Shown: positions 1-64,000 of the stretch, piece after piece | How positions within the stretch are numbered: the stretch's first letter is position 1 | How the letters are laid out: each line of letters begins with the position of its first letter | DNA from: Saccharopolyspora endophytica | GTDB lineage: Bacteria > Actinomycetota > Actinomycetes > Mycobacteriales > Pseudonocardiaceae | Assembly (NCBI RefSeq): GCF_018070075.1 | Contig: NZ_JAGPXE010000005.1 | Span: 186,001 to 250,000, forward strand | Direction: 5' to 3' | DNA length: 64,000 bases | Program-made: the position numbers and the translations under genes | Notes under the pieces: model-generated | What the model was told of the DNA's origin: nothing | The model's input: only the letters and a program-made list of their open reading frames with translations | Database searches by the model: none

Positions 1-2468
1 TCCGCCGTCTCACCCGGCGTGCGCCGGGGCAGGTCCTCGACCGAATCGGTGATCGACCCGCCGTCGTCGCCCTGCGGCGACAGCGACGCGCCGAAGGAGT
101 GCGGATCCGGCGCGGACGGGATCTGCGGAGCCTCCGGCGTCGACAGCGGTAGCGCCGCACCGCGCACCGGACGCTCCAGGCCCGCCGCCATCGCCACGGC
201 GCGATCCCACTCCGGATCGCCGCTGTAGTCGGAATGCCCCAGCACACCGGGAACCCAGCGGCGGCACGAGAACGGCCCCCGCTGCGGGTCCGGCAACCAG
301 TGATCGCCACCGAGCACCAGCGCACCGGTCGGTCCGCGCGTCGCCGCAGGCAGGGGACCCTCGGTGCCGTCGCCGCGAAGACCGACGCCGATCAGCATCC
401 CGTTGTAGACCTGCCGGTTCCAGGTGGTCACGGCCCCGCCCAGCGGATCGGTGCCGCGGCACAGCGACCGCCACCGGTCGCCCATCGACCCCGCCAGGTC
501 CCGCAGCGCCGAATGCGGCACCACGCCCGGGAAGGCGCGCGGATAGGCCCACTGCAACTGCGAACCGGCCGTCACCAGACCGACCCGCTCGCGGTCCTGC
601 TCCGGCAGCTTCTCCAGCAGCCGCGCGGCCGCGACCGCGGCGAGCAGGCTGCCCTGGCTGTGCCCGACCAGCACCACGCGCGTGTTCGGGTCGGACAGGT
701 GCTCGGCGGCCCGGTCGGCCAGCTCGGGGATCACCTTCAGCGCGTAGCACGGCGGCACCACCGGGTGCGCCTCGCGCGGCCAGAACAGCGCCAGGTCGCC
801 CAGCACGCCCAGCACCCGCGCGGTGTCCCGCTTCGTCGCCGCCAGGAACACCGTGCGCAGCAACCCGACCGCCAGACCCGCCAGCGTCACCACGCCGATC
901 GCGCTCAACCAGCCGACGCTGGGCATCCCGGCGAACCGGGCCGCCAGGCTCGCGGCGGTGCTGACCGTCAAGACCCCGGCGATCACCAGGAACAGCTGGT
1001 GGGAGTACCGGCGCTGCAGATCGGCGAACTTCCAGGCGCTCGCGGCCTTGCGCTGGTCCTCCTTGCGACCCGCGTGCAGCAGCGCCACCTCGTCCGGGAT
1101 GGGGTCGCCGTCCTCGCTGCGCCGGAACCGGCGGACCACCAGCCACGGCAGCGCCAGCAGCAGCGACGCGGCCAGCAGCACCACGGCGCTGCCCCAGAAG
1201 AACGTCACGTCGTCGAACGCGGCGGGCAGCAGCAGCGGAGCGGCGCCCGGTGCCCGCGGCACGCTCAGCGTCTCCCGGACGCTGAGCGCCAGGCCCGCGC
1301 CGAACCCGTTGCCGAGCATCGTCGCCAGCATCAGCACCGGCGCGGTCATCCAGCCGCCCGCCCACGGCCGCAGCTGCTTCGGCGAGGACTTCCACTCGGG
1401 CCGCGCCAGCAGCGACGCCGGGACCAGCAGCACGGCGACCGCCACGCAGGTCAGCACCAGCAGCGCGGTGATCGCGTCGATCGTCGAACCCGAACCGGGC
1501 AGCGGGCCCCTCAGCTCACCCGGGAGCAGCGCCACGGAAGCGACCAGCACACCGCCGACCGACATCAGCACCTGCCGCGCCCGCCGCCCGAGCAGCGTCC
1601 GGAAGACCTTGCTCGTCTCCCGCATCCCGGCCGGATCGTCCAGCCCGGCGGTGCCGACGACGGACAGGACCAGCAGCGAGGCAGCGACCAGCCAGCGCGG
1701 ATCGAAGCTCGGAGCCAGCGGCCCGCCCAGCGCCACGAGGGCCACAGTGGACAGAGCCGCCGTCACGTGCAGCGCCCGCAGGGCCGGGGTGTCCGGATCG
1801 GACACGACGTTCTCGCCCGGCAGCATCGGCGCCAGCGCGGAGTGCTGCGGGCTGTCCTTCTTGGGCGCGGACACCCGCCAGGACACAGTGGACAGCCGGT
1901 GCATGAGCAGCACCGCCAGCGCCACCGGCAGCAGCAGCGCGGTCGAGCGCAGCACGTCGACACCGCGCAGCGCGTCCGGGATGAAGCTCATGCACTGCGC
2001 GCCGGGCGCCAGGCACTGCGCCGCCACCAGGTCCAGGGTGATCACGGTCAGCTGCGCGACCAGCAGCATCGTCAGCAGCAGCGCCGACAACCGCAGAAGC
2101 CCGCGCAGCACCGAGCCCAGCATCCGGCTGAGCGGGTTCGCGGTGCGGGTCGGCGGCAGCATCCAGTGCGCCATGTTGGCCAGCGCGAACGGGAACAGCA
2201 GGGCCCAGGTCGCCTTCGCCAGACCACCGGAGGTCATCGCGCCCCACACGTAGCCCTCGACGATCCGGGGCACCGAGCGGTCACCGGCGTTGAGCATCGG
2301 GCCCGGAACGGGTCGGCGCAGCCGGTCGGCCGGCCGCATGATGCGACCCACCCCGTCGCCGGCCACGTCCACCGACGCCACCGAATCCGTCAGCTCGTCG
2401 CCGGTGGTGCCGAGAATTCCGTGCACGCGCAGCTCAACGACGCGGGTGTCGGGCCCGGGTACTTGCAC
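1..2468 (-). CDS. Integral membrane protein with alpha/beta-hydrolase motif (3' end outside window)
   Basis: The frame stays open from a GTG at 2468 (GGAGG six bases upstream) to the window edge, at least 822 codons, so the C-terminus is missing. The N-terminus has a VHGILGTT motif near residue 15, like the oxyanion HG loop of alpha/beta hydrolases. Many hydrophobic segments follow (for example LLRLSALLLTMLLVAQLTVI). A cytosol-type region then carries a nucleophile elbow GHSQG at residues 602-606, and further on GGDHWLP may hold the catalytic histidine. It is probably a membrane-anchored esterase or lipase-like protein. I do not recognise a named family and the substrate is unknown. The high-G+C frames on the opposite strand here are shadows. 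Confidence 0.75.
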   Translation of the reverse strand, partial: MQVPGPDTRVVELRVHGILGTTGDELTDSVASVDVAGDGVGRIMRPADRLRRPVPGPMLNAGDRSVPRIVEGYVWGAMTSGGLAKATWALLFPFALANMAHWMLPPTRTANPLSRMLGSVLRGLLRLSALLLTMLLVAQLTVITLDLVAAQCLAPGAQCMSFIPDALRGVDVLRSTALLLPVALAVLLMHRLSTVSWRVSAPKKDSPQHSALAPMLPGENVVSDPDTPALRALHVTAALSTVALVALGGPLAPSFDPRWLVAASLLVLSVVGTAGLDDPAGMRETSKVFRTLLGRRARQVLMSVGGVLVASVALLPGELRGPLPGSGSTIDAITALLVLTCVAVAVLLVPASLLARPEWKSSPKQLRPWAGGWMTAPVLMLATMLGNGFGAGLALSVRETLSVPRAPGAAPLLLPAAFDDVTFFWGSAVVLLAASLLLALPWLVVRRFRRSEDGDPIPDEVALLHAGRKEDQRKAASAWKFADLQRRYSHQLFLVIAGVLTVSTAASLAARFAGMPSVGWLSAIGVVTLAGLAVGLLRTVFLAATKRDTARVLGVLGDLALFWPREAHPVVPPCYALKVIPELADRAAEHLSDPNTRVVLVGHSQGSLLAAVAAARLLEKLPEQDRERVGLVTAGSQLQWAYPRAFPGVVPHSALRDLAGSMGDRWRSLCRGTDPLGGAVTTWNRQVYNGMLIGVGLRGDGTEGPLPAATRGPTGALVLGGDHWLPDPQRGPFSCRRWVPGVLGHSDYSGDPEWDRAVAMAAGLERPVRGAALPLSTPEAPQIPSAPDPHSFGASLSPQGDDGGSITDSVEDLPRRTPGETA

Positions 2469-2669
2469 AGGGGTCCTCCCGAGCAGGTCGTGATCATCGA
2501 ACGCCGAGGTGATTCTCCATCGTGGATGCACACATGGCGACCTCTACGATCACGATTGTGATCGTCCCGGCAGGGGATGTCATGATTTCGAACGTTTTGC
2601 CAGCGCGCCGCCGACGAGGGAGGACGGCGCCCGGCACCCCGCGGGCACCGTTGGGCTACCGTTTCCGAC

Positions 2670-3314
2670 GTGGGACGACTCATCGTCATCGAGGGGCTGG
2701 ACGGCGCGGGCAAGCGCACCCTGGCCCGGGGGATCACCGCGGAGCTCACCGCGCGCGGGTGCAGCGTGGCCGGCGCGGCGTTCCCGCGCTACACCGAGGA
2801 CGTGCACGCCGAACTCGTCGCCGAGGCGCTGCGGGGTGAGCACGGCGACCTCGGGTCCTCCGTGCACGGCATGGCGGTCCTCTACGCGCTCGACCGCAGG
2901 GGAGCGGCCGACGCGCTGCGCGCCGACCTCGACGCCCACGACGTCGTGCTGCTCGACCGCTACGTCGCCTCCAACGCCGCTTACGCCGCCGCGCGACTGC
3001 ACCAGCACGCCGACGGCGAGGTCGTGTCCTGGATCCGCGACCTGGAGATCACCCGCTTCGGGCTGCCCGAGCCGGATCTGCAGATCCTGCTCCGGGTGCC
3101 CGCCGAGGTCGCCACCGGCCGCGCCGAGCACCGCGAGCGCACCGAATCCGATCGCCGCCGCGACCGCTTCGAATCCGACACCCCGCTCCAGCAGCGCTGC
3201 GCCGAGGTCTACGCCGAGCTCGCCGACGCGGACTGGTGGACCCGGTGGGTCGTCGTCGACGGCGCCACCGAGGTCGATTTCGCGGTGCTCGTCGACAAGC
3301 ACGTCCTCGCCTGA
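2670..3314 (+). CDS. tmk: Thymidylate kinase
   Basis: Phosphorylates dTMP to dTDP with ATP in the cytosol. The 214-residue protein starts at GTG with the P-loop GLDGAGKRT near residue 9; the Arg where most bacteria have Ser is usual in mycobacterial TMK. The DR(Y/S) motif is seen as LLDRYVASNAAY, and the LID region as ERTESDRRRDRF. It lies directly upstream of mtrA, as in Mycobacterium (Rv3247c-Rv3246c). The intergenic stretch to mtrA is 139 bases with no clear hairpin. Confidence 0.93.
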   Translation: MGRLIVIEGLDGAGKRTLARGITAELTARGCSVAGAAFPRYTEDVHAELVAEALRGEHGDLGSSVHGMAVLYALDRRGAADALRADLDAHDVVLLDRYVASNAAYAAARLHQHADGEVVSWIRDLEITRFGLPEPDLQILLRVPAEVATGRAEHRERTESDRRRDRFESDTPLQQRCAEVYAELADADWWTRWVVVDGATEVDFAVLVDKHVLA

Positions 3315-3453
3315 AGGTTGAAACCGACACCACACGATGGCTGCTCCATTCGGTGGTACCGGTTGCGCTGAACCGGCGTCGAGTTCGCTACCTGCGACGA
3401 CACCCGGCGGGTGGATGCACGGACTCCAAGTGACAAGTGCAACGATGTGGTGC

Positions 3454-4131
3454 ATGAAGGCACGCGTGCTCGTGGTGGACGATGATCCGGCCCTGGCCGA
3501 AATGCTGACCATCGTGCTCCGGGGAGAGGGGTTCGAGACCGCCGTCGTCAGCGACGGCACCAAGGCGATGCCCGCCTTGCGCGAGCTCAAACCCGACCTG
3601 GTCCTGCTGGACCTGATGCTGCCCGGCATGAACGGCATCGACGTATGCAAGGCGATCCGGACCGAGTCCGTGGTGCCCATCGTCATGCTGACCGCCAAGA
3701 GCGACACGGTCGACGTCGTCCTCGGCCTGGAGTCCGGCGCCGACGACTACATGGTGAAGCCCTTCAAGCCGAAGGAGCTCGTCGCCCGGCTGCGCGCTCG
3801 GTTGCGCCGCACCGACGCCGAGCCCGCCGAGGTGCTCACCATCGGCGACGTGATCATCGACGTGCCCGGGCACGAGGTCACCCGCGACGGCCAGCCGATC
3901 GCGCTGACCCCGCTGGAGTTCGACCTGCTGGTCGCCCTGGCCCGCAAGCCGCGCCAGGTCTTCACCCGCGAGGTGCTGCTGGAGCAGGTGTGGGGCTACC
4001 GGCACGCGGCCGACACCCGCCTGGTCAACGTGCACGTGCAGCGCCTGCGCTCCAAGGTCGAGCGCGACCCCGAACGCCCGGAAGTGGTCCTCACGGTTCG
4101 AGGCGTCGGCTACAAAGCGGGCCCTCCGTGA
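3454..4131 (+). CDS. mtrA: MtrA response regulator
   Basis: DNA-binding regulator of the MtrAB two-component system, which in actinobacteria controls cell division, osmotic response and cell-wall genes. The 225-residue OmpR/PhoB-type protein has an acidic pocket DDD at 9-11, phosphoacceptor Asp53 in LLDLMLPGMNG, conserved Lys102 in MVKPFKP, and a C-terminal winged helix ending VRGVGYKAGPP. The frame is open further upstream. I chose ATG 3454 because residues from MKARVLVVDDD match known MtrA N-termini; a start nine bases upstream is also possible. mtrB follows after 265 bases. Confidence 0.95.
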   Translation: MKARVLVVDDDPALAEMLTIVLRGEGFETAVVSDGTKAMPALRELKPDLVLLDLMLPGMNGIDVCKAIRTESVVPIVMLTAKSDTVDVVLGLESGADDYMVKPFKPKELVARLRARLRRTDAEPAEVLTIGDVIIDVPGHEVTRDGQPIALTPLEFDLLVALARKPRQVFTREVLLEQVWGYRHAADTRLVNVHVQRLRSKVERDPERPEVVLTVRGVGYKAGPP

Positions 4132-4145
4132 TCGGCTGACCACCG

Positions 4146-4231
4146 GCACCGGACGCCGGTGCAGAACGCCCCGAAGCCGTCTGCGAGAGTCTGACGAGGG
4201 GTGTTCCCTCGCGAGCGGCGGAGCCGCGAGG
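4146..4231 (+). other. Hairpins between mtrA and mtrB
   Basis: Two inverted repeats follow the mtrA stop. The first is GCACCGG/CCGGTGC at 4146-4162 with a 3-base loop, 14 bases after the stop codon. The second is CCTCGCG/CGCGAGG at 4207-4231. They may attenuate transcription from mtrA into mtrB or stabilise the mtrA 3' end. The function is inferred; only the complementarity is seen. Confidence 0.4.
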
Positions 4232-4396
4232 CGTTGAGACCGCTCTCGCGACCTGCACCGCCGCGGGTTCCGACACGTCGTCCGGCGAGAACGCCGCGAC
4301 GCATGCACGAGGAGTGGCGCCCGGAGCCGGACGGCGGGTCAGGTTCCGATACCTGCACCGCTACGCAGAACGAGTTCCGAACAGCCTGAGGTCGCC

Positions 4397-6133
4397 GTGA
4401 GCGTGTGGACGCGCCAGAGCCGCTGGGTGCGGTTGTTGAGCAGTCGTGTCCGCGAGGAGACGCGCGCTCGCTGGCACCGCTTCGAGGCGCTGTGGCGGCG
4501 GTCGATGCAGCTGCGCGTCGTCGTCAGCACCCTCGCGCTGTCGCTCGCCGTGGTGATCGTGCTGGGCATGGTGCTGCAGTGGCAGATCACCTCGCAGCTG
4601 CTGGAGTCCAAGGAGCAGGGCGCGATCTCGCAGGCCGAGGTGAGCGTGCAGATCCTGGAGCGCGAGCTCACCGCCGTCGACCCCAACTCCGACAGCGTCT
4701 CCGAGCAGCTGCAGGCCGCCCTGAACCGGCTGACGACCTCCTCCTCCGGGCAGTCCACCAGCGATGTCGCCGGCGCGTTCACCGCCGTGCTGGTCGACGG
4801 TCGAGCGCCCGGCGCCCGCAACGAGCAGCCCGCCGCCGGCCCCATCGGTGACGTGCCCGAGGACCTGCGCGTGTTCGTCGAACGCGGCCAGCTCGCCACC
4901 AAGATCCACACCGTGCCGCACAGCCAGGTCACGATGATGATCGTCGGCACGCCGGTCTCCAGCGCGACCCGCCCGTTGCAGATCTACCTGCTGTTCCCGC
5001 TGACCGCCGAGCAGCAGACCCTCGCCGGCCTCCAGCGGACCCTGCTGGTCAGCGCCGTGGTGCTGCTGGCGCTGCTGGGCGCGATCACCAACCTCGTGAC
5101 CCGCCAGGTCGTGCGCCCGGTGCGGCAGGCCGCGCAGACCGCCGAGCAGCTCGCCGAAGGCGACCTGGACAAGCGGATGCGGGTGATCGGCGAGGACGAC
5201 ATGGCCCGGCTCGCCGAGTCGTTCAACGAGATGGCCGACAGCCTCAAGCAGCAGATCACGCAGCTGGAGGAGTTCGGCCAGCTGCAGCGCCGCTTCACCT
5301 CCGACGTCTCGCACGAGCTGCGCACCCCGCTGACCACGGTCCGGATGGCCGCCGACGTGCTGCACGCCTCCCGCGAGGAGTTCCCGCCCGGCCTGTCGCG
5401 CTCCACCGAGCTCCTGGTCGACGAGCTCGACCGGTTCGAGCTGCTGCTCGCCGACCTGCTGGAGATCTCCCGCCTCGACGCGGGCGTCGCCGATCTGGCC
5501 GCCGAGCGGCTCGACCTGCACGAGATCGCCGAGCGCGCCGCCGAATCCGTGCGCGCCATCGCCGACACCAGCGGCGTCGAACTCCGCGTGCTCGCACCCG
5601 CCGACGGCACCGACCTCGCCATCGTCGCCGACGCCCGCCGCGTCGAGCGCATCATGCGCAACCTCGTCGCCAACGCCATCGACCACGCCGAAGGCGGCCC
5701 GGTCGAGCTGCGTTTCGGGGGCAACGAGCAGGCCGTCGCCGTCACCGTCCGGGACTACGGCGTGGGGCTGCGCAGCGGCGAGGCCGAGCTGGTGTTCACC
5801 CGCTTCTGGCGCGCCGACCCCTCCCGCAACCGGCGCAGCGGCGGCACCGGGCTCGGCCTGTCGATCAGCCAGGAGGACGCCCGCCTGCACGGCGGCGAGC
5901 TCGACGCCTGGGGCGAACCCGGCGAGGGCTCCTGCTTCCGCCTGACGCTGCCGCGCAAACCGGGCAAGGAACCCGAGACCAGCCCGCTGTCGCTGCCGAG
6001 CACCCGGCGCATCGCCGCACCCGAAGCGCTGCTGGCCGCCGGCGTGGAACGGCCGTCCGAAGCGGACGGTGAGCAGGACGTGCGCGACACCGGGCCCGCT
6101 CGCCTGACCGAAGAGTCCTGGGAGGAGAAGTGA
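4397..6133 (+). CDS. mtrB: MtrB sensor histidine kinase
   Basis: Membrane sensor kinase that phosphorylates MtrA. The 578-residue protein has a first membrane helix around residues 38-57, an extracytoplasmic sensor region, and a second helix around 213-237. A HAMP domain follows, then a HisKA domain with phosphoacceptor His306 in DVSHELRTPL and an HATPase_c domain (NLVANAIDHAEGG as N-box, DYGVGL, GGTGLGLSI). A roughly 60-residue acidic tail ends the protein. The GTG start opens MSVWTRQSRW. The stop overlaps the start of lpqB (TGATG), so the two are translationally coupled, the standard MtrAB-LpqB arrangement. Confidence 0.94.
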   Translation: MSVWTRQSRWVRLLSSRVREETRARWHRFEALWRRSMQLRVVVSTLALSLAVVIVLGMVLQWQITSQLLESKEQGAISQAEVSVQILERELTAVDPNSDSVSEQLQAALNRLTTSSSGQSTSDVAGAFTAVLVDGRAPGARNEQPAAGPIGDVPEDLRVFVERGQLATKIHTVPHSQVTMMIVGTPVSSATRPLQIYLLFPLTAEQQTLAGLQRTLLVSAVVLLALLGAITNLVTRQVVRPVRQAAQTAEQLAEGDLDKRMRVIGEDDMARLAESFNEMADSLKQQITQLEEFGQLQRRFTSDVSHELRTPLTTVRMAADVLHASREEFPPGLSRSTELLVDELDRFELLLADLLEISRLDAGVADLAAERLDLHEIAERAAESVRAIADTSGVELRVLAPADGTDLAIVADARRVERIMRNLVANAIDHAEGGPVELRFGGNEQAVAVTVRDYGVGLRSGEAELVFTRFWRADPSRNRRSGGTGLGLSISQEDARLHGGELDAWGEPGEGSCFRLTLPRKPGKEPETSPLSLPSTRRIAAPEALLAAGVERPSEADGEQDVRDTGPARLTEESWEEK

Positions 6134-7854
6134 TGGACGCGCACAGGTCACGCCGTCTGGCGGCACTGCTGGTCCTGCTGCTGTCGGTGTCGGCATGCGC
6201 GTCGATCCCGGAGGACTCCGAGCCCAAGGCGGTCAAGGAGGTCGACGGCAGCAACACGACCATCCCGATCAACCCACCACCGGCCGACATCGACGCGCTG
6301 GCCCTGGTGCGCAGCTTCGTCGACAAGGCGGCCTTGCCCGCCAGCAACCACGAGTCGGCCCGCAAGCACCTGGCGGAGTCGATCGAGCGCAACTGGACAC
6401 CACCGCCGGGCATGCTGATCGTGGAGAACGTCGACACCATCCCGGTCGCCACGCCGCAGCCGCTGCCCGACGGGGTCCAGCTGGTGACGCTGCGGGCCGA
6501 CCGGATCGGCAGGCTGCTCGCCGACTCCTCGTTCGTGCCCGAGGCCGGGGAGTTCGCCGTGGACCTGCGGGTCGAGCGCCAGAGCAACGGCCAGTGGCGG
6601 ATCACCACGCCACCGCCGCAACTGGTCGCGAGCAAGGCGTCCTTCAGCTCCACCTTCCGGCCGGTGCCGATCTACTTCCTCGACCACGACCTCACCGGCG
6701 TCGCCTCCGACCTGCGCTACGTGGTGGCGCAACCGGCCACCACGCTGCCGCGCCGGGTCATCGACCTGCTCACCTCCGGGCCGTCGGAGGGCATGCGGCA
6801 GGCGATGCGCACCGCCATCCCGCCCGGGGTGCACCCCAAGACCAACACCACCGAGGCCGCGGACGGCGCGATGGACGTCAACCTCAGCGAGCTCGGCGAC
6901 GTCTCGCCGGAGATGCGCGAGCTGATCGCCGCGCAGGTGGTCTACACGCTCGAAGGCGTGAGCAGCGCGCGCGTGCGCATCAAGGAAGAGGGCGTTCCGC
7001 TGCTGCCCGACGGCAAGGACCTGCGGCCCACCGACATGGAGCAGTACGAGGCCGACAACGTGCAGCGCCCGGACCTGCCGGGCCTGGCGGTGGTCGACGA
7101 ACGCGTCCTGGTGCTCGACCGGAACGCGCGCCCGATCCCCGGACCGGCCGGTTCCGGCGAGTACGACGTGGTGCGCGCGGGTCGCTCCCCGCACGGCGAC
7201 AAGTTCGCCGCGGTCACCCGCCGCCCCGGCGGTGTGGCGCTGCGCGTCGGCGACTTCGGCGAGCAGCTGTCCGAGCTGCCCACGGTCGGCAACTACATGA
7301 GCAAGCCGACGTGGCGCGGCGACGAAGAGGTGTGGACGGTCGTCGACGGCCGCGACGTGGTGCGCGTGGTCGACACCGGCGGCGAGTGGAGCTCGCAGAC
7401 CGTCGACACCCGCGCGCTGCCGCCCGGCCGTCCCATCACCGACCTGCGGTTGTCCCGCGACGGCACCCGGATCGCGGCGGTCATCGACGGCAGCGTGGTG
7501 GTCGCCGGGGTCGCCGAGCAGGACGGCCACGCGGTGCTACAACGCCCGGTGGTGCTGCGCGCTCCGCAGGACATGCAGGTCACGTCGGTGGAATGGCGGC
7601 AGGACGAGTCCCTCGTCGCGATCACCAACAGCAACAACTACCCGGTCTACGACCTGTCGGTGGACGGCTTCCGCTGGGAGCCCTACACGGCGGCGAACCT
7701 GGGGCAGCCGCTGACCGCGGTCACGGTCGGCCCGGGCGGCCAGGTGGTGGTCGCCGATCGCCACGGCATCTGGCAGTCCCGGGACACCGACGACGTCTGG
7801 TCCCTGACCGACGCGCCGATCGGGGGCGCGTCCATCCCGTTCTACCCGGGCTGA
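6133..7854 (+). CDS. lpqB: Lipoprotein LpqB
   Basis: Lipoprotein partner of MtrB that modulates MtrAB signalling. The precursor has a lipoprotein signal peptide with lipobox SVSAC (Cys22). It continues with a GerMN domain (residues about 200-300, around YVVAQPATTLPRRVIDLLTSG) and a C-terminal WD40-like beta-propeller with repeats such as LRLSRDGTRIAAV. I chose ATG 6133, which overlaps the mtrB stop by one base behind GGAGGAGAAG. A GTG one codon earlier is also available. It is the last gene of the mtrA-mtrB-lpqB run. Confidence 0.93.
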   Translation: MDAHRSRRLAALLVLLLSVSACASIPEDSEPKAVKEVDGSNTTIPINPPPADIDALALVRSFVDKAALPASNHESARKHLAESIERNWTPPPGMLIVENVDTIPVATPQPLPDGVQLVTLRADRIGRLLADSSFVPEAGEFAVDLRVERQSNGQWRITTPPPQLVASKASFSSTFRPVPIYFLDHDLTGVASDLRYVVAQPATTLPRRVIDLLTSGPSEGMRQAMRTAIPPGVHPKTNTTEAADGAMDVNLSELGDVSPEMRELIAAQVVYTLEGVSSARVRIKEEGVPLLPDGKDLRPTDMEQYEADNVQRPDLPGLAVVDERVLVLDRNARPIPGPAGSGEYDVVRAGRSPHGDKFAAVTRRPGGVALRVGDFGEQLSELPTVGNYMSKPTWRGDEEVWTVVDGRDVVRVVDTGGEWSSQTVDTRALPPGRPITDLRLSRDGTRIAAVIDGSVVVAGVAEQDGHAVLQRPVVLRAPQDMQVTSVEWRQDESLVAITNSNNYPVYDLSVDGFRWEPYTAANLGQPLTAVTVGPGGQVVVADRHGIWQSRDTDDVWSLTDAPIGGASIPFYPG

Positions 7855-7874
7855 TCACCGACGCGCGTCGGTGA
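7855..7874. other. 20-base perfect palindrome after lpqB
   Basis: TCACCGACGC directly abuts its reverse complement, starting on the base after the lpqB stop codon. It could be a terminator-like cruciform or an operator for the downstream ComF-type gene. There is no U-tract. Confidence 0.45.
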
Positions 7875-7905
7875 GTCGGATCGGCGATCGGGCCATGATC
7901 GGCCG

Positions 7906-8589
7906 GTGCTGTCCCGCCTTCGCGAAGCGATCTCCGGTCTGGCCGACCTGCTGCTGCCGCTGCACTGCGTCGGCTGCGACGTCGCGGGCACCGCGTGGTG
8001 CCCGCGCTGCGCGGGCAGGCTCGGCGGGCTGCGCCGGGTGGACCGGCCGCTGTTCGGGAACTCGCCACCGGTGTTCGCCCTCGGCCGATATCGGGGCGTC
8101 GCCCGGCGCGCGGTGCTGGCCTACAAGGAGGACGGCCAGCGCGCGCTCGCCGCACCGCTGGGCGCGCAGCTGGCCACGGCGCTGCGCTCGATCACCCTCG
8201 ACCGGTCGCTGGAACCGGAGTGGTGGCTGGTGCCCGCGCCCTCGCGCGCGATGGCCTCGCGGCGGCGGGGCGGCGCGCACATGGCCCGGATCGCGCACTG
8301 GGCGGCGGTCGAGCTCAGCGCCGCGGGGATGCCGACGCGCGTCGCCGACTGCCTGCTGACCGGCCCGGGTGCCGCGGATTCGGCGGGGCTCACCCCGCAG
8401 CAGCGCCTCGACAACCTCTCCGGCCGGGTCCTGGTGCGCCCCGCTCGACTCCCGCCGGGCGGGGCGCAGGTCGCGCTGCTCGACGACGTCGTGACGACCG
8501 GAGCGACGGTGACCTGCGCTGCGGCCGCGCTCGAAGGGGCCCGACGCCCGGTCGCGGTGGCGCTGGCCCTGACCTCGACGGCCGGCTGA
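7906..8589 (+). CDS. ComF family phosphoribosyltransferase-like protein
   Basis: The 227-residue protein has an N-terminal zinc-ribbon (Cys21-x2-Cys24 and Cys32-x2-Cys35) and a type I phosphoribosyltransferase motif VALLDDVVTTGATV near residues 190-203. This is the ComF/GntX/double-zinc-ribbon architecture. In naturally competent bacteria ComF helps DNA uptake. In actinobacteria the role is not settled. It sits between lpqB and hpf as in Mycobacterium (Rv3242c). I took the GTG at 7906. Confidence 0.85.
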   Translation: MLSRLREAISGLADLLLPLHCVGCDVAGTAWCPRCAGRLGGLRRVDRPLFGNSPPVFALGRYRGVARRAVLAYKEDGQRALAAPLGAQLATALRSITLDRSLEPEWWLVPAPSRAMASRRRGGAHMARIAHWAAVELSAAGMPTRVADCLLTGPGAADSAGLTPQQRLDNLSGRVLVRPARLPPGGAQVALLDDVVTTGATVTCAAAALEGARRPVAVALALTSTAG

Positions 8590-8715
8590 TCTCGTCGAGT
8601 GATTTCCGCTTACCTGATCGGCCCAGGAACTGATCGGCGGCCGCGTTCGTTCTCCGGGTGTGAGCTGGCTGAAAAGGCAGATCGCCACCATGCGCAGAGC
8701 TACTGCGCTTTCTAC

Positions 8716-8740
8716 CCGAACGGGTGAACCACCCGTTCGG
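8716..8740. promoter_or_regulatory. 10-base inverted repeat between comF-like gene and hpf
   Basis: CCGAACGGGT and ACCCGTTCGG are separated by GAACC. It lies 127 bases past the ComF-type stop and about 265 bases before hpf. It may be the ComF terminator or a protein-binding site. The rest of the 8590-9005 gap holds the hpf leader hairpin, described separately, and no convincing -35/-10 pair. Confidence 0.5.
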
Positions 8741-8922
8741 AGGCTCACTCCGGCCACGCCTGGCACGCAGCGTGATCTGCTGCTTTCGGCAGCAAACATC
8801 ACTCTCGGTGGATGCTTGACTTCGCCCGTCTGAGGGGGTGTCACAAATCTATAAACCGAGCTAACGTGGCGAACCAATCCAGCCAACCGAGGCGGAGGGA
8901 AGGAGCGAAAACCCATGTCCCT

Positions 8923-8958
8923 GGCGCCTGAAGCGAGCTGATCTCCTTTCCAGGCGCC
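8923..8958 (+). promoter_or_regulatory. Leader hairpin and tiny ORF upstream of hpf
   Basis: GGCGCCTG (8923-8930) can pair with CAGGCGCC (8951-8958). The loop carries ATCTCCTTTC, which is partly complementary to the purine-rich GGAGGGAAGGAG at 8895-8906. An eight-codon frame (ATG 8915 to TGA 8939, MSLAPEAS) runs through the 5' arm. The pattern is compatible with a translated or alternating leader controlling hpf. It is inference from sequence only. Confidence 0.35.
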
Positions 8959-9005
8959 CCCGTGCACACCTCGCCTACGGAGCATGCAAGGAACGGAGGT
9001 CGTGA

Positions 9006-9689
9006 ATGGATATCGTCGTCAAGGGTCGTAACGTTCAGGTTCCCGATCACTACCGGGAGCACGTCAACACCAAGATGACCCGGCTTGAGCGGTACAACCG
9101 GAAGGCCATTCGGGCGGAAGTGGAACTGTTCCACGAGAAGAATCCCCGCCAGGCCAAGAACTGCCAGCGAGTCGAGATCACTCTGAAGGGCAAGGGCGCT
9201 CCCATTCGAGCCCAAGCCTGTGCAGGCGACTTCTACGCCGCGCTCGACGCCGCGACGACCAAGCTGGAGAGCAGGCTCCGGCGCATGCACGACCGTAGAA
9301 AGGTGCACTACGGACAGCACAACCCGACTTCCGTGGCAGAGGCGACCGCAGCGATGGCGGACCGGTCCGTGGTGACCGGCCCGATCGGATCCGGCTCCGG
9401 TGGAGCCGAAGGCCGAACCGCGCTGCTCGAAGCGCCCCAGGAAGCTCCCGCGCACACCGCCGAGGTGCCGGGACAGCGCATGACCGAAGAGGACGGCTAC
9501 GCCCCCGGCCAGGTCGTGCGCGAGAAGGAGCACTCGGCCAAACCGATGACCGTTGATGAAGCCCTCTACCAGATGGAACTGGTGGGGCACGACTTCTACC
9601 TCTTCTCCGACGCCGACAGCGGACGTCCCAGCGTCGTCTACCGCAGGAAGGGATTCGACTACGGCGTGATCCGACTCGCCGAGGCCTGA
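9006..9689 (+). CDS. hpf: Ribosome hibernation promoting factor, long form
   Basis: Binds the ribosome in stationary phase or stress and drives 100S dimer or hibernating ribosome formation. The 227-residue protein has an N-terminal S30AE domain (MDIVVKGRNVQVPDHYREHV to about residue 105), a linker rich in Gly, Ala and Glu, and a C-terminal dimerisation domain (about 165-227, MTVDEALYQMELVGHDFYLF). GGAGG lies six bases before the ATG. Its place upstream of secA is conserved with Mycobacterium Rv3241c-Rv3240c. Confidence 0.93.
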   Translation: MDIVVKGRNVQVPDHYREHVNTKMTRLERYNRKAIRAEVELFHEKNPRQAKNCQRVEITLKGKGAPIRAQACAGDFYAALDAATTKLESRLRRMHDRRKVHYGQHNPTSVAEATAAMADRSVVTGPIGSGSGGAEGRTALLEAPQEAPAHTAEVPGQRMTEEDGYAPGQVVREKEHSAKPMTVDEALYQMELVGHDFYLFSDADSGRPSVVYRRKGFDYGVIRLAEA

Positions 9690-9891
9690 AACCCATCTGG
9701 GCGGCTTGCCCGGCGGAACCCGGGACGCCGTCCGGACCGCGGGCGCCACTCCCGACCCACGCGGAGTGGTCGTCCGCGCCGGACGACATCCCGGAACCCG
9801 AGGCGGTGCGAGCTGCGAGGGTGGGAAGCAAGGAGCGGCTGAGGACGCTCACCTCATGGCGAAGGGCGAGTCTGCGCCACGCCCGACCCGC

Positions 9892-9933
9892 ACGGCTGTC
9901 CCCCGCGTACGGTGGTTCGCGGGGGACAGCCGT
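9892..9933 (+). terminator. Terminator hairpin after hpf
   Basis: A perfect 16-base stem (ACGGCTGTCCCCCGCG with its complement) encloses a 10-base loop, 202 bases after hpf. There is no U-tract, as is common for actinobacterial terminators. The remainder of the 9690-10051 gap holds no gene I can support. Confidence 0.7.
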
Positions 9934-10051
9934 ATGTTGCGGTCCGCCAACGCTGCATCGGACTACGGCACACCCCCACAGCCAGCTCTAATACGATGGC
10001 CACAAAGCGTCCGTGACGGACGCGTCACGATCAGCTAGCGAGGTCGACCGG

Positions 10052-12931
<2,880 letters not shown>

Positions 12932-12944
12932 CGATCCGCTCAAC

Positions 12945-12982
12945 GCGAAGGGCCCCGGACCGTGTGGTCCGGGGCCCTTCGC
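12945..12982. terminator. Shared bidirectional terminator of secA and bL37 gene
   Basis: A perfect 17-base stem (GCGAAGGGCCCCGGACC and complement) closes a GTGT tetraloop, 13 bases after the secA stop and 28 bases beyond the stop of the convergent bL37 gene. It can serve both transcripts. Confidence 0.85.
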
Positions 12983-13010
12983 TTCTCGGGTGCGGCAGTA
13001 GCCGCCGCGA

Positions 13011-13085
13011 TCACGAGTTGGGGCGCTTGCCGTGGTTGGCCTTGTTCTTGCGCCGGTCCTTCTTCTTGCGCGCGCGCTTGCCCAT
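13011..13085 (-). CDS. Small ribosomal protein bL37 (24 residues)
   Basis: The predicted peptide reads MGKRARKKKDRRKNKANHG then KRPNS. It is extremely basic and ends in the ANHGKRPNS pattern I associate with the actinobacterial 50S protein bL37, seen in mycobacterial ribosome structures. GGGAG lies seven bases before the ATG. The gene is convergent with secA and shares its terminator. It is easily missed by gene callers because of its length. The assignment rests on recalled similarity of length, charge and C-terminal motif. Confidence 0.75.
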   Translation of the reverse strand: MGKRARKKKDRRKNKANHGKRPNS

Positions 13086-13269
13086 AAGGCGACTCCCTCG
13101 AAGTTCGAGTTTCACTCCAGCCCGGTGACCGCGAGTGATCAACTGACACCCGGTCTCCGCTGGGATTTCGAGGTTCCAGTCTGCCATGTCCGATACCTGC
13201 CGTCGGCGGGTGGTGGCGGTCGTGGTTTCCTAAGCAGGGGCCGGAGTCGGCCGCGACGAGGAGGAAGAG

Positions 13270-13485
13270 ATGGCCGAGGAGATCCGCGCCGAGACGGGGG
13301 CCAACGTCATGGCGGTGTCGATGTCCGAAGGCGATGCGGTCCGCGACGGTGACGCGCTGGTGCTCCTGGAGTCCATGAGCATGGAGATCCCGGTGCTCAG
13401 CGAGGTGTCCGGCACGATCAGCACCATCGCGGTCAAGCCGGGTGACGCCGTTGAAGAGGGCGATCTGATCGCTGTCGTCGAGTGA
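13270..13485 (+). CDS. Biotin/lipoyl-attachment-domain protein lacking the acceptor lysine
   Basis: A 71-residue stand-alone biotinyl domain, like mycobacterial TB7.3 (Rv3221c), which also lies beside pdtaS. The hammerhead fold sequence is preserved (VLLESMSMEIPVLSEVSGTI ... GDLIAVVE). However, the MKM motif reads Met36-Ser37-Met38, so the lysine normally biotinylated is Ser (codon AGC). As written it cannot be biotinylated or lipoylated by the usual ligases. GAGGAAGAG precedes the ATG. It may have a structural or regulatory role. A sequencing error would need two base changes (AGC to AAG). Confidence 0.85.
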   Translation: MAEEIRAETGANVMAVSMSEGDAVRDGDALVLLESMSMEIPVLSEVSGTISTIAVKPGDAVEEGDLIAVVE

Positions 13486-13525
13486 CGACCCGCTTCGATC
13501 CGAGCAGCCGACCCGGAGGACCGCC

Positions 13526-15019
13526 TTGTCCACGCTGAGTGATCTTCTCGCCGAACACACCGGACTGTCCGGCACTGCCGCCGACCACCTGCAGCTGGTG
13601 GTCGCCGAGTGGCAGCTGCTGAGCGACCTGTCGTTCGCGGATTTCCTCATGTGGGTGCCGATCGGTCCCTCCGAGGCGCCCGAGGACCGCTTCCTGTGCG
13701 TCGCCCAGGCCCGTCCCACCACCGCGCCCACCGCGCACCCGGAGGACGTGGTCGGCTCCGAGGTCACCCAGGACGACCACCCGCAGCTCCGGCGCGCCGC
13801 CCTGGAGGGCCGCATCTGCCGCGAGGAGGACCCGCGCTGGCACCTGGGGGTTCCGGTCCGGCGCGAGACGATCCCGGTGAAGCTGGGCGACGAGATCGTG
13901 GCCGTGCTCAGCCGCGACACCAACCTCGCCGTGCCGAGGGTGCCCAGCCCGCTGGAGATCTCCTACCTGGGCAGCGCCGCCGACCTGTGCCAGATGGTCG
14001 CCGACGGCACGTTCCCCACGCCGGAGCCCGCACCCGACGTGCACACCAGCCCGCGCGTCGGTGACGGTCTGATCCGGCTGGACAACTCGGGAACGGTCGT
14101 GTTCGCCAGCCCCAACGCGCTGTCGGCCTACCACCGCATGGGCCACGCGGCCGACCTGGTGGGCGCCCAGCTGGCGCCGCTGACGCGGTCGCTGCTCAAC
14201 GACCCGTTCGACGCGGACGAGGTCTCGCAGCGTGTCCGGCGGGCGATGGGCGGCGAGCCCAGCATGCGCATCGAAGCCGAGGCGCGCGGTGCGACGGTGC
14301 TGTTCCGCGCGCTGCCGCTGCGCCCCCGCGGCCAGTCGGCCGGCGCGCTGGTGCTGGTCCGCGACGTCACCGAGGTCAAGCGGCGGGACCGGGCGCTGAT
14401 GTCCAAGGACGCCACGATCCGCGAGATCCACCACCGCGTGAAGAACAACCTGCAGACCGTGGCGGCGCTGCTGCGGTTGCAGTCGCGGCGCACCGGCAAC
14501 AACGAGGCTCGGCTGGCGCTGGACGAATCGGTGCGGCGGGTGACCTCGATCGCCCTGGTGCACGAGACGCTGTCGATGTCGGTGGACGAGCGGGTCGACC
14601 TCGACGACGTGGTGGACCGGGTGATCCCGATGATGAGCGACGTCGCCGTCGCCGAGACCGGGGTGAAGGTCAGCCGCGGCGGGAAGTTCGGGGTGGTGTC
14701 GGCGGAACTGGCCACGCCGCTGGTGATGGTCCTGACCGAGCTGGTGCAGAACGCTTTCGAGCACGCCTTCCCTGAGGGGCAGGGCGGGGAAGTGGTCGTG
14801 CAGGCGGAGCGTTCGGCGCGCTGGCTCGACGTCGTCATCTCGGATGACGGTCGTGGCCTGCCGAAGGGATTCTCCCTCGAGCGCGCCGAACGTCTCGGCC
14901 TGCAGATCGTGCGGACCCTGGTGGAGTCTGAGCTCCGCGGGTCTCTGAGCTTGCGTGGCCGCGGTCATCAACGTGGTACCGAAGCGGTTTTGCGGGTGCC
15001 TCTGAAGTACCGACGGTGA
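13526..15019 (+). CDS. pdtaS: PdtaS-type cytosolic sensor histidine kinase
   Basis: Soluble kinase that phosphorylates the antiterminator PdtaR, which binds RNA. The 497-residue protein has an N-terminal GAF-like domain (residues 1-150), a PAS domain (about 175-290, around GLIRLDNSGTVVFASPNALS), a HisKA_2 domain with EIHHRVKNNLQTV (His302/His303), and an HATPase_c domain (ELVQNAFEHAF, DDGRGLP). It begins at TTG 13526 behind GGAGG. It lies next to whiB1 and the biotinyl-domain gene as in Mycobacterium. pdtaR is not in the window. Confidence 0.9.
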   Translation: MSTLSDLLAEHTGLSGTAADHLQLVVAEWQLLSDLSFADFLMWVPIGPSEAPEDRFLCVAQARPTTAPTAHPEDVVGSEVTQDDHPQLRRAALEGRICREEDPRWHLGVPVRRETIPVKLGDEIVAVLSRDTNLAVPRVPSPLEISYLGSAADLCQMVADGTFPTPEPAPDVHTSPRVGDGLIRLDNSGTVVFASPNALSAYHRMGHAADLVGAQLAPLTRSLLNDPFDADEVSQRVRRAMGGEPSMRIEAEARGATVLFRALPLRPRGQSAGALVLVRDVTEVKRRDRALMSKDATIREIHHRVKNNLQTVAALLRLQSRRTGNNEARLALDESVRRVTSIALVHETLSMSVDERVDLDDVVDRVIPMMSDVAVAETGVKVSRGGKFGVVSAELATPLVMVLTELVQNAFEHAFPEGQGGEVVVQAERSARWLDVVISDDGRGLPKGFSLERAERLGLQIVRTLVESELRGSLSLRGRGHQRGTEAVLRVPLKYRR

Positions 15020-15064
15020 CGGCCCGTATACTGGGCGCCACGCTGGTGCGTCGATCACTCGGGT

Positions 15065-15089
15065 GACGTCCCCACGCGCCGGGGACGTC
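15065..15089 (+). terminator. Terminator hairpin after pdtaS
   Basis: A perfect 9-base stem (GACGTCCCC with its complement) with a 7-base loop, 46 bases after the pdtaS stop. The 283-base gap to the whiB1 stop holds nothing else I can support. Confidence 0.6.
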
Positions 15090-15302
15090 GGGCCGATCGG
15101 GTCGGTTTCCCCGGTTCCGGCTACCCCGTGGTGATGGGGAGATCGGCTGGAACGTGCGGGACCGACATCGACGCTGATCGGCCGGAGTTGCTAGTCGGGG
15201 TCGGGTCAGTTCTTTCGGTGCGAGGCCGTGTGCGGCCGGGGCGAGACGGGCGGTCGGTCACCGGGGGTGCGACCGACCGGCCGCGTCTCAGCGAGCTGCT
15301 AC

Positions 15303-15557
15303 TCAGGCGTTGGTGCGCGCCCGGGTGCGAGCGTTGCGCCGCTTGAGGGCACGCCGCTCGTCTTCGCTCATGCCGCCCCAGACGCCGGCGTCCTGGCCGC
15401 TCTCGAGTGCCCACGCCAGGCACTGAGAGGCAACCGGACAACGGCGGCATACGGCCTTCGCCTCGGCGATCTGCAGCACAGCAGGACCGCTGTTCCCAAC
15501 CGGGAAGAACAGCTCCGGGTCCTCGTCACGGCAAACCGCATCGTGGCGCCAGTCCAT
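15303..15557 (-). CDS. whiB1: WhiB1 iron-sulfur transcription factor
   Basis: 4Fe-4S protein that binds the primary sigma factor region 4 and responds to nitric oxide; essential in mycobacteria. The 84-residue protein has the four ligands Cys9, Cys37, Cys40 and Cys46, the same positions as in M. tuberculosis WhiB1. The turn GVWGG is followed by the basic C-terminus RRALKRRNARTRARTNA. The upstream open frame is longer, but MDWRHDAVCRDED is the family N-terminus and AAGGAACA precedes it. Two CRP-like sites lie upstream. Confidence 0.94.
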   Translation of the reverse strand: MDWRHDAVCRDEDPELFFPVGNSGPAVLQIAEAKAVCRRCPVASQCLAWALESGQDAGVWGGMSEDERRALKRRNARTRARTNA

Positions 15558-15615
15558 TGTTCCTTGCTCCTCGCTAGGCGCGCCCATGCGCGCCGATAGT
15601 TCGTTCGGGGTGTTT

Positions 15616-15660
15616 GTGAATGCTTTCACGGAGTCCGTGTGCTTGTGAATGCTTTCACGA
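15616..15660 (-). promoter_or_regulatory. Two CRP-like sites upstream of whiB1
   Basis: TGTGAATGCTTTCACG occurs twice, at 15616-15631 and 15645-15660, starts 29 bases apart. Each fits TGTGA-N6-TCACG, one base from the classic CRP half-site pair. They lie about 60 and 90 bases upstream of the whiB1 start. In M. tuberculosis whiB1 is controlled by the CRP-family protein Rv3676 through two sites, so this arrangement is likely the same regulation. A possible -10 (CTATCG on the minus strand near 15595-15600) is weak. Confidence 0.7.
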
Positions 15661-15804
15661 ACTGCCGCGATGTCAAGAGGTCGATCTCGGGCGGTGAGCG
15701 AACTCACCTGAAAGATCGACGAGACTTGACCAGGGGTTTCGGTGTGCTCCCGGACTCAGACGGGGGTCATGAGTCGGCAGCGACGTCCATCCGTGACCAG
15801 AAGG

Positions 15805-16731
15805 TTATACAGCGACGCGGAGAGCGTTCGGGACTGAGGAGAACTCGATCGCCGATCGCTCACCCAGGCAATCGCCGTCCACCTGCAGGCGCAACGGCTC
15901 CGTACAGGTTACGCGTAGATGGGGCACATCCGCAGCCTGAATTGAATTTCTTCCGTGTGGTTTCCCTCTACCGCGTAGCATCTCCGCTACGTGTCGCAAC
16001 ACAGGGTAGGCAGTCATCTTCTTCAGCGCGAACACGCCGAGACCGGTGTCGAAGCTGGTCTCGGGGCTCATGCGCACCGGCGTCGAACCCAGGTAGGTCC
16101 ACGGGTCGGTATTGGAGACAAACACACTGTGTAGTAGCTCACTCGGGTGATCGTCACCGATTTGCAAGCTCAGCTTCGGTTCCCCACGGGCCATCCGAAC
16201 GTAGCAGGCCAGGGCAATCCGGGCATACAGGGCGGGGGTGGCCTCGCGGCCCCGCGACCGCTGGTGCTCCATCTCGGCGACGACCTCGGCGTCCCAGCCG
16301 ATGCCGGCGTTGAAGGTGAACCACCGCTCGTCGGCCTTGCCCAACCCGACCTGGCGGGTGCTGCGATCGGCCAGCGCGCGCATCAGGTGGTGCGTGGCGT
16401 CGATCGGGTCCTTGGGGACCCCGAGCGCGCGGGCGAAGACGTTCGCCGAACCGCCGGGCACCACGCCCAGCGTCGGCATCGACGGGTCGCCGGGCTCGGC
16501 GACCTCGAACATGCCGTTGACCACTTCGTTGACCGTGCCGTCGCCACCGTGCGCGATGACCAGGTCCGCGCCGTCCCGGACGGCGTCCCTCGCGGCCTCG
16601 GAGGCGTGTCCGAAGTGCCGCGTCTCCACGACGTCCAGCTTCAGCACACTGGCCAGGGCGGCGGCGAGCACATCGCGGCCACTGGCTGTGGTGGAGGTCG
16701 CCTGCGGGTTGACGACGAGAACGGCGCGCAC
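15805..16731 (-). CDS. Diacylglycerol/sphingosine kinase family protein
   Basis: Lipid kinase family (YegS/DagK). The 308-residue protein starts at GTG. It shows the nucleotide-binding GGDGTVNEV at residues 62-70, GVVPGGSANVFARALGVP and a GKADERWFTFNAGIGWDAEVV stretch typical of the family. The C-terminal beta domain ends LRLQVDGDCLG. Substrate is probably a membrane diacylglycerol or related lipid. It is the neighbour of whiB1 as in Mycobacterium (Rv3218 position). Confidence 0.85.
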   Translation of the reverse strand: MRAVLVVNPQATSTTASGRDVLAAALASVLKLDVVETRHFGHASEAARDAVRDGADLVIAHGGDGTVNEVVNGMFEVAEPGDPSMPTLGVVPGGSANVFARALGVPKDPIDATHHLMRALADRSTRQVGLGKADERWFTFNAGIGWDAEVVAEMEHQRSRGREATPALYARIALACYVRMARGEPKLSLQIGDDHPSELLHSVFVSNTDPWTYLGSTPVRMSPETSFDTGLGVFALKKMTAYPVLRHVAEMLRGRGKPHGRNSIQAADVPHLRVTCTEPLRLQVDGDCLGERSAIEFSSVPNALRVAV

Positions 16732-17164
16732 AACCGAAGCCTAAGCGAGACGGTTTCGTGTCCGTCGGGCGCGGGGGCCAGGTTCCGCGTGCCGCGAAGT
16801 CTCAACTGGGCTGTCCGGTCACCTCCGGGTCCGATGCGGACCGGGACCGGCCGAGGTGCGCGGCACGGGCGGACGCGGCGGCGGAACGCACCAGGAGCGG
16901 ATGCGCCATGCCGCTGACCACCGGTTTCCGGTGACGAGCGGATGCGTAACCCCGGAACGCACCCGACCGTTGTCCACCGGCTGCCGACGTGCACGCGGCG
17001 AGATCGACGGACACCCCGATATCCGCGAACGCCGCTTCAGCCATGAGTCGATCATGTCGTCTCGAGGCCTGCGGCAGCTATGCGGCGATCGGGCGGTATT
17101 ACCATCGAAAGTGCACACGCAGAGTCACTGTCGGGGTCGTGGCCCCGTTCGAGGAGAGGGCGCC
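16732..17164. other. 433-base intergenic region
   Basis: Region between the divergently oriented DagK-family gene (minus) and the small membrane protein gene (plus), so it must hold both promoters. I find no convincing -35/-10 pair, no strong hairpin and no supported gene. An 80-codon minus-strand frame (16802-17044) is open but has no recognisable product or ribosome-binding site. Confidence 0.4.
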
Positions 17165-17593
17165 TTGTCTACCGAGACCGTTCCCCGCACGGTGCGCATC
17201 GCCGGCGTGCTGACCACCTTGCAGGCGGTGGCAGCCCTGGTGTTCGTGGTGGCGCTGCTGGTCCGCAGCGCTTCCAGCGACCTCGGCGGCGTCGGTCAGC
17301 TCGAACGCGGCGAGACGTGGGGAGAGGCGGGCTACTACGCCCTGCTGGCCTCCGGTGTGCTCGCCGCCGGCATCGGCCTGATCAAGGGAAAGCACTGGGC
17401 CCGCACGCCCGCCCTGCTGCTGCAGCTGCTGCTGCTCGGCACCGCCTGGTACGCGGCAGGCCCGTCCGGGCGGCCGCTGATCGGCCTGATCATCGCGGTG
17501 CCCGCCGTGGCGGTGCTGTGGTTCCTGTTCAACCGCGAGGGCCGCGAGTGGTCGTTCCACGCCTCCATGGCTCCCGACGCCCGCGAGGACTGA
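17165..17593 (+). CDS. Small integral membrane protein
   Basis: A 142-residue protein with four predicted membrane helices (IAGVLTTLQAVAALVFVVAL, GYYALLASGVLAAGIGLI, TPALLLQLLLLGTAWYAA, LIGLIIAVPAVAVLWFLF). TTG 17165 is chosen because AGGAGAGGG lies just upstream and the helices begin soon after. Position and size fit mycobacterial Rv3217c, a conserved membrane protein of unknown function. It is convergent with the acetyltransferase gene, four bases apart. Confidence 0.7.
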   Translation: MSTETVPRTVRIAGVLTTLQAVAALVFVVALLVRSASSDLGGVGQLERGETWGEAGYYALLASGVLAAGIGLIKGKHWARTPALLLQLLLLGTAWYAAGPSGRPLIGLIIAVPAVAVLWFLFNREGREWSFHASMAPDARED

Positions 17594-17597
17594 CCGG

Positions 17598-18065
17598 TCA
17601 GCTCCCGAAGGAGCGCAGGGCGTCGCCGGTGAGCCGGTAGACGCTCCAGCCGTCCATCGGGAAGGCGCCCTGGGCCTTGTAGAAGGCGATCGAGGGCTCG
17701 TTCCAGTCCAGCACCGACCACTCCAGCCGCGCGTAGCCGCGCTCGACGCACTCGCTCGCCAGCGTGCGCAGCAGCCGCTTGCCCAGGCCCGAACCCCGGT
17801 GCTCCGGCCGCACGTAGAGATCCTCCAGGTAGATCCCGTGCACGCCCTCCCAGGTGGAGAAGTTCAGGAACCACAGGGACAGCCCGACGACCTCGCCGTC
17901 CACTTCGGCCACGTGCCCGAACAGGGCGGGATCGGGCCCGAACAGCGCGGTCCGCAGCTGCTCCTCGGTCAGGTGGCAGGAGTCGGGCTCCTCCTCGTAC
18001 CTGGCGAGCTCGTGCACCAGCTCCACCATCGCCGCCACGTCGTCCTCGCGAGCCCGCCGGATCAT
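17598..18065 (-). CDS. GNAT-family N-acetyltransferase
   Basis: A 155-residue acetyl-CoA-dependent acyltransferase. The acetyl-CoA-binding motif is LYVRPEHRGSGLGKRLL, and the C-terminal region has NEPSIAFYKAQGA. Resembles the diamine/spermidine N-acetyltransferase-like group and M. tuberculosis Rv3216 by position. ATG 18065 is preferred (GGAGG five bases upstream) over a TTG six codons earlier. The substrate cannot be read from sequence. Confidence 0.8.
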   Translation of the reverse strand: MIRRAREDDVAAMVELVHELARYEEEPDSCHLTEEQLRTALFGPDPALFGHVAEVDGEVVGLSLWFLNFSTWEGVHGIYLEDLYVRPEHRGSGLGKRLLRTLASECVERGYARLEWSVLDWNEPSIAFYKAQGAFPMDGWSVYRLTGDALRSFGS

Positions 18066-18144
18066 CCCGTCCTCCACTGCCAACCGAACCTGGTGCGTCC
18101 AGGCCCATTCTGCGCGGTGGTGCGGCGGGGACCGACGCAGGTGC

Positions 18145-18732
18145 TCAGCCCTGCTGCCAGGCGGGGATGTTCGACCGGTGGATCTGCGGAACGCCCCGGT
18201 CGTGGCCGAGGACGGTGATCCCGGCGGCGTCGAGGGCGAAGTGGACGCCCGAGGCGATGGGCAGGTTCAGCCAGCGGGCGATCAGGCACCGGCTGAAGTG
18301 GCCGTGCCCGACGAGCACCACATCGGTGTCGGTGCCGCGCACGCGCTCCAGCAGGTCGTCGGCGCGGGTGGCGATGTTGGAGGCGGTCTCACCGCCGGGG
18401 CACGGGTGGCTCCACACCGTCCAGTCCGGGACGGTCTCGCGGATCTGATCGGTGGTCAGGCCCTCGTAATCGCCGTAATCCCACTCCACCAGCAGCGGTT
18501 CGGTCACCACGTCGGCGAGCCCGGCGAGGTCCGCGGTGCGCTGCGCCCGCTTGCGCGGGCTGCACAGCACCGTGACGGGGCCGGCGGGGCGCAGGGCGGT
18601 CAGGGTCTGGCCCGCCTGACGTGCCCGCAGCTCGCCCTCGACGGTGAGGGGGATGTCGGTGCGACTGGTGTGCTGGCCGGTCAGGGACCACTCGGTGGTG
18701 CCGTGCCGGAGGATGTAGACGCGCTGCTCCAC
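18145..18732 (-). CDS. Histidine phosphatase (phosphoglycerate-mutase-like acid phosphatase)
   Basis: A 195-residue histidine phosphatase superfamily member. The catalytic motif LRHGTTEW puts the phosphohistidine at residue 10; LVGHGHFSRCL carries the second catalytic histidine. CSPRKRAQRTAD supplies the phosphate-binding arginines. The closest match I recall is M. tuberculosis Rv3214 (gpm2), shown to be an acid phosphatase rather than a mutase, and its neighbourhood here is conserved. It starts at GTG 18732. Confidence 0.82.
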   Translation of the reverse strand: MEQRVYILRHGTTEWSLTGQHTSRTDIPLTVEGELRARQAGQTLTALRPAGPVTVLCSPRKRAQRTADLAGLADVVTEPLLVEWDYGDYEGLTTDQIRETVPDWTVWSHPCPGGETASNIATRADDLLERVRGTDTDVVLVGHGHFSRCLIARWLNLPIASGVHFALDAAGITVLGHDRGVPQIHRSNIPAWQQG

Positions 18733-18801
18733 GGATCGCAGCGTACGGATCCGCGGCGCTTCCGCAGAACGACGTCACTCACGTCACGCGGTCCACATCG
18801 G

Positions 18802-19098
18802 TCAGTGCTCGTCGTAGTGCTCCCCGTGGACCGCGTGGCGGTGCCCGTCGTGGACGTAGTCGACGTGGTCGCCGTGCGGAACCGCGACGTGCCCGCAGTT
18901 CTCGCCGTGCACGTGGTCGTGGGACCCGTGCTCCTGGTGCTCGCCGACCTCGCACTCGTCGTAGTGCCCGTCGTGCGCGGCGTGCAGGTGCCCGTCGTGG
19001 GCGTAGTCGACGTGGTCGCCGTGCGGCACGGCGACGTGCCCGCAGCCGGGCCCGTGGGCGTGGTCGTGACCGGTGTGCTCTCGGCATGCGGTGGTCAT
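18802..19098 (-). CDS. Histidine-rich protein with internal duplication
   Basis: A 98-residue protein with 26 histidines. It consists of two near-identical halves, each containing HDHxHG, CGHVAVPHGDHVDY and HDGHxHAxH. It has no signal peptide or membrane helix, so it is probably a cytosolic metal (zinc or nickel) buffer or chaperone. Similar proteins are sometimes labelled zinc transporter subunits, which the sequence does not support. Its neighbour sodN needs nickel, so a role in nickel handling is possible but unproven. AGACCTC separates a weak purine stretch (GGGGAGACCTC) from the ATG. Confidence 0.75.
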   Translation of the reverse strand: MTTACREHTGHDHAHGPGCGHVAVPHGDHVDYAHDGHLHAAHDGHYDECEVGEHQEHGSHDHVHGENCGHVAVPHGDHVDYVHDGHRHAVHGEHYDEH

Positions 19099-19185
19099 GA
19101 GGTCTCCCCAACTCCGCGAGACGTCGGTGTCCGTGCAGGCCAGCCTATGGCTGCCGAGAACGCCTCGCATGATCGTCACCGGCTG

Positions 19186-19350
19186 GAGCGTGGGAACCTT
19201 TCGCCCACAGCGGTGGCGAGCACGGGAACCTTTCGCGCGCCGCGGTGTGAGCACGGGAACCGCTCGTTCACCGCCGCAGCGAGCACGGGAACCTTTCGCT
19301 CACTTGGCGCGGACGCGAGGATGGGAACCTTTCTGCCACCTGCGGTCTCG
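19186..19350. repeat. Five tandem copies of the GGGAACCTT repeat
   Basis: Five direct repeat units of 31-36 bases start near 19186, 19219, 19250, 19282 and 19318. Four carry the exact core GGGAACCTT (19192, 19224, 19287, 19323); the third has GGGAACCGC. Units share GAGCACGGGAACCTTTCGC and diverge downstream. They fill the space between the His-rich gene and sodN. The non-repeated parts are too short for CRISPR spacers. Confidence 0.85.
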
Positions 19351-19371
19351 GGCCGGGGGTGCGAAAAAGAA

Positions 19372-19403
19372 AACGCCGGCCAGCGTTTCCGCTGGCCGGC
19401 GTT
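19372..19403 (-). terminator. Intrinsic terminator of sodN
   Basis: A perfect 14-base stem (AACGCCGGCCAGCG with complement) and a four-base loop. In the sodN direction a TTTCTTTTTC tract follows. It lies 18 bases past the sodN stop and is a textbook Rho-independent terminator. Confidence 0.9.
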
Positions 19404-19421
19404 CTCGAAGGACGCTGGAGA

Positions 19422-19829
19422 TCAGCCCTTCTTGGTCTCCCAGAAGATCTTGTCGATCTCGGCGATGTAGTCCAGGAGCTCCTGGCCCTTCGCCGGGTCC
19501 ATCGAACCCTTGGTGCCGGTGGCGCCCGCGGCCTTGGTGGCCTTGTTGACCAGCTCGTGCAGCTGCGGGTACTTCTCGAAGTGCGGCGGCTTGAAGTAGT
19601 CGGTCCACAGCACCCACAGGTGGTGCTTGACCAACTCGGAGCGCTGCTCGGCGATCAGAATCGCGCGAGTGCGGAACTCCGGGTCCTCGTTGCCCTGGTA
19701 CTTCTCCTGGATCGCCTTGACCGACTCGGCTTCGATCCGCGCCTGCGCGGGGTCGTAAACGCCGCACGGCAGGTCGCAGTGCGCGGTCGCCTCCAGGCGG
19801 GGGCTGAGGATGCGCGACAGGAGTCGCAT
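19422..19829 (-). CDS. sodN: Nickel superoxide dismutase
   Basis: Converts superoxide to oxygen and hydrogen peroxide. The 135-residue precursor has a 16-residue propeptide (MRLLSRILSPRLEATA) and then the nickel hook HCDLPCGVYDP. Mature His17, Cys18 and Cys22 plus the backbone bind nickel after cleavage. The C-terminal four-helix-bundle region ends EIDKIFWETKKG. ATG is preceded by GGAGGAATC. The maturation protease gene sodX is divergent, 79 bases away. Confidence 0.96.
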   Translation of the reverse strand: MRLLSRILSPRLEATAHCDLPCGVYDPAQARIEAESVKAIQEKYQGNEDPEFRTRAILIAEQRSELVKHHLWVLWTDYFKPPHFEKYPQLHELVNKATKAAGATGTKGSMDPAKGQELLDYIAEIDKIFWETKKG

Positions 19830-19908
19830 GATTCCTCCCTGACAAGTGAGTGCTCCGACGAGGCCGACCCTACTCTTGAAGATCCTCGTCGTCCTACTGG
19901 AGGTGCCG

Positions 19909-20223
19909 GTGAAATCGCTCGGACCGTGGCCGTTGCGCAGGTTGCGGGTGCGCGGACCCTCGATGGTTCCCACACTTCGGGACCAGGACGTCGTGGTGTT
20001 CCGAACCGGCGACGTTGCCCGTGCGGGTGATGTCGTGCTGGTGCGGTGGGAACAACGTCCCCATCAGCTGTCGGTCAAGCGCGCCGTGCGCCGCGAGACC
20101 GCCGGCTGGCACGTGGAGGGCGACAACGGTTTCGGATCCACCGACTCCCGCGAGCTCGGCCCCGCGCAGGTGCTGGGCGTGGTGCGCTGGCGGCTGTGGC
20201 CGTCGCCCGGCCGCGTGCGCTGA
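19909..20223 (+). CDS. sodX: Nickel-type superoxide dismutase maturation protease
   Basis: S26-family (signal-peptidase-like) protease that removes the SodN propeptide. The 104-residue protein shows GPSMVPTL with catalytic Ser18, SVKRAV with catalytic Lys57, and the family motifs EGDNGFGSTDSRE. I chose GTG 19909 because GGAGG lies five bases upstream; starts further 5' would run into the sodN promoter. Divergent from sodN, so the two probably share a control region; no clear Nur box is visible. Confidence 0.9.
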   Translation: MKSLGPWPLRRLRVRGPSMVPTLRDQDVVVFRTGDVARAGDVVLVRWEQRPHQLSVKRAVRRETAGWHVEGDNGFGSTDSRELGPAQVLGVVRWRLWPSPGRVR

Positions 20224-20227
20224 GGAG

Positions 20228-20271
20228 GGGAACCTTCCTGCCACGCCCGACGGGATGGCAGGAAGGTTCCC
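20228..20271. terminator. Hairpin made of two inverted GGGAACCTT repeats
   Basis: GGGAACCTTCCTGCCA and its exact reverse complement form a 16-base stem with a 12-base loop. It starts four bases after sodX and ends four bases before the stop of the convergent epimerase gene, so it likely terminates both. Each arm is a copy of the dispersed repeat. Confidence 0.8.
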
Positions 20272-20275
20272 ACCC

Positions 20276-20887
20276 TCACTGCTCGGTGCGCAGCGACTCG
20301 TAGTGCGCCAGGCAGGTGTTGAAGTCGGGGAGCAGGCCGCTCTCGGCGGCTTCGGCGAGGGTCGGGGCTTCGCGGTCCTTTTCGGACAGGATCGCCGGGC
20401 CGCTGAGCTCGGTGTCCCAGGGCAGGCCGAGGTCCGGGTCCATCGGGTTGATGCCGTGCTCCCCGGAGGGGTTGTAGCCGGTGGAGCACAGGTAGGTCAT
20501 GACGGTGTTGTCGGTGAGGGCCAGGAACGCGTGCCCGAGCCCTTCGGCGACGTAGAGGGCGCGGTACTCGGTCGAGTCGAGGCGGATCGCCTCCCACTGG
20601 CCGAAGGTGGGGGAGCCGACGCGGATGTCGACGACCACGTCCAGCAGCGCGCCCTGCGGGCAGTAGACGTACTTGGCCTGGCCGGGCGGGGTGTCGGCGA
20701 AGTGCACGCCGCGGATGACGTCGCGGGCCGAGACGCTGTGGTTGGTCTGGGCCAGGTTCATCGCGTGGCCGGTGGCTTCGGTGAACGCCTTCTCCTGGAA
20801 CGGGGCCACGAACAGGCCGCGGTTGTCGGGGAAAGCCTTTGGGGTGAATTCGAACGCCCCGGTGATCTCAAGTCGACGTACCTGCAC
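20276..20887 (-). CDS. dTDP-4-dehydrorhamnose 3,5-epimerase family protein
   Basis: RmlC-type cupin that epimerises a dTDP-4-keto-6-deoxyhexose, used for rhamnose or other deoxysugars. The 203-residue protein shows FPDNRGLFV, the catalytic His62 in GVHFADTPPGQAKYV with Lys72, and LYVAEGLGHAF with the conserved Tyr. GTG 20887 gives a family-like N-terminus VQVRRLEITGAF. No other rhamnose genes are beside it, so it may serve a separate sugar cluster. The exact sugar is unknown. Confidence 0.82.
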   Translation of the reverse strand: MQVRRLEITGAFEFTPKAFPDNRGLFVAPFQEKAFTEATGHAMNLAQTNHSVSARDVIRGVHFADTPPGQAKYVYCPQGALLDVVVDIRVGSPTFGQWEAIRLDSTEYRALYVAEGLGHAFLALTDNTVMTYLCSTGYNPSGEHGINPMDPDLGLPWDTELSGPAILSEKDREAPTLAEAAESGLLPDFNTCLAHYESLRTEQ

Positions 20888-21375
20888 GAGTGCCGAGCCT
20901 AGGAGAGGCGTGATCGGGGTCGGTTCGGTGGGGCGGCGGTGACAAGAAGGTTCCCCCGCTCGATCGCATCGCGGAAAACCAGAGGTCGGCACACGCATTT
21001 TCCAAACAGTTTCGATTCAGATGGCAATACCGGACACTTGTACCGCATAACTGCGAAATGCAAACAGGACGGCCGTACTGCATCTCATCCTCGGAAAATA
21101 TGACGCTCGTACTGTCTCAATTCGTAAAATTCTCGCCTTTTTGCTGGTGAGGCGTGTGATCCCTGTCGCTGACATTGCTTCGAGGGGCTGGCACACTAAC
21201 CGCACCGCAGCGTCCGCCGAGCCGCTGTCCGAACAGGATGGCCGGTATCGGTATTTCGATAGACGTCTTCTTCACCGGTACGCCCGGGAAGCCGGCGTTG
21301 ACAGCGACCGATCGAGGTCGCATCCGCCCGGCTCGATAGTGCTCGGGCCGCAGGCATGGCAATAGGAGGGACGCC
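20888..21375. other. 488-base intergenic region with A+T-rich core
   Basis: Divergent control region of the epimerase and malic enzyme genes. It contains a copy of the dispersed repeat (core AAGGTTCCC at 20948). From about 20990 to 21150 it is markedly richer in A+T than its surroundings, for example GGAAAATATGACGC and TTCGTAAAATTCTCGCC. Short open frames there have no recognisable product. The A+T-rich core may be a promoter or nucleoid-protein region, or a decayed insertion. Confidence 0.45.
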
Positions 21376-22575
21376 GTGACCACCATCAACGAAGGCACCG
21401 CAAATGGAATCGGTGCTGAGCTGACCCACGAAGAGATCTTCGCCGCGCACGAAGGGGGCAAGCTCACCGCTGCGGTGACCGCCCCGCTGGACAGCGCGCG
21501 CGACCTGTCGATCGCGTACACCCCCGGGGTGGCGCAGGTCAGCCGGGCGATCGCGAGCGATCCGTCCCTGGCCGACCGCTACACCTGGACTCAGCGCCTG
21601 GTGGCCGTGGTCAGCGATGGATCCGCGGTTCTCGGTCTGGGCGACATCGGCCCGAAGGCATCGCTGCCGGTCATGGAGGGCAAGTCCGCCCTGTTCAAGA
21701 CCTTCGCCGGGCTCGACTCGATCCCGCTGGTCCTGGACACCAAGGACGTCGACGAAATCGTGGAAACCCTGGTCCGGCTGCGTCCCTCGTTCGGTGCGGT
21801 GAACCTGGAGGACATCTCCGCGCCGCGCTGCTTCGAGCTGGAGCGCCGGGTCACCGAGGCGCTGGACTGCCCGGTCATGCACGACGACCAGCACGGCACC
21901 GCCGTCGTGGCGCTGGCCGCGCTGCGCAACGCCGCCCGCGTCGCCGGTCGTGAGCTGGAGTCGCTGCGCGTGGTCATCTCCGGCGCGGGTGCTGCGGGTG
22001 TCGCCTGCGCGAAGATCCTGCACACCGCGGGCGTCGGCGAGATCGTCGTGCTCGACTCGCGCGGCGTGATCAGCGCCGATCGGGACGGGCTCACCCCGAT
22101 CAAGCAGGAGCTCACCGAGTTCACCAACCCGCGCGGCATCTCCGGCGGCCCCGCCGAGGCGATGCGCGGCGCGGACGTGTTCATCGGCGTCTCCATGGGC
22201 CAGGTCCCCGAGGAGCACGTGGCCCTGATGGCCAAGGACTGCATCGTGTTCGCGCTGTCGAACCCGGACCCGGAGATCCACCCCGAGGTCGCGGGCAAGT
22301 ACGCGTCGGTGGTCGCCACCGGTCGCAGCGACTTCCCGAACCAGATCAACAACGTGCTCGCGTTCCCCGGCATCTTCAAGGGCGCGCTGGACGTGGGCGC
22401 GCGGCGCATCACCGACGGCATGAAGGTCGCCGCCGCCGAGGCCATCGCGGCCGTGGCCGCCGACGACCTCAGCGCTGACCACATCGTCCCCTCGCCGCTG
22501 GACCCGCGGGTCGCCCCCGAGGTCAGCGCGGCGGTGTCCAAGGCCGCTCGTGCCGAAGGTGTGGCCACGGCGTGA
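21376..22575 (+). CDS. NAD(P)-dependent malic enzyme
   Basis: Oxidative decarboxylation of malate to pyruvate and CO2. The 399-residue short-type enzyme has AYTPGVAQV (catalytic Tyr48), GDIGPKASLPVMEGKS (Lys94/Lys103), VMHDDQHGTA (metal site), ISGAGAAGVACAKIL (dinucleotide fold near residue 203) and SNPDPEI. GTG start behind AGGAGGG. The cofactor (NAD or NADP) is not certain from sequence. Confidence 0.9.
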   Translation: MTTINEGTANGIGAELTHEEIFAAHEGGKLTAAVTAPLDSARDLSIAYTPGVAQVSRAIASDPSLADRYTWTQRLVAVVSDGSAVLGLGDIGPKASLPVMEGKSALFKTFAGLDSIPLVLDTKDVDEIVETLVRLRPSFGAVNLEDISAPRCFELERRVTEALDCPVMHDDQHGTAVVALAALRNAARVAGRELESLRVVISGAGAAGVACAKILHTAGVGEIVVLDSRGVISADRDGLTPIKQELTEFTNPRGISGGPAEAMRGADVFIGVSMGQVPEEHVALMAKDCIVFALSNPDPEIHPEVAGKYASVVATGRSDFPNQINNVLAFPGIFKGALDVGARRITDGMKVAAAEAIAAVAADDLSADHIVPSPLDPRVAPEVSAAVSKAARAEGVATA

Positions 22576-22629
22576 TCAACAAACCCTGTCGCGGGCCGGT
22601 GGGTCGGCGGTAGGTTCTACACCGGCGTC

Positions 22630-22672
22630 GAGTGGGGCCGGGAGAGCCCTCCGGGCTCTCCCGGCCCCACTC
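22630..22672 (+). terminator. Terminator after malic enzyme gene
   Basis: A perfect 20-base stem with a three-base loop, 54 bases past the stop. No U-tract. Confidence 0.85.
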
Positions 22673-22908
22673 GTAGGTGACAGCGGGAAATCGACTTCAC
22701 GAAGATTTCGAGAGTTCGCGTCATCATGTCGGGCGGAGGCTGTCACCTCTTCAGGGAACCGGCCTCAGGGCCCGGCACCATGGCGATACCGACCGTGCGC
22801 AGAACGGTAGGGTCAGCAATACGACCCGTTGTGGCGTGCATCACTAGGTGGTTCGTCATCGGGGCCGTAATGGGCGGCCGTTGCGGCTGCAACGCGGGAG
22901 GGGTGCAG

Positions 22909-25725
22909 TTGACCGAGCGGAGCGAGCGGACCCGGATGCCATCGGCACCCGGGAGTCTCGGCCTGGCCGGCACCCCAGCGCGCGTGCAGGTCCCGAGAGT
23001 GGCGCTTCCGGACGCCCCCGCACTGCTGAGCGACCAGGACGGCCAGGTCGTCGCCGCCACCGAGCAGGCCGCCAAGCTGGCCGGCCACGCCGACCCGAGC
23101 GCCCTCGTGGGCCACCAGCTCGTCGACCTCATCGACCGCGAAGGCCGCGAGACCTGGCTGCGCGGTCCGCAGCGACGCGCCCCCGTGCGGATCCAGACCT
23201 GGCAGCACCCCGACGACGCGACGCTGCAGGTCACCCTCCTCGTCGACGTCTCCGACCTCGCCGAGGACAAACCCGGCACCGAGGTCGGGCCGCGCGACTC
23301 CGAAGAGCGCTACTGGCTCATCGACGCGCAGAGCCTCGCCAAGGTAGCCAGCTGGGTCTACTACCCCGACACCGGCGAGATCTACCGCAGCCCGCTGCTC
23401 GCCGACTTCCTCGGCGCCGGCGGAGCCGAGCACGCCGACGACGTCACGGCGATGATCTCCACCACCCACCCCGACGACCGCGAGCGCGCCGCGCAGTTCT
23501 ACGCCGACGTGCTCACCGCCGCCGAAGGCGAACTGCTCGAAGCCGAACTGCGCAACCTGCACGGCACCCGCGTCTTCCTGTGCACCGGGCGCGCCGAGTA
23601 CGACCGCGCGGGCCAGATCGTGCGCGTGCAGGGCACCGTTCAGGACGTCACCGAGCACCGAGCCCTCGAACGGCAGCTGCGCGACGAGCGCCGACGGCTG
23701 CAGGACGCGCAACGCATCGCCCGGCTCGGCACCTGGGAAGTCGATCCGCGCACCAACGTCATGCGGCTGTCGAGCATGCTCTACGAGATCCTCGGCCAGC
23801 CCGTCACCACCACCGGCACCTTCGACCGCTACCTCGACCACGTCCACCCCGACGACCGCAAGTGGGTCCGCCAGGCGTGGCGGCCGCTGGTCGAACGCGG
23901 CGCACCCGTCGAGATCGAGCACCGCTACCTGCGCAACGGCGAGACGACCCGCATCCTGCGGATCCACGGCACCAAGATCGTCGACGCCGACGGCAGGGAC
24001 CTCTTCGTCGGCACCGTGCAGGACGTCACCGAGCAGCGCGCCGTCGTCACCCGCATGGAGCGCTCCAGCCAGCGCTTCTCCGACCTGGTCAACATCACCC
24101 CGGTCGGCATCGGGCTGTTCGACCACTCCGAGCGCATCGTCAACGCCAACGAAGCCCTCTGCGACCTGCTCGGATACCGGCTCGACCAGATGCGCGGGCT
24201 CAGCATCCGCGACATCACCCACCCCGAGGAAGTCGACCCGAGCCTGCCCGCGCCCGACGAGCACGCCGGGATCCGCCGCCGCGCGCCGCAGCGCGTCATG
24301 GTGCGCGCCGACGGCGAACCCGTCTACTGCGAGCTGCACACCTCCACCTCGGTGCAGGACGACGGAACCGAGTTCTGGCTCGTGGTGTTCCAGGACATCA
24401 CCGAACGCCGCCGCGCCGCCGAAGCCCTGCGCTACCAGGCCACCCACGACGACCTGACCGGGCTGCCCAACCGCACCGCCGTCAAGGAGCTGCTCGGCAG
24501 GCTGCTGGGCCGGGCCGACTCACCCGGCATCGCCGTGCTGTTCTGCGACATCGACAACTTCAAGCGGGTCAACGACTCCCTCGGCCACGACGCGGGCGAC
24601 GAACTGCTGGTCGCCCTGGCGCGGCGCCTCGAAGGCGGCCTTCCCGTGGAGTGCACGGCGGCACGGCTCTCCGGCGACGAGTTCGTCATCATCTGCTCCG
24701 ACGTCGAGGCCAGCGGCGGAGTCGACCAGCTCGCCACCCGCGTCTCGGCGCTGCTGCGCACCGCCGTACCCGTGCACGGCCAGCTGGTCCGGGTCTCCTC
24801 GTCGATCGGCGCGGCCGTGCCCAACGGCTCCAGCTCCGGCGGCGAAGACCTGCTGCGCTTCGCCGACGCCGCCATGTTCGAGGCCAAGCGGCGCGGCACC
24901 GGCAAGGTCTCGCTGGCCAGCCCGGCCCTGATGGCCGCCGCCGACCGCCAGCTGCACCTCGAGGGCCAGCTCCGCGAAGCCCTCAGCAACGACGGGCTCG
25001 CCCTGCACTACCAGCCCGTCGTCGACGCGGAAGGCACCGTCGTCAGCGCCGAGGCGCTGATCCGCTGGCCGCACCCGGAACGCGGGATGCTCTCGCCCGA
25101 CGCGTTCCTCCCGGTGGCCGAGCAAGGGGACCTCCTGCGCGAACTCGACCGCTGGGTCCTGCGCACCGCGCTGCGCGAGGCGACGTCCTGGCCGGTCCGC
25201 AACGGCCGTCCCGTCAGCATCGCCGTGAACCTCGCGGGCCTGGTCCCCGGCGGACCCGACTTCGTCGACTCCGTCGCCGACATCGTCGCCGAAACCGGCA
25301 TCTCGTGGGACCGGGTGATCCTGGAGCTGGTGGAGACCTCGCTGGTCGACCTGCCCTCCCGCACCCGGCACGAGATGGGCGAACTCGTCTCCCGTGGCGT
25401 GCGGTTCGCCGTCGACGACTTCGGCACCGGCTACTCGTCGCTGGCCCGCCTCAAGGACCTGCCCGCGCAGATCATCAAGGTCGACCGGCGGTTCGTCGCC
25501 GGAGTCGGCGGCGACGCCTCGGACTTCGCGGTCGCCCGCGCCGTCGTCGACATGGCCTACGCGATGGACCGGCAGTGCGTCGCCGAAGGCGTCGAGAACG
25601 CCACCCAGTTCCGGCTGCTCCGCGGCGTCGGCGTCGAGTCCTACCAGGGCTGGTTGTTCTCCGGTGCCGTGCCCGCGCCGAAGTTCCGCGAAATGCTCGC
25701 GAACGGGCCCCTCACCGTGCCGTGA
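22909..25725 (+). CDS. PAS-GGDEF-EAL cyclic-di-GMP signalling protein
   Basis: About 938 residues, soluble. Order: an N-terminal PAS-like segment (about 28-110), two PAS/PAC units (about 140-260 and 260-385), a further PAS (about 390-500), a GGDEF domain and an EAL domain. The GGDEF signature reads SGDEF (588-592), a variant often still active, with no RxxD inhibitory site just upstream. The EAL domain keeps E715-A716-L717, ELVETSL, DDFGTGYSSL, KVDRRF and EGVEN, so phosphodiesterase activity is expected. The start is uncertain: TTG 22909 or GTG 22903 follow GGGAGGGG. The 3' end overlaps the convergent BpsA-like gene by 14 bases. Confidence 0.88.
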   Translation: MTERSERTRMPSAPGSLGLAGTPARVQVPRVALPDAPALLSDQDGQVVAATEQAAKLAGHADPSALVGHQLVDLIDREGRETWLRGPQRRAPVRIQTWQHPDDATLQVTLLVDVSDLAEDKPGTEVGPRDSEERYWLIDAQSLAKVASWVYYPDTGEIYRSPLLADFLGAGGAEHADDVTAMISTTHPDDRERAAQFYADVLTAAEGELLEAELRNLHGTRVFLCTGRAEYDRAGQIVRVQGTVQDVTEHRALERQLRDERRRLQDAQRIARLGTWEVDPRTNVMRLSSMLYEILGQPVTTTGTFDRYLDHVHPDDRKWVRQAWRPLVERGAPVEIEHRYLRNGETTRILRIHGTKIVDADGRDLFVGTVQDVTEQRAVVTRMERSSQRFSDLVNITPVGIGLFDHSERIVNANEALCDLLGYRLDQMRGLSIRDITHPEEVDPSLPAPDEHAGIRRRAPQRVMVRADGEPVYCELHTSTSVQDDGTEFWLVVFQDITERRRAAEALRYQATHDDLTGLPNRTAVKELLGRLLGRADSPGIAVLFCDIDNFKRVNDSLGHDAGDELLVALARRLEGGLPVECTAARLSGDEFVIICSDVEASGGVDQLATRVSALLRTAVPVHGQLVRVSSSIGAAVPNGSSSGGEDLLRFADAAMFEAKRRGTGKVSLASPALMAAADRQLHLEGQLREALSNDGLALHYQPVVDAEGTVVSAEALIRWPHPERGMLSPDAFLPVAEQGDLLRELDRWVLRTALREATSWPVRNGRPVSIAVNLAGLVPGGPDFVDSVADIVAETGISWDRVILELVETSLVDLPSRTRHEMGELVSRGVRFAVDDFGTGYSSLARLKDLPAQIIKVDRRFVAGVGGDASDFAVARAVVDMAYAMDRQCVAEGVENATQFRLLRGVGVESYQGWLFSGAVPAPKFREMLANGPLTVP

Positions 25726-27250
25726 TCGCCCGCAGCACGTCGGCGATCCGGTGCCGCGGCAGGTCGATCAGCCGCAGCTCCAGGTCGTCGGGGTGCGGCG
25801 CGAGTTCGGCGATCGCCTCCCGCGCCTGGCGCTTGGTGAGGTCCTCGCTCTGCGCGATGAGCGCTTCCCGCCAGACGTTGCCCAGCTTGCCGTGAGCGCG
25901 CTGCAGCACGAAATCGGCTGCCGACTCGGTTCCCGCGCGTTCGGCGACCACGATCGCGTGCTTGCCGTCCGGGGTGCTGCGGTGCAGCTTCAACCGGTAC
26001 TTGGCGCTGATGAGATCGCGCAGCTCGGACTGGGCGCGTTCGCTGGTGATGTCGGGGTGGTTGTTGGCCACCACGAAGGCCACCTTCTGCGCGCTGCACG
26101 CCAGCAGCATCCGCAGCAACCACGGCCCCGGATCGGCGCGCAGGTCGAAGGCCGCCGGGGCGCTCTCGCGCACCGGACGGGCCCAGCCCGCCCGCCGCAA
26201 CTCGGCGACCGGTGCCCCGAGCCGCTCGGCAGCCGCCTCCGGCAACGCTGCCGGAACCTCACCCGAAGCCTCCACCGACTGCGGGCCGTGCGTGTAGATC
26301 GCCTGATCCTGGCGGAGCGCCAGCTTGCGGGTGTGCGAGGTCGGCTGGCACACGTACAGGTCGCTCGCGCTGCCGATGGCCTGCGCGCCGTAGTAGCGGT
26401 TGAACTGGGGGAGGATCGCTTCGAACGTGAAACCCAGCCGCAGCAGCTCCTGCTGGACCTTCCACCCCAGAGCCGGGGTCCGCGGGCTGTAGCCGTAGGC
26501 CAGGAACATCCGGCTGTGACCGGGCGCCAGGCACTCGGCGGCCCGCGTGGAGAACAGGCCGATTCCCTCCGGGGTGTAGGGCGGGTCGGTGAACACCGCG
26601 TCAGCCCAGCCCTCCACCGCCGGCGGCAACCCGAAGCGCAGGTCGGCGTGGGTGGTGCCGATGCTGAACCCGCGCTCGGCCGCGACGGTGTCGATGTGGC
26701 GGAGGATGCGCTCGTCCAGGTCCACCACGCGCACCTGCGCCGACGGCACCACCAGCGACAGCGCCAACGACGTCAGGTCGTGGTCGCCCAGGCACAGGAC
26801 CTTCTTGCCGTCGAGGTCGTAGTTGTCGCGCAGCCACATCGCGCGGCGCAGCGCGGTCTCCGGGGTCGCGGTGACGTGGTCCAGCGCCGACTCCGGACGA
26901 GGCCCGGAGGTGATGAAACCGCGCATCGCCTCCCACGCCTCGGCGTCGAGCCCGGTCTCGGTGTCCACTGCGGACTTGGCGTCGAGGGGCCACTCCTGCC
27001 GGTAGAGCGGGAGGGGGGAGTCCTTGATGCGGTGGACGCCGCCGCTCTCGTCGAGGTCGTCGCCGAGGGCGGTGAGCACCTGCTCGACCGTCCGGCGCGA
27101 CACCCCGGTCCGCCTGATCAGCTCGTCCAACGAGCGCGGGCCTGAGGCGAGTTCGGCCAGCACGCGGCGCACGTGGTGGCCGAGGAGGCCGTACTCGGCG
27201 TGGAGCGCTCGAACGGCTTCGATCGGAGTGGGTGGCTGGGCGTTGTCCAT
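25712..27250 (-). CDS. BpsA-like (branched polyamine synthase family) protein
   Basis: A 512-residue protein of the bis-aminopropyl spermidine synthase (DUF43) family. It has an N-terminal winged helix (residues 15-70), a Rossmann-type aminopropyltransferase domain with CLGDHDLTSLA (155-158 correspond to the GDDD motif) and TDPPYTPEGIGLF (222-229), and an extra C-terminal region. Thermophile members make N4-branched spermidines. Here the motif reads GDHD, and mesophilic actinobacteria are not known for branched polyamines, so the true substrate is open. ATG start. Convergent overlap with the preceding gene. Confidence 0.75.
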   Translation of the reverse strand: MDNAQPPTPIEAVRALHAEYGLLGHHVRRVLAELASGPRSLDELIRRTGVSRRTVEQVLTALGDDLDESGGVHRIKDSPLPLYRQEWPLDAKSAVDTETGLDAEAWEAMRGFITSGPRPESALDHVTATPETALRRAMWLRDNYDLDGKKVLCLGDHDLTSLALSLVVPSAQVRVVDLDERILRHIDTVAAERGFSIGTTHADLRFGLPPAVEGWADAVFTDPPYTPEGIGLFSTRAAECLAPGHSRMFLAYGYSPRTPALGWKVQQELLRLGFTFEAILPQFNRYYGAQAIGSASDLYVCQPTSHTRKLALRQDQAIYTHGPQSVEASGEVPAALPEAAAERLGAPVAELRRAGWARPVRESAPAAFDLRADPGPWLLRMLLACSAQKVAFVVANNHPDITSERAQSELRDLISAKYRLKLHRSTPDGKHAIVVAERAGTESAADFVLQRAHGKLGNVWREALIAQSEDLTKRQAREAIAELAPHPDDLELRLIDLPRHRIADVLRAITAR

Positions 27251-27440
27251 GGGAGTGCACAGCTTAATCGGTGCGAGAAACCCTCGACGGTCGCGTTCGT
27301 GTCACCCCCGATGGTTCAACGCCCTGCGATTTCCCGCATGCTGGGAGCAGATCACGCATCGATCTCAGCCGATCGCGGGAGGGGAACCGTCCGGCTAGGG
27401 TCGGCCGGGTTTGGGGGACCCGCGCGAGAGGGGGGCTCGC

Positions 27441-28523
27441 TTGATCGAGTTCCAGTCCGTCCGTAAGCAGTACCCGAACGGCACCGTCGCCGTGGAGGAG
27501 CTCAGCCTGTCCGTCGAGACGGGAACCATCACCGTGCTGGTCGGGCCTTCCGGCTGCGGCAAGACCACCCTCATGCGGATGGTCAACCGCATGATCGACC
27601 CCTCCTCGGGCACCGTCTCCGTCGACGGCACCGACGTGCGCGACCGCGACCCGGCGCAGCTGCGCCGCAACATCGGCTACGTCATCCAGCAGGCAGGGCT
27701 GTTCCCGCACCGAACCGTGCTGGACAACATCGCCACCGTCCCGATGCTGGCCGGGCAGACCCGCCGCGCCGCGCGCGAGCACTCCCGCGAGCTCCTCGAC
27801 CTCGTCGGCCTGCCCGCCGACCTCGGCAAGCGCTACCCGGCGCAGCTCTCCGGCGGTCAGCAGCAACGAGTCGGAGTGGCCCGAGCGCTGGCCGCCGACC
27901 CGCCCGTGCTGTTGATGGACGAACCCTTCAGCGCCGTCGACCCGGTCGTCCGCGAAGGCCTCCAGGACGAGCTGCTGCGCCTGCAGGACGAGCTGGACAA
28001 GACCGTCCTGTTCGTCACCCACGACATCGACGAGGCCATCAAGCTCGGCGAGAAGGTCGCCGTCCTGCGCCAAGGCGGACACCTCGCCCAGTACGCGCAG
28101 CCCGACGACCTGCTGGCCTCACCGGCCGACGACTTCGTGACGTCCTTCGTCGGCCGCGACCGCGGCTACCGCCGGCTGTCCTTCGTGGACTCCGCGCGCC
28201 TGCGGCCGAAGCCAGTCCCGACGGTCCGGTTGGGAGAAAAGGTCCCAGCCACCGACCAGTGGCGGCTGGCGGTGGATGAAGGTGACCGTCCGCGCGGCTG
28301 GCTGCCCCCGGGCACCGGCTCCGACGGCGACCTCGCCGAGCACACCCTCGTGGCCGGCGGCTCGCTGCACGTCGAGCAGGGGAACCTTCGTGGCGCCCTG
28401 GACGCCGCGCTGTCCGCACCGTCCGGGCTGGGCGTCGTCGTCAACGCCGACGGCGGCGCGGTCGGCGTCGTCACGGCCGACGACGTGCTGTCGCTGCTGG
28501 ACGACCACCGGGCGGCGACGTGA
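27441..28523 (+). CDS. Quaternary-amine-type ABC importer ATP-binding protein (OpuCA/ProV-like)
   Basis: ATPase of a glycine betaine/choline/histidine-type importer. The 360-residue protein has Walker A GPSGCGKT (35-42), signature LSGGQ (136-140) and Walker B LLMDEP (157-162). A C-terminal extension holds one CBS-like unit (GALDAALSAPSGLGVVV). TTG 27441 follows GAGAGGGGGG. The stop overlaps the permease start (GTGA), so the four genes form one operon. A copy of the dispersed repeat lies in frame at 28380. Confidence 0.87.
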   Translation: MIEFQSVRKQYPNGTVAVEELSLSVETGTITVLVGPSGCGKTTLMRMVNRMIDPSSGTVSVDGTDVRDRDPAQLRRNIGYVIQQAGLFPHRTVLDNIATVPMLAGQTRRAAREHSRELLDLVGLPADLGKRYPAQLSGGQQQRVGVARALAADPPVLLMDEPFSAVDPVVREGLQDELLRLQDELDKTVLFVTHDIDEAIKLGEKVAVLRQGGHLAQYAQPDDLLASPADDFVTSFVGRDRGYRRLSFVDSARLRPKPVPTVRLGEKVPATDQWRLAVDEGDRPRGWLPPGTGSDGDLAEHTLVAGGSLHVEQGNLRGALDAALSAPSGLGVVVNADGGAVGVVTADDVLSLLDDHRAAT

Positions 28524-29161
28524 TCGACTTCTTCGACTCCCCGAGCAACCGCGAGCTGGTGGCCACCCAGCTCGCCGAACACCTCTACCTGTCGTTGCTC
28601 CCGCTGCTGCTCGGCGTCCTGCTCGCCCTCCCGCTGGGACGCCTCGCCCAACGCGTCCGCTGGCTGCGCGGCGCCCTGCAGAACACCGCGAACGTCTTCT
28701 ACACCATTCCTTCCCTGGCGCTGTTCGTGATCCTCCCCGGCCTGATGGGAACCCCGCTCCTGTCGCCGCTCAACGTCATCATCGCCCTGACCCTCTACAC
28801 GGCGGCACTGCTGGTGCGACCGGTCCGCGACGCGCTGGACTCCGTGCCCGGCCACGTCGTCGCCGCCGCCACCGCCATCGGGTACCGGCCGGGCCGGCGG
28901 CTGTTCGCGGTCGAACTCCCCTTGGCGGTGCCGGTGCTGGCCGCCGCCGTGCGGGTGGCATCGGTGAGCAACATCAGCCTGGTCAGCGTCGGTGCGCTCG
29001 TCGGAATCGGCGGGCTGGGCAGGCTGTTCACCGACGGCTTCCAACGCGACTACCCGCAGCAGATCATCATCGGCATCGTGCTGACGCTGCTGCTCGCCCT
29101 GGTGGTGGACCTGATGCTGGTGCTGCTGTGGCGGCTCTCGACCCCGTGGGCGCGGCGATGA
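28520..29161 (+). CDS. ABC importer permease (OpuCB-like)
   Basis: 213-residue inner-membrane permease of the same importer, with the BPD_transp_1 fold. Helices include LSLLPLLLGVLLALPLG and IIIGIVLTLLLALVVDLML. The EAA-type cytoplasmic loop is AATAIGYRPGRRLFAVELPLA. GTG start overlaps the ATPase stop; its own stop overlaps the next permease start (ATGA). Confidence 0.88.
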   Translation: MIDFFDSPSNRELVATQLAEHLYLSLLPLLLGVLLALPLGRLAQRVRWLRGALQNTANVFYTIPSLALFVILPGLMGTPLLSPLNVIIALTLYTAALLVRPVRDALDSVPGHVVAAATAIGYRPGRRLFAVELPLAVPVLAAAVRVASVSNISLVSVGALVGIGGLGRLFTDGFQRDYPQQIIIGIVLTLLLALVVDLMLVLLWRLSTPWARR

Positions 29162-29841
29162 TCGGCGAACTGATCGCGTGGCTCGGCGACCCCGCGCACT
29201 GGAGCGGACCCGGCGGAATCCCCGCGCAGACGCTGCTGCACCTCTACTACTGCGTGCTGTCGGTCCTCGTCGCCGCGCTCATCGCCGTCCCGCTCGGCGT
29301 CTACATCGGACACACCGGCCGGGGCTCTGTGCTGCTGGTGGGATTCAGCAACGCGATGCGGGCGCTGCCCACCCTCGGCGTGGTCACGCTGCTGGTGCTG
29401 GGCTTCGGCCTCGGAGTCGCACCCGCGCTCGCCGGCCTGGTGATCCTCGCGATCCCGGCGATCCTCTCCGGCGCCTACGCCGGCGTGCGCAACGCGCCCG
29501 CCGACGCCGTCGACGCGGCAAAGGGAATGGGCATGCGCCCGATCCAGGTGCTGTGGCAGGTCGAGCTGCCCACCGCGCTCCCGCTGGTGCTCGGCGGCAT
29601 TCGCAGCGCGATGCTGCAGGTCGTGGCCACCGCCGCCGTCGCGGCCTACGTCGGTCTGGGCGGGCTCGGACGCATCCTGCTCGACGGCCTGAAGATCAGC
29701 GACTACGCGCAGATGGCCTCGGCCGCGATCGTCATCGCGGCCCTGGCGGTCCTGCTCGACGTGGCGTTGGCCGGTGTGACCCGGTTGGTGGTGCCGCGCG
29801 GTCTGGTCCTGGCCGCCCGACGAGGAGGTAATGATCGATGA
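29158..29841 (+). CDS. ABC importer permease (OpuCD-like)
   Basis: 227-residue second permease, pairing with the upstream one. EAA-type loop DAAKGMGMRPIQVLWQVELP; about six helices. ATG overlaps the preceding stop by four bases; the stop overlaps the start of the binding-protein gene. Confidence 0.88.
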   Translation: MIGELIAWLGDPAHWSGPGGIPAQTLLHLYYCVLSVLVAALIAVPLGVYIGHTGRGSVLLVGFSNAMRALPTLGVVTLLVLGFGLGVAPALAGLVILAIPAILSGAYAGVRNAPADAVDAAKGMGMRPIQVLWQVELPTALPLVLGGIRSAMLQVVATAAVAAYVGLGGLGRILLDGLKISDYAQMASAAIVIAALAVLLDVALAGVTRLVVPRGLVLAARRGGNDR

Positions 29842-30713
29842 AACGACTGCTGGCGCTCGCCGCTGCGGCACTGGTGCTGACCGGCTGCGGCTCGCAAGAC
29901 CCGCTCGAAGCCAACAAGGCCCAGAGCGGCCAGGTGGTGATCGGCTCGGCGGACTTCGCCGAGAGCGAGCTGCTGATGCACGTCTACGCCGAGGCGCTCA
30001 AGACCACCGGAGCCGACGTGCAGACGAGACCTCGCATCGGCGCCCGCGAGTTCTACGTCAACGCCGTCCGCAACGGTGAACTCACGCTCGTGCCCGAGTA
30101 CACCGGCAACCTGCTGGAATTCCTCGACCCGGCCTCCAGCGCCACCGAATCGCAGCAGGTCTACGACCAGCTGCGCGGCAAGGTCGGCACCGACATGGAA
30201 CTCCTCGACCAGTCCCCGGCCGAGGACTCCGACGTCCTCACCGTCACCAAGGCCACCGCCGACACCGGTCTGCGCTCCATGGCCGACCTCGGACCGCGCT
30301 GCCGCGACATCGTCCTCGGCGCCCCCGCCGAGTGGAAGTCGCGGTGGGAAGCCAAGATCGCGCAGGACTACGGCTGCACCTTCAAGGAGATCCGCAGCGT
30401 CGAAGCCGGCACGATCACCGTCAACGCCCTGACCTCGGGCGAGATCCAGGCCGCGAACCTGTTCACCACCTCGTCGCAGATCACCACCAACGACCTGGTC
30501 AAGCTCGACGACCCGAAGAACATGTTCCCGGCGCAGAACGTCGTCCCCCTCGCGGGCAAGGGCAAGCTGACCCCGCCCCAGGCCGAGGCCGTCAACAAGG
30601 TCTCGGCAGCCCTGACCACCGAGAAGCTCACCGAGCTCAACAAGCGGCTCGAAGTGGACAAGGCCAACCCCGCCGACGTCGCCAAGGAATTCATCGCCAC
30701 CGCCGGTCTCTGA
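29838..30713 (+). CDS. ABC importer substrate-binding lipoprotein (OpuCC-like)
   Basis: 291-residue lipoprotein with lipobox LVLTGC (Cys17), exported and anchored outside the membrane. The OpuAC/QAT fold begins VVIGSADFAESELLMHVYAEAL, and RPRIGAREFYVNAVRNGELTLVPEYTG is typical of the ligand-binding cleft. Ligand unknown: glycine betaine, choline or, given the adjacent hut operon, histidine-type compounds. AGGAGG precedes the ATG. Confidence 0.87.
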   Translation: MKRLLALAAAALVLTGCGSQDPLEANKAQSGQVVIGSADFAESELLMHVYAEALKTTGADVQTRPRIGAREFYVNAVRNGELTLVPEYTGNLLEFLDPASSATESQQVYDQLRGKVGTDMELLDQSPAEDSDVLTVTKATADTGLRSMADLGPRCRDIVLGAPAEWKSRWEAKIAQDYGCTFKEIRSVEAGTITVNALTSGEIQAANLFTTSSQITTNDLVKLDDPKNMFPAQNVVPLAGKGKLTPPQAEAVNKVSAALTTEKLTELNKRLEVDKANPADVAKEFIATAGL

Positions 30714-30718
30714 CCGCC

Positions 30719-30751
30719 CTTGACCGGCCGCCCCCGCGGCGGCCGGTCAAG
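30719..30751. terminator. Terminator between importer operon and iclR-type gene
   Basis: A perfect 14-base stem (CTTGACCGGCCGCC with complement) with a five-base loop, six bases after the binding-protein stop. It also covers the last codons of the convergent regulator gene. Confidence 0.8.
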
Positions 30752-31529
30752 CGCTACGACCGCTGATCCGGCCGGTGAGCTCAGCGGCCGCCTCACCGAC
30801 ATCGGCCGCCAACCCGGGCCAGATCTCGCCGCAGCCCGCGCCCCCGCAGGAATGGCGAAAGGTGACCCCGATGGCGGCGATCGGCCGGGCCGTGTGGTCG
30901 AACACCGGGCACGCGACCGAGGCGAACCCGGCCGTGACGACACCGTCCTCCACCGCCCAGCCCCGCCGGCGCTCCTCGGCCAGCAACCGGCGCAGCTCCG
31001 GCAGGTTGCGAGGGCCCCGATCCGTGCGCAGCACGAAGCGCTCGGTGGAGGGGAACATCGCGCGCACCTGCGCCGCCGGGAGGTGCGCCAACATCGCCCG
31101 CCCCGACGCCGGCAGCTGAGCGGGCAACCTGACACCGACGTCGGTGACCAGAGTCTGCGGCTGCGAAGGCCGCTCTTTGAGCAAGTAGAGGAGCTCGGCG
31201 CCGTGCAGCACCCCCAGCTGCGCGGCGCGCCCCACCCGGTCCACCAACCGCCGCAGGATCGGACCCGCCAACCGCTCGAGCGGATCGTGCCGCAGGTAGG
31301 CCGAACCCAGCTCGAACGCCGCGACCCCCAGCCCGTAGCGGCGCTCCTCCGGCAGGTGCACCACGAAACCGCCCGCCACCAGCTCCGCCAGCAAGTGGTA
31401 CGTCGTCGACCTCGGCAAACCCAGCTCGCGCGCCAGCACGCCCGCCGACACCGGGCCGGCCCGCCCGGCCAGCGCCCGCAAGATCGCCAACCCGCGCCGC
31501 AGCGCGGGCACGTCGCTGCTGTCGCCCAC
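30747..31529 (-). CDS. IclR-family transcriptional regulator
   Basis: A 260-residue protein with an N-terminal winged helix-turn-helix (SAGVLARELGLPRSTTYHLL) and a C-terminal effector domain (VRLPAQLPASGRAMLAHLP to PIAAIGVTF). It is divergent from hutH with 77 bases between the starts, so it probably controls the hut operon with a histidine-pathway effector such as urocanate. GTG 31529 (VGDSSDVPALRRG) is preferred; a longer start at 31565 would cover the operator-like palindrome. Confidence 0.83.
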   Translation of the reverse strand: MGDSSDVPALRRGLAILRALAGRAGPVSAGVLARELGLPRSTTYHLLAELVAGGFVVHLPEERRYGLGVAAFELGSAYLRHDPLERLAGPILRRLVDRVGRAAQLGVLHGAELLYLLKERPSQPQTLVTDVGVRLPAQLPASGRAMLAHLPAAQVRAMFPSTERFVLRTDRGPRNLPELRRLLAEERRRGWAVEDGVVTAGFASVACPVFDHTARPIAAIGVTFRHSCGGAGCGEIWPGLAADVGEAAAELTGRISGRSA

Positions 31530-31536
31530 GCCTGGA

Positions 31537-31552
31537 GTCTGGCATCCCAGAC
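31537..31552. promoter_or_regulatory. Candidate operator in the hut divergent region
   Basis: GTCTGG-CATC-CCAGAC is a perfect 6-base inverted repeat, eight bases upstream of the regulator start and about 55 bases upstream of hutH. IclR proteins bind such short palindromes, so it is the natural candidate operator. Confidence 0.5.
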
Positions 31553-31606
31553 AGAGACCCACCATCAGGGCTTCTGCCAGGAGCTTCCGCGAGCTGGGAT
31601 GGGGAC

Positions 31607-33142
31607 ATGCACAACGAGTTGTTCCTCGGTCCGCAGCCGCTGTCGCGCGCGGAGGTCGTCTCGGTCGCGCGCGAGGGGAGCACCGTGCGGCTCAGCGAGC
31701 CCGCCGAACGAGGCATCGCCGCCACCCGCAAGCACATCGAAGAACTGGCCGCCGAAGAACGACCCGTCTACGGGGTCTCCACCGGCTTCGGTGCCCTCGC
31801 CGTGCGCCACATCCCCAGTGAGCGAAGGGCGGCCTTGCAGCAGTCCTTCGTCCGCTCCCACGCCGCGGGCGCCGGCGACACCGTCGAACCCGAAGTCGTG
31901 CGCGCCCAGATGCTGCTGCGCCTGCACACCATCGCCACCGGCCACACCGGGGTCCGGCCCGAAACCGCCCACGCCCTGGCCTCGATGCTCAACGCCGGGA
32001 TCGTTCCCCTCGTGCACGAGCACGGCTCCCTCGGCTGCTCCGGCGACCTCGCCCCGCTCGCCGCCGTCGCCCTGGCGCTCACCGGCGAAGGCGAGGTCCT
32101 CGACGCCTCCGGCCGGCAGCGCCCGGCCGCCGACGTGCTCGCCGAAGCCGGCATCGAGCCGGTCGTGCTCGCCGAGAAGGAAGGTCTCGCCCTCACCAAC
32201 GGCACCGACGGCATGCTCGGCATGCTGGTGCTCGCCCTGCGCGACATCACCGCCCTGATCGACGTCGCCGACCTCACCGCCGCGATGAGCGTCGAAGCCC
32301 TGCTCGGCACCGACCGTCCCTTCGCCGCCGACCTGCAAGCCCTCCGCCCGCACCCCGGCCAAGCCCTCTCGGCGGAGAGGATGGCCGCCTTCCTGTCACG
32401 CTCGCCGATCGTGGCCAGCCACCGCGGCCCCGACTGCCCGCGCGTCCAGGACGCCTATTCGCTGCGCTGCTCACCGCAGGTCCACGGCGCCGCCCGCGAC
32501 ACCGTCGGCCACGCCGAGACCGTCGCCGATCGCGAACTCGCGTCCGCCATCGACAACCCCGTCGTGCTGCCCGACGGCCGCATCGAATCCAACGGCAACT
32601 TCCACGGCGCCCCGCTGGGATACGTGCTGGACTTCCTGGCCATCGCGCTGGCCGACGTGGCCAGCATCTGCGACCGGCGCACCGACCGGATGCTCGACGT
32701 CGCCCGCTCCCACGGGCTCCCGGCGTTCCTCGCCGACGACCCCGGCGTCGACTCCGGGCACATGATCGCCCACTACACGCAGGCCGGGATCGTCTCCGAG
32801 CTCAAGCGCCTCGCCGTGCCCGCCTCCGTGGACTCCATCCCCACCAGCGCCATGCAGGAAGACCACGTGTCCATGGGCTGGGCCGCCGCCCGCAAGCTCC
32901 GCCGCGCCGTCGACGGCCTCACCACGGTGCTGGCCGTCGAACTGCTCACCGCCGCACGCGCCCTCGACCTGCGCGCACCCCTGGACCCCGGCCCCGCCAC
33001 CGGTGCGGTCCGCGACCTTCTGCGCCGCGACGTGCCGGGACCGGGCCCCGACCGGCACGTGGCACCCGAGATCGCCGCCGCAGAACGACTCATCCGCAAC
33101 GGCGAAGTCCTCGCCGCCGCCGAATCAGGGAGGGATCGATGA
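31607..33142 (+). CDS. hutH: Histidine ammonia-lyase
   Basis: Converts L-histidine to trans-urocanate and ammonia, first step of histidine degradation. The 511-residue enzyme forms the MIO cofactor from an internal tripeptide that reads Cys144-Ser145-Gly146 ([12 protein letters not shown]) rather than the usual Ala-Ser-Gly, a variant I recall from Streptomyces histidase. Other motifs: [21 protein letters not shown] and [15 protein letters not shown]. First gene of a tightly packed operon; its stop overlaps hutU (ATGA). Confidence 0.95.
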
Positions 33143-34785
33143 CCGACGTGCGCGCCCCACGCGGCACGACGCTGACCGCCCGCAGCTGGAGCACCGAGGC
33201 ACCGCTGCGGATGCTGCAGAACAACCTCGACCCCGACGTCGCCGAACGCCCGCAGGACCTCGTCGTCTACGGCGGAACCGGCAAGGCCGCCCGCAACTGG
33301 GCCTGCTACCAGGCAATCGTGCGCGAACTGACCACGCTCGGCCAGGACGAGACGCTGCTCGTGCAGTCCGGAAAGCCCGTCGGCGTGCTGCGAACCCACG
33401 AGTGGGCGCCGCGCGTGCTCATCGCCAACTCCAACCTCGTGGGCGACTGGGCGAACTGGTCGGAGTTCCGGCGCCTCGACGACCTGGGCCTGATGATGTA
33501 CGGCCAGATGACCGCCGGGTCCTGGATCTACATCGGCACGCAAGGGATCCTCCAAGGCACCTACGAGACGTTCGGGGCCATCGCCACCAAGCGCTTCGGC
33601 GGAACCCTCGCCGGAACGCTCACCATCACCGCCGGACTCGGCGGCATGGGCGGAGCGCAGCCGCTCGCGGTCACCATGAACGAAGGCGTCGCGCTGGTCG
33701 TGGAGTGCGACCCGGAACGCGCCCACCGCCGCACCCGCCAGGGCTACCTCGACGAGGTCGCCGAATCCCTCGACGAAGCCATCGACAAGGCCGTCGCCGC
33801 CAAGCGGGACCGCCGCGCCTACTCGGTGGCCGTCATCGGCAACGCGGCGCAGCTGCTCCCCGAGATGCTGCGGCGCGGTGTGCCTGCGGACATCGTCACC
33901 GACCAGACCTCGGCGCACGACCCGCTGTCGTACCTCCCGGTGGACGTGGACCTGTCGGACTGGGCCGACTACGCGGCCCGCAAACCCGACGAGTTCACCA
34001 CCCGCGCGCGGGAATCGATGGCCCAGCACGTCGAAGCGATGGTGGGATTCCTCGACGCGGGCGCCGAGGTCTTCGACTACGGCAACTCGCTGCGCGGCGA
34101 AGCCCAGCTCGCCGGGTACGACCGGGCCTTCGCCTACCCGGGGTTCGTCCCCGCCTACATCCGCCCCCTGTTCTGCGAAGGAAAAGGTCCCTTCCGCTGG
34201 GCGGCGCTGTCCGGCGACCCCGCCGACATCGCCAAGACCGACAAGGCCGTGCTGGAGCTCTTCGGCGACGACGAGCACCTCGCCCGCTGGCTCCGGTTGG
34301 CTGACAGGAAGGTTCCCTTCCACGGCCTTCCCGCCCGCATCTGCTGGCTCGGCTACGGCGAGCGCGCCGCCGCCGGCCTGCGGTTCAACGAGATGGTCGC
34401 TTCCGGTGAGCTCGCCGCACCCGTGGTCCTCGGTCGCGACCACCTCGACTGCGGATCGGTCGCCTCCCCCTACCGCGAAACCGAGGCGATGGCCGACTCC
34501 TCCGACGCGGTCGCCGACTGGCCGCTGCTCAACGCCCTGGTCAACACCGCCTCCGGCGCGACGTGGGTATCGCTGCACCACGGCGGCGGCGTCGGCATGG
34601 GACGTTCCCTGCACGCCGGCCAGGTCACGGTCGCCGACGGCACCGAACTCGCCGCCCAGAAGCTGCAGCGGGTGCTCACCAACGACCCGGGCATGGGAGT
34701 GATCCGGCACGTCGACGCCGGGTACGAACGCGCCGACGAGGTCGCCGCCGAGCGCGGCGTGCGGACCCCGCTGGTGAGCCGATGA
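33139..34785 (+). CDS. hutU: Urocanate hydratase
   Basis: Hydrates urocanate to imidazolonepropionate using tightly bound NAD+. The 548-residue length matches the family. Seen are [10 protein letters not shown], the NAD-binding [13 protein letters not shown] near residues 165-177, the conserved cysteine in [27 protein letters not shown] and HHGGGVGMG. Overlaps hutH and the next gene by four bases each. Two copies of the dispersed motif (34309 exact, 34184 variant) lie inside the frame without disrupting it. Confidence 0.95.
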
Positions 34786-35966
34786 GCGGGCTGAACGCCC
34801 TCGCCGGGATCGGCGCGGACCAGCGGCGCGGCGGCTACTCGCGGCACGTCTTCGACGACGCCGAGCGGCACCTGCGCGAGTGGTTCGTCGAGCAGGCCGA
34901 GAACCGCGGGCTCGCGGTGGAAACCGATGCCAACACCAACATCTGGGCCTGGTGGGGAAAGCCGGGGCCGGGCGCGGTCGTCACCGGCAGCCACCTCGAC
35001 TCGGTGCCCGGCGGCGGGGCCTTCGACGGCCCCCTCGGCGTGGTCAGCGCGCTCGAAGCGGTGGACCTCCTGCGGGAACGCGGCTTTCAGCCGCGCACAC
35101 CGCTGGCCGTGGTCGTCTTCGCCGAGGAGGAAGGCGGCCGCTTCGGCGTGCCCTGCCTCGGGTCCAGGCTGATGACGGGAACCATCCACCCGGATCACGC
35201 CCGCACCCTGCGCGACCCCGACGGACGCACCCTCGCCGAAGCGATGCGCTCCTTCGGCGCGGACCCCGCACTCATCAGCCGGGACGAGACCGCTCTCGCG
35301 CGCATCGGGACCTTCGTGGAACTGCACGTCGAACAGGGCAAGGGCCTGATCGACCTGGATCGTCCCGTCGCGGTCGCCGATTCGATCCTCGGGCACGGCA
35401 GGTGGCGGTTCCGCTTCAGCGGTCAGGGGAACCACGCGGGCGCCACGCTCATCGATGACCGGAAAGATCCCATGCTCCCCGCAGCGCAACTCGTCCTCGC
35501 CGCCCGCCGCACGGCGGCCGCGACACCCGACGGTCGCGCGACGGTCGGCAGGCTCGTGCCCACCCCGGGTGGCACGAACGTCATCGCCTCGACCGTGGAC
35601 GTCCACCTCGACGCGCGCGCTCCCAGCGGGGCGCGATCGATGGTCGACGACATCGCAGGGCAGGCAAGGGAATTCGCAGCGCAGGAAGGGTGCCAGGTGG
35701 AGGTCGTCGAAGAATCCTTCGGCGACACCGTCCACTTCGACCCGGCGCTGCGCGACCGGCTGCGCGGCGTCCTCGACGACGTCCCGGTCCTGCCCACCGG
35801 CGCCGGCCACGACGCGGGCGTGCTCGCAGCGGAGAAGCCGACCGCGATGCTGTTCGTGCGCAACCCGACCGGCATCAGCCACGCCCCCGAAGAGCACGCG
35901 ACCGCCGAGGACTGCGAGGAAGGTTCCCATGCTCTCGCCCGCGTCCTCGCAGACCTGGCGGGGTGA
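34782..35966 (+). CDS. M20-family amidase (allantoate amidohydrolase-like), probable N-formylglutamate deformylase
   Basis: A 394-residue M20 metallopeptidase. Metal-site motifs are [29 protein letters not shown] and [11 protein letters not shown]; the lid-domain motif is [14 protein letters not shown]. By sequence it resembles allantoate amidohydrolase or N-carbamoyl amino acid hydrolase. It lies in frame-overlap between hutU and hutF, and the operon has no hutG, so it most likely hydrolyses N-formyl-L-glutamate to glutamate and formate. That role is inferred from pathway context. ATG overlaps the hutU stop. Confidence 0.82.
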
Positions 35967-35970
35967 GGGG

Positions 35971-37260
35971 ATGTTCTGGTGCGAATGGGCGTGGCTGCCC
36001 GAAGGTCCCTTCCGGGACGTGCTGTTCGAGGTCGGGTCCGGGCGGATCACCGCGGTGCGGCAAGCCGAGGCGCCCGGTGGTGCGCGGAGGCTTCCCGGTC
36101 TGGTGCTGCCGGGCCTGGCCAACGCCCACTCCCACGCCTTTCACCGGGCGCTGCGCGGTGACACGGCGCGCGGCACGTTCTGGACCTGGCGGGAGCAGAT
36201 GTACCGGGTCGCGGCCAAGCTCGACCCGGACAGCTACTACCTGCTCGCGCGCGGCGTCTACGCGGAGATGGTGCAGGCGGGCATCACCGGTGTCGGCGAG
36301 TTCCACTACCTGCACCACGGGCCCGGTGGTTCCCGCTACCGCGACCCGAACGCGATGAGCCACGCGCTGGCGCAAGCCGCCCACGACGCCGGGATCAGGC
36401 TGACGCTGCTGGACACCTGCTATCTCGCAGGTGGTTTCGACCGGGAACTCGACGAGGTCCAGCAACGGTTCTCCGACGGCGACGCGGCCGGGTGGGGCGA
36501 GCGCGCGGAGTCCTTCACCGCGCAGGACGTGCTGCTGGGGGCCGCGGTGCACTCGGTGCGCGCGGTGCCGGCCGAGGCCATCGGGGAGGTCGCGGGGTGG
36601 GCGCGTGACAGGAAGGTTCCCCTGCACCTCCACGTGTCCGAGCAGCGCGCGGAGAACGAGGCGTGCCTGGCGGCACACGGCCGGACACCGGTGCAGCTGC
36701 TGGCCGAGCGCGGTGCTCTCGGTGAGGACGTCACCGCCGTGCACGCCACGCACCTCGCGGCCGGGGATGTGGCGCTGCTGGGCGGTAGCGGAACCGGGGT
36801 GTGCCTGTGCCCGACGACCGAGGCGGATCTCGCTGACGGGATCGGTCCTGCCGGGGCTCTGGCGGTGGCGGGAAGTCCTCTGTCACTGGGCAGCGACGGG
36901 CACTCGGTCATCGACGTCCTCGCCGAGGCGCAGGCCGTGGAGTCCTACCAGCGGTTGGCGACGGAGACCCGCGGACATCACGGGCCGGGCGAGCTGCTCG
37001 CGATGGCCACCGCGCACTCCGCCATCGGGCGAGGCGATGCGGGACGGCTCGAAGTGGGAGCCCGCGCGGACTTCGTCGCGCTCGACCTCGACACACCGCG
37101 CTTGGCCGGTGTCGCACTCCCGGTGGTCCCGGCCGTGGCCCGCGCCGGGGACGTGCGCGAGGTGATCACCGAGGGCAGGACCGTGGTCGCCGACGGAGCC
37201 CACACGACCATTGACACCGCGCGTGAACTGCGCGAATCCATCACGGCACTTCGAGCGTGA
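35971..37260 (+). CDS. hutF: Formimidoylglutamate deiminase
   Basis: Converts N-formimino-L-glutamate to N-formyl-L-glutamate and ammonia. The 429-residue amidohydrolase has GLANAHSHAFHRAL (metal ligands), EFHYLHH, LHLHVSEQ, VHATHLAAGD and LGSDGHSVID with the catalytic Asp. ATG 35971 follows GGTGAGGGG, four bases after the amidase stop. The copy of the dispersed motif at 36613 encodes RDRKVPL in frame. Confidence 0.92.
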   Translation: MFWCEWAWLPEGPFRDVLFEVGSGRITAVRQAEAPGGARRLPGLVLPGLANAHSHAFHRALRGDTARGTFWTWREQMYRVAAKLDPDSYYLLARGVYAEMVQAGITGVGEFHYLHHGPGGSRYRDPNAMSHALAQAAHDAGIRLTLLDTCYLAGGFDRELDEVQQRFSDGDAAGWGERAESFTAQDVLLGAAVHSVRAVPAEAIGEVAGWARDRKVPLHLHVSEQRAENEACLAAHGRTPVQLLAERGALGEDVTAVHATHLAAGDVALLGGSGTGVCLCPTTEADLADGIGPAGALAVAGSPLSLGSDGHSVIDVLAEAQAVESYQRLATETRGHHGPGELLAMATAHSAIGRGDAGRLEVGARADFVALDLDTPRLAGVALPVVPAVARAGDVREVITEGRTVVADGAHTTIDTARELRESITALRA

Positions 37261-37274
37261 GGAAATAGGCAGCG

Positions 37275-38435
37275 ATGTCATCCACTGTTATCACTGGAAT
37301 CGGTGAACTCACGACCAACGACGACGCGCTCGGCACCATCGCCGACGCGGCGGTGGTCATCGACGGCGACCGGGTCGCCTGGGTCGGTCCCGCCGGATCC
37401 GCGCCGGACGCGGACGAGCACGTCGACGTCGAGGGACGGGCGGTCCTGCCCGGCTGGGTGGACAGCCACACCCACCTCGTCTTCGCCGGCGACCGCACCG
37501 CCGAGTTCGCCGCCCGCATGTCCGGTCAGCCCTACCAAGCGGGCGGGATCGCGGTCACCGTCAACGCCACCAGGCAGGCCACCGACGCCGAACTCGCGGA
37601 CAACCTGCGCCGTCACGTCGAGGAGGCCGCCGCCCAGGGCACGACCTGCGTGGAGACCAAGACCGGCTACGGGCTGACCGTCGAGGACGAGCTGCGCGCG
37701 GCGAAGATCGCAGCCACCGTCGCCGACGAGGTCACCTTCCTCGGGGCCCACCTCGTCCCGCCCGGGACCGACGCGACCGACTACGTGGACCTGGTGTGCG
37801 GGGAGATGCTCGACGCCGTCGCCGAGCACGTCGGATGGTGCGACGTGTTCTGCGAGGAAGGTGCCTTCGACGCCGACCAGTCCCGTCGAGTGCTGGAGGC
37901 CGCCCGTCGGCGCGGCCTGGGATTGCGGGTGCACGGCAACCAGCTCGGACCCGGGCCGGGAGTGGCCTTGGCGGTCGAGTTGGGCGCGGCCAGCGTCGAC
38001 CACTGCACCCACCTGGAGCCCTCCGACGTGGACGCGCTCGCGGCTTCTGACACCGTCGCGACCTTGCTGCCGGCCTGCGACCTGTCCACCCGCCAACCCC
38101 TCCCGGACGCTCGCGCGCTGCTCGACGCCGGGGCCACGGTGGCGCTGGCCAGCAACTGCAACCCGGGCTCCTCCTACACCTCGTCGATGGCCTACTGCGT
38201 GACGACCGCGGTCCCGCAGATGCGGATGAGCGTGGCCGAAGCCATCCGCGCGGCCACCTGGGGTGGGGCGCGTGCGCTGCGCCGCGACACCGGCGACGGT
38301 GCCGTCGGTGTGCTGCGCCCGGGCGCCCGAGCGGATCTCCAGGTGCTCGACGCGCCGAGCACGACGTGGCTGGCATATCGGCCAGGCGTTCCCCTGACTC
38401 GCGCTGTGTGGCGCGAAGGCGACCGCGTTCGATGA
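37275..38435 (+). CDS. hutI: Imidazolonepropionase
   Basis: Hydrolyses imidazolone-5-propionate to formimino-glutamate. The 386-residue amidohydrolase shows [32 protein letters not shown] and [16 protein letters not shown]. In the family as I know it, the residue at Asn294 is a metal-binding Asp (TD.NPG); here the codon is AAC. Either the enzyme uses an altered metal site or it is a lineage variant. Last gene of the hut operon, so the gene order is not the reaction order. Confidence 0.9.
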
Positions 38436-38477
38436 GGCCACCTCGGCGCGGTGCTCGCCTTGACACCTTCCGGTCGT

Positions 38478-38501
38478 GAGCATGGGAACCTTCCTGTCAA
38501 C
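38478..38501 (+). repeat. Dispersed repeat copy after hutI
   Basis: GTGAGCATGGGAACCTT followed by CCTGTCA, about 45 bases past the hutI stop. It matches the full consensus of the dispersed repeat on the plus strand. A TTGACA at 38459 can pair with its TGTCAA end. Confidence 0.8.
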
Positions 38502-38554
38502 ACGGCCGCCGGTTCGTAGACTGCGCTCATGACCTGCGGTTGGAGAACTCCTCG

Positions 38555-39340
38555 GTGAACGACCGCGAGCGGATGCGGTCGGTGTTCGCCGAGGACGCCG
38601 ACCTCTACGACCGGTGCCGCCCGGGCTACCCGGCGCCGCTGTTCGACGTGCTCACCGCAGCTGTCGGTGAAGGGGCTCGGGTGCTGGAGATCGGCTGCGG
38701 CACCGGGCAGGCGACCGTGCCGCTGGTTGCCCGCGGGTTCGCGGTCACCGCTCTCGAACCCGGGGAGGAGCGGGCTGAGATCGCCCGGCGTCACCTCGCC
38801 GACTACGTGTCCGCGCGGGTGGTGGTCGCCGCGTTCGAGGACTGGTCGCTCCCGCCGGTGGGATTCGAACTGGTCGTGGCGGCGGGCTCGTTCCACTGGC
38901 TCGACCCCGCGGTGCGCATGGTCAAGGCCGCCGATGCGCTGCGTTCCCGAGGGGCGCTCGCGGTGGTCTCGACGCACCACGTCGTCGGCGGAAGCGACGA
39001 GTTCTTCGCGCAGGCCCAGCAGTGCTACGAGCGATTCGATCCCAACACCGAGCCCGGCCGGCGCCTTCCGGTCGCCGACGAGGTCCCGAAGGACCCGGAG
39101 GAGTTCCACCGCTCGGCTCGTTTCAGCCCGCCGGAGTTCCACCGCTACGAGTGGGAAGCCAGCTACACGACCGACCAGTACCTCGGCCTGCTGATGACCT
39201 GCTCGCGGCATCGAGCGATGCCGGCCTCAGCGCGTGACCAGCTCTTGAACTGCATCGGGCAGCGCATCGACGCTGATCACGACGGCGTGATCACCAAGCG
39301 CTACCTGACGCAGCTCGCCCTGGCGAAGCGCCTCGGCTGA
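38555..39340 (+). CDS. Class I SAM-dependent methyltransferase
   Basis: About 261 residues. The SAM-binding motif is VLEIGCGTGQATVPL, with VTALEPGEE as motif II and AAGSFHWLDP as motif post-I/IV. It is of the UbiE/trans-aconitate-like group. The substrate is unknown and the neighbours give no hint. GTG 38555 has GGAG nine bases upstream; TTG 38540 is an alternative. Confidence 0.8.
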   Translation: MNDRERMRSVFAEDADLYDRCRPGYPAPLFDVLTAAVGEGARVLEIGCGTGQATVPLVARGFAVTALEPGEERAEIARRHLADYVSARVVVAAFEDWSLPPVGFELVVAAGSFHWLDPAVRMVKAADALRSRGALAVVSTHHVVGGSDEFFAQAQQCYERFDPNTEPGRRLPVADEVPKDPEEFHRSARFSPPEFHRYEWEASYTTDQYLGLLMTCSRHRAMPASARDQLLNCIGQRIDADHDGVITKRYLTQLALAKRLG

Positions 39341-39376
39341 TCGAGTTTCATCGTCGAACGGTGCTAACATCGCTGA

Positions 39377-39730
39377 ATGGCGATCAATCAGGAGCTGGAC
39401 GCGGCTGCGGCGCTGTTCCACGGACTGTCCGACGGCACGCGGCTGGCCATCGTGCGACGTCTCGCCGAAGGTGAGGCGCGGGTCGCCGACCTCGTGGGGC
39501 ACCTCGGTTTGGCCCAGTCGACCGTGTCGGCGCACGTGGCCTGTCTGCGGGACTGCGGCCTGGTCGACGGCCGCCCGCAAGGGCGGCAGGTGTTCTACTC
39601 GCTCGCCCGCCCGGAACTTGTCGAGCTGCTGACCGCCGCTGAAACCCTGCTGGCCGCGACCGGGAACGCCGTGGCCCTCTGCCCGAACTACGGCACGGAG
39701 ACGCTCCACGACGAGGCACCGCATGTGTGA
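39377..39730 (+). CDS. ArsR/SmtB-family metal sensor (CmtR-like)
   Basis: A 117-residue winged-helix repressor. Cys56 and Cys60 in the recognition helix (ACLRDCGLVDG) and Cys102 near the C-terminus reproduce the Cys57/Cys61/Cys102 cadmium-lead site of M. tuberculosis CmtR. It overlaps the downstream exporter gene by eight bases, so it probably represses its own operon until Cd or Pb binds. TAACAT (39365-39370) sits six bases before the ATG, suggesting a leaderless transcript. Confidence 0.85.
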   Translation: MAINQELDAAAALFHGLSDGTRLAIVRRLAEGEARVADLVGHLGLAQSTVSAHVACLRDCGLVDGRPQGRQVFYSLARPELVELLTAAETLLAATGNAVALCPNYGTETLHDEAPHV

Positions 39731-40409
39731 CGACGAGCAGCGGCAGCGCCCAGCGCGCGTCGACGAAGCCGAGTGCGGCGACCGGTGCTGCGCGCGAACG
39801 GAGACCGTCATCGCGGACGCGCGACGCCGTGCGCTGCAACGGCGGGTGCGGTGGCTGGTGGGCGCCACGATCTCCTACAACGTGATCGAAGCGGTCGTGG
39901 CCATCAGCGCAGGCGCCGCCGCGTCCTCCACCGCGCTGATCGGGTTCGGGCTGGATTCGGTCATCGAGGTCGCCTCCGCGGCTGCGGTCGCGTGGCAGTT
40001 CGCCGGTTCGGACCCGGAGGCGCGCGAGCGAACCGCGCTGAAGGTGATCGCCGTGTCGTTCTTCGCGCTGTCGCTCTACGTGACGGTCGAATCCGTGCGC
40101 AGCCTGCTCGGCGCGGAGGCCGCCGAGCACTCCACCGCCGGCATCGTGGTCGCTTCCCTCTCACTGCTGATCATGCCGCTGCTGTCCTACGCGCAACGGC
40201 GAGCGGGGCGTGAACTCGGATCGGCGAGCGCCGTCGCCGACTCGAAGCAGACCCTGCTGTGCACCTACCTGTCCGGAGTGCTGCTCCTCGGGCTCGTCCT
40301 CAACAGCCTCCTCGGCTGGTGGTGGGCCGATCCGCTGGTGGGTGTGGTGATCGCGGCCGTCGCGGTCAACGAAGGCCGGCAGGCCTGGCGCGGTGAGCAC
40401 TGCTGCTGA
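39723..40409 (+). CDS. Cation diffusion facilitator-type metal exporter
   Basis: A 228-residue membrane protein with about five to six helices and the CDF helix motifs FGLDSVIEVASAAAVAW and SAVADSKQTLLCTYLSG. It has Cys pairs at both ends (ECGDRCCAR and EHCC), probably extra metal ligands. Lacks the long cytoplasmic C-terminal domain. With the CmtR-like gene it forms a heavy-metal efflux unit; Cd, Pb or Zn are likely substrates. Confidence 0.82.
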   Translation: MCDDEQRQRPARVDEAECGDRCCARTETVIADARRRALQRRVRWLVGATISYNVIEAVVAISAGAAASSTALIGFGLDSVIEVASAAAVAWQFAGSDPEARERTALKVIAVSFFALSLYVTVESVRSLLGAEAAEHSTAGIVVASLSLLIMPLLSYAQRRAGRELGSASAVADSKQTLLCTYLSGVLLLGLVLNSLLGWWWADPLVGVVIAAVAVNEGRQAWRGEHCC

Positions 40410-40423
40410 TCCTCCCGCTGCTC

Positions 40424-40445
40424 TTGACCTCCAGTTAACTCGAAG
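40424..40445 (+). promoter_or_regulatory. SoxR/MerR-type operator before the quinone oxidoreductase gene
   Basis: CCTCCAGTTAACTCGAAG (40428-40445) differs at three positions from the E. coli soxS SoxR site. It has a central AGTTAACT palindrome and overlaps a -35-like TTGACC at 40424. It lies 43 bases before the chosen ATG. The -10 at the expected MerR-type spacing is poor (GAAGGT), so the promoter is tentative. Confidence 0.6.
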
Positions 40446-40487
40446 TCAGAAGGTGGGCAGGAGTCGATCGAGAACGGAGTGATCAGG

Positions 40488-41453
40488 ATGCGCGCGGTGC
40501 AGGTGACCGAATTCGGGGGACCGGAAGTCCTGTCGGTGATCGAGAAGGCCGATCCCGTGCCACGGCCGGGACAGGTCCTGGTGCGGATGGCGGCCGTGGA
40601 CGTGCTGTTCCTCGACACGCGTCTCCGCCAAGGCTGGGGGCAGGACTACTTCGAGATGAACCCGCCCTACATCCCCGGAGACGGCATCGCCGGGGAAGTG
40701 GTCGCGCTGGGCGCGGACGTCGACCCGGCGTGGCTGGGCGAGAAGGTCGTCGCCAGCACCGGGAACAGCGGGACCTACGCCGAACTGGTCCCCGTCGAGG
40801 AAGCCGAACTCGTGCTGATCCCCGACGGACTGGACGAGCAGGCGGCAGTGGTGCTCCTGCACGACGCCAGCATCGCCGTGCGACTGGTCGACCACGCGGC
40901 CGTGCGCCCGGGAGAGCGGGTGCTCGTCACCGCCGCGGCGGGCGGAGCCGCTTCCATCATCGTCCAGCTGGCCAGAAGTGCGGGGGCGCAGGTCATCGGC
41001 GCTGCGCGAGGCGAGGCGAAACTCGGCCTGGTGCGCGAACTCGGCGCCGAGCCGGTCGACTACAGCGCACCGGGTTGGGTCGAGAAGGTCCGCGAACTGA
41101 CCGGCGGCGTCGACGTCATCTTCGACGGCGCCGGCGGCGCGTACGGGCGAGCCGCGTTCCAGTCCGCCGACAACGGCGCGCGCGTCATCACCTACGGCGC
41201 CTCCGACGAGGACTTCGCCGAGATCGACGCCGAGGAAGCGCGGCGGCGCGACGTGACCGTCACCGGTCTCCTCGAGATCCAGCAGCTCTCGCGCCACCAG
41301 CGGAAGGACGTGCTCATCAAGGCACTGGCAGAAGCCGCCGCCGGACACATCACCCCGGCCATCGGACGAACCTTCCCCCTTCAACGCGCGGCTGACGCGC
41401 ACACCGCCATCGAGCAGCGTGAGATCGTCGGGCGCGCGGTGCTGCGGGCGTGA
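40488..41453 (+). CDS. Quinone oxidoreductase-like MDR-family dehydrogenase
   Basis: A 321-residue NADPH-type medium-chain dehydrogenase without the structural zinc motif. FGGPEVLSVIEKADPVPRPG is typical of QOR enzymes, and the nucleotide-binding motif is VLVTAAAGGAASIIVQLA. Probably reduces quinones with NADPH. GGAG lies eight bases before ATG 40488; a GTG at 40479 is an alternative. The SoxR-like operator upstream suggests induction by redox-cycling compounds, as for the SoxR regulon of Streptomyces. Confidence 0.85.
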   Translation: MRAVQVTEFGGPEVLSVIEKADPVPRPGQVLVRMAAVDVLFLDTRLRQGWGQDYFEMNPPYIPGDGIAGEVVALGADVDPAWLGEKVVASTGNSGTYAELVPVEEAELVLIPDGLDEQAAVVLLHDASIAVRLVDHAAVRPGERVLVTAAAGGAASIIVQLARSAGAQVIGAARGEAKLGLVRELGAEPVDYSAPGWVEKVRELTGGVDVIFDGAGGAYGRAAFQSADNGARVITYGASDEDFAEIDAEEARRRDVTVTGLLEIQQLSRHQRKDVLIKALAEAAAGHITPAIGRTFPLQRAADAHTAIEQREIVGRAVLRA

Positions 41454-41455
41454 AC

Positions 41456-41497
41456 GTGGGCCCGGCCGCGCGTCCGGGGGTGCGCGGCTGGGGCCAC
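41456..41497. terminator. Hairpin between oxidoreductase and DUF6104-type gene
   Basis: GTGGGCCCGGCCGCGC pairs with GCGCGGCTGGGGCCAC except for one mismatch and one G-U. It begins right after the oxidoreductase stop and ends right before the stop of the convergent small gene, so it can serve both. Confidence 0.65.
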
Positions 41498-41498
41498 C

Positions 41499-41675
41499 TC
41501 ACTCGTCGTCGGCGTCGTCGCGCGCGAGGAAGGTCGCCAAACGCTCAGTGGCGTCCTCGAAATCCGGGTTGAGGTCCACGAAGGCCCGCATCCGGTCAGC
41601 GACCCACGCCAAGGTGACCTCGTCGTCACCGCGACGCTCTTCGAGTTCTTCAATGCCGCGGTCGGTGAAATACAC
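41499..41675 (-). CDS. Small acidic conserved protein (DUF6104-type)
   Basis: A 58-residue protein: it opens VYFTDRGIEELEERRGDDE and later reads LAWVADRMRAFVDLNPDFE, ending in an acidic RDDADDE tail. GTG start with a strong AGGAGG five to six bases upstream. I associate this N-terminus with the short actinobacterial DUF6104 family. It lies downstream of kgd on the same strand. Function unknown. Confidence 0.75.
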   Translation of the reverse strand: MYFTDRGIEELEERRGDDEVTLAWVADRMRAFVDLNPDFEDATERLATFLARDDADDE

Positions 41676-41775
41676 CGCTTCCTCCTAGTGCTCCGTCGAT
41701 CTTCGACGCGGTGTGGTTGGGAACAGCAGGGTACGAAACGGCCCTCCACCACAAGCGATGCGCCCCGGTCGAAGT

Positions 41776-41800
41776 GAGCGGAAGGTTCCCGTGCACACTC
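41776..41800 (-). repeat. Dispersed repeat copy between DUF6104-type gene and kgd
   Basis: GAGCGGAAGGTTCCC followed by GTGCACAC; core at 41782-41790. It lies downstream of kgd, past the kgd terminator. Confidence 0.7.
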
Positions 41801-41824
41801 CGCCGGCCGCACCCGAGCACGAAA

Positions 41825-41864
41825 AAGCGGGCCGCCGGTTCCCGGAGGAACCGACGGCCCGCTT
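41825..41864 (-). terminator. Intrinsic terminator of kgd
   Basis: An 18-base stem with one C-A mismatch and a CGGA loop. In the kgd direction it is followed by TTTTTC. It begins 12 bases past the kgd stop. Confidence 0.88.
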
Positions 41865-41875
41865 CAGCGAGAAGA

Positions 41876-44800
41876 TCAGGCGAACGCGGTCTGCACGACC
41901 TCGGCCTGCTCGACCTCGTGGACCTTGGCCAGACCGGTGGCCGGGGCGGCCATCGGACGACGCGAGACCCGCTTGAGCTTGCCGGCAAGCTCCGGGAACT
42001 GCTCGTTCAGCGCCAAGCCCAGGAACGGCCACGCACCCTGGTTGGCCGGCTCCTCCTGCGTCCAGCGGACCGACTCCAGGTTCGGGTACCGCTCGAACAG
42101 GGCACCCAGCTTGCGGTGCGGCAGCGGGTAGAGCTGCTCGAGCCGCGCCACCGCGGTGTCGGTGATGCCGTTCTTGTCGCGGTGGGCCGCCAGCTCGTAG
42201 TAGAGCTTGCCGGTGCACAGCACCAGCTTGGTGACCTGCGACGGGTCCGGCTGAGTCGGGTCGTCGATCACCGAGGTGAACTTGCCCTCGGTGAAGTCCT
42301 CGACCGGGCTCGTGGCGGCCTTCAGGCGCAGCATCGACTTCGGCGTGAACACCACCAGCGGACGGTGGATGCCGTCCAAGGCGTGTCGACGCAGCAGGTG
42401 GAAGTAGTTCGCCGGGGTCGACGGCATCGCGACCGTCATCGAACCCTCGGCGCACAGCTGCAGCCACCGCTCGATGCGACCCGAGCTGTGGTCCGGGCCC
42501 TGGCCCTCCTGGCCGTGCGGCAGCAGCATCACCACGTCGGAGCGCTGGCCCCACTTGGCCTCACCGGACGAGATGAACTCGTCGATGATCGACTGGGCGC
42601 CGTTGAAGAAGTCACCGAACTGCGCTTCCCACAGCACCAGCGACTCGGGGTTGCCCACCGAGTAGCCGTACTCGAAGCCCAGTGCCGCGAACTCCGACAG
42701 CGCCGAGTCGTAGACCAGGAACTTGCCCTGCTCACCCGAGAGGTTCTGCAGCGGCGTGTACTCCGAGTCGTTCTTGCGGTCGATGAGCACCGAGTGGCGC
42801 TGACCGAACGTGCCGCGACGGCTGTCCTGACCGGTCAGGCGGACCTGACGGCCCTCCATCACCAGCGAACCGAACGCGAGCAGCTCGCCGAAGGCCCAGT
42901 CGATGCCACCCTCGCGGCCCATCTTGGCGCGACGCTCCAGGACCGGCTTCACGCGCGGGTGCGGGGAGAAGCCGTCCGGCAGGTTGATCTGCGCCTCGGA
43001 GATGTGCTCCAGCGTCTCCTGCGAGATCGCGGTGGACAGGCCGCGCGGCACCTGCTGCTCGGCCTCGACCGACGGGCTCGGTGCCGGCGGGTGCTTCTCC
43101 AGCTCGCGGACCTCGTTGAACACGTGCTCCAGCTGAGCCGCGTAGTCCTTGAGCGCCTTCTCCGCCTCTTCGACGGTGATGTCACCGCGGCCGATCAGCG
43201 ACTCGGTGTAGACCTTGCGGACGCTGCGCATCTTGTCGATCGCGTCGTACATCTTCGGCTGCGTCATCGACGGGTCGTCGCCCTCGTTGTGACCACGACG
43301 GCGGTAGCAGACCATGTCGATCACGACGTCCTTGCCGAACGCCTGGCGGTACTCCACGGCCAGCCGCGCGACCCACACGCACGCCTCGGGGTCATCACCG
43401 TTGACGTGGAACACCGGCGCGCCGATCATCTTCGCGACGTCGGTGCAGTACTTGCTGGAACGCGAGTGCTCCGGGGCCGTGGTGTAACCGACCTGGTTGT
43501 TGACGATCACGTGGACCGTGCCACCGGTGCGGTAGCCGCGCAGCAGCGACAGGTTCAGCGTCTCGGCGACCACGCCCTGACCGGCGAACGCGGCGTCACC
43601 GTGCAGCAGCACCGGCAGCACCGTGAAGCCCTCCTGGCCCTTGTCCAGGATGTCCTGCTTGGCGCGGACGATGCCCTCCAGCACCGGGTCCACGGCCTCC
43701 AGGTGGGACGGGTTCGAGGTCAGCGACACCTTGGTCTCGCCGTCACCGAACATCCGGAAGTACTTGCCCTCGGCACCCAGGTGGTACTTCACGTCACCGG
43801 AACCGTGGGCCTGCCCCGGGTCGAGGTTGCCCTCGAACTCGCGGAAGATCTGCGAGATCGGCTTGCCGACGATGTTGGCCAGCACGTTCAGGCGGCCGCG
43901 GTGCGGCATGCCGATGACGACCTCGTCGAGCTCGTTGGCAGCGGAGTTGTCCAGCACCGCGTCCAGCAGCGGAACCACGGTCTCGGCGCCTTCCAGCGAG
44001 AACCGCTTCTGCCCGACGTACTTGGTCTGCAGGAACGTCTCGAACGCCTCGGCCGCGTTGAGCTTCGACAGGATGTACTTCTGCTCGGTCGAGTCCGGCT
44101 TGGTGTGCGGCTTCTCGACCCGCTGCTGCAGCCATTCGCGCTCGTCCGGCTCCAGGATGTGCATGTACTCCACGCCGACCGTGCGGCAGTAGGAGTCGCG
44201 CAGCACGCCCAGCACGTCGCGCAGCTTCATCTTCTCGCGACCGGCGAAACCGCCCACGGCGAACTCGCGGTCCAGGTCCCACAGCGTGAGGCTGTGCGAC
44301 AGGACGTCGAGGTCCTCGTGCCGGCGCTGCCGGTAGTTCAGCGGGTCGATGTCGGCCATCAGGTGACCGCGGGTGCGGTAGGCGTCGATCAGCTCGAGCA
44401 CCCGGGCGGTCTTGTCGACCGCGCCCTCGGGGATGTCCTGGGTCCAGCGCACCGGCTCGTACGGGATGCGCAGGGACGCGAAGATGTCGTCGAAGAACCC
44501 GTCCTCGCCCAGCAGCAGCTGGTGCACGCGGCGCAGGAAGTCACCGGACTCGGCGCCCTGGATGACGCGGTGGTCGTAGGTGGACGTCAGCGTCACGATC
44601 TTGCTGATGCCCATGTCGACCAGCGTCTTCTCGCTGGCGCCCTGGAACTCGGCGGGGTAGTCCATCGCGCCGACACCGATGATCGCGCTCTGGCCCTTGG
44701 TCAGCCGCGGCACCGAGTGGTTGGTGCCCGACGGGCCCGGGTTGGTCAGCGAGATCGTGGTGCCGGAGAAGTCGTCCGCGGTCAGCGCGTTGCTGCGCGC

Positions 44801-45559
44801 CTTGCGGATGATGTCCTCGTAGGCCTGCCAGAACTGCTGGAACGTCATGTCCTCGCAGCCCTTGATGGAGGCGACCACGAGGTTGCGCGAACCGTCCTTG
44901 CCCGGCATGTCGATCGCCAGGCCCAGGTTGATGTGCTCCGGCGTGACCGCTGCGGGCTTGCCCTTGGCGTCCTCGCCGTAGTGGCGGTTCATGTTCGGGA
45001 AGTCCTTGACCGCCCTGACCAGCGCGTAGCCGATCAGGTGCGTGAAGGAGATCTTCCCGCCCTTGTTCCGCTTGAGGTGGTTGTTGATGACGATGCGGTT
45101 GTCGAACAGCAGCTTGGCGGGCACCGCGCGCACGCTCGTCGCGGTGGGAACCGTCAGCGACTGGTCCATGTTCTTGGCGATCGCGGCCGCAGCGCCGCGC
45201 AGGGTCTTCACATCGCCCTCTGCCTGGGGCTGCTTGACCGGGGCGGCCTTGGCGGCCTGCTGCGGAGAAGGCTTCGGAGCGGCGGCGGGCTTGGCCGCGG
45301 GCGCGGCGGCCGCCGGCGCGGGCGCTTGACCGTTGGTCTCACCGGCGCGCGTCGCCGTGGCCGTCGGTGTCGGCGGCGCCGCAGTGCCGGCCGCAGCAGC
45401 GGTGGCGGTGTTCTCGTTTGTAGCCTGACCCGACTTGTAGTCGGCGAAGAATTCGTGCCACGCCGAGTCTACGGAAGTGGGATCTTGGAGGAACTTCTCG
45501 TACATCTCCTCGATCAACCACTCATTGGGGCCGAACTGTGACGCGGGGCTGCTGGACAC
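41876..45559 (-). CDS. kgd: Multifunctional 2-oxoglutarate metabolism enzyme Kgd (E1/E2-like)
   Basis: A 1227-residue actinobacterial fusion. A short N-terminal E2-like segment ([19 protein letters not shown]), an Ala/Pro linker of about 70 residues, and an E2 acyltransferase-type domain with [12 protein letters not shown] precede the thiamine-diphosphate E1 domain ([38 protein letters not shown]). It can act as 2-oxoglutarate decarboxylase, carboligase or the E1 of the oxoglutarate dehydrogenase complex in the TCA cycle, and in actinobacteria is inhibited by GarA. GTG start; no strong ribosome-binding site is visible. Confidence 0.95.
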
Positions 45560-46091
45560 GGCTGGCGTTCGCCTCGATCCATATGCTCGTGATTTACAGA
45601 CACACTCGGGTACCAGGCTAGCCGCCCGATTCGCGAGGTTGACACACAGGACGGCCGTTCGGCCGATCGACTCTCATCACAGAATCGATCAGGATCCTCA
45701 GGCCAGCGGGGATGTCTCCCCGTCCGGGCCATCCGACCGAACATCAACCGCCCCCGGTGTGCTTCGTTCGCTGATCAGCGCCGCTTGGCACTAGTCCATA
45801 CGGGTTGTCGTACCCGTTCATTATGGCGTTTCACCGACACGCTGTGTTCTCAACTGGTAGCCGGATCCGCTCGCATCGCGGGATCGGCCCCGCGCGGTCA
45901 GCCTCGGCGCCCGTTTTGCCTGGTCGGCGACGCCTGCGAGCGCCCGTTCGGCTTCGTTGCGTGCACGTGTCGACACGGGGCGTGGTGATCGTGACAGAAA
46001 AGTTCCCTTCCTCACACCCGGCAGCGACCTCGCGATGGCATGGGCGACACGTTCCCACCGGGTGGAGGAGGTGAGAGGAAGGATCCCTTCC
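45560..46091. other. 532-base intergenic region with two variant repeat copies
   Basis: The kgd promoter must lie in the first part. The last part, just 3' of the ABC exporter gene (minus strand), holds two variants of the dispersed repeat. The copy at 45991-46015 reads GTGACAGAAAAGTTCCC then TTCCTCAC. The copy from 46070 runs a few bases past the gap and is nearly palindromic, GTGAGAGGAAGGATCCC then TTCCTCAC. I see no gene. Confidence 0.6.
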
Positions 46092-49000
46092 TCACGCGAT
46101 GTTGCTCGTCTCCGCGGCGTCGTCCACCGTGCCGCCGTGGGCGTCGGCCGCCCGCCACAGCCGGGCGTAATACCCGCGGCGGGCCAGCAGCTCCTCGTGC
46201 CCGCCCTGCTCGACGATGCGCCCGCCGTCGACCACCACGATCCGGTCCGCGCGAGCCGCCGTGCCCAACCGGTGCGCGACGACGAACGTGGTGCGCTGCG
46301 CGGCGAGCCGATCGCTGGCGGCCACCACCATCGACTCCGTCGCCGGATCCAGCGCTGCCGTGGCCTCGTCCAGCAGCAGCACGTCGGGGTCGACGAGCTG
46401 AGCCCGAGCCAGCGCGACCAGCTGGCGTTGGCCGGCCGACAGCCCCCGGCCGCGCTCACCGACCTCCTGCCGGAAGCCGTGCGGCAGCATCGAGATCCCA
46501 GGAAGGGCTCCCACCGCGCGGGCGGCGGCCTCCACCTCCGCCGGCCGGGCGTCGGGACGGGCGTAGGTGATGTTGTCGGCGACGTCGCCGGTGAACAGGT
46601 GCCCTTCCTGCGGCACCACCGCCAGCCTCTGGTGGAACGCCGCCAGGTCGTAGCCGCGCACGTCCGTCCCATCGACCAGCACCGCGCCCTCGGAGACGTC
46701 GTAGAACCGGGCGATCAGCTTGATCAAGGTCGACTTGCCCGCACCCGTGGCACCCACCAGCGCCACCGTCTCGCCGGGCCGCACCCGCAGGTTCACCTCC
46801 CGCAGCGCGTACTGCTCGGTGCCGGGGTAGCGGAACGACACCGCCCGCAATTCCACCTCGCCGCGGAACCGCTCGGGCGCCTCCACCGGCTCGGCGGCAG
46901 CGGGCACCGACGTCGGCGTGCGCAGCAGATCGCCGATGCGCTGCAAACCCACCCGGGCCTGCTGATACCCGTCGAAGACGCCGGACAACTGCTGCACGGG
47001 TGAGAAGAACAGGCCCAGGTACAGCAGGAAAGCGACCAGCACCCCGGCCGTCAGCTCGCCCGAAGCGACCCGCGCAGCGCCGACACCCAGCACGGCCGCC
47101 TGCGCGATCTCCGACAGCAGCGCCACGAACGGGAAGTAGGTGGCGATGTAGCGCTGCGCGCGCAGGCGCGAACGCCGGTAGGCGTCGCTGCGCTGCGCGA
47201 ACACCTTCGCCGCGTGCCCCTCGCGGCGGTGCGCCTGGGCCACCCGCATGCCCGAGACGTTCTCCTGCAGATCGGCGTTGACGGTGCTGACCCGCTCCCG
47301 CGCCTCGGCGTAGGCGGTGGAGGAGACCCTGCGGAAGATGATCGTGGCGACCACCAGGACGGGCAGCACCGCCATCGCCACCAGCGCCAGCGACGGGTCG
47401 GTGATCAGCAGGGCTCCGGCGATGCCCAGCAGCGTCAGCACGCTGACCACGAACGTCGCCAGGCCCGTCTGCAGGAACGTCGACAGCGCGTCGACGTCGG
47501 TGGTCATGCGGGTCATGATCCGCCCGGCCAGCTCCCGCTCGTAGAAGTCCAGCCCGAGCCGCTGCAGGTGCGCGAAGCTGCGCAGCCGCAGCACGTACAG
47601 CAGGGTTTCGCCGGTGCGGGCGGTGATCACCGTCTGCAGCTTGATCACCAGCCACCCGCCGGCGACCAGCAGCCCCGCCAGCCCCGTGGCCAGCCACAAC
47701 GTGTTGAGGCTCGCCGTTCCGACGCCGCTGTCGATGCCGTGCCGCACCAGCGACGGCAGCAGCACCGAGGTCAGCGCGTCCCCGGCGACCAGGGCGATCG
47801 TCAACAGCAGCCCCCACCGGATCGGCCGGAGCAGCCGAGCCAGCCGGAACTCCGGGTCCGGGGCGGTGGGATCGGTTCCCCTCACCTCGGGCAGGTCGCG
47901 GGTCGGCGGCAGATCGCGGATTCCCTCCACCAGTTCCGGTGTGGGGGGAGTCGACGTGGTGCTCATGCCGTGGCGGCCCGCGGAGGTCACCACGGGGCCT
48001 TCGACCGACCGCTCGGGCGGCTGCTCCTGCGGCCACAGGTCCGGGGTGATGCCGTCGGGGGAGACCTCGGCGTGCTCGTCGCGCGGGTCATCGATCGTTT
48101 CCCCCGGCCCCGCCAGCAGCGAGCGGAACAGCTCGCACCGCTCCCGCAGCTCGGCCTCGGTGCCGACGTCCACGACGCGCCCTTCGTCGAGCACGGCGAT
48201 CCGGTCGGCCAGCGCCAGCGTCGAGCGGCGGTGCGCGATCAGCAGCGTGGTGCGCTGCGCGGTGACCGAACGCAGCGTGTCGTGAATGGCGGCTTCCGTC
48301 GCCGGATCGACGGCCGAGGTCGCGTCGTCGAGCACCAGCACCCGGGGGTTGGACAGCAGCGCCCTCGCCAGCGCCACGCGTTGGCGCTGCCCCCCGGAGA
48401 GCGTCAGCCCGCGTTCGCCGACCGCGGTGTCGTAGCCATCGGGCAGGCCGGTGATGAACTCGTGGGCCTCCGCGCCCTTGGCGGCGGCGATCACGTCGTC
48501 GTCGGTCGCGTCGGAACGCCCGTAGGCGATGTTGCCGCGAATGGTGTCGGAGAACAGGAACGCTTCCTCGAAGACCACGCCGACCGCGCTGCGCAGCGAA
48601 TCCAGCCGCAGGTCGCGGATGTCGAAGGTCTCGTCATTGTCGGTGGAGCCGATCGCGATGCGCCCCGAGTGGACGTCGTAGAACCGGGGGAGCAGCAGCG
48701 ACACCGTCGACTTGCCCGACCCCGCCGGGCCCACCAGCGCGACCGTCTCGCCCGGGCTGACGCGCAAGGTCGCCTCCTGGAGCACCGGCTGGTCCCGGGT
48801 GTAGCCGAAACCGACCTCGTCCAGCCGGACCTCCAGCGGGCCCTCGGGCAGCGAGCGGGCGTCCGGCTTCTCCTCGACGTCGGGCTGCGAGTCGGTGAGC
48901 TCGTGGATGCGCTCCACCCCGGCCCGCGCCAGCTGGGCCTGGATCATGACGCTGGAGAGCATCCGGGCCGGTCCGGACAGCATCGCCACGTAGCCGGCGA

Positions 49001-49859
49001 ATGCGACGAAGGTTCCCAAGCTCACCTGGCCCTGGAACACCAGCCAGCCGCCCAGACCCAGCACACCCACCTGACCGGCGGCGGGAAGCGTCGCCAGGCT
49101 CGCCGCGGGAAGGGACGTCATCCGAGCCGCGCGCAGCCGCTCGGCGAACAGCCGCCGCGCCCGCGACTCCAGCCGGCCGACCTCGCGCTCCTCCTGGCCG
49201 AAGCCCTTCACCACGCGGACACCGGTGACGGTCTCCTCGACGTGCTGGGCGATGTCGGCCGCGCGCTGCTGTGCCGACCAGGTGGCGGGGAACAGCTTCT
49301 TCTTGCTGCGCGCGGTGACCACGGCGATCAGCGGCGCCACGATGAGAGCCACGACGGTCAGCAGCGGCGACAGCCACAGCATCGCTGCGATCGCGAACAC
49401 CGCCAGCACCGCTGTTCCGGCCGCCAGGGGAAGCATCGACAGCAGCGAATGCACGAGCTGCAGGTCGCTGATGGAACGCGACACCACCTGTCCGGTGCGC
49501 AACGCGTCCTGCTTGCCGCCGTCGAGGCGCTGCATGGCGGCGAACACCGCCCGCCGCAGGTCGTGCTGCACGTCCAGCGCCAGCCGGCCCGCGCTGTAGC
49601 GGCGGACGAAGGCGGCGGCGAACCGGAACACGCCCAGCACCAGCAGCACGATCACGATCCACCACAGCCGCTCGGTGCTGCGCGCCACGGCGTCGTCGAC
49701 CGCGAGCTTGGTCAGCAGCGGAACCAGCGCCTCCAACCCCACCGCGGTCACGGAGGCGCCCATCGCCAACACCAGTGCGACCGGGTGGCGCCGACAAGCG
49801 GCGAAGAGGCGACGGATCCAGCCGCCGGAGGAAGGGCGGGGATTCTCGGAGTCGCTCAC
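46092..49859 (-). CDS. Fused heterodimer-type ABC exporter (two TMD-NBD halves)
   Basis: A 1255-residue exporter with order TMD1 (about 25-320), NBD1 (about 340-590), a linker rich in Pro and charged residues (about 600-690), TMD2 (about 700-990) and NBD2 (about 1000-1245). NBD1: Walker A GPAGSGKST, signature LSGGQRQR, Walker B ending LVLDDATSAVD with Asp in place of the catalytic Glu. NBD2: GATGAGKST, degenerate signature LSAGQRQL, intact LLLDEATAALD. So one ATP site is canonical and one degenerate, as in heterodimeric exporters, but both halves are in one chain. Probably exports lipids or drugs; mycobacterial relatives (Rv1272c/Rv1273c) are separate proteins. Confidence 0.9.
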   Translation of the reverse strand: MSDSENPRPSSGGWIRRLFAACRRHPVALVLAMGASVTAVGLEALVPLLTKLAVDDAVARSTERLWWIVIVLLVLGVFRFAAAFVRRYSAGRLALDVQHDLRRAVFAAMQRLDGGKQDALRTGQVVSRSISDLQLVHSLLSMLPLAAGTAVLAVFAIAAMLWLSPLLTVVALIVAPLIAVVTARSKKKLFPATWSAQQRAADIAQHVEETVTGVRVVKGFGQEEREVGRLESRARRLFAERLRAARMTSLPAASLATLPAAGQVGVLGLGGWLVFQGQVSLGTFVAFAGYVAMLSGPARMLSSVMIQAQLARAGVERIHELTDSQPDVEEKPDARSLPEGPLEVRLDEVGFGYTRDQPVLQEATLRVSPGETVALVGPAGSGKSTVSLLLPRFYDVHSGRIAIGSTDNDETFDIRDLRLDSLRSAVGVVFEEAFLFSDTIRGNIAYGRSDATDDDVIAAAKGAEAHEFITGLPDGYDTAVGERGLTLSGGQRQRVALARALLSNPRVLVLDDATSAVDPATEAAIHDTLRSVTAQRTTLLIAHRRSTLALADRIAVLDEGRVVDVGTEAELRERCELFRSLLAGPGETIDDPRDEHAEVSPDGITPDLWPQEQPPERSVEGPVVTSAGRHGMSTTSTPPTPELVEGIRDLPPTRDLPEVRGTDPTAPDPEFRLARLLRPIRWGLLLTIALVAGDALTSVLLPSLVRHGIDSGVGTASLNTLWLATGLAGLLVAGGWLVIKLQTVITARTGETLLYVLRLRSFAHLQRLGLDFYERELAGRIMTRMTTDVDALSTFLQTGLATFVVSVLTLLGIAGALLITDPSLALVAMAVLPVLVVATIIFRRVSSTAYAEARERVSTVNADLQENVSGMRVAQAHRREGHAAKVFAQRSDAYRRSRLRAQRYIATYFPFVALLSEIAQAAVLGVGAARVASGELTAGVLVAFLLYLGLFFSPVQQLSGVFDGYQQARVGLQRIGDLLRTPTSVPAAAEPVEAPERFRGEVELRAVSFRYPGTEQYALREVNLRVRPGETVALVGATGAGKSTLIKLIARFYDVSEGAVLVDGTDVRGYDLAAFHQRLAVVPQEGHLFTGDVADNITYARPDARPAEVEAAARAVGALPGISMLPHGFRQEVGERGRGLSAGQRQLVALARAQLVDPDVLLLDEATAALDPATESMVVAASDRLAAQRTTFVVAHRLGTAARADRIVVVDGGRIVEQGGHEELLARRGYYARLWRAADAHGGTVDDAAETSNIA

Positions 49860-49929
49860 CCCGCCAGGTTAGGCCTCGGCACCGACGGTGCAGCACCGCC
49901 GATCCTGCGGTGTGACCGGCGCCAACGGG

Positions 49930-49998
49930 TGAGGAAGGGAACCTTCCTGCCATTTCGGTCGACGCGGCGCCCGGGTGGCAGAAAGGTTCCCCTCCTCA
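49930..49998. terminator. Hairpin of two inverted repeat copies after the ABC-2 permease gene
   Basis: GGGAACCTTCCTGCCA (49937-49952) and TGGCAGAAAGGTTCCC (49976-49991) pair with one mismatch. Both arms match the dispersed repeat, including the GTGAGG...CCTCAC ends. It lies immediately 3' of the permease gene on the minus strand. Confidence 0.75.
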
Positions 49999-50850
49999 CG
50001 CCACGTCGCGCCGCGCGCCCACGAACCAGCCGCCGGCGACGAACACCGCGGTGTAGCCGAGGAACGTCAGCAGGCTGGCCCACCACGGGTGCCCGTAGCT
50101 GCCGCCGAAGAACAGGTGCAGGAGTTCGAACGCGGTCCGCGGTGTGTTCGGTTCGTTCGGTCCCGCCACCGCGGAGACGAACAGCGGCACCGCCAGGTTG
50201 GACACGATGCCGTTGCCCGCTGAGCCCGGCAGGTAGGGCTCGATCCCGGACACGGGGGTGTCCAGCAGGCTGAACGACAGGATGAACTCGACCACGAACT
50301 TGTAGACCAGCGGCAGGATGACCACCAGCACGGCGTTGGCGATCAGCGCGCCGAAACCGACCCCGAGCAGCGTCCACAGCAGCATCGACAGCACGCCCGC
50401 TCCACCGACGCTGAGCCAGCTGCTGAACCCGCCGAAGTTGCTCATGTCGTGCCCGGCGCCGAGCAGGGCGCCGAGGCTGGCGAACAGCACGTTCGCGAGC
50501 CCGTAGAGCACTCCGATGCCCGCGCAGGCGATCAACTTCGCCCACAGCACGGAGCTGCGCGGGTTGGCGGTGAGGTACGTCGTGGTGATGGTCTTGGCGC
50601 GGAACTCGCTGGCGAAGGTCATCGCGCCGAACAGCAGCGCGAAGATCGTGCCGAAGTTCGTCGACAGCGCCACCGACAGCAGGCCCAGCGGGAGCGACGC
50701 GCTGAACTCCTCGACCATGTCGATGATCCCGCCGAACGCGGTGCCCAACCAACCGGCGGCGAACCCCAGCACGACCACGGGGATCAGCAGCCCCCACCAC
50801 AGGCTGGTGGTGACGATCTTCCGGTACTCGGCCTTGATCAGCCCGATCAT
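49996..50850 (-). CDS. ABC-2 type transporter permease
   Basis: A 284-residue membrane protein with about six helices. It starts MIGLIKAEYRKIVTTSLWW, typical of ABC-2 permeases, with a large extracytoplasmic loop before the last helix (PWWASLLTFLGYTAVFVAGG). Its ATG overlaps the upstream ATPase gene by four bases, so the two are co-transcribed and form one exporter. Substrate unknown. Confidence 0.85.
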   Translation of the reverse strand: MIGLIKAEYRKIVTTSLWWGLLIPVVVLGFAAGWLGTAFGGIIDMVEEFSASLPLGLLSVALSTNFGTIFALLFGAMTFASEFRAKTITTTYLTANPRSSVLWAKLIACAGIGVLYGLANVLFASLGALLGAGHDMSNFGGFSSWLSVGGAGVLSMLLWTLLGVGFGALIANAVLVVILPLVYKFVVEFILSFSLLDTPVSGIEPYLPGSAGNGIVSNLAVPLFVSAVAGPNEPNTPRTAFELLHLFFGGSYGHPWWASLLTFLGYTAVFVAGGWFVGARRDVA

Positions 50851-51842
50851 CCTGCGCTCCCGCCATTGCCCTGCTGTCCCGGCCCAGCCCACGTCTGCGA
50901 TGCCGGTGGGGCGTACTGCGGGAGTCCCGCGAACTGCCCCTGGGTGAGGTGGAAGAACAACTGCTCCAGGTCGACCCGCTCGTCCTGCATCCCGTAGAGC
51001 GCGACCCCGGCCTGCAGCGCCAGGTCGGCCACCGCGCGGGAGTCGGCCCCGAGGACCGCCAGCCGTCCGTCCGGGAGGTATTCGACCCCGTAACCGGCCG
51101 CCTGGACCTCGGCGACGAGCAGCTCGGGGGAGTCGGCCTGCACCAGGGCTCGGGACTGCTGCGCGGCGCGGAGCTCGTCGATGTGCCCGTCGTAGACGCA
51201 CCGGCCCTGGCTGATGATCACCAACCGGTCCACGGTGTGCTCGATCTCGCGCAGGAAGTGGCTGGACATCAGCACGGTCCGGCCCCCGGCGGCGAAGGCC
51301 TGCAAGAAGCCCCGCAGCCACGCGATGCCCTCGGGGTCCAGTCCGTTGGCGGGTTCGTCGAGGATCAGGATCTGCGGGTCGCCGAGCAGCGCGGTGGCCA
51401 GTGCCAGGCGCTGCCGCATTCCCAGCGAGAACCCGCCGGTCTTGCGGTCCCCGGCGGCGGCGAGTCCGACCAGCTCCAGCGCCCTGTCGACCTGGCCGTC
51501 GGGGATGTTCATGGCGGCCGCGTAGCAGCGGAGGTGGTGGCGCGCGGTGCGGCTCGGGTGGAATCCGTGCGCGTCGAGCACCGCGCCGACGACGCCACCG
51601 GGGCTCGGGAGCCGGTGGAACGGCAACCCGTTGATGGTCGCGGAGCCCGACGTGGGTGTGACCAGGCCGAGGATCATGCGCAGCGCGGTGGTCTTGCCCG
51701 CCCCGTTGGGGCCCAGGAAGCCGGTGACCGCGCCGGGCTGCACCGTGAAGCTGAGGTCGTGCACCGCGTGCACGGGGCCGAATCTCTTGTTCAGCCCTTG
51801 CACGTGGATGCGACCGCTGCCGTCGTGCACACGCCCTCCCAC
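50847..51842 (-). CDS. ABC-2 transporter ATP-binding protein
   Basis: A 331-residue ATPase with Walker A GPNGAGKTT, signature FSLGMRQRLALA and Walker B ILILDEPANGLDPEG, of the drug/bacitracin exporter (CcmA/NatA) type. A Gly/Gln-rich C-terminal tail is unusual (PASQTWAGPGQQGNGGSAG). The first possible start is GTG 51842; GTG 51830, just behind GGGAGG, is an alternative. Confidence 0.86.
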   Translation of the reverse strand: MGGRVHDGSGRIHVQGLNKRFGPVHAVHDLSFTVQPGAVTGFLGPNGAGKTTALRMILGLVTPTSGSATINGLPFHRLPSPGGVVGAVLDAHGFHPSRTARHHLRCYAAAMNIPDGQVDRALELVGLAAAGDRKTGGFSLGMRQRLALATALLGDPQILILDEPANGLDPEGIAWLRGFLQAFAAGGRTVLMSSHFLREIEHTVDRLVIISQGRCVYDGHIDELRAAQQSRALVQADSPELLVAEVQAAGYGVEYLPDGRLAVLGADSRAVADLALQAGVALYGMQDERVDLEQLFFHLTQGQFAGLPQYAPPASQTWAGPGQQGNGGSAG

Positions 51843-51964
51843 ATCCGGTCACCCGTCAGTGTGTCACCCCTGATGGCTCCATCCTGCCGGACAGGTGGGG
51901 CCGTCAAGGTGCGGTGTCGTGCCCGCCGCGGATCGCGGGTGCCGGACGCGGGGAGTTCAGCAGG

Positions 51965-52480
51965 TCAGGCGCGTTCGACCACCGCTGCGCGGTAGATCCT
52001 GCTGTGGTCGGTTTCCAGCCGTTCGGCGAGCGGCGGCGGGGCCGTGGGCGCGGTCGTGAGGTCGGGCCGGATGAACTCGTCGGTGTCCCAGTCGGACGGC
52101 CCGGGGCCGGTGGCGGACACGATCGGCTCGGGGATCACCGCGACGGCGGGTTCGGGGTTTCGGGGGAGGTGGGACCGGGTTTGGCGGCGAAGCCTCGCGC
52201 GGCGCTCCGATGATCCGGAGCGTTCGGTGATCAGCTGGTGGTGCGCGGCCTGCCACACCTTGCAGGGCCAGGGTCTGCGCCGCAGCGTTCCCCGGCAGGT
52301 CGGGCAGCGCCCGTCGGAGTCCGGCTCGTGATCGTCTAACAGGTTTCGAAGGGCTTCGGTAAAGCGATACAGCTCAGTTCGGGCAATCGGTAGCAGCACT
52401 TCGGGGGCGTCTTCGCCCATCACTCGGTCCAGGGCGTCGAGCCGGTCGAGAACCGCCTTGCGCAGTGCCGTGTCCGTCAC
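51965..52480 (-). CDS. Hypothetical protein with a CxxC motif
   Basis: A 171-residue protein I do not recognise. An N-terminal helical part (ALRKAVLDRLDALDRVMGED) is followed by RCPTCRGTLRRRPWPC, a possible half zinc-ribbon, and a Pro/Arg-rich low-complexity C-terminal half. GTG 52480 is preferred because GGGAG lies six bases upstream; the frame is open 24 codons further. It is on its own transcript. Confidence 0.6.
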   Translation of the reverse strand: MTDTALRKAVLDRLDALDRVMGEDAPEVLLPIARTELYRFTEALRNLLDDHEPDSDGRCPTCRGTLRRRPWPCKVWQAAHHQLITERSGSSERRARLRRQTRSHLPRNPEPAVAVIPEPIVSATGPGPSDWDTDEFIRPDLTTAPTAPPPLAERLETDHSRIYRAAVVERA

Positions 52481-52715
52481 GTTTTTCTCCCACCCGTCAG
52501 CGCGTTTTCCTGCATCGGAGTTTCCGCTGGAGAGGGACGGATGATCAGTCACCCGCCGTTACTCCGATGGGTGACATCGGCATCGCGGGTTCACGCCTGC
52601 ACGGGCACCCGACGAGACTCACCCCATCGAGTGGTTATCGATTCGGCTGGCAATTGGCGGCGAAGTGCTCGCTCACGTCGTCGGCAAACCGGCGATCTTC
52701 CCCTACACTGAGAGT

Positions 52716-52776
52716 GGCGGCCTGCTCCCGGTGACCCCCAGGCTGGTTGAGCGGGCCGCCCCTATTTTTGCCTTTT
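52716..52776 (+). ncRNA. Putative small RNA or orphan intrinsic terminator
   Basis: A 12-base stem with one G-U pair: GGCGGCCTGCTC (52716-52727) with GAGCGGGCCGCC (52749-52760). The loop contains GACCCCC. A TATTTTTGCCTTTT tract follows. A -10-like TACACT lies at 52704-52709, without a clear -35. No plus-strand gene lies upstream, so the terminator has no obvious client; a short independent RNA of about 60 bases is one explanation. The identity is not established. Confidence 0.4.
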
Positions 52777-52896
52777 CGCGGTGAATCCGATTCCAGGATG
52801 CGGCGAATTGCGCCGCATTCGCCACTTCTGTTACCGGTCAACCAATTCGAATTGGAACTCGGTGCACATTCCCGGTGAGGGCCATCGGAAGTGGAG

Positions 52897-52961
52897 GTGC
52901 GCAGGGGAACCTTCCTGTCACAGCGGAGCGGGCGGACTGCGAGGAAGGGAACCTTCCGCGC
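52897..52961 (+). repeat. Two direct copies of the dispersed repeat 3' of ald
   Basis: Cores GGGAACCTT at 52905 and 52947. The first reads GCGCAGGGGAACCTT then CCTGTCAC; the second sits in the palindrome GGAAGGGAACCTTCC. Both are within 100 bases downstream of the ald stop. Confidence 0.8.
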
Positions 52962-52992
52962 AACCCGCCCGCTCGCCAGGTGCCGAGAGACC

Positions 52993-54108
52993 TCAGCCGA
53001 GGACGCTGCTCAGCGCCACGGAGCCGCGGCCGTGCGCCTCGGCGACGGCCTGGTTGACCAGGTCGCCCGCGTGGGTGTTGATACCGCCGGCCAGCGCGGC
53101 GTCCGCGCGGCACGCCTGCTGCCAACCGGCGTCGGCCAGGCGCAGCACGTAGGGGAGCGTGACGTTGGTCAGCGCGTGCGTGGAGGTGGTGGGCACCGCG
53201 CCCGGCATGTTCGCCACGCAGTAGAAGACCGAGTCGTGGACCTGGTAGGTCGGGTCGTCGTGCGTGGTCGGCCGGGAGTCGGCGAAGCATCCGCCCTGGT
53301 CGATGGCGATGTCGACCAGCACGCTGCCGGCCTTCATCTCCGACACCAGGTGGTTGGACACCAGTTTCGGGGCCTTCGCGCCGGCGATCAGCACCGCACC
53401 GATCACCAGGTCGGCAGCGCGCACCGACTGCTCCACCGTGTAGCGGTTGGACGCGACCGTGCGGATCTGGCCGTGGAAGTCGCGATCGATCTCGCGCAGC
53501 TTGTCGACGTTGGTGTCCAGCAGCTCCACGTCGGCGCCCATGCCCAGGGCCACCCGAGCCGCGTTGAGACCGGCGACACCGCCGCCGATCACCACGACCC
53601 GCGCCGGGTGAACCCCGGGAACTCCGCCGGGCAGCACACCACGACCGCCGCTGGGCGCCATCAGCGAATGCGCACCCACCAGCGGCGCCAACCGCCCGGC
53701 GACCTCGCTCATCGGCGCCAGCAGCGGCAACCCGCCGTCTTCGGTCTGCACGGTCTCGTAGGCGATGCCGGTGATGCCCGAGGTCAGCATCGCGTCGGTC
53801 AGCTCAGCGGAGGCGGCCAGGTGCAGGTAGGTGAACAGCACCTGGTCCCGGCGCAGCCGCGGGTACTCCTCGGCGATCGGCTCCTTGACCTTGAGCACGA
53901 GGTCGCCTTCCGCCCACACGTCGTCGGCCGTCGCCAGCACCTTCGCGCCGGAGGCGAGGTAGTCCTCATCGGGGATGGAGGAGCCGGCACCGGCGTCCGC
54001 CTCGACGAAGACGTCGTGACCGCGGGCGGTCAACTCGTGCACACCGGCTGGGGTGATCGCGACCCGGTACTCGTTGTTCTTGATCTCGCGAGGCACTGCG
54101 ATCTTCAC
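52993..54108 (-). CDS. ald: Alanine dehydrogenase
   Basis: Interconverts L-alanine and pyruvate with NAD+ and ammonia. The 371 residues match the family. Motifs: [34 protein letters not shown] (substrate lysine), [32 protein letters not shown] (NAD fold), [27 protein letters not shown] 54108 lies seven bases after AAAGGA. The frame is open further upstream but the family start is here. Confidence 0.95.
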
Positions 54109-54224
54109 CGTGGGGTCCTTTCGTCGTGTGGAAACAACGATCGGACGACGTGACCCACAGCGCATCATTTTCACGGCATGAGATTGGGCGGGGGTGTTTG
54201 TGCCACCAGCACAACGCGCGTGCT

Positions 54225-54266
54225 CGCGGGCAGGGCAGAAGTGACAGAACGGTTCCCATGCCCGCG
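54225..54266 (-). terminator. Hairpin with a variant repeat 3' of the PucR-type gene
   Basis: CGCGGGCA (54225-54232) pairs with TGCCCGCG (54259-54266). The loop carries a variant of the dispersed repeat, GTGACAGAACGGTTCCC. It lies 14 bases past the regulator stop on the minus strand. Confidence 0.6.
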
Positions 54267-54279
54267 ACGGCGCCCGGGC

Positions 54280-55833
54280 TCAGCCGTGCTGCGCCCAGCG
54301 CTCGGCCAGCAGCTGCACCAGGAGCGCGGACCGGACGTCCGGGTCGTCGAGGTCGACCTCCACCAGCTGGCCGATCCGCTTCATCCGGTACCGGAAGGTG
54401 TTGGGGTGCACCCGGAGCTCACGGCCCGCCTGCCGGGGATCACCCGGGTGCCGCAGCCAGGCGTGCAGGGTGGCCTGGTAGTCGGTGCCCTGCCCGCGAT
54501 CGTGCTCCCGCAGCACCGCCAAGGGACCCAGCGCGGCAACACCGGCGTCGGTGGCGGCCCCCGCCATCCGGCTGAGGACCAGCAGGTGCCACAGGTCCTC
54601 GTACACCGCGACGGGCTGCCGCACCAACCCCGTGCGCAGCATCCCGATCAGCTCATCGGCCTGGGCTCGGGAACCGGGGATGTCGGTGACCGCCACCGAC
54701 GTTCCCACCGCGACCAGCGGGCGAGGGGACAGGTCGTGCGACAGCAGCGCCTGCCGCAGCTCCGGCCAGCCGCCCCCGCGAGCCTGGTCGGGCACCAGCG
54801 CGTAGAGCACGGTGCCGATCTCGGTGACCAGCGGCCGTCGTCCGATGCCCCGCGTGATCCACTCCCACATCGCCAGCCGTTGCCCCTCGGCCGGTTCGTC
54901 GGAGGCGGGCATCTCGATCGCGATGACGCGGTGCTCCTCGTTGGGCACCGCCAGTTCGCTGGCCGCCGCCCGCCAGCCGTCGCTGCCGTCGAGCAGCAGC
55001 CGCACCTGCTCGGCCGTCCTCCGCCGCTGCACGTCGGCGACCGCGCGCCAGCGCAGCAACTGCAGCGCCACCAGCGGCGCGGTGTCGGCGAAGGCGGTCG
55101 CGCGTTCCTCCGAGACGGGGCCGGGCACCACCGCCCACATCGAGCCGAGCAGCTCGCCGCCCATCCTGATCGGCATCACCAGGCGCGGCAGCGTCCCGTC
55201 CTGCTGAGCGGGCACGAAGATCGCCGAACTGCCCTTGGTGAGCTGGCGGAACGTGCCTCGGGCGCGGAACTTCGCGAGCACGTCGTCCGGTTGCTTGCGG
55301 CCCATGATCGTGGAGACCCGCGCCGGATCGGTCAGGTCCTGCCGGGCCGAGTACGCCAGCACCTGCGAATGGGCGTCTTCGATGGTCACCGGCGCGTCCA
55401 CGACGTCGGCGACCGCGTCGGCGAGCCGGAACAGGTCCGCGACACCGATGCCGCTCTCCTCCGCCTGCCTGATCCCGCCCGCCAGGGCCGCGCGGATCAG
55501 CCACACCAGCTGCGCCCACGCGGTGCCCGGACGCACCTCCACCAGCGCCACGTCGGCGCCGCGCACGGCTTCCACGACAGCGGCTTCGGCGGACACCGGT
55601 GGCTTGAGCAGCACCGCGGCCGCGCCCTGCTCGCCGCAGTCGCGCACCAGCCGCACCGCCTGCTCGACGTCGCCGACCCCCACCCCCAGCACCAGGTCGC
55701 CGCCGGCCGCCGTCGTGGGCTGATCCGGTTCGGCGATCACCACGTCGCCGGCGACGGTGTTGGGTTCCGGGCTGAACACGGTGCGCAGCAGGGCCGGGCC
55801 CACCCGCTCGACCAGCGCCCGGATGTCGAGCAT
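54280..55833 (-). CDS. PucR-family transcriptional regulator, likely activator of ald
   Basis: A 517-residue protein with an N-terminal PucR-type sensor region (to about 140) and a GGDEF-like/CdaR middle. The C-terminal helix-turn-helix reads LHAWLRHPGDPRQAGRELR then VHPNTFRYRMKRI. ATG 55833 is preceded by GAGGAGG. It lies upstream of ald on the same strand; the Bacillus PucR-type protein AdeR activates ald, so control of ald is likely. Divergent from the glycine riboswitch-gcvH-sdaA unit. Confidence 0.83.
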   Translation of the reverse strand: MLDIRALVERVGPALLRTVFSPEPNTVAGDVVIAEPDQPTTAAGGDLVLGVGVGDVEQAVRLVRDCGEQGAAAVLLKPPVSAEAAVVEAVRGADVALVEVRPGTAWAQLVWLIRAALAGGIRQAEESGIGVADLFRLADAVADVVDAPVTIEDAHSQVLAYSARQDLTDPARVSTIMGRKQPDDVLAKFRARGTFRQLTKGSSAIFVPAQQDGTLPRLVMPIRMGGELLGSMWAVVPGPVSEERATAFADTAPLVALQLLRWRAVADVQRRRTAEQVRLLLDGSDGWRAAASELAVPNEEHRVIAIEMPASDEPAEGQRLAMWEWITRGIGRRPLVTEIGTVLYALVPDQARGGGWPELRQALLSHDLSPRPLVAVGTSVAVTDIPGSRAQADELIGMLRTGLVRQPVAVYEDLWHLLVLSRMAGAATDAGVAALGPLAVLREHDRGQGTDYQATLHAWLRHPGDPRQAGRELRVHPNTFRYRMKRIGQLVEVDLDDPDVRSALLVQLLAERWAQHG

Positions 55834-55952
55834 CGAAGGGTCCTCCTCGACCAAGGACGTGCCGGCGGAGATCACATGTCCATTGACAGTCTCGCTGGCC
55901 CGTTTATCGTTGCTGAGCAAGCCGACAATCGCATACCGGCCATCGACCCCGT

Positions 55953-56133
55953 GCGGGAGAGACCCTGCCAGCAGCGCAGGGCGCCGAAGGAGCAACACTC
56001 CCCAGCAAACTCTCAGGCACCCATGACCGCTCGGGCGAGGCAACTCTGGAAAGCGTCCGTCGTCACCGACGGGCCACCCACGGTGCAAGCCGCTCGCGCG
56101 GCGAAGCTCTCAGGTTCCGCAACAGAGGGGGAG
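55953..56133 (+). ncRNA. Tandem glycine riboswitch
   Basis: Two consecutive glycine aptamers. The first runs from GCGGGAGAGACC through GCGCCGAAGGAGCAA to CTCTCAGGCACCCATGACC. The second has CAACTCTGGAAAGCG, the GGTGCAAGCC core and CTCTCAGGTTCCG, ending ACAGAGGGGG. All conserved blocks of the class are visible. It lies 55 bases before gcvH and should switch on gcvH-sdaA when glycine is abundant. Confidence 0.93.
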
Positions 56134-56188
56134 GCCCAGCCGAAACCGGGGACAGACGTCCCTTCGAAACAGCTATGGAGCCTCCCTC

Positions 56189-56560
56189 ATGTCGCTGCCC
56201 ACGAACCTGTCCTACACCGAAGAGCACGAGTGGATCGAGGACCGCGGCGAGATCTCGCGCATCGGCATCACCGAGCACGCCGCGGGCGCCCTGGGTGACA
56301 TCGTCTTCGTCCAGCTCCCCGAGGTCGGCGACCAGATCGAGTCCGGCCAGGCGTGTGGCGAGCTGGAGTCCACCAAGTCCGTCAGCGACCTGTTCGCTCC
56401 CGTCACCGGCGAGGTCGTGGCCATCAACGAGTCCGTTGTGGACGACCCGGCCGTGGTCAACGCCGACCCCTACGGCGAGGGCTGGCTGATCGAGGTGCGC
56501 GTGACCGAGACGGGTGCGACCCTCACGGCCCAGCAGTACTCGGAATTGATCAACGAGTAG
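56189..56560 (+). CDS. gcvH: Glycine cleavage system H protein
   Basis: Lipoylated shuttle protein of the glycine cleavage system. The 123-residue protein has the lipoyl site Lys63 in [15 protein letters not shown] and the family start YTEEHEWIE. It is directly under the glycine riboswitch and 31 bases before sdaA. gcvT and gcvP are not in the window and must be elsewhere. Confidence 0.95.
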
Positions 56561-56591
56561 CCGCGGAGCCCGGAACGAGGCGAGGCGATCA

Positions 56592-57947
56592 ATGACGATC
56601 AGTGTCTTCGACCTGTTCTCGGTGGGGATCGGCCCGTCCAGTTCGCACACCGTGGGGCCGATGCGCGCAGCGCAGCGGTTCACCGCGAAGCTGCGGGCGA
56701 ACGGGACCATCTCCAAGGTCAACAGGGTCAAAGCGGAGTTGTTCGGTTCCCTGGGCGCGACCGGTCGCGGTCACGGCAGCCCGAACGCGGTCCTTCTCGG
56801 GTTGGAAGGGCATCGCCCGGAGTCGGTGGATCCGGTGGCCGGCGCGCAGCGCGTCGACGAGATAGACAAGAGCGGGTTGCTGCGGCTCGGCGGTGATCAC
56901 GTGCTGTCGTTCACCAGCGCGCGAGACCTGGTGCTGCACCGGCGTAAATCGTTGCCGGAGCACCCCAACGGCATGCGCTTCACGGCCATCGGCAACGACG
57001 GGAGCGAGCTGGAGTCGGCGGTCTACTACTCGGTGGGCGGCGGCTTCGTCGTGGACGAGGAAGCCGCCGGTGCCGACCGGATCAAGGCGGATGACACGGC
57101 GGTTCCCATGCCCTTCAGCACGGGCGCCGATCTGCTGATCCGCACTGCCGAGTCGGATCTGCCGATCAGCGGGGTGATGCTCGCCAACGAGCTGTCGTGG
57201 CGGGAGGAACCCGCGGTGCGGGCGGGGCTGCTGGACATCTGGCGGGTGATGCGGGAATGCGTCGACAACGGTTGCCGCAACAGCGGTGAGCTGCCCGGCG
57301 GCCTGAAGGTGCGCAGGCGCGCGGCCGAGTTGGCCGCGAAGCTGACCGATCGGGACGATCCGCTGGAGTGGGTCACCCTGTTCGCGCTGGCGGTCAACGA
57401 GGAGAACGCCGCGGGCGGGCGCGTGGTGACCGCGCCGACCAACGGCGCGGCGGGCATCGTGCCCGCGGTGCTGCACTACTACGCGCGGTTCGTGCCGGGT
57501 GCCGATGAGGACGGCGTGGTGCGCTTCCTGCTCACGGCCGGGGCGATCGGCGTGCTGTTCAAGGAGAACGCGTCCATCTCCGGCGCGGAGGTCGGCTGCC
57601 AGGGCGAGGTCGGTTCGGCGTGCTCGATGGCCGCGGCCGGGCTGGCCGAAGTGCTCGGCGGCACGCCGAGCCAGGTGGAGAACGCCGCGGAGATCGCGAT
57701 GGAGCACAACCTGGGGCTCACCTGCGATCCGATCGGCGGACTGGTGCAGATCCCGTGCATCGAGCGCAACGCGGTGGCCTCGGTCAAGGCGATCACCGCT
57801 GCCCGGATGGCGTTGCGCGGCGACGGCACGCACTTCGTGTCCCTCGACAAGGTCATGAAGACGATGCGGGAGACCGGGCGCGACATGAAGGACAAGTACA
57901 AGGAGACGGCGCGCGGCGGCTTGGCCGTCAACGTCATCGAGTGCTGA
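56592..57947 (+). CDS. sdaA: L-serine ammonia-lyase, iron-sulfur type
   Basis: Deaminates L-serine to pyruvate and ammonia. The 451-residue single-chain enzyme starts [24 protein letters not shown]. Cys336, Cys378 and Cys389 have the spacing (42 and 11) of the 4Fe-4S ligands in Legionella serine dehydratase. [13 protein letters not shown] is the substrate loop. In one transcript with gcvH under the glycine riboswitch, it removes serine made from glycine. Confidence 0.95.
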
Positions 57948-57954
57948 GCGGCGG

Positions 57955-57994
57955 CCCGAGGTGAGGATGGGAACCTTCCTGTCACCGCCTCGGG
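57955..57994 (+). terminator. Hairpin with repeat copy 3' of sdaA
   Basis: CCCGAGGTGA pairs with TCACCGCCTCGGG (small bulge). The apical part is a full dispersed repeat, GTGAGGATGGGAACCTT then CCTGTCAC. It starts eight bases past the sdaA stop. Confidence 0.7.
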
Positions 57995-58069
57995 TCGCTT
58001 CGCTGCGCTGACCTGCGGAATCCGAAACCTCCTGCGATCGGCGGGGGGGGATACTTGCGCACCATTGGG

Positions 58070-58098
58070 TTGTGCACAACTGAATTGTGCACTACTGT
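58070..58098 (+). promoter_or_regulatory. OhrR operator and promoter of ohrR-ohr
   Basis: TGCACAA-CTGAA-TTGTGCA (58073-58091) is a perfect 7-base inverted repeat. Its centre ACAACTGAATTGT differs at one position from the Bacillus-type OhrR site ACAATTnAATTGT. It overlaps a promoter TTGTGC-N17-TACTGT (58070-58098). The -10 is seven bases before the ohrR GTG, so the transcript may be leaderless and autoregulated. Confidence 0.72.
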
Positions 58099-58105
58099 TC
58101 TTCTC

Positions 58106-58579
58106 GTGACGACGGAATCGGGATCGACGCTGGACCGGCTGCTCTGCTTCGCGCTGCACAGCGCGTCGCGGGCCTTCACCAACCTCTACCGGCCGTTCCT
58201 CGACGAGGCCGGCCTGACCTACCCGCAGTACCTCGTGATGCTGGTGCTGTGGGAGCGCGAGTCGGTGACGGTCAAGGAGCTGGGAGGCCTGCTCCGGCTC
58301 GATTCGGGAACGTTGTCGCCGCTGCTGAAACGACTCCAGACCCGCGGGCTGCTCGCCCGCGCGCGCAGCGAGGCCGACGAGCGGTCCGTTCGCGTCGAGG
58401 TCACCGACGAAGGACGCGCGTTGTGGCAGCAGGCGCGCGACATCCCGCAGCGGATGGTCTCCGCCACCGGGATGGACCTCGGCGAGGTCGAGCAGCTGCG
58501 GTCCACATTGGAGAACCTGACGACCACGTTGAACGACGCGGCACGCCGGGTCACCGAGAATCGGGAGACGAAGCGATGA
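58106..58579 (+). CDS. ohrR: OhrR organic-peroxide-sensing repressor (MarR family)
   Basis: 157-residue winged-helix repressor. The peroxidatic cysteine is Cys14 in LDRLLCFALHSASRAF, and the DNA-binding region is TVKELGGLLRLDSGTLSPLLKRL. Oxidation of the Cys releases it from DNA. GTG 58106 fits the family N-terminus; a longer frame upstream would cover the operator. The stop overlaps ohr by four bases. Confidence 0.92.
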   Translation: MTTESGSTLDRLLCFALHSASRAFTNLYRPFLDEAGLTYPQYLVMLVLWERESVTVKELGGLLRLDSGTLSPLLKRLQTRGLLARARSEADERSVRVEVTDEGRALWQQARDIPQRMVSATGMDLGEVEQLRSTLENLTTTLNDAARRVTENRETKR

Positions 58580-58992
58580 CAGTTCTCTACACGGCGGAGG
58601 CCACCGCTACCGGCGAAGGTCGCAGCGGACGCACCCGCACCTCGGACGGCTTGGTCGACCTCGAACTGGCCATCCCCAAGGAGATGGGCGGCCCCGGCGG
58701 CGCCACCAACCCCGAGCAGCTGTTCGCGGCCGGTTATTCCGCCTGCTTCCACAGCGCACTCCAGCTGGTCGCCCGCAAGCAGAAGGTCGACATCGAAGGC
58801 TCCACGGTCACCGCCGAGGTCGGGATCGGCCCGAACGGCGACGGAGGCTTCGCCCTCAACGTCGCTCTCCTCGTCGAACTGCCCGGCGTGCCCGAAGAGC
58901 AGGCTCAGCAGCTCGCCGAAGCCGCGGACGCGGTGTGCCCGTACTCCAACGCGGTGCGCGGCAACATCGCCCTGGAAGTCCGCGTCGCCTAG
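58576..58992 (+). CDS. ohr: Organic hydroperoxide resistance peroxidase
   Basis: Reduces organic hydroperoxides with lipoyl-protein electrons. The 138-residue protein has the two catalytic cysteines, Cys57 (GYSACFHSA) and Cys121 (VCPYSNAVRGN), in the Ohr/OsmC fold, plus TNPEQLFAAGY. Translationally coupled to ohrR. Its 3' end overlaps the next (minus-strand) gene by four bases. Confidence 0.94.
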   Translation: MTVLYTAEATATGEGRSGRTRTSDGLVDLELAIPKEMGGPGGATNPEQLFAAGYSACFHSALQLVARKQKVDIEGSTVTAEVGIGPNGDGGFALNVALLVELPGVPEEQAQQLAEAADAVCPYSNAVRGNIALEVRVA

Positions 58993-59315
58993 GCGAACAG
59001 GACGTACACCGCGCCGGTCGCCCCGGCGAGCATCGCCAGCACCGCTGTCGCGGCGGGCAAAGCCCCGCCCGGCAGCGGTGCTTTCGCGCGCAGGCGCCGA
59101 TCGCTGCGGTGATGGCGCCGCCACACCAGCCACGCCACCACCCCGCTGGTCGGCAACGTCGCCAGCGCGCAGACGACCGCGGCCATCGCGCTGTGGTGCG
59201 AGATCAACTTGAGCAGCACCAGCAGGCTCACGGTGAACGCCAACGCCGTGCGCAACCAGGCGAGGGTCGTGCGCTCGATCTGCAACCCCGGATCCCAGGG
59301 CTGGTGCTCAGCCAT
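58989..59315 (-). CDS. DUF202 membrane protein
   Basis: 108-residue protein with the DUF202 signature ERTTLAWLRTALAF and about three helices (LAFTVSLLVLLKLI, AAVVCALATLPTSGVVAWLV, TAVLAMLAGATGAVYVLF). Function unknown. The upstream gene in the same direction, one base away, is a second DUF202 member; the pair may form a membrane heteromer. Confidence 0.8.
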   Translation of the reverse strand: MAEHQPWDPGLQIERTTLAWLRTALAFTVSLLVLLKLISHHSAMAAVVCALATLPTSGVVAWLVWRRHHRSDRRLRAKAPLPGGALPAATAVLAMLAGATGAVYVLFA

Positions 59316-59316
59316 C

Positions 59317-59709
59317 TCAGAACCCGGTCACGAACAGCAGCACGCAGGCCGCCACACCGATCACGCCCAACCCGTAGCCCAGCACAGGAGCCAGGCGCGG
59401 AGCCGGCAGCGGCTTGCCCCGGCGCAGAGCCCGTTCGGTGGCCACCCACCTGGTGAAAGCCGTACCGCTGCACAGAACCCCGGCCAGCAGCAACGCGACC
59501 GCCAGCACCGTGCGGATGTCGCTGGGCTCAGCGGCCACGGCGTTGAGCGCCTCAACACCGACACCACCGGCCATCAGCGCCAACGCGGTGCGGATCCACG
59601 CCAGGAACGTCCGCTCGTTGGCGAGCGTGAACCGGGGGTCGGGCTCGTCGCCCTCCTCGTAGAGCCGTCGCGGCCAGCGCGCGCTCTCGCCTTCGCCATC
59701 GGTCGCCAT
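59317..59709 (-). CDS. DUF202 membrane protein (YidH-like)
   Basis: 130-residue protein with NERTFLAWIRTALALMAGGVGVEAL, the YidH/DUF202 signature, and three helices. First gene of the two-gene DUF202 unit. Function unknown; the charged N-terminus (WPRRLYEEGDEPDPRF) is typical. Confidence 0.82.
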   Translation of the reverse strand: MATDGEGESARWPRRLYEEGDEPDPRFTLANERTFLAWIRTALALMAGGVGVEALNAVAAEPSDIRTVLAVALLLAGVLCSGTAFTRWVATERALRRGKPLPAPRLAPVLGYGLGVIGVAACVLLFVTGF

Positions 59710-59940
59710 GACCTCACGTTATCTCGTCCGAACGGCGCAACCAGAGCCAGTGCCCTGCGGGAATGATGGGGCGCACATCACGTCCCGGTCGATCCAGTGC
59801 GTGGGAAAAGGGCTGGACGTTTCCCCGACGACCGGAGATCGTTGGCGTGGACCTCAGCGCCGCGCGTCCCGCCCGAATGCATCGAGGTTCCCCTCGACCA
59901 CTCGGGCGGTCGACGCCCGCGAGCGAAAACTGGAGGTCGG

Positions 59941-61242
59941 ATGGCCGTCGGAGTCGCGCACCCCGACAAGTCCACGGTGCGCAAGGCGGCCTTCGCCAGC
60001 GCGGTCGGCAACACCATCGAGCTCTACGACTTCCTGATCTACGGCACCGCGGCCGGCCTGGTGTTCAACAAGCTGTTCTTCCCCTCCGGTGATCCGTGGG
60101 TGGGGGCGCTGCTGGCGTTCGCGACCTTCGGCGCGGGATTCCTGGCCCGCCCGCTCGGCGCGGCGGTGATCGGTCACTTCGGCGACCTCGTCGGCCGCAA
60201 GCTCATGCTGGTCATCACCCTCAGCGTCACCGGCGTGTGCACGGCCGCGATCGGCCTGCTGCCCACCTACCAGCAGGTCGGCGTGTGGGCTCCGGCGATG
60301 TTGGTGGCGCTGCGACTCGTCCAGGGGTTCTTCCTCGGCGGTGAGCAGGGCGGCGCCGTGCTGATGGCCGTCGAACACGCACCCGCCCACCGGCACGGGT
60401 GGTACGGCGGGTGGACCTTCATCGGCTCCCCGACCGGCATGTTCCTCGCCACCGGCGCATTCGCCGCCGCCACCGCGATCTCCGGCGAGCAGTTCCTGGA
60501 GTGGGGGTGGAGGGTGCCGTTCCTGCTGAGCCTGGTGCTGGTCGGCGTCGGCCTCTACGTCCGGCTGCGCCTGGCCGAAAGCCCCGAGTTCGCCGCCATC
60601 CGGCAGCGCGGCGAGCGCGCACGACTGCCCGTCGCCGAAGCGTTCGCCACCGCCTGGCGGCAGATCCTGCTCGCCGCAGGCGTGAACCTCGGGTTCAACG
60701 CGTTCATCTTCATCATGACCACGTTCCTGCTGACCTACGGCACCGAGAAGGTCGGAGTCACCAGGGACGTGATGCTGCTGGGCAGCCTCGCCGGTTCGGC
60801 CGCCCAGATCGCCGGAATCCTGCTGTTCTCGCACCTGTCGGACCGGCTCGGCCGCACGCAGGTGATGCTCGGCGGGGGAACCTTCCTCGCGGCGTTCGCC
60901 TTCCCGCTGTTCTGGCTCATCGACACCGGCAGCCCGGCGCTGATCGTGCTCGCGATGATCGTGGGGTACGGCGGCGCGGCCGCGGTGTTCGGGCCGATGG
61001 CGGCCTTCTGCGCGGAACTGTTCCCCACCAGGGTTCGCTACACCGGTGTGTCGCTGGGCTACCAGAGCGGATCGGTTCTCGGCGGCGGCTTGTCGCCCGT
61101 GGTGGCCACCGCGCTGCTGACCGGTTCCGGCGGGCAGTCCTGGCCCATCTCGGCGTACCTGGTCTTCGGCGCGGCGATCACCATCGTCTGCCTGGCCCTC
61201 ACCGGTGAACCGACCCGCTGGTCCCGCCGCGACGAGAAGTGA
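59941..61242 (+). CDS. MHS-family (metabolite:H+ symporter) MFS transporter
   Basis: 433-residue, 12-helix permease. Signatures: SAVGNTIELYDFLIYGTAAG, RPLGAAVIGHFGDLVGRK (MFS loop 2-3) and RLVQGFFLGGEQGGAV. Similar to shikimate, alpha-ketoglutarate or proline/betaine carriers; substrate not determinable. ATG 59941 is chosen (GGAGG just upstream); an open frame extends 48 codons 5' without a membrane protein-like sequence. Confidence 0.88.
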   Translation: MAVGVAHPDKSTVRKAAFASAVGNTIELYDFLIYGTAAGLVFNKLFFPSGDPWVGALLAFATFGAGFLARPLGAAVIGHFGDLVGRKLMLVITLSVTGVCTAAIGLLPTYQQVGVWAPAMLVALRLVQGFFLGGEQGGAVLMAVEHAPAHRHGWYGGWTFIGSPTGMFLATGAFAAATAISGEQFLEWGWRVPFLLSLVLVGVGLYVRLRLAESPEFAAIRQRGERARLPVAEAFATAWRQILLAAGVNLGFNAFIFIMTTFLLTYGTEKVGVTRDVMLLGSLAGSAAQIAGILLFSHLSDRLGRTQVMLGGGTFLAAFAFPLFWLIDTGSPALIVLAMIVGYGGAAAVFGPMAAFCAELFPTRVRYTGVSLGYQSGSVLGGGLSPVVATALLTGSGGQSWPISAYLVFGAAITIVCLALTGEPTRWSRRDEK

Positions 61243-61250
61243 CCGCGGGC

Positions 61251-61308
61251 CGGTGAATACCCCGCGACGGCCGGGTTCACCGATGACAGGAAGGTTCCCA
61301 CGCTCGCG
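61251..61308. terminator. Hairpin and repeat copy between convergent genes
   Basis: CGGTGAA (61251-61257) pairs with TTCACCG (61276-61282) just after the MHS gene. It is followed by a repeat copy TGACAGGAAGGTTCCC (61284-61299), which ends shortly before the stop of the convergent AMP-binding gene. Confidence 0.6.
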
Positions 61309-61311
61309 CGG

Positions 61312-62646
61312 TCACAAGGCCAAGGGCATGTCGCCGCCGAACAGCTCCGGCTTGTGCCCGGTGATCGTGAGGTACCCGTCCGCGTCGAGCTCGCCGACGT
61401 CGCCCGTGGACAGCCAGCCCTCCGCGTCGATGACGGGACGGATCATCCCGTCGGCCTCCAGGTAGCCCGCGCACACCAGCGGCCCGCGCACCAGCACTTC
61501 GCCGTCGGGAGCGATGCGCACCTCCATGCCGGGCATCGCGCGACCGACCGTGCCGGTGCGACGGGCCTCGGGACGATTCGTGGTGGCACACCCGGTCGTC
61601 TCGATCAGGCCCCACAGCTCGCAGACGTCCAGCCCGACGCCGTTGAACAGCTCCAGCACCTCGGGGTCGAGGGGGCCGGAACCGACCGACGGCCACACCG
61701 TCCGGTCCAGCCCGACGCGAGCCCGCACCCGCTCGCGATCGCGCGGCGTTCGGCGCTGCTCCGCCGGAACGCCGCGCAGCAGACCGGCCAGCTGCGACCA
61801 CACCTGCGGGGAGGCGAAGAACAGCGCGGGACGGGCCCTCGGCAGCTCGTTGAGCACCTCGTCGCGGTCACCGCAGAAGTGCACGTGCGCGGCGTCGTGG
61901 ATCGCCGCGTAGACGCCCACGACGCGTTCGGCGATGTGGCTCAGCGGCAAGTAGCTCAGGCGCGCGGTGTGGGGTTCGGGGCGGGTGAGGTGGTGCAGCG
62001 CGGCGGCGGCGAAGCAGATGTTGCTGTGGGTCAGCACCACGCCCTTGAGCCGGTCGCTGTCCTCGCTCGGGTAGATGATGGCCGCCGGTGTGGCAGGGGT
62101 GACCGGTGCGCTTTCCCGCTGCAGCAGACCGGGGTCCTCGCGCAGTCGTTGCGCACCGTGTCTTCGCAGGTCGTCCCAGGTTCGGAAGCGGCGGTCCGCG
62201 CTGATCATCACGGCTTCGTCGAGCACCACGACGTGCTCGACCGTGCTGTCGTTGCGCAGCGCTTTCGCCCACCGCCGGAGCTGGTCGTTGCTCTCCAGCA
62301 CCACCACTCGGGCGCGGCTGTGGGTGGCGATCCCGTGCACCTGGTCCTGGCTCAGCGCCGGGTGCAAGGTGCTGGGAACCGCGCCCAGGTGCGTCGCGGC
62401 GACGTCTGCGAGCCAGTGCTCGGCCCGGTTGGACATCATCAGCAGGATCGTCTGGCCGCGCTGCAGACCGAGTTCGCTGAGCGCGGCGGCCAGCAGCTCG
62501 ACCTCCTCGCCCGCCTGCTTCCAGGTGAGGGTCCGGTCGTTGTCGGTCAGCGCGGGCTGGTCCGGGAACTGCGCGGTGTTGCGGGAGAACAGTCGTGGGA
62601 TCGTCGTTTCCAGTGCTGCCTCGGCCCAGTCGTCGCAGGTGCTCAT
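61312..62646 (-). CDS. Truncated, degenerate AMP-binding (acyl-CoA synthetase-like) protein
   Basis: A 444-residue relative of long-chain fatty-acid-CoA ligases. The phosphate-binding motif (normally YTSGTTGxPKG) reads YPSEDSDRLKG at 192-202, the YGLTET motif is WGLIETTGC, and the STGDVGELDADGYLTITGHKPEL motif has His-Lys-Pro in place of the usual Arg-Lys-x. The protein stops soon after, so the C-terminal lid domain with the catalytic lysine (about 100-150 residues) is missing. Probably not an active ligase; it could be a pseudoenzyme or decaying gene. ATG at 62646. Confidence 0.8.
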   Translation of the reverse strand: MSTCDDWAEAALETTIPRLFSRNTAQFPDQPALTDNDRTLTWKQAGEEVELLAAALSELGLQRGQTILLMMSNRAEHWLADVAATHLGAVPSTLHPALSQDQVHGIATHSRARVVVLESNDQLRRWAKALRNDSTVEHVVVLDEAVMISADRRFRTWDDLRRHGAQRLREDPGLLQRESAPVTPATPAAIIYPSEDSDRLKGVVLTHSNICFAAAALHHLTRPEPHTARLSYLPLSHIAERVVGVYAAIHDAAHVHFCGDRDEVLNELPRARPALFFASPQVWSQLAGLLRGVPAEQRRTPRDRERVRARVGLDRTVWPSVGSGPLDPEVLELFNGVGLDVCELWGLIETTGCATTNRPEARRTGTVGRAMPGMEVRIAPDGEVLVRGPLVCAGYLEADGMIRPVIDAEGWLSTGDVGELDADGYLTITGHKPELFGGDMPLAL

Positions 62647-62803
62647 CGCAGCCGATCTCCCCTCGCCCCGAACAGCGGTTGCGATTGACGCGCGTTGAGG
62701 CGATGAAACCTGATCAGGCCCGGTCGAAACCAGCGCCGAAAGCTGGAATCACGTTCCGACGAACCGGTTCACTTCACTGATTTTCCGGAAATAACGGGAG
62801 GAA

Positions 62804-63529
62804 TCAGACGTGGTCGCGGATGACGTCGTTGACGGCGTGCTGAAAGCCGTTGACCAGCACCTGGATGGTCAGGGGCCGGAGCTGGTCGGTCACCACGCGC
62901 ACCCGCTCGCGCTCGTCCTCCGGGCGTCCGTGCTCCATGTAGGGCCGCAGCACGTTCTCCGCGAACAGCTCCCGCAGCTCGGTGGCGATCTGCGCGGTGT
63001 GCCGCTCGACGATCCCCTTGGCCTGCACCAGCATCTCCAGCGGCAGCTCCAGGTCGAGGATCTGCAGGCCCACTCCCAGCATCGCCGGGCTGGGCAGCCG
63101 CAGCTTGTCGGAATCGTCGATGCGCTGCAGGATCCCCAGCTCCACCAGGTGCGCGACCAGATCGTCGTCCAGGTGGCGGCCTGCACGGCGGTCCAGCTCG
63201 TGGCGGTCGAGGTCTTCGGCGTGCTCGTCGGTCCACGGCGCGATCAGCGCGCGCTGCAGGGCGAGTTCCTCCGGTGAGGAGCCCTCGGGGATGCGCTGCA
63301 GGTGCCGCTCGATCGCGGACAGGGTGAACCCGAGGGTCTGCAGCTCGCGGATCAGATCCAGTCGCGCGAGGTGTTCAGCGCCGTAGAGTCCGAGACGGCC
63401 GCGCAGGCGGGGAGCCGGCAGCAGGCCGCGCGACGAGTAGAACCGGACCGTTCGCACGGTCACTCCGGCACGGGCGGCCAGTTCGTCGATGGTGAGCTCT
63501 TCGTCCGCAGTTCGGAGCATGCCGGTCAC
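62804..63529 (-). CDS. MerR-family transcriptional regulator
   Basis: A 241-residue protein with an N-terminal MerR helix-turn-helix (LTIDELAARAGVTVRTVRFYSSRGLLPAP) and a long C-terminal effector region without cysteines, so it senses an organic ligand rather than a metal. Divergent from the acyl-CoA racemase-type gene and next to an acyl-CoA ligase-like gene; acyl-CoA metabolism is the likely context. ATG start; a downstream ATG is three codons away. Confidence 0.82.
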   Translation of the reverse strand: MTGMLRTADEELTIDELAARAGVTVRTVRFYSSRGLLPAPRLRGRLGLYGAEHLARLDLIRELQTLGFTLSAIERHLQRIPEGSSPEELALQRALIAPWTDEHAEDLDRHELDRRAGRHLDDDLVAHLVELGILQRIDDSDKLRLPSPAMLGVGLQILDLELPLEMLVQAKGIVERHTAQIATELRELFAENVLRPYMEHGRPEDERERVRVVTDQLRPLTIQVLVNGFQHAVNDVIRDHV

Positions 63530-63545
63530 GTTACTCCTTGACCGC

Positions 63546-63566
63546 TGTTACACCAACGATGTAACA
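63546..63566. promoter_or_regulatory. MerR-type operator in divergent promoter region
   Basis: TGTTACA-N7-TGTAACA is a perfect inverted repeat. It lies between TTGACC (63538-63543) and TAACAC (63562-63567), which give an 18-base-spaced plus-strand promoter. It is 17 bases before the MerR-type gene and should control the racemase-type gene. Confidence 0.65.
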
Positions 63567-63648
63567 CTGATTGCGTCATGATTCGCGTGTCGCGTGACAC
63601 AGCGTTGTCCGAGGCTCGGGCTTGGCGCGTCGTGGAGAGGATTCTGTC

Positions 63649-64000
63649 GTGACCGCAACGGGCGGCCCCTTGGCCGGAGTGAAAGTCGTCGAGCTCGCCG
63701 GCCTCGGCCCGGCACCCTTCTGCGCGATGCTGCTGGCCGACCTCGGCGCCGACGTCGTCCGCGTCGACCGACCCGGCGCCGGTGGTGCCGACGACCTGCT
63801 CAACCGGGGCAAGCGGTCTGTGCAGGTCGACCTCAAGCACGAACGAGGCCCGCAAGCGGTCCTCGCACTGGCCCAGGAAGCCGACGTGCTGCTGGAAGGT
63901 CTGCGGCCCGGCGTCACCGAACGGCTCGGAGTCGGCCCCGACCAGTGCTGGGAGCTCAACCCCCGGCTGGTCTACGGGCGCATGACCGGATGGGGACAGG
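63649..64000 (+). CDS. Alpha-methylacyl-CoA racemase / family III CoA-transferase (5' part)
   Basis: Partial; runs off the window at 64000. GTG start with GGAGAGG eight bases upstream. The first 117 codons include LAGVKVVELAGLGPAPFC, MLLADLGADVVRVDR, LNRGKRSVQVDLKHE, EGLRPGVTERLGVGP and NPRLVYGRMTGWGQ, the family III signature. The GLGPAPFCAMLLADLGADVV form is typical of racemases acting on 2-methyl-branched acyl-CoA. Confidence 0.88.
   Translation, partial: MTATGGPLAGVKVVELAGLGPAPFCAMLLADLGADVVRVDRPGAGGADDLLNRGKRSVQVDLKHERGPQAVLALAQEADVLLEGLRPGVTERLGVGPDQCWELNPRLVYGRMTGWGQ

Follow-up and report, generated by a model that had tools for sequence, protein, structure and literature searches.

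The window, a 64-kb stretch of DNA analysed as a whole, carries 25 sites of a 26-bp motif, approximately GGTGACAGGAAGGTTCCCATSCTCAC, which belongs to the genus Saccharopolyspora and is confined across the genus to one chromosomal domain. This confinement is the key fact, and it was invisible to the author of an earlier note that had described the motif core, AAGGTTCCC, in the window. The motif is probably the recognition site of a putative sequence-specific DNA-binding protein; bound there, the protein would mark one domain of a chromosome arm, in the manner of RacA/ram or MatP/matS.

The 21 exact copies of the core that had been reported, with fewer than one expected, were confirmed; 100 dinucleotide shuffles gave a mean of 0.15 copies and a maximum of 1. 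Window sites were called with a 26-bp weight matrix at a threshold of at least 22 bits (Table 1). Twenty of the 21 exact cores fall within these sites, and the exact core is missing from five sites, the 26-mers that begin at 19247, 35454, 45990, 46070 and 54240. The remaining exact core, at 60876 in the MHS transporter gene, scores 15.4 bits and is probably a chance match. The strand labels of the earlier note were reversed, such that its "plus" sites carry AAGGTTCCC on the minus strand and its "minus" sites carry it on the plus strand, and its start at 20948 should read 20947. Its statement that no copy precedes 19.19 kb holds for the window but not as a domain edge, as further sites at the same threshold (22 bits or more) lie to the left of the window on this contig (149,836-169,506). 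The imperfect dyad that it described is present in both its outer (GTGA/TCAC) and inner (GGAA/TTCC) parts, but the two have different centres, and a single site is therefore not a true palindrome.

Table 1. Matches to the 26-bp motif in the window, with weight-matrix scores. Starts of the five direct copies from 19184 on are 31-36 bp apart.
Feature	Position	Strand	Bits	Context
Domain motif site	19184..19209	-	26.0	Exact core 19192-19200; first of five direct copies
Domain motif site	19216..19241	-	25.0	
Domain motif site	19247..19272	-	22.3	Core GAGCGGTTCCC, missed by exact 9-mer
Domain motif site	19279..19304	-	33.0	
Domain motif site	19315..19340	-	37.0	
Domain motif site	20220..20245	-	32.9	Left half of 5'-facing inverted pair, hairpin-capable
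Domain motif site	20254..20279	+	33.1	Right half of inverted pair with 20220..20245
Domain motif site	20938..20963	+	27.7	Divergent gap (own gene calls)
Domain motif site	28372..28397	-	23.2	Within ABC importer ATPase CDS
Domain motif site	34300..34325	+	32.8	Within hutU (urocanate hydratase, TIGR01228)
Domain motif site	35454..35479	+	30.1	Core GGAAAGATCCC; in amidohydrolase ORF 34563-35966
Domain motif site	35911..35936	+	32.1	3' end of amidohydrolase CDS
Domain motif site	36604..36629	+	32.5	Within hutF (TIGR02022)
Domain motif site	38476..38501	-	37.3	Downstream of hutI (TIGR01224)
Domain motif site	41773..41798	+	31.7	Convergent gap (own gene calls)
Domain motif site	45990..46015	+	36.7	Core GAAAAGTTCCC, absent from the earlier list
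Domain motif site	46070..46095	+	34.6	Core GGAAGGATCCC, absent from the earlier list
Domain motif site	49000..49025	+	25.9	Within ABC exporter CDS (gene on - strand)
Domain motif site	49929..49954	-	36.1	Left half of wider inverted pair
Domain motif site	49974..49999	+	36.4	Right half of wider pair with 49929..49954
Domain motif site	52897..52922	-	32.8	Direct pair, 42 bp apart, with 52939..52964
Domain motif site	52939..52964	-	29.8	Direct pair with 52897..52922
Domain motif site	54240..54265	+	30.6	Core GAACGGTTCCC
Domain motif site	57961..57986	-	39.9	Downstream of L-serine ammonia-lyase (sda_mono TIGR00720)
Domain motif site	61282..61307	+	34.8	Downstream of MHS-type transporter, convergent gap
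Exact 9-mer core, poor flanks	60868..60893	-	15.4	MHS transporter CDS

Exact 15-mers of the motif lie inside 190 kb of the 5.78-Mb G020 chromosome (66 of 66), inside 231 kb of a 9.4-Mb G006 contig (60 of 61) and inside 178 kb in S. rosea (15 of 15). By weight matrix with a cut-off of 14 bits, G020 has 90 sites at 1.590-1.791 Mb, every one of which also reaches 22 bits, and none beyond these limits in the stretch examined (1.48-1.88 Mb). The G020 scan also returned five matches of 8-14 bits with positions not assigned, a Markov null gave 0 matches at 8 bits, and a bare 9-mer core lies outside the domain near 1.52 Mb. The three genomes scanned most fully each hold approximately 90-100 sites in one domain of 200-350 kb. 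The domain lies around rho and the atp operon; it holds rho and, by our own reading, that ATP synthase operon and murA, and its genes, again by our reading, serve mostly unrelated core functions. Among the products of the G020 domain is a DivIVA-family coiled coil (PF05103).

The array lies on one side of parS, approximately 0.9-1.4 Mb away, in G020 (parS and the ParB helix-turn-helix (HTH) at ~702 kb, domain at 1.59-1.79 Mb), in G006 (6.50 Mb and 7.59-7.82 Mb) and, among the matches listed, in G014 (parS at 2.71 Mb, domain at 3.86-4.14 Mb). The G020 region at 600-800 kb, around parS, contains no motif site, and no site of at least 8 bits was found in the 200 kb around the G020 origin or in the 200 kb at its antipode, which, with the distance from parS, would speak against a domain at the replication terminus. 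A position at neither origin nor antipode counts against the domain-marking reading. A small secondary cluster surrounds sepH in G000, G001, G007 and the basal G019. The G019 sites are mostly inverted pairs, three of them around sepH and the others on stretches unmatched to the G020 segment; because these pairs lie off the G020-like segment, confinement is not absolute, and it may not be the ancestral state.

Of 22 Saccharopolyspora genomes, the source of the window included, 21 carry the 15-bp form and 0 its reversed control; of 90 motif stretches in an 84,980-species collection, 88 are from Saccharopolyspora, S. erythraea not being among the 90 titles. Orthologous gaps within the domain, counted as occupied in both, only in G020, only in the other genome or in neither, share sites between G020 and G000 (17/0/5/27, p=4e-9), G006 (14/0/2/21), G018 (12/2/2/18) and G010 (5/2/3/16, p=0.014), and occupancy is kept between species whose proteins are 77-88% identical. 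Gap occupancy gives no signal in G013 (1/2/0/8) and G024 (0/1/0/6). G013, a sister of G020, has lost the motif, and G010 has an altered core: 39 of its 41 one-mismatch matches read GACAGGAAAGTTCCC and 0 read GACAGGAAGGTTCCC. A footprint in six species revealed a conserved motif island within diverged intergenic DNA. In two other genera, the surroundings of rho (240 kb and 60 kb) were searched de novo for 10-mers and yielded no comparable array. Viral contigs contained no exact match to the 21-bp form, which speaks against a phage origin, and a further over-represented "motif", from the flank of G020, was a 33-bp tandem repeat.

Codon alignment of the copies inside genes with orthologues, a check that had been proposed, revealed substitutions without motif insertion in six copies, a test that covers coding copies only, as intergenic copies cannot be judged by codon alignment. 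The ABC importer ATPase copy (28372) differs from two orthologues by substitutions without indels, and the hutU copy (34300) from three by DR for GE and H for Q, again without indels. The amidohydrolase copy (35911) differs from three orthologues by substitutions alone, and the hutF copy (36604) leaves a gene equal in length to two of three orthologues and two codons longer than that of G020. At the ABC exporter copy (49000) the peptide VSLGTFVAF is identical in G020, G018 and G006, and all differences are synonymous. The MHS copy (60868), which has poor flanks and is probably a chance match, was aligned by codon as well.

Neighbouring sites keep preferred distances. The commonest distance between direct neighbours is 41-42 bp, and secondary maxima lie near 31 and 53; 48 of 65 5'-facing pairs are 26-29 bp apart, and there are only six 3'-facing pairs. 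Spacing is better fit by a period of 11-11.5 bp than by 10.5 bp, and a group at 46-48 bp does not agree with helical phasing. In G010, G019 and others, inverted pairs favour a 22-base spacer between their 7-mers, as would be expected of REP/BIME-like palindromic repeats, which a transposase or gene conversion would multiply and which would spread locally and settle mostly behind genes. The preference for intergenic 3' regions, the near identity of copies within one genome and the G019 pairs located away from the domain would fit as well. REP copies arise by insertion, and the six coding copies without insertion, the sharp end of similarity at ~26 bp and the gap occupancy kept across species all argue against such an origin, as does the expectation that transposition would not stay within one 200-kb segment. 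We consider these repeats an unlikely explanation.

Most sites are intergenic (356 of 406) by gene calls that are our own ORF picks ranked by conservation and are fallible in both directions: the 50 "CDS" sites include some that are actually intergenic, and the site at 35454, counted as intergenic, falls within the amidohydrolase ORF. Among the 216 sites in tandem gaps (five genomes), 161 are closer to the upstream stop (median 73.5 bp) than to the next start (median 147.5 bp); the assertion that nearly all intergenic copies lie within about 100 bases of a stop codon thus survives as a tendency only. This 3'-end bias, together with the highest site density in convergent gaps (3.2 per kb), would suit bidirectional transcription terminators or RNA-processing signals of the region. 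G019 stems also show weak covariation (p=0.005, 27 of 30 pairs, leaving out one duplicate and two pairs with other inner arms), and two G013 pairs remain complementary though the motif has changed. The motif is asymmetric, yet it shows no preference for the transcribed strand in those tandem gaps (114:102). The capacity for a hairpin is limited to 50 close inverted pairs, which account for 100 of the 410 sites, and convergent gaps show no enrichment of such pairs (12 of 43 versus 63 of 270, p=0.56). The pair downstream of rho in G020 follows, by our own reading, an apparent separate GC-rich hairpin. Terminators would also leave the restriction to one domain unexplained, and we regard them as improbable.

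Operators of a regional transcription regulator with a large clustered regulon are slightly less probable still. Clustered, conserved sites with preferred spacing look operator-like, but divergent promoter gaps have the lowest intergenic density (1.2 per kb), sites are closer to stops than to starts, and the genes are mostly functionally unrelated, as read above. A signal for the transfer or uptake of DNA or for the guidance of a motor (DUS/USS-like, KOPS-like or conjugative clt/TRS-like) is very improbable. DUS/USS share the form of 3'-end inverted pairs, and site orientation is weakly skewed away from the origin region (55:35 in G020, 57:35 in G006, 55:40 in G000 contig 30, oriented by synteny, and 62:44 in G014, among the matches listed). 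Such signals are generally genome-wide, but outside the domain the exact form is missing from G020 and S. rosea and almost missing from G006, and the bias, at ~60:40 on sites common by descent, is weak and lacks the strong polarity relative to replication of KOPS or Tus-Ter.

The conserved motif island, the shared orthologous gaps, the substitution-only coding copies and the lack of orientation relative to genes together uphold the selection at the DNA level that had been proposed. Of the options offered at that time, a protein site or segregation signal is the better, and a terminator or processing element finds no support at single or tandem copies. We infer that a lineage protein would bind the 26-bp sites, that its loading would be cooperative between neighbouring sites, and that the resulting complex would compact, tether or anchor the arm region, for example to the pole, the septum or the sister chromosome. 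Sites may lie mostly behind genes because extra bound protein would do least harm there. It is about an even chance that the ~100 sites form a Saccharopolyspora-specific chromosome-addressing system, a lateral centromere or macrodomain-like element read by a putative lineage-specific protein, the set shifting with its specificity (G010) and decaying with its loss (G013).

The binding protein was not found among ParB-type paralogues, MatP, SepH and four candidates encoded in the domain. Nine genomes contained no second ParB-type HTH that could serve as a Noc-like reader, with one PF17762 match per genome in eight and none in G010. MatP (PF06303) was found in 0 of 6 genomes, the E. coli control being positive. 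An origin parS-type element was likewise rejected, as parS has a motif of its own and lies ~1 Mb from the array. SepH, suggested by the cluster flanking its gene, is weakened as a candidate because sepH is present in all 14 genomes searched, the site-less G013 included, and because ChIP-seq, footprinting and EMSA showed no DNA binding by SepH in S. venezuelae (excerpts of PMC7968930). The DUF6319, TipAS-domain, TetR and 135-aa proteins of the domain all have counterparts in G013, and their absence therefore cannot explain its site loss. A search of open-licence papers found no actinobacterial array of this kind described outside oriC and Ter, and the matches listed for the motif letters were all on unrelated subjects by title. 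The partial text of a paper on S. erythraea macro-regions, the subject of which is transcription, names no such motif (PMC3610266).

Few bacterial chromosome domains are known to carry their own repeated sequence mark. If true, the domain-marking reading would offer a handle on the organisation and anchoring of chromosome arms in hyphal, antibiotic-producing bacteria, and the site-less sister species and the uniformly altered species would be natural experiments for the reader protein and its co-evolution. A domain with rho (and, by our own reading, the ATP synthase operon and murA) is also relevant to strain engineers who edit the region.

The systems available for comparison sit near oriC, at Ter or across most of the chromosome. 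The RacA/ram system of Bacillus subtilis, in which RacA is brought to the pole by DivIVA, resembles the arrays of G020 and G006 in having many sites on one side, but ram is near oriC and RacA is sporulation-specific, whereas the present array is ~1 Mb off and has another motif. REP/BIME and DUS/USS are also short repeats behind genes, often in inverted pairs, but are genome-wide, in contrast to a single domain with coding copies without insertion. Like MatP/matS, which structures its domain in E. coli with 23 sites of 13 bp in 800 kb (excerpts of PMC3330122), the motif is a site set restricted to one chromosomal domain; matS sites differ in being shorter, in lying at Ter and in a density some 10-15 times lower, and no MatP family match occurs in the six genomes searched here. 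RefZ/RBM of Bacillus is similar in that position relative to oriC is kept across the genus, and the RBMs supply positional information (excerpts of PMC6657595), but there are five RBMs, two per arm and one near oriC, versus ~90-100 sites on one arm here. Noc/NBS and SlmA/SBS likewise comprise tens of sequence-specific sites placed unevenly along the chromosome (excerpts of PMC4726725), but these are spread along its length and under-represented at Ter, and a second ParB-type HTH is not found here.

All 21 copies of the 9-mer core AAGGTTCCC that the earlier note had counted in the window were recovered, against 0.15 expected; its strand labels were swapped, and one coordinate was off by one. 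Alignment of copies showed information spanning about 26 bp, with a sharp end on either side, and gave a consensus of approximately GGTGRSMGRAAGGTTCCCNTSCTCRC in G000, the assembly containing the window (7.17 Mb, 34 contigs; the window is positions 186,001-250,000 of contig 30). The consensus of the congener G020, GGTGACAGGAAGGTTCCCATSCTCAC, is far less variable than that of G000. Within the window, a weight matrix scan placed 25 sites scoring 22 bits or more. The coordinates of individual features are collected in the table.

Coordinates of individual features in the Saccharopolyspora genomes
Feature	Genome and contig	Coordinates	Description
Left-edge subcluster	G000 contig 30	149.8-151.2 kb	Several cores GGAAAGTTCCC or GGAAAGCTCCC
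Site-free stretch	G000 contig 30	169.5-205.2 kb	Right of the subcluster; covers the opening 19 kb of the window
Tandem glycine riboswitch aptamers (Rfam RF00504)	Window	55944-56135	+ strand; two matches above gathering; a few hundred bases upstream of an L-serine ammonia-lyase gene
L211, secondary cluster around serC and sepH	G000 contig 32	339,206-345,952	Off-domain
L213, secondary cluster around serC and sepH	G001		Off-domain
L214, secondary cluster around serC and sepH	G007		Off-domain
L245, secondary cluster around serC and sepH	G019 contig 23		Off-domain
L151, inverted pair	G013 contig 127	1569-1604	GGGAACCTCCCC..GGGGAGGTTCCC; same gap as a G020 pair; motif lost, hairpin complementarity kept
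Palindrome TCCACNGTGGA	G013 contig 127
Palindrome TCCACNGTGGA	G022 contig 26
Palindrome TCCACNGTGGA	G020	3.5-3.7 Mb
Tandem repeat containing GAGGAAACCCCGGCAGTGGCCCACCCACCGCGA	G020 contig 1	1,491,420-1,491,892	Fifteen matches 33 bp apart

The motif is concentrated in one chromosome domain. Across G000, AAGGTTCCC occurs 111 times, as compared to 15 for the reversed control, and among 100 of these matches listed, contig 30 carries 72 (149.8-387.2 kb), contig 4 carries 10 (164.5-263.8 kb), and the other 18 fall outside both stretches; since the ends of these two contigs are neighbours by synteny with G020, the contig 30 and contig 4 groups make up one segment about 350 kb long. The G020 assembly is a single 5.78-Mb contig, of which 400 kb around the domain were scanned; there, 90 sites occupy positions 1,589,789-1,791,191, every one at 22 bits or more. 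No further match of at least 14 bits was found across those 400 kb, and the Markov null stayed empty down to 8 bits. A single bare 9-mer core was seen beyond the domain, near 1.52 Mb. Exact 15-mers are similarly confined, with 66 of the 66 in the whole G020 genome inside the domain, 60 of 61 in one 231-kb segment of G006 and all 15 in one 178-kb segment of S. rosea, while in G014, among the matches listed, of 106 in total, all fall in 288 kb. When 200 kb at the G020 origin were searched by a de novo 10-mer method, words resembling DnaA boxes and parS emerged but the domain motif did not, nor did it emerge from 200 kb at the antipode.

In G020, G006 and, among the matches listed, G014, the array lies on one side of the origin region. 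That region was placed by parS sites (702 kb, 6.50 Mb and 2.71 Mb, respectively), with agreement from the ParB HTH in G020 and G006. The distance from the origin is 0.89-1.09 Mb in G020, 1.09-1.32 Mb in G006 and, among the matches listed, 1.15-1.43 Mb in G014. Neither parS nor a ParB HTH match was found in the G010 assembly (4.2 Mb, 92% complete), so that this assembly either lacks the origin region or comes from a strain that has lost the system. In all eight motif-rich genomes checked (G000, G001, G004, G006, G010, G014, G018 and G020), rho lies on the same contig between the first and last motif places among the matches listed. By our reading of protein N-termini, the domain is a core-gene region, not an island, with contents including kgd/sucA, alanine dehydrogenase, thr genes, the atp operon and murA.

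The motif is essentially a property of the genus. In a collection covering the genomes of 84,980 species, its 21-bp form matched 90 stretches, 88 of them from 15 species of Saccharopolyspora, the other two being single matches in metagenome bins of other bacteria. The 15-bp form GRCAGGAARGTTCCC is present in 21 of 22 Saccharopolyspora genomes, G000 included, with at least 23 copies in 20 of them, only 7 in G019 and none anywhere in the G013 genome; its reversed control is absent from all 22. A longer form, AAGGTTCCCNNNCTCAC, had no match in 19 other genera, one genome each. No description of the motif was found in the open-licence literature searched, mostly at listing level.

Orthologous gaps within the G020 domain were compared, and those holding a site in G020 were scored in each other genome. 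Sites were found in 17/17 of these gaps in G000, 14/14 in G006, 12/14 in G018, 5/7 in G010, but 1/3 in G013 and 0/1 in G024; among the other gaps, 5/32 were occupied only in G000, and the corresponding fractions were 2/23, 2/20, 3/19, 0/8 and 0/6. In the gap at G020 1,733,009, compared in six species, the motif stands out as the principal conserved island once the gene ends are set aside. For each coding copy a codon alignment was made against two to four orthologues, and the earlier observation that they add no insertion held for hutU, the amidohydrolase, hutF, the ABC importer ATPase, the ABC exporter and the MHS gene. The G020 orthologue of hutF is two codons shorter than the window gene, two other orthologues being of the same length as the latter, and the ABC exporter site differs from G020, G018 and G006 by synonymous changes only.

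In a phylogeny built from 31 concatenated proteins, with two other genera as the root, G019 is basal, followed by G010, G000, then G006, G018 and the pair G020 and G013. The core has changed species-wide in G010, where 39 of 41 one-mismatch matches are GACAGGAAAGTTCCC, most of them held in 16 inverted pairs. G013 is the sister of G020 at 90% identity, and the portion of its domain read contains one related site and two pairs in which the sequence has changed yet complementarity is kept. In the pair L151, it is as if a terminator-like role had outlived the site. G019 has 30 inverted-pair matches, some on contigs mapping to the domain and three around sepH; others lie on stretches that match nothing in G020 1.46-1.90 Mb. 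The array seen today may thus have expanded from ancestral paired sites that were sparser.

Placement was counted in 10 segments of five genomes, where 406 of 410 sites were placeable by our own gene calls. Tandem gaps hold 216 of these, convergent gaps 87, divergent gaps 53 and coding sequence 50, or 2.1, 3.2, 1.2 and 0.06 sites per kb, respectively. No orientation preference relative to genes was detected in tandem gaps (114 same, 102 opposite), and only a weak strand bias was seen with respect to replication, the sites being non-independent (55:35 in G020, 57:35 in G006, 55:40 in G000 contig 30 and 62:44 in G014). Distances between direct neighbours within 150 bp (n=117) have their peak at 41-42 bp; other groups lie at about 31, 46-48 and 53 bp. 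A 10.5-bp period is significant against a jitter null (p=0.0002), but 11-11.5 bp fits better and the 46-48 group is off-period. Facing pairs are predominantly 5'-facing (65 versus 6 3'-facing), and 48 of those 65 are 26-29 bp apart.

Asymmetric sites in both orientations, the avoidance of genes and promoters, the preferred spacing and pairing, and the species-wide shift together fit double-stranded targets of one putative protein, and confinement to a domain is easier to square with a positional than with a metabolic role. Such a protein would load cooperatively on the sites and, once loaded, could organise or anchor this arm region.

SepH and four domain-encoded proteins were considered as readers. 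All five are present in G013, which has no 15-bp site, and therefore presence or absence singles out no candidate; a reader in G013 may be altered in specificity rather than lost. The proteins defining the MatP and Noc systems were sought, in six and nine genomes respectively, and not found.

Other features were noted. In the small secondary cluster of the motif around serC and sepH, G000 and the basal G019 both carry sites in the gap next to the methyltransferase gene; the 16 kb read around sepH in G020 showed no paired or motif-like core. The palindrome TCCACNGTGGA, over-represented in several genomes and often within coding sequence, looks like an iterated palindrome, and the window contains no copy.

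RacA acts on ram sites, most of which occupy a 250-kb region to the left of oriC (PMC4949633), MatP has 23 matS sites in 800 kb (PMC3330122), and RefZ has position-conserved RBMs (PMC6657595). The ram sites are origin-near, whereas the motif array is not, with no site in the G020 origin region scanned. RacA/ram, MatP/matS and RefZ/RBM are the closest working analogues of the motif array.
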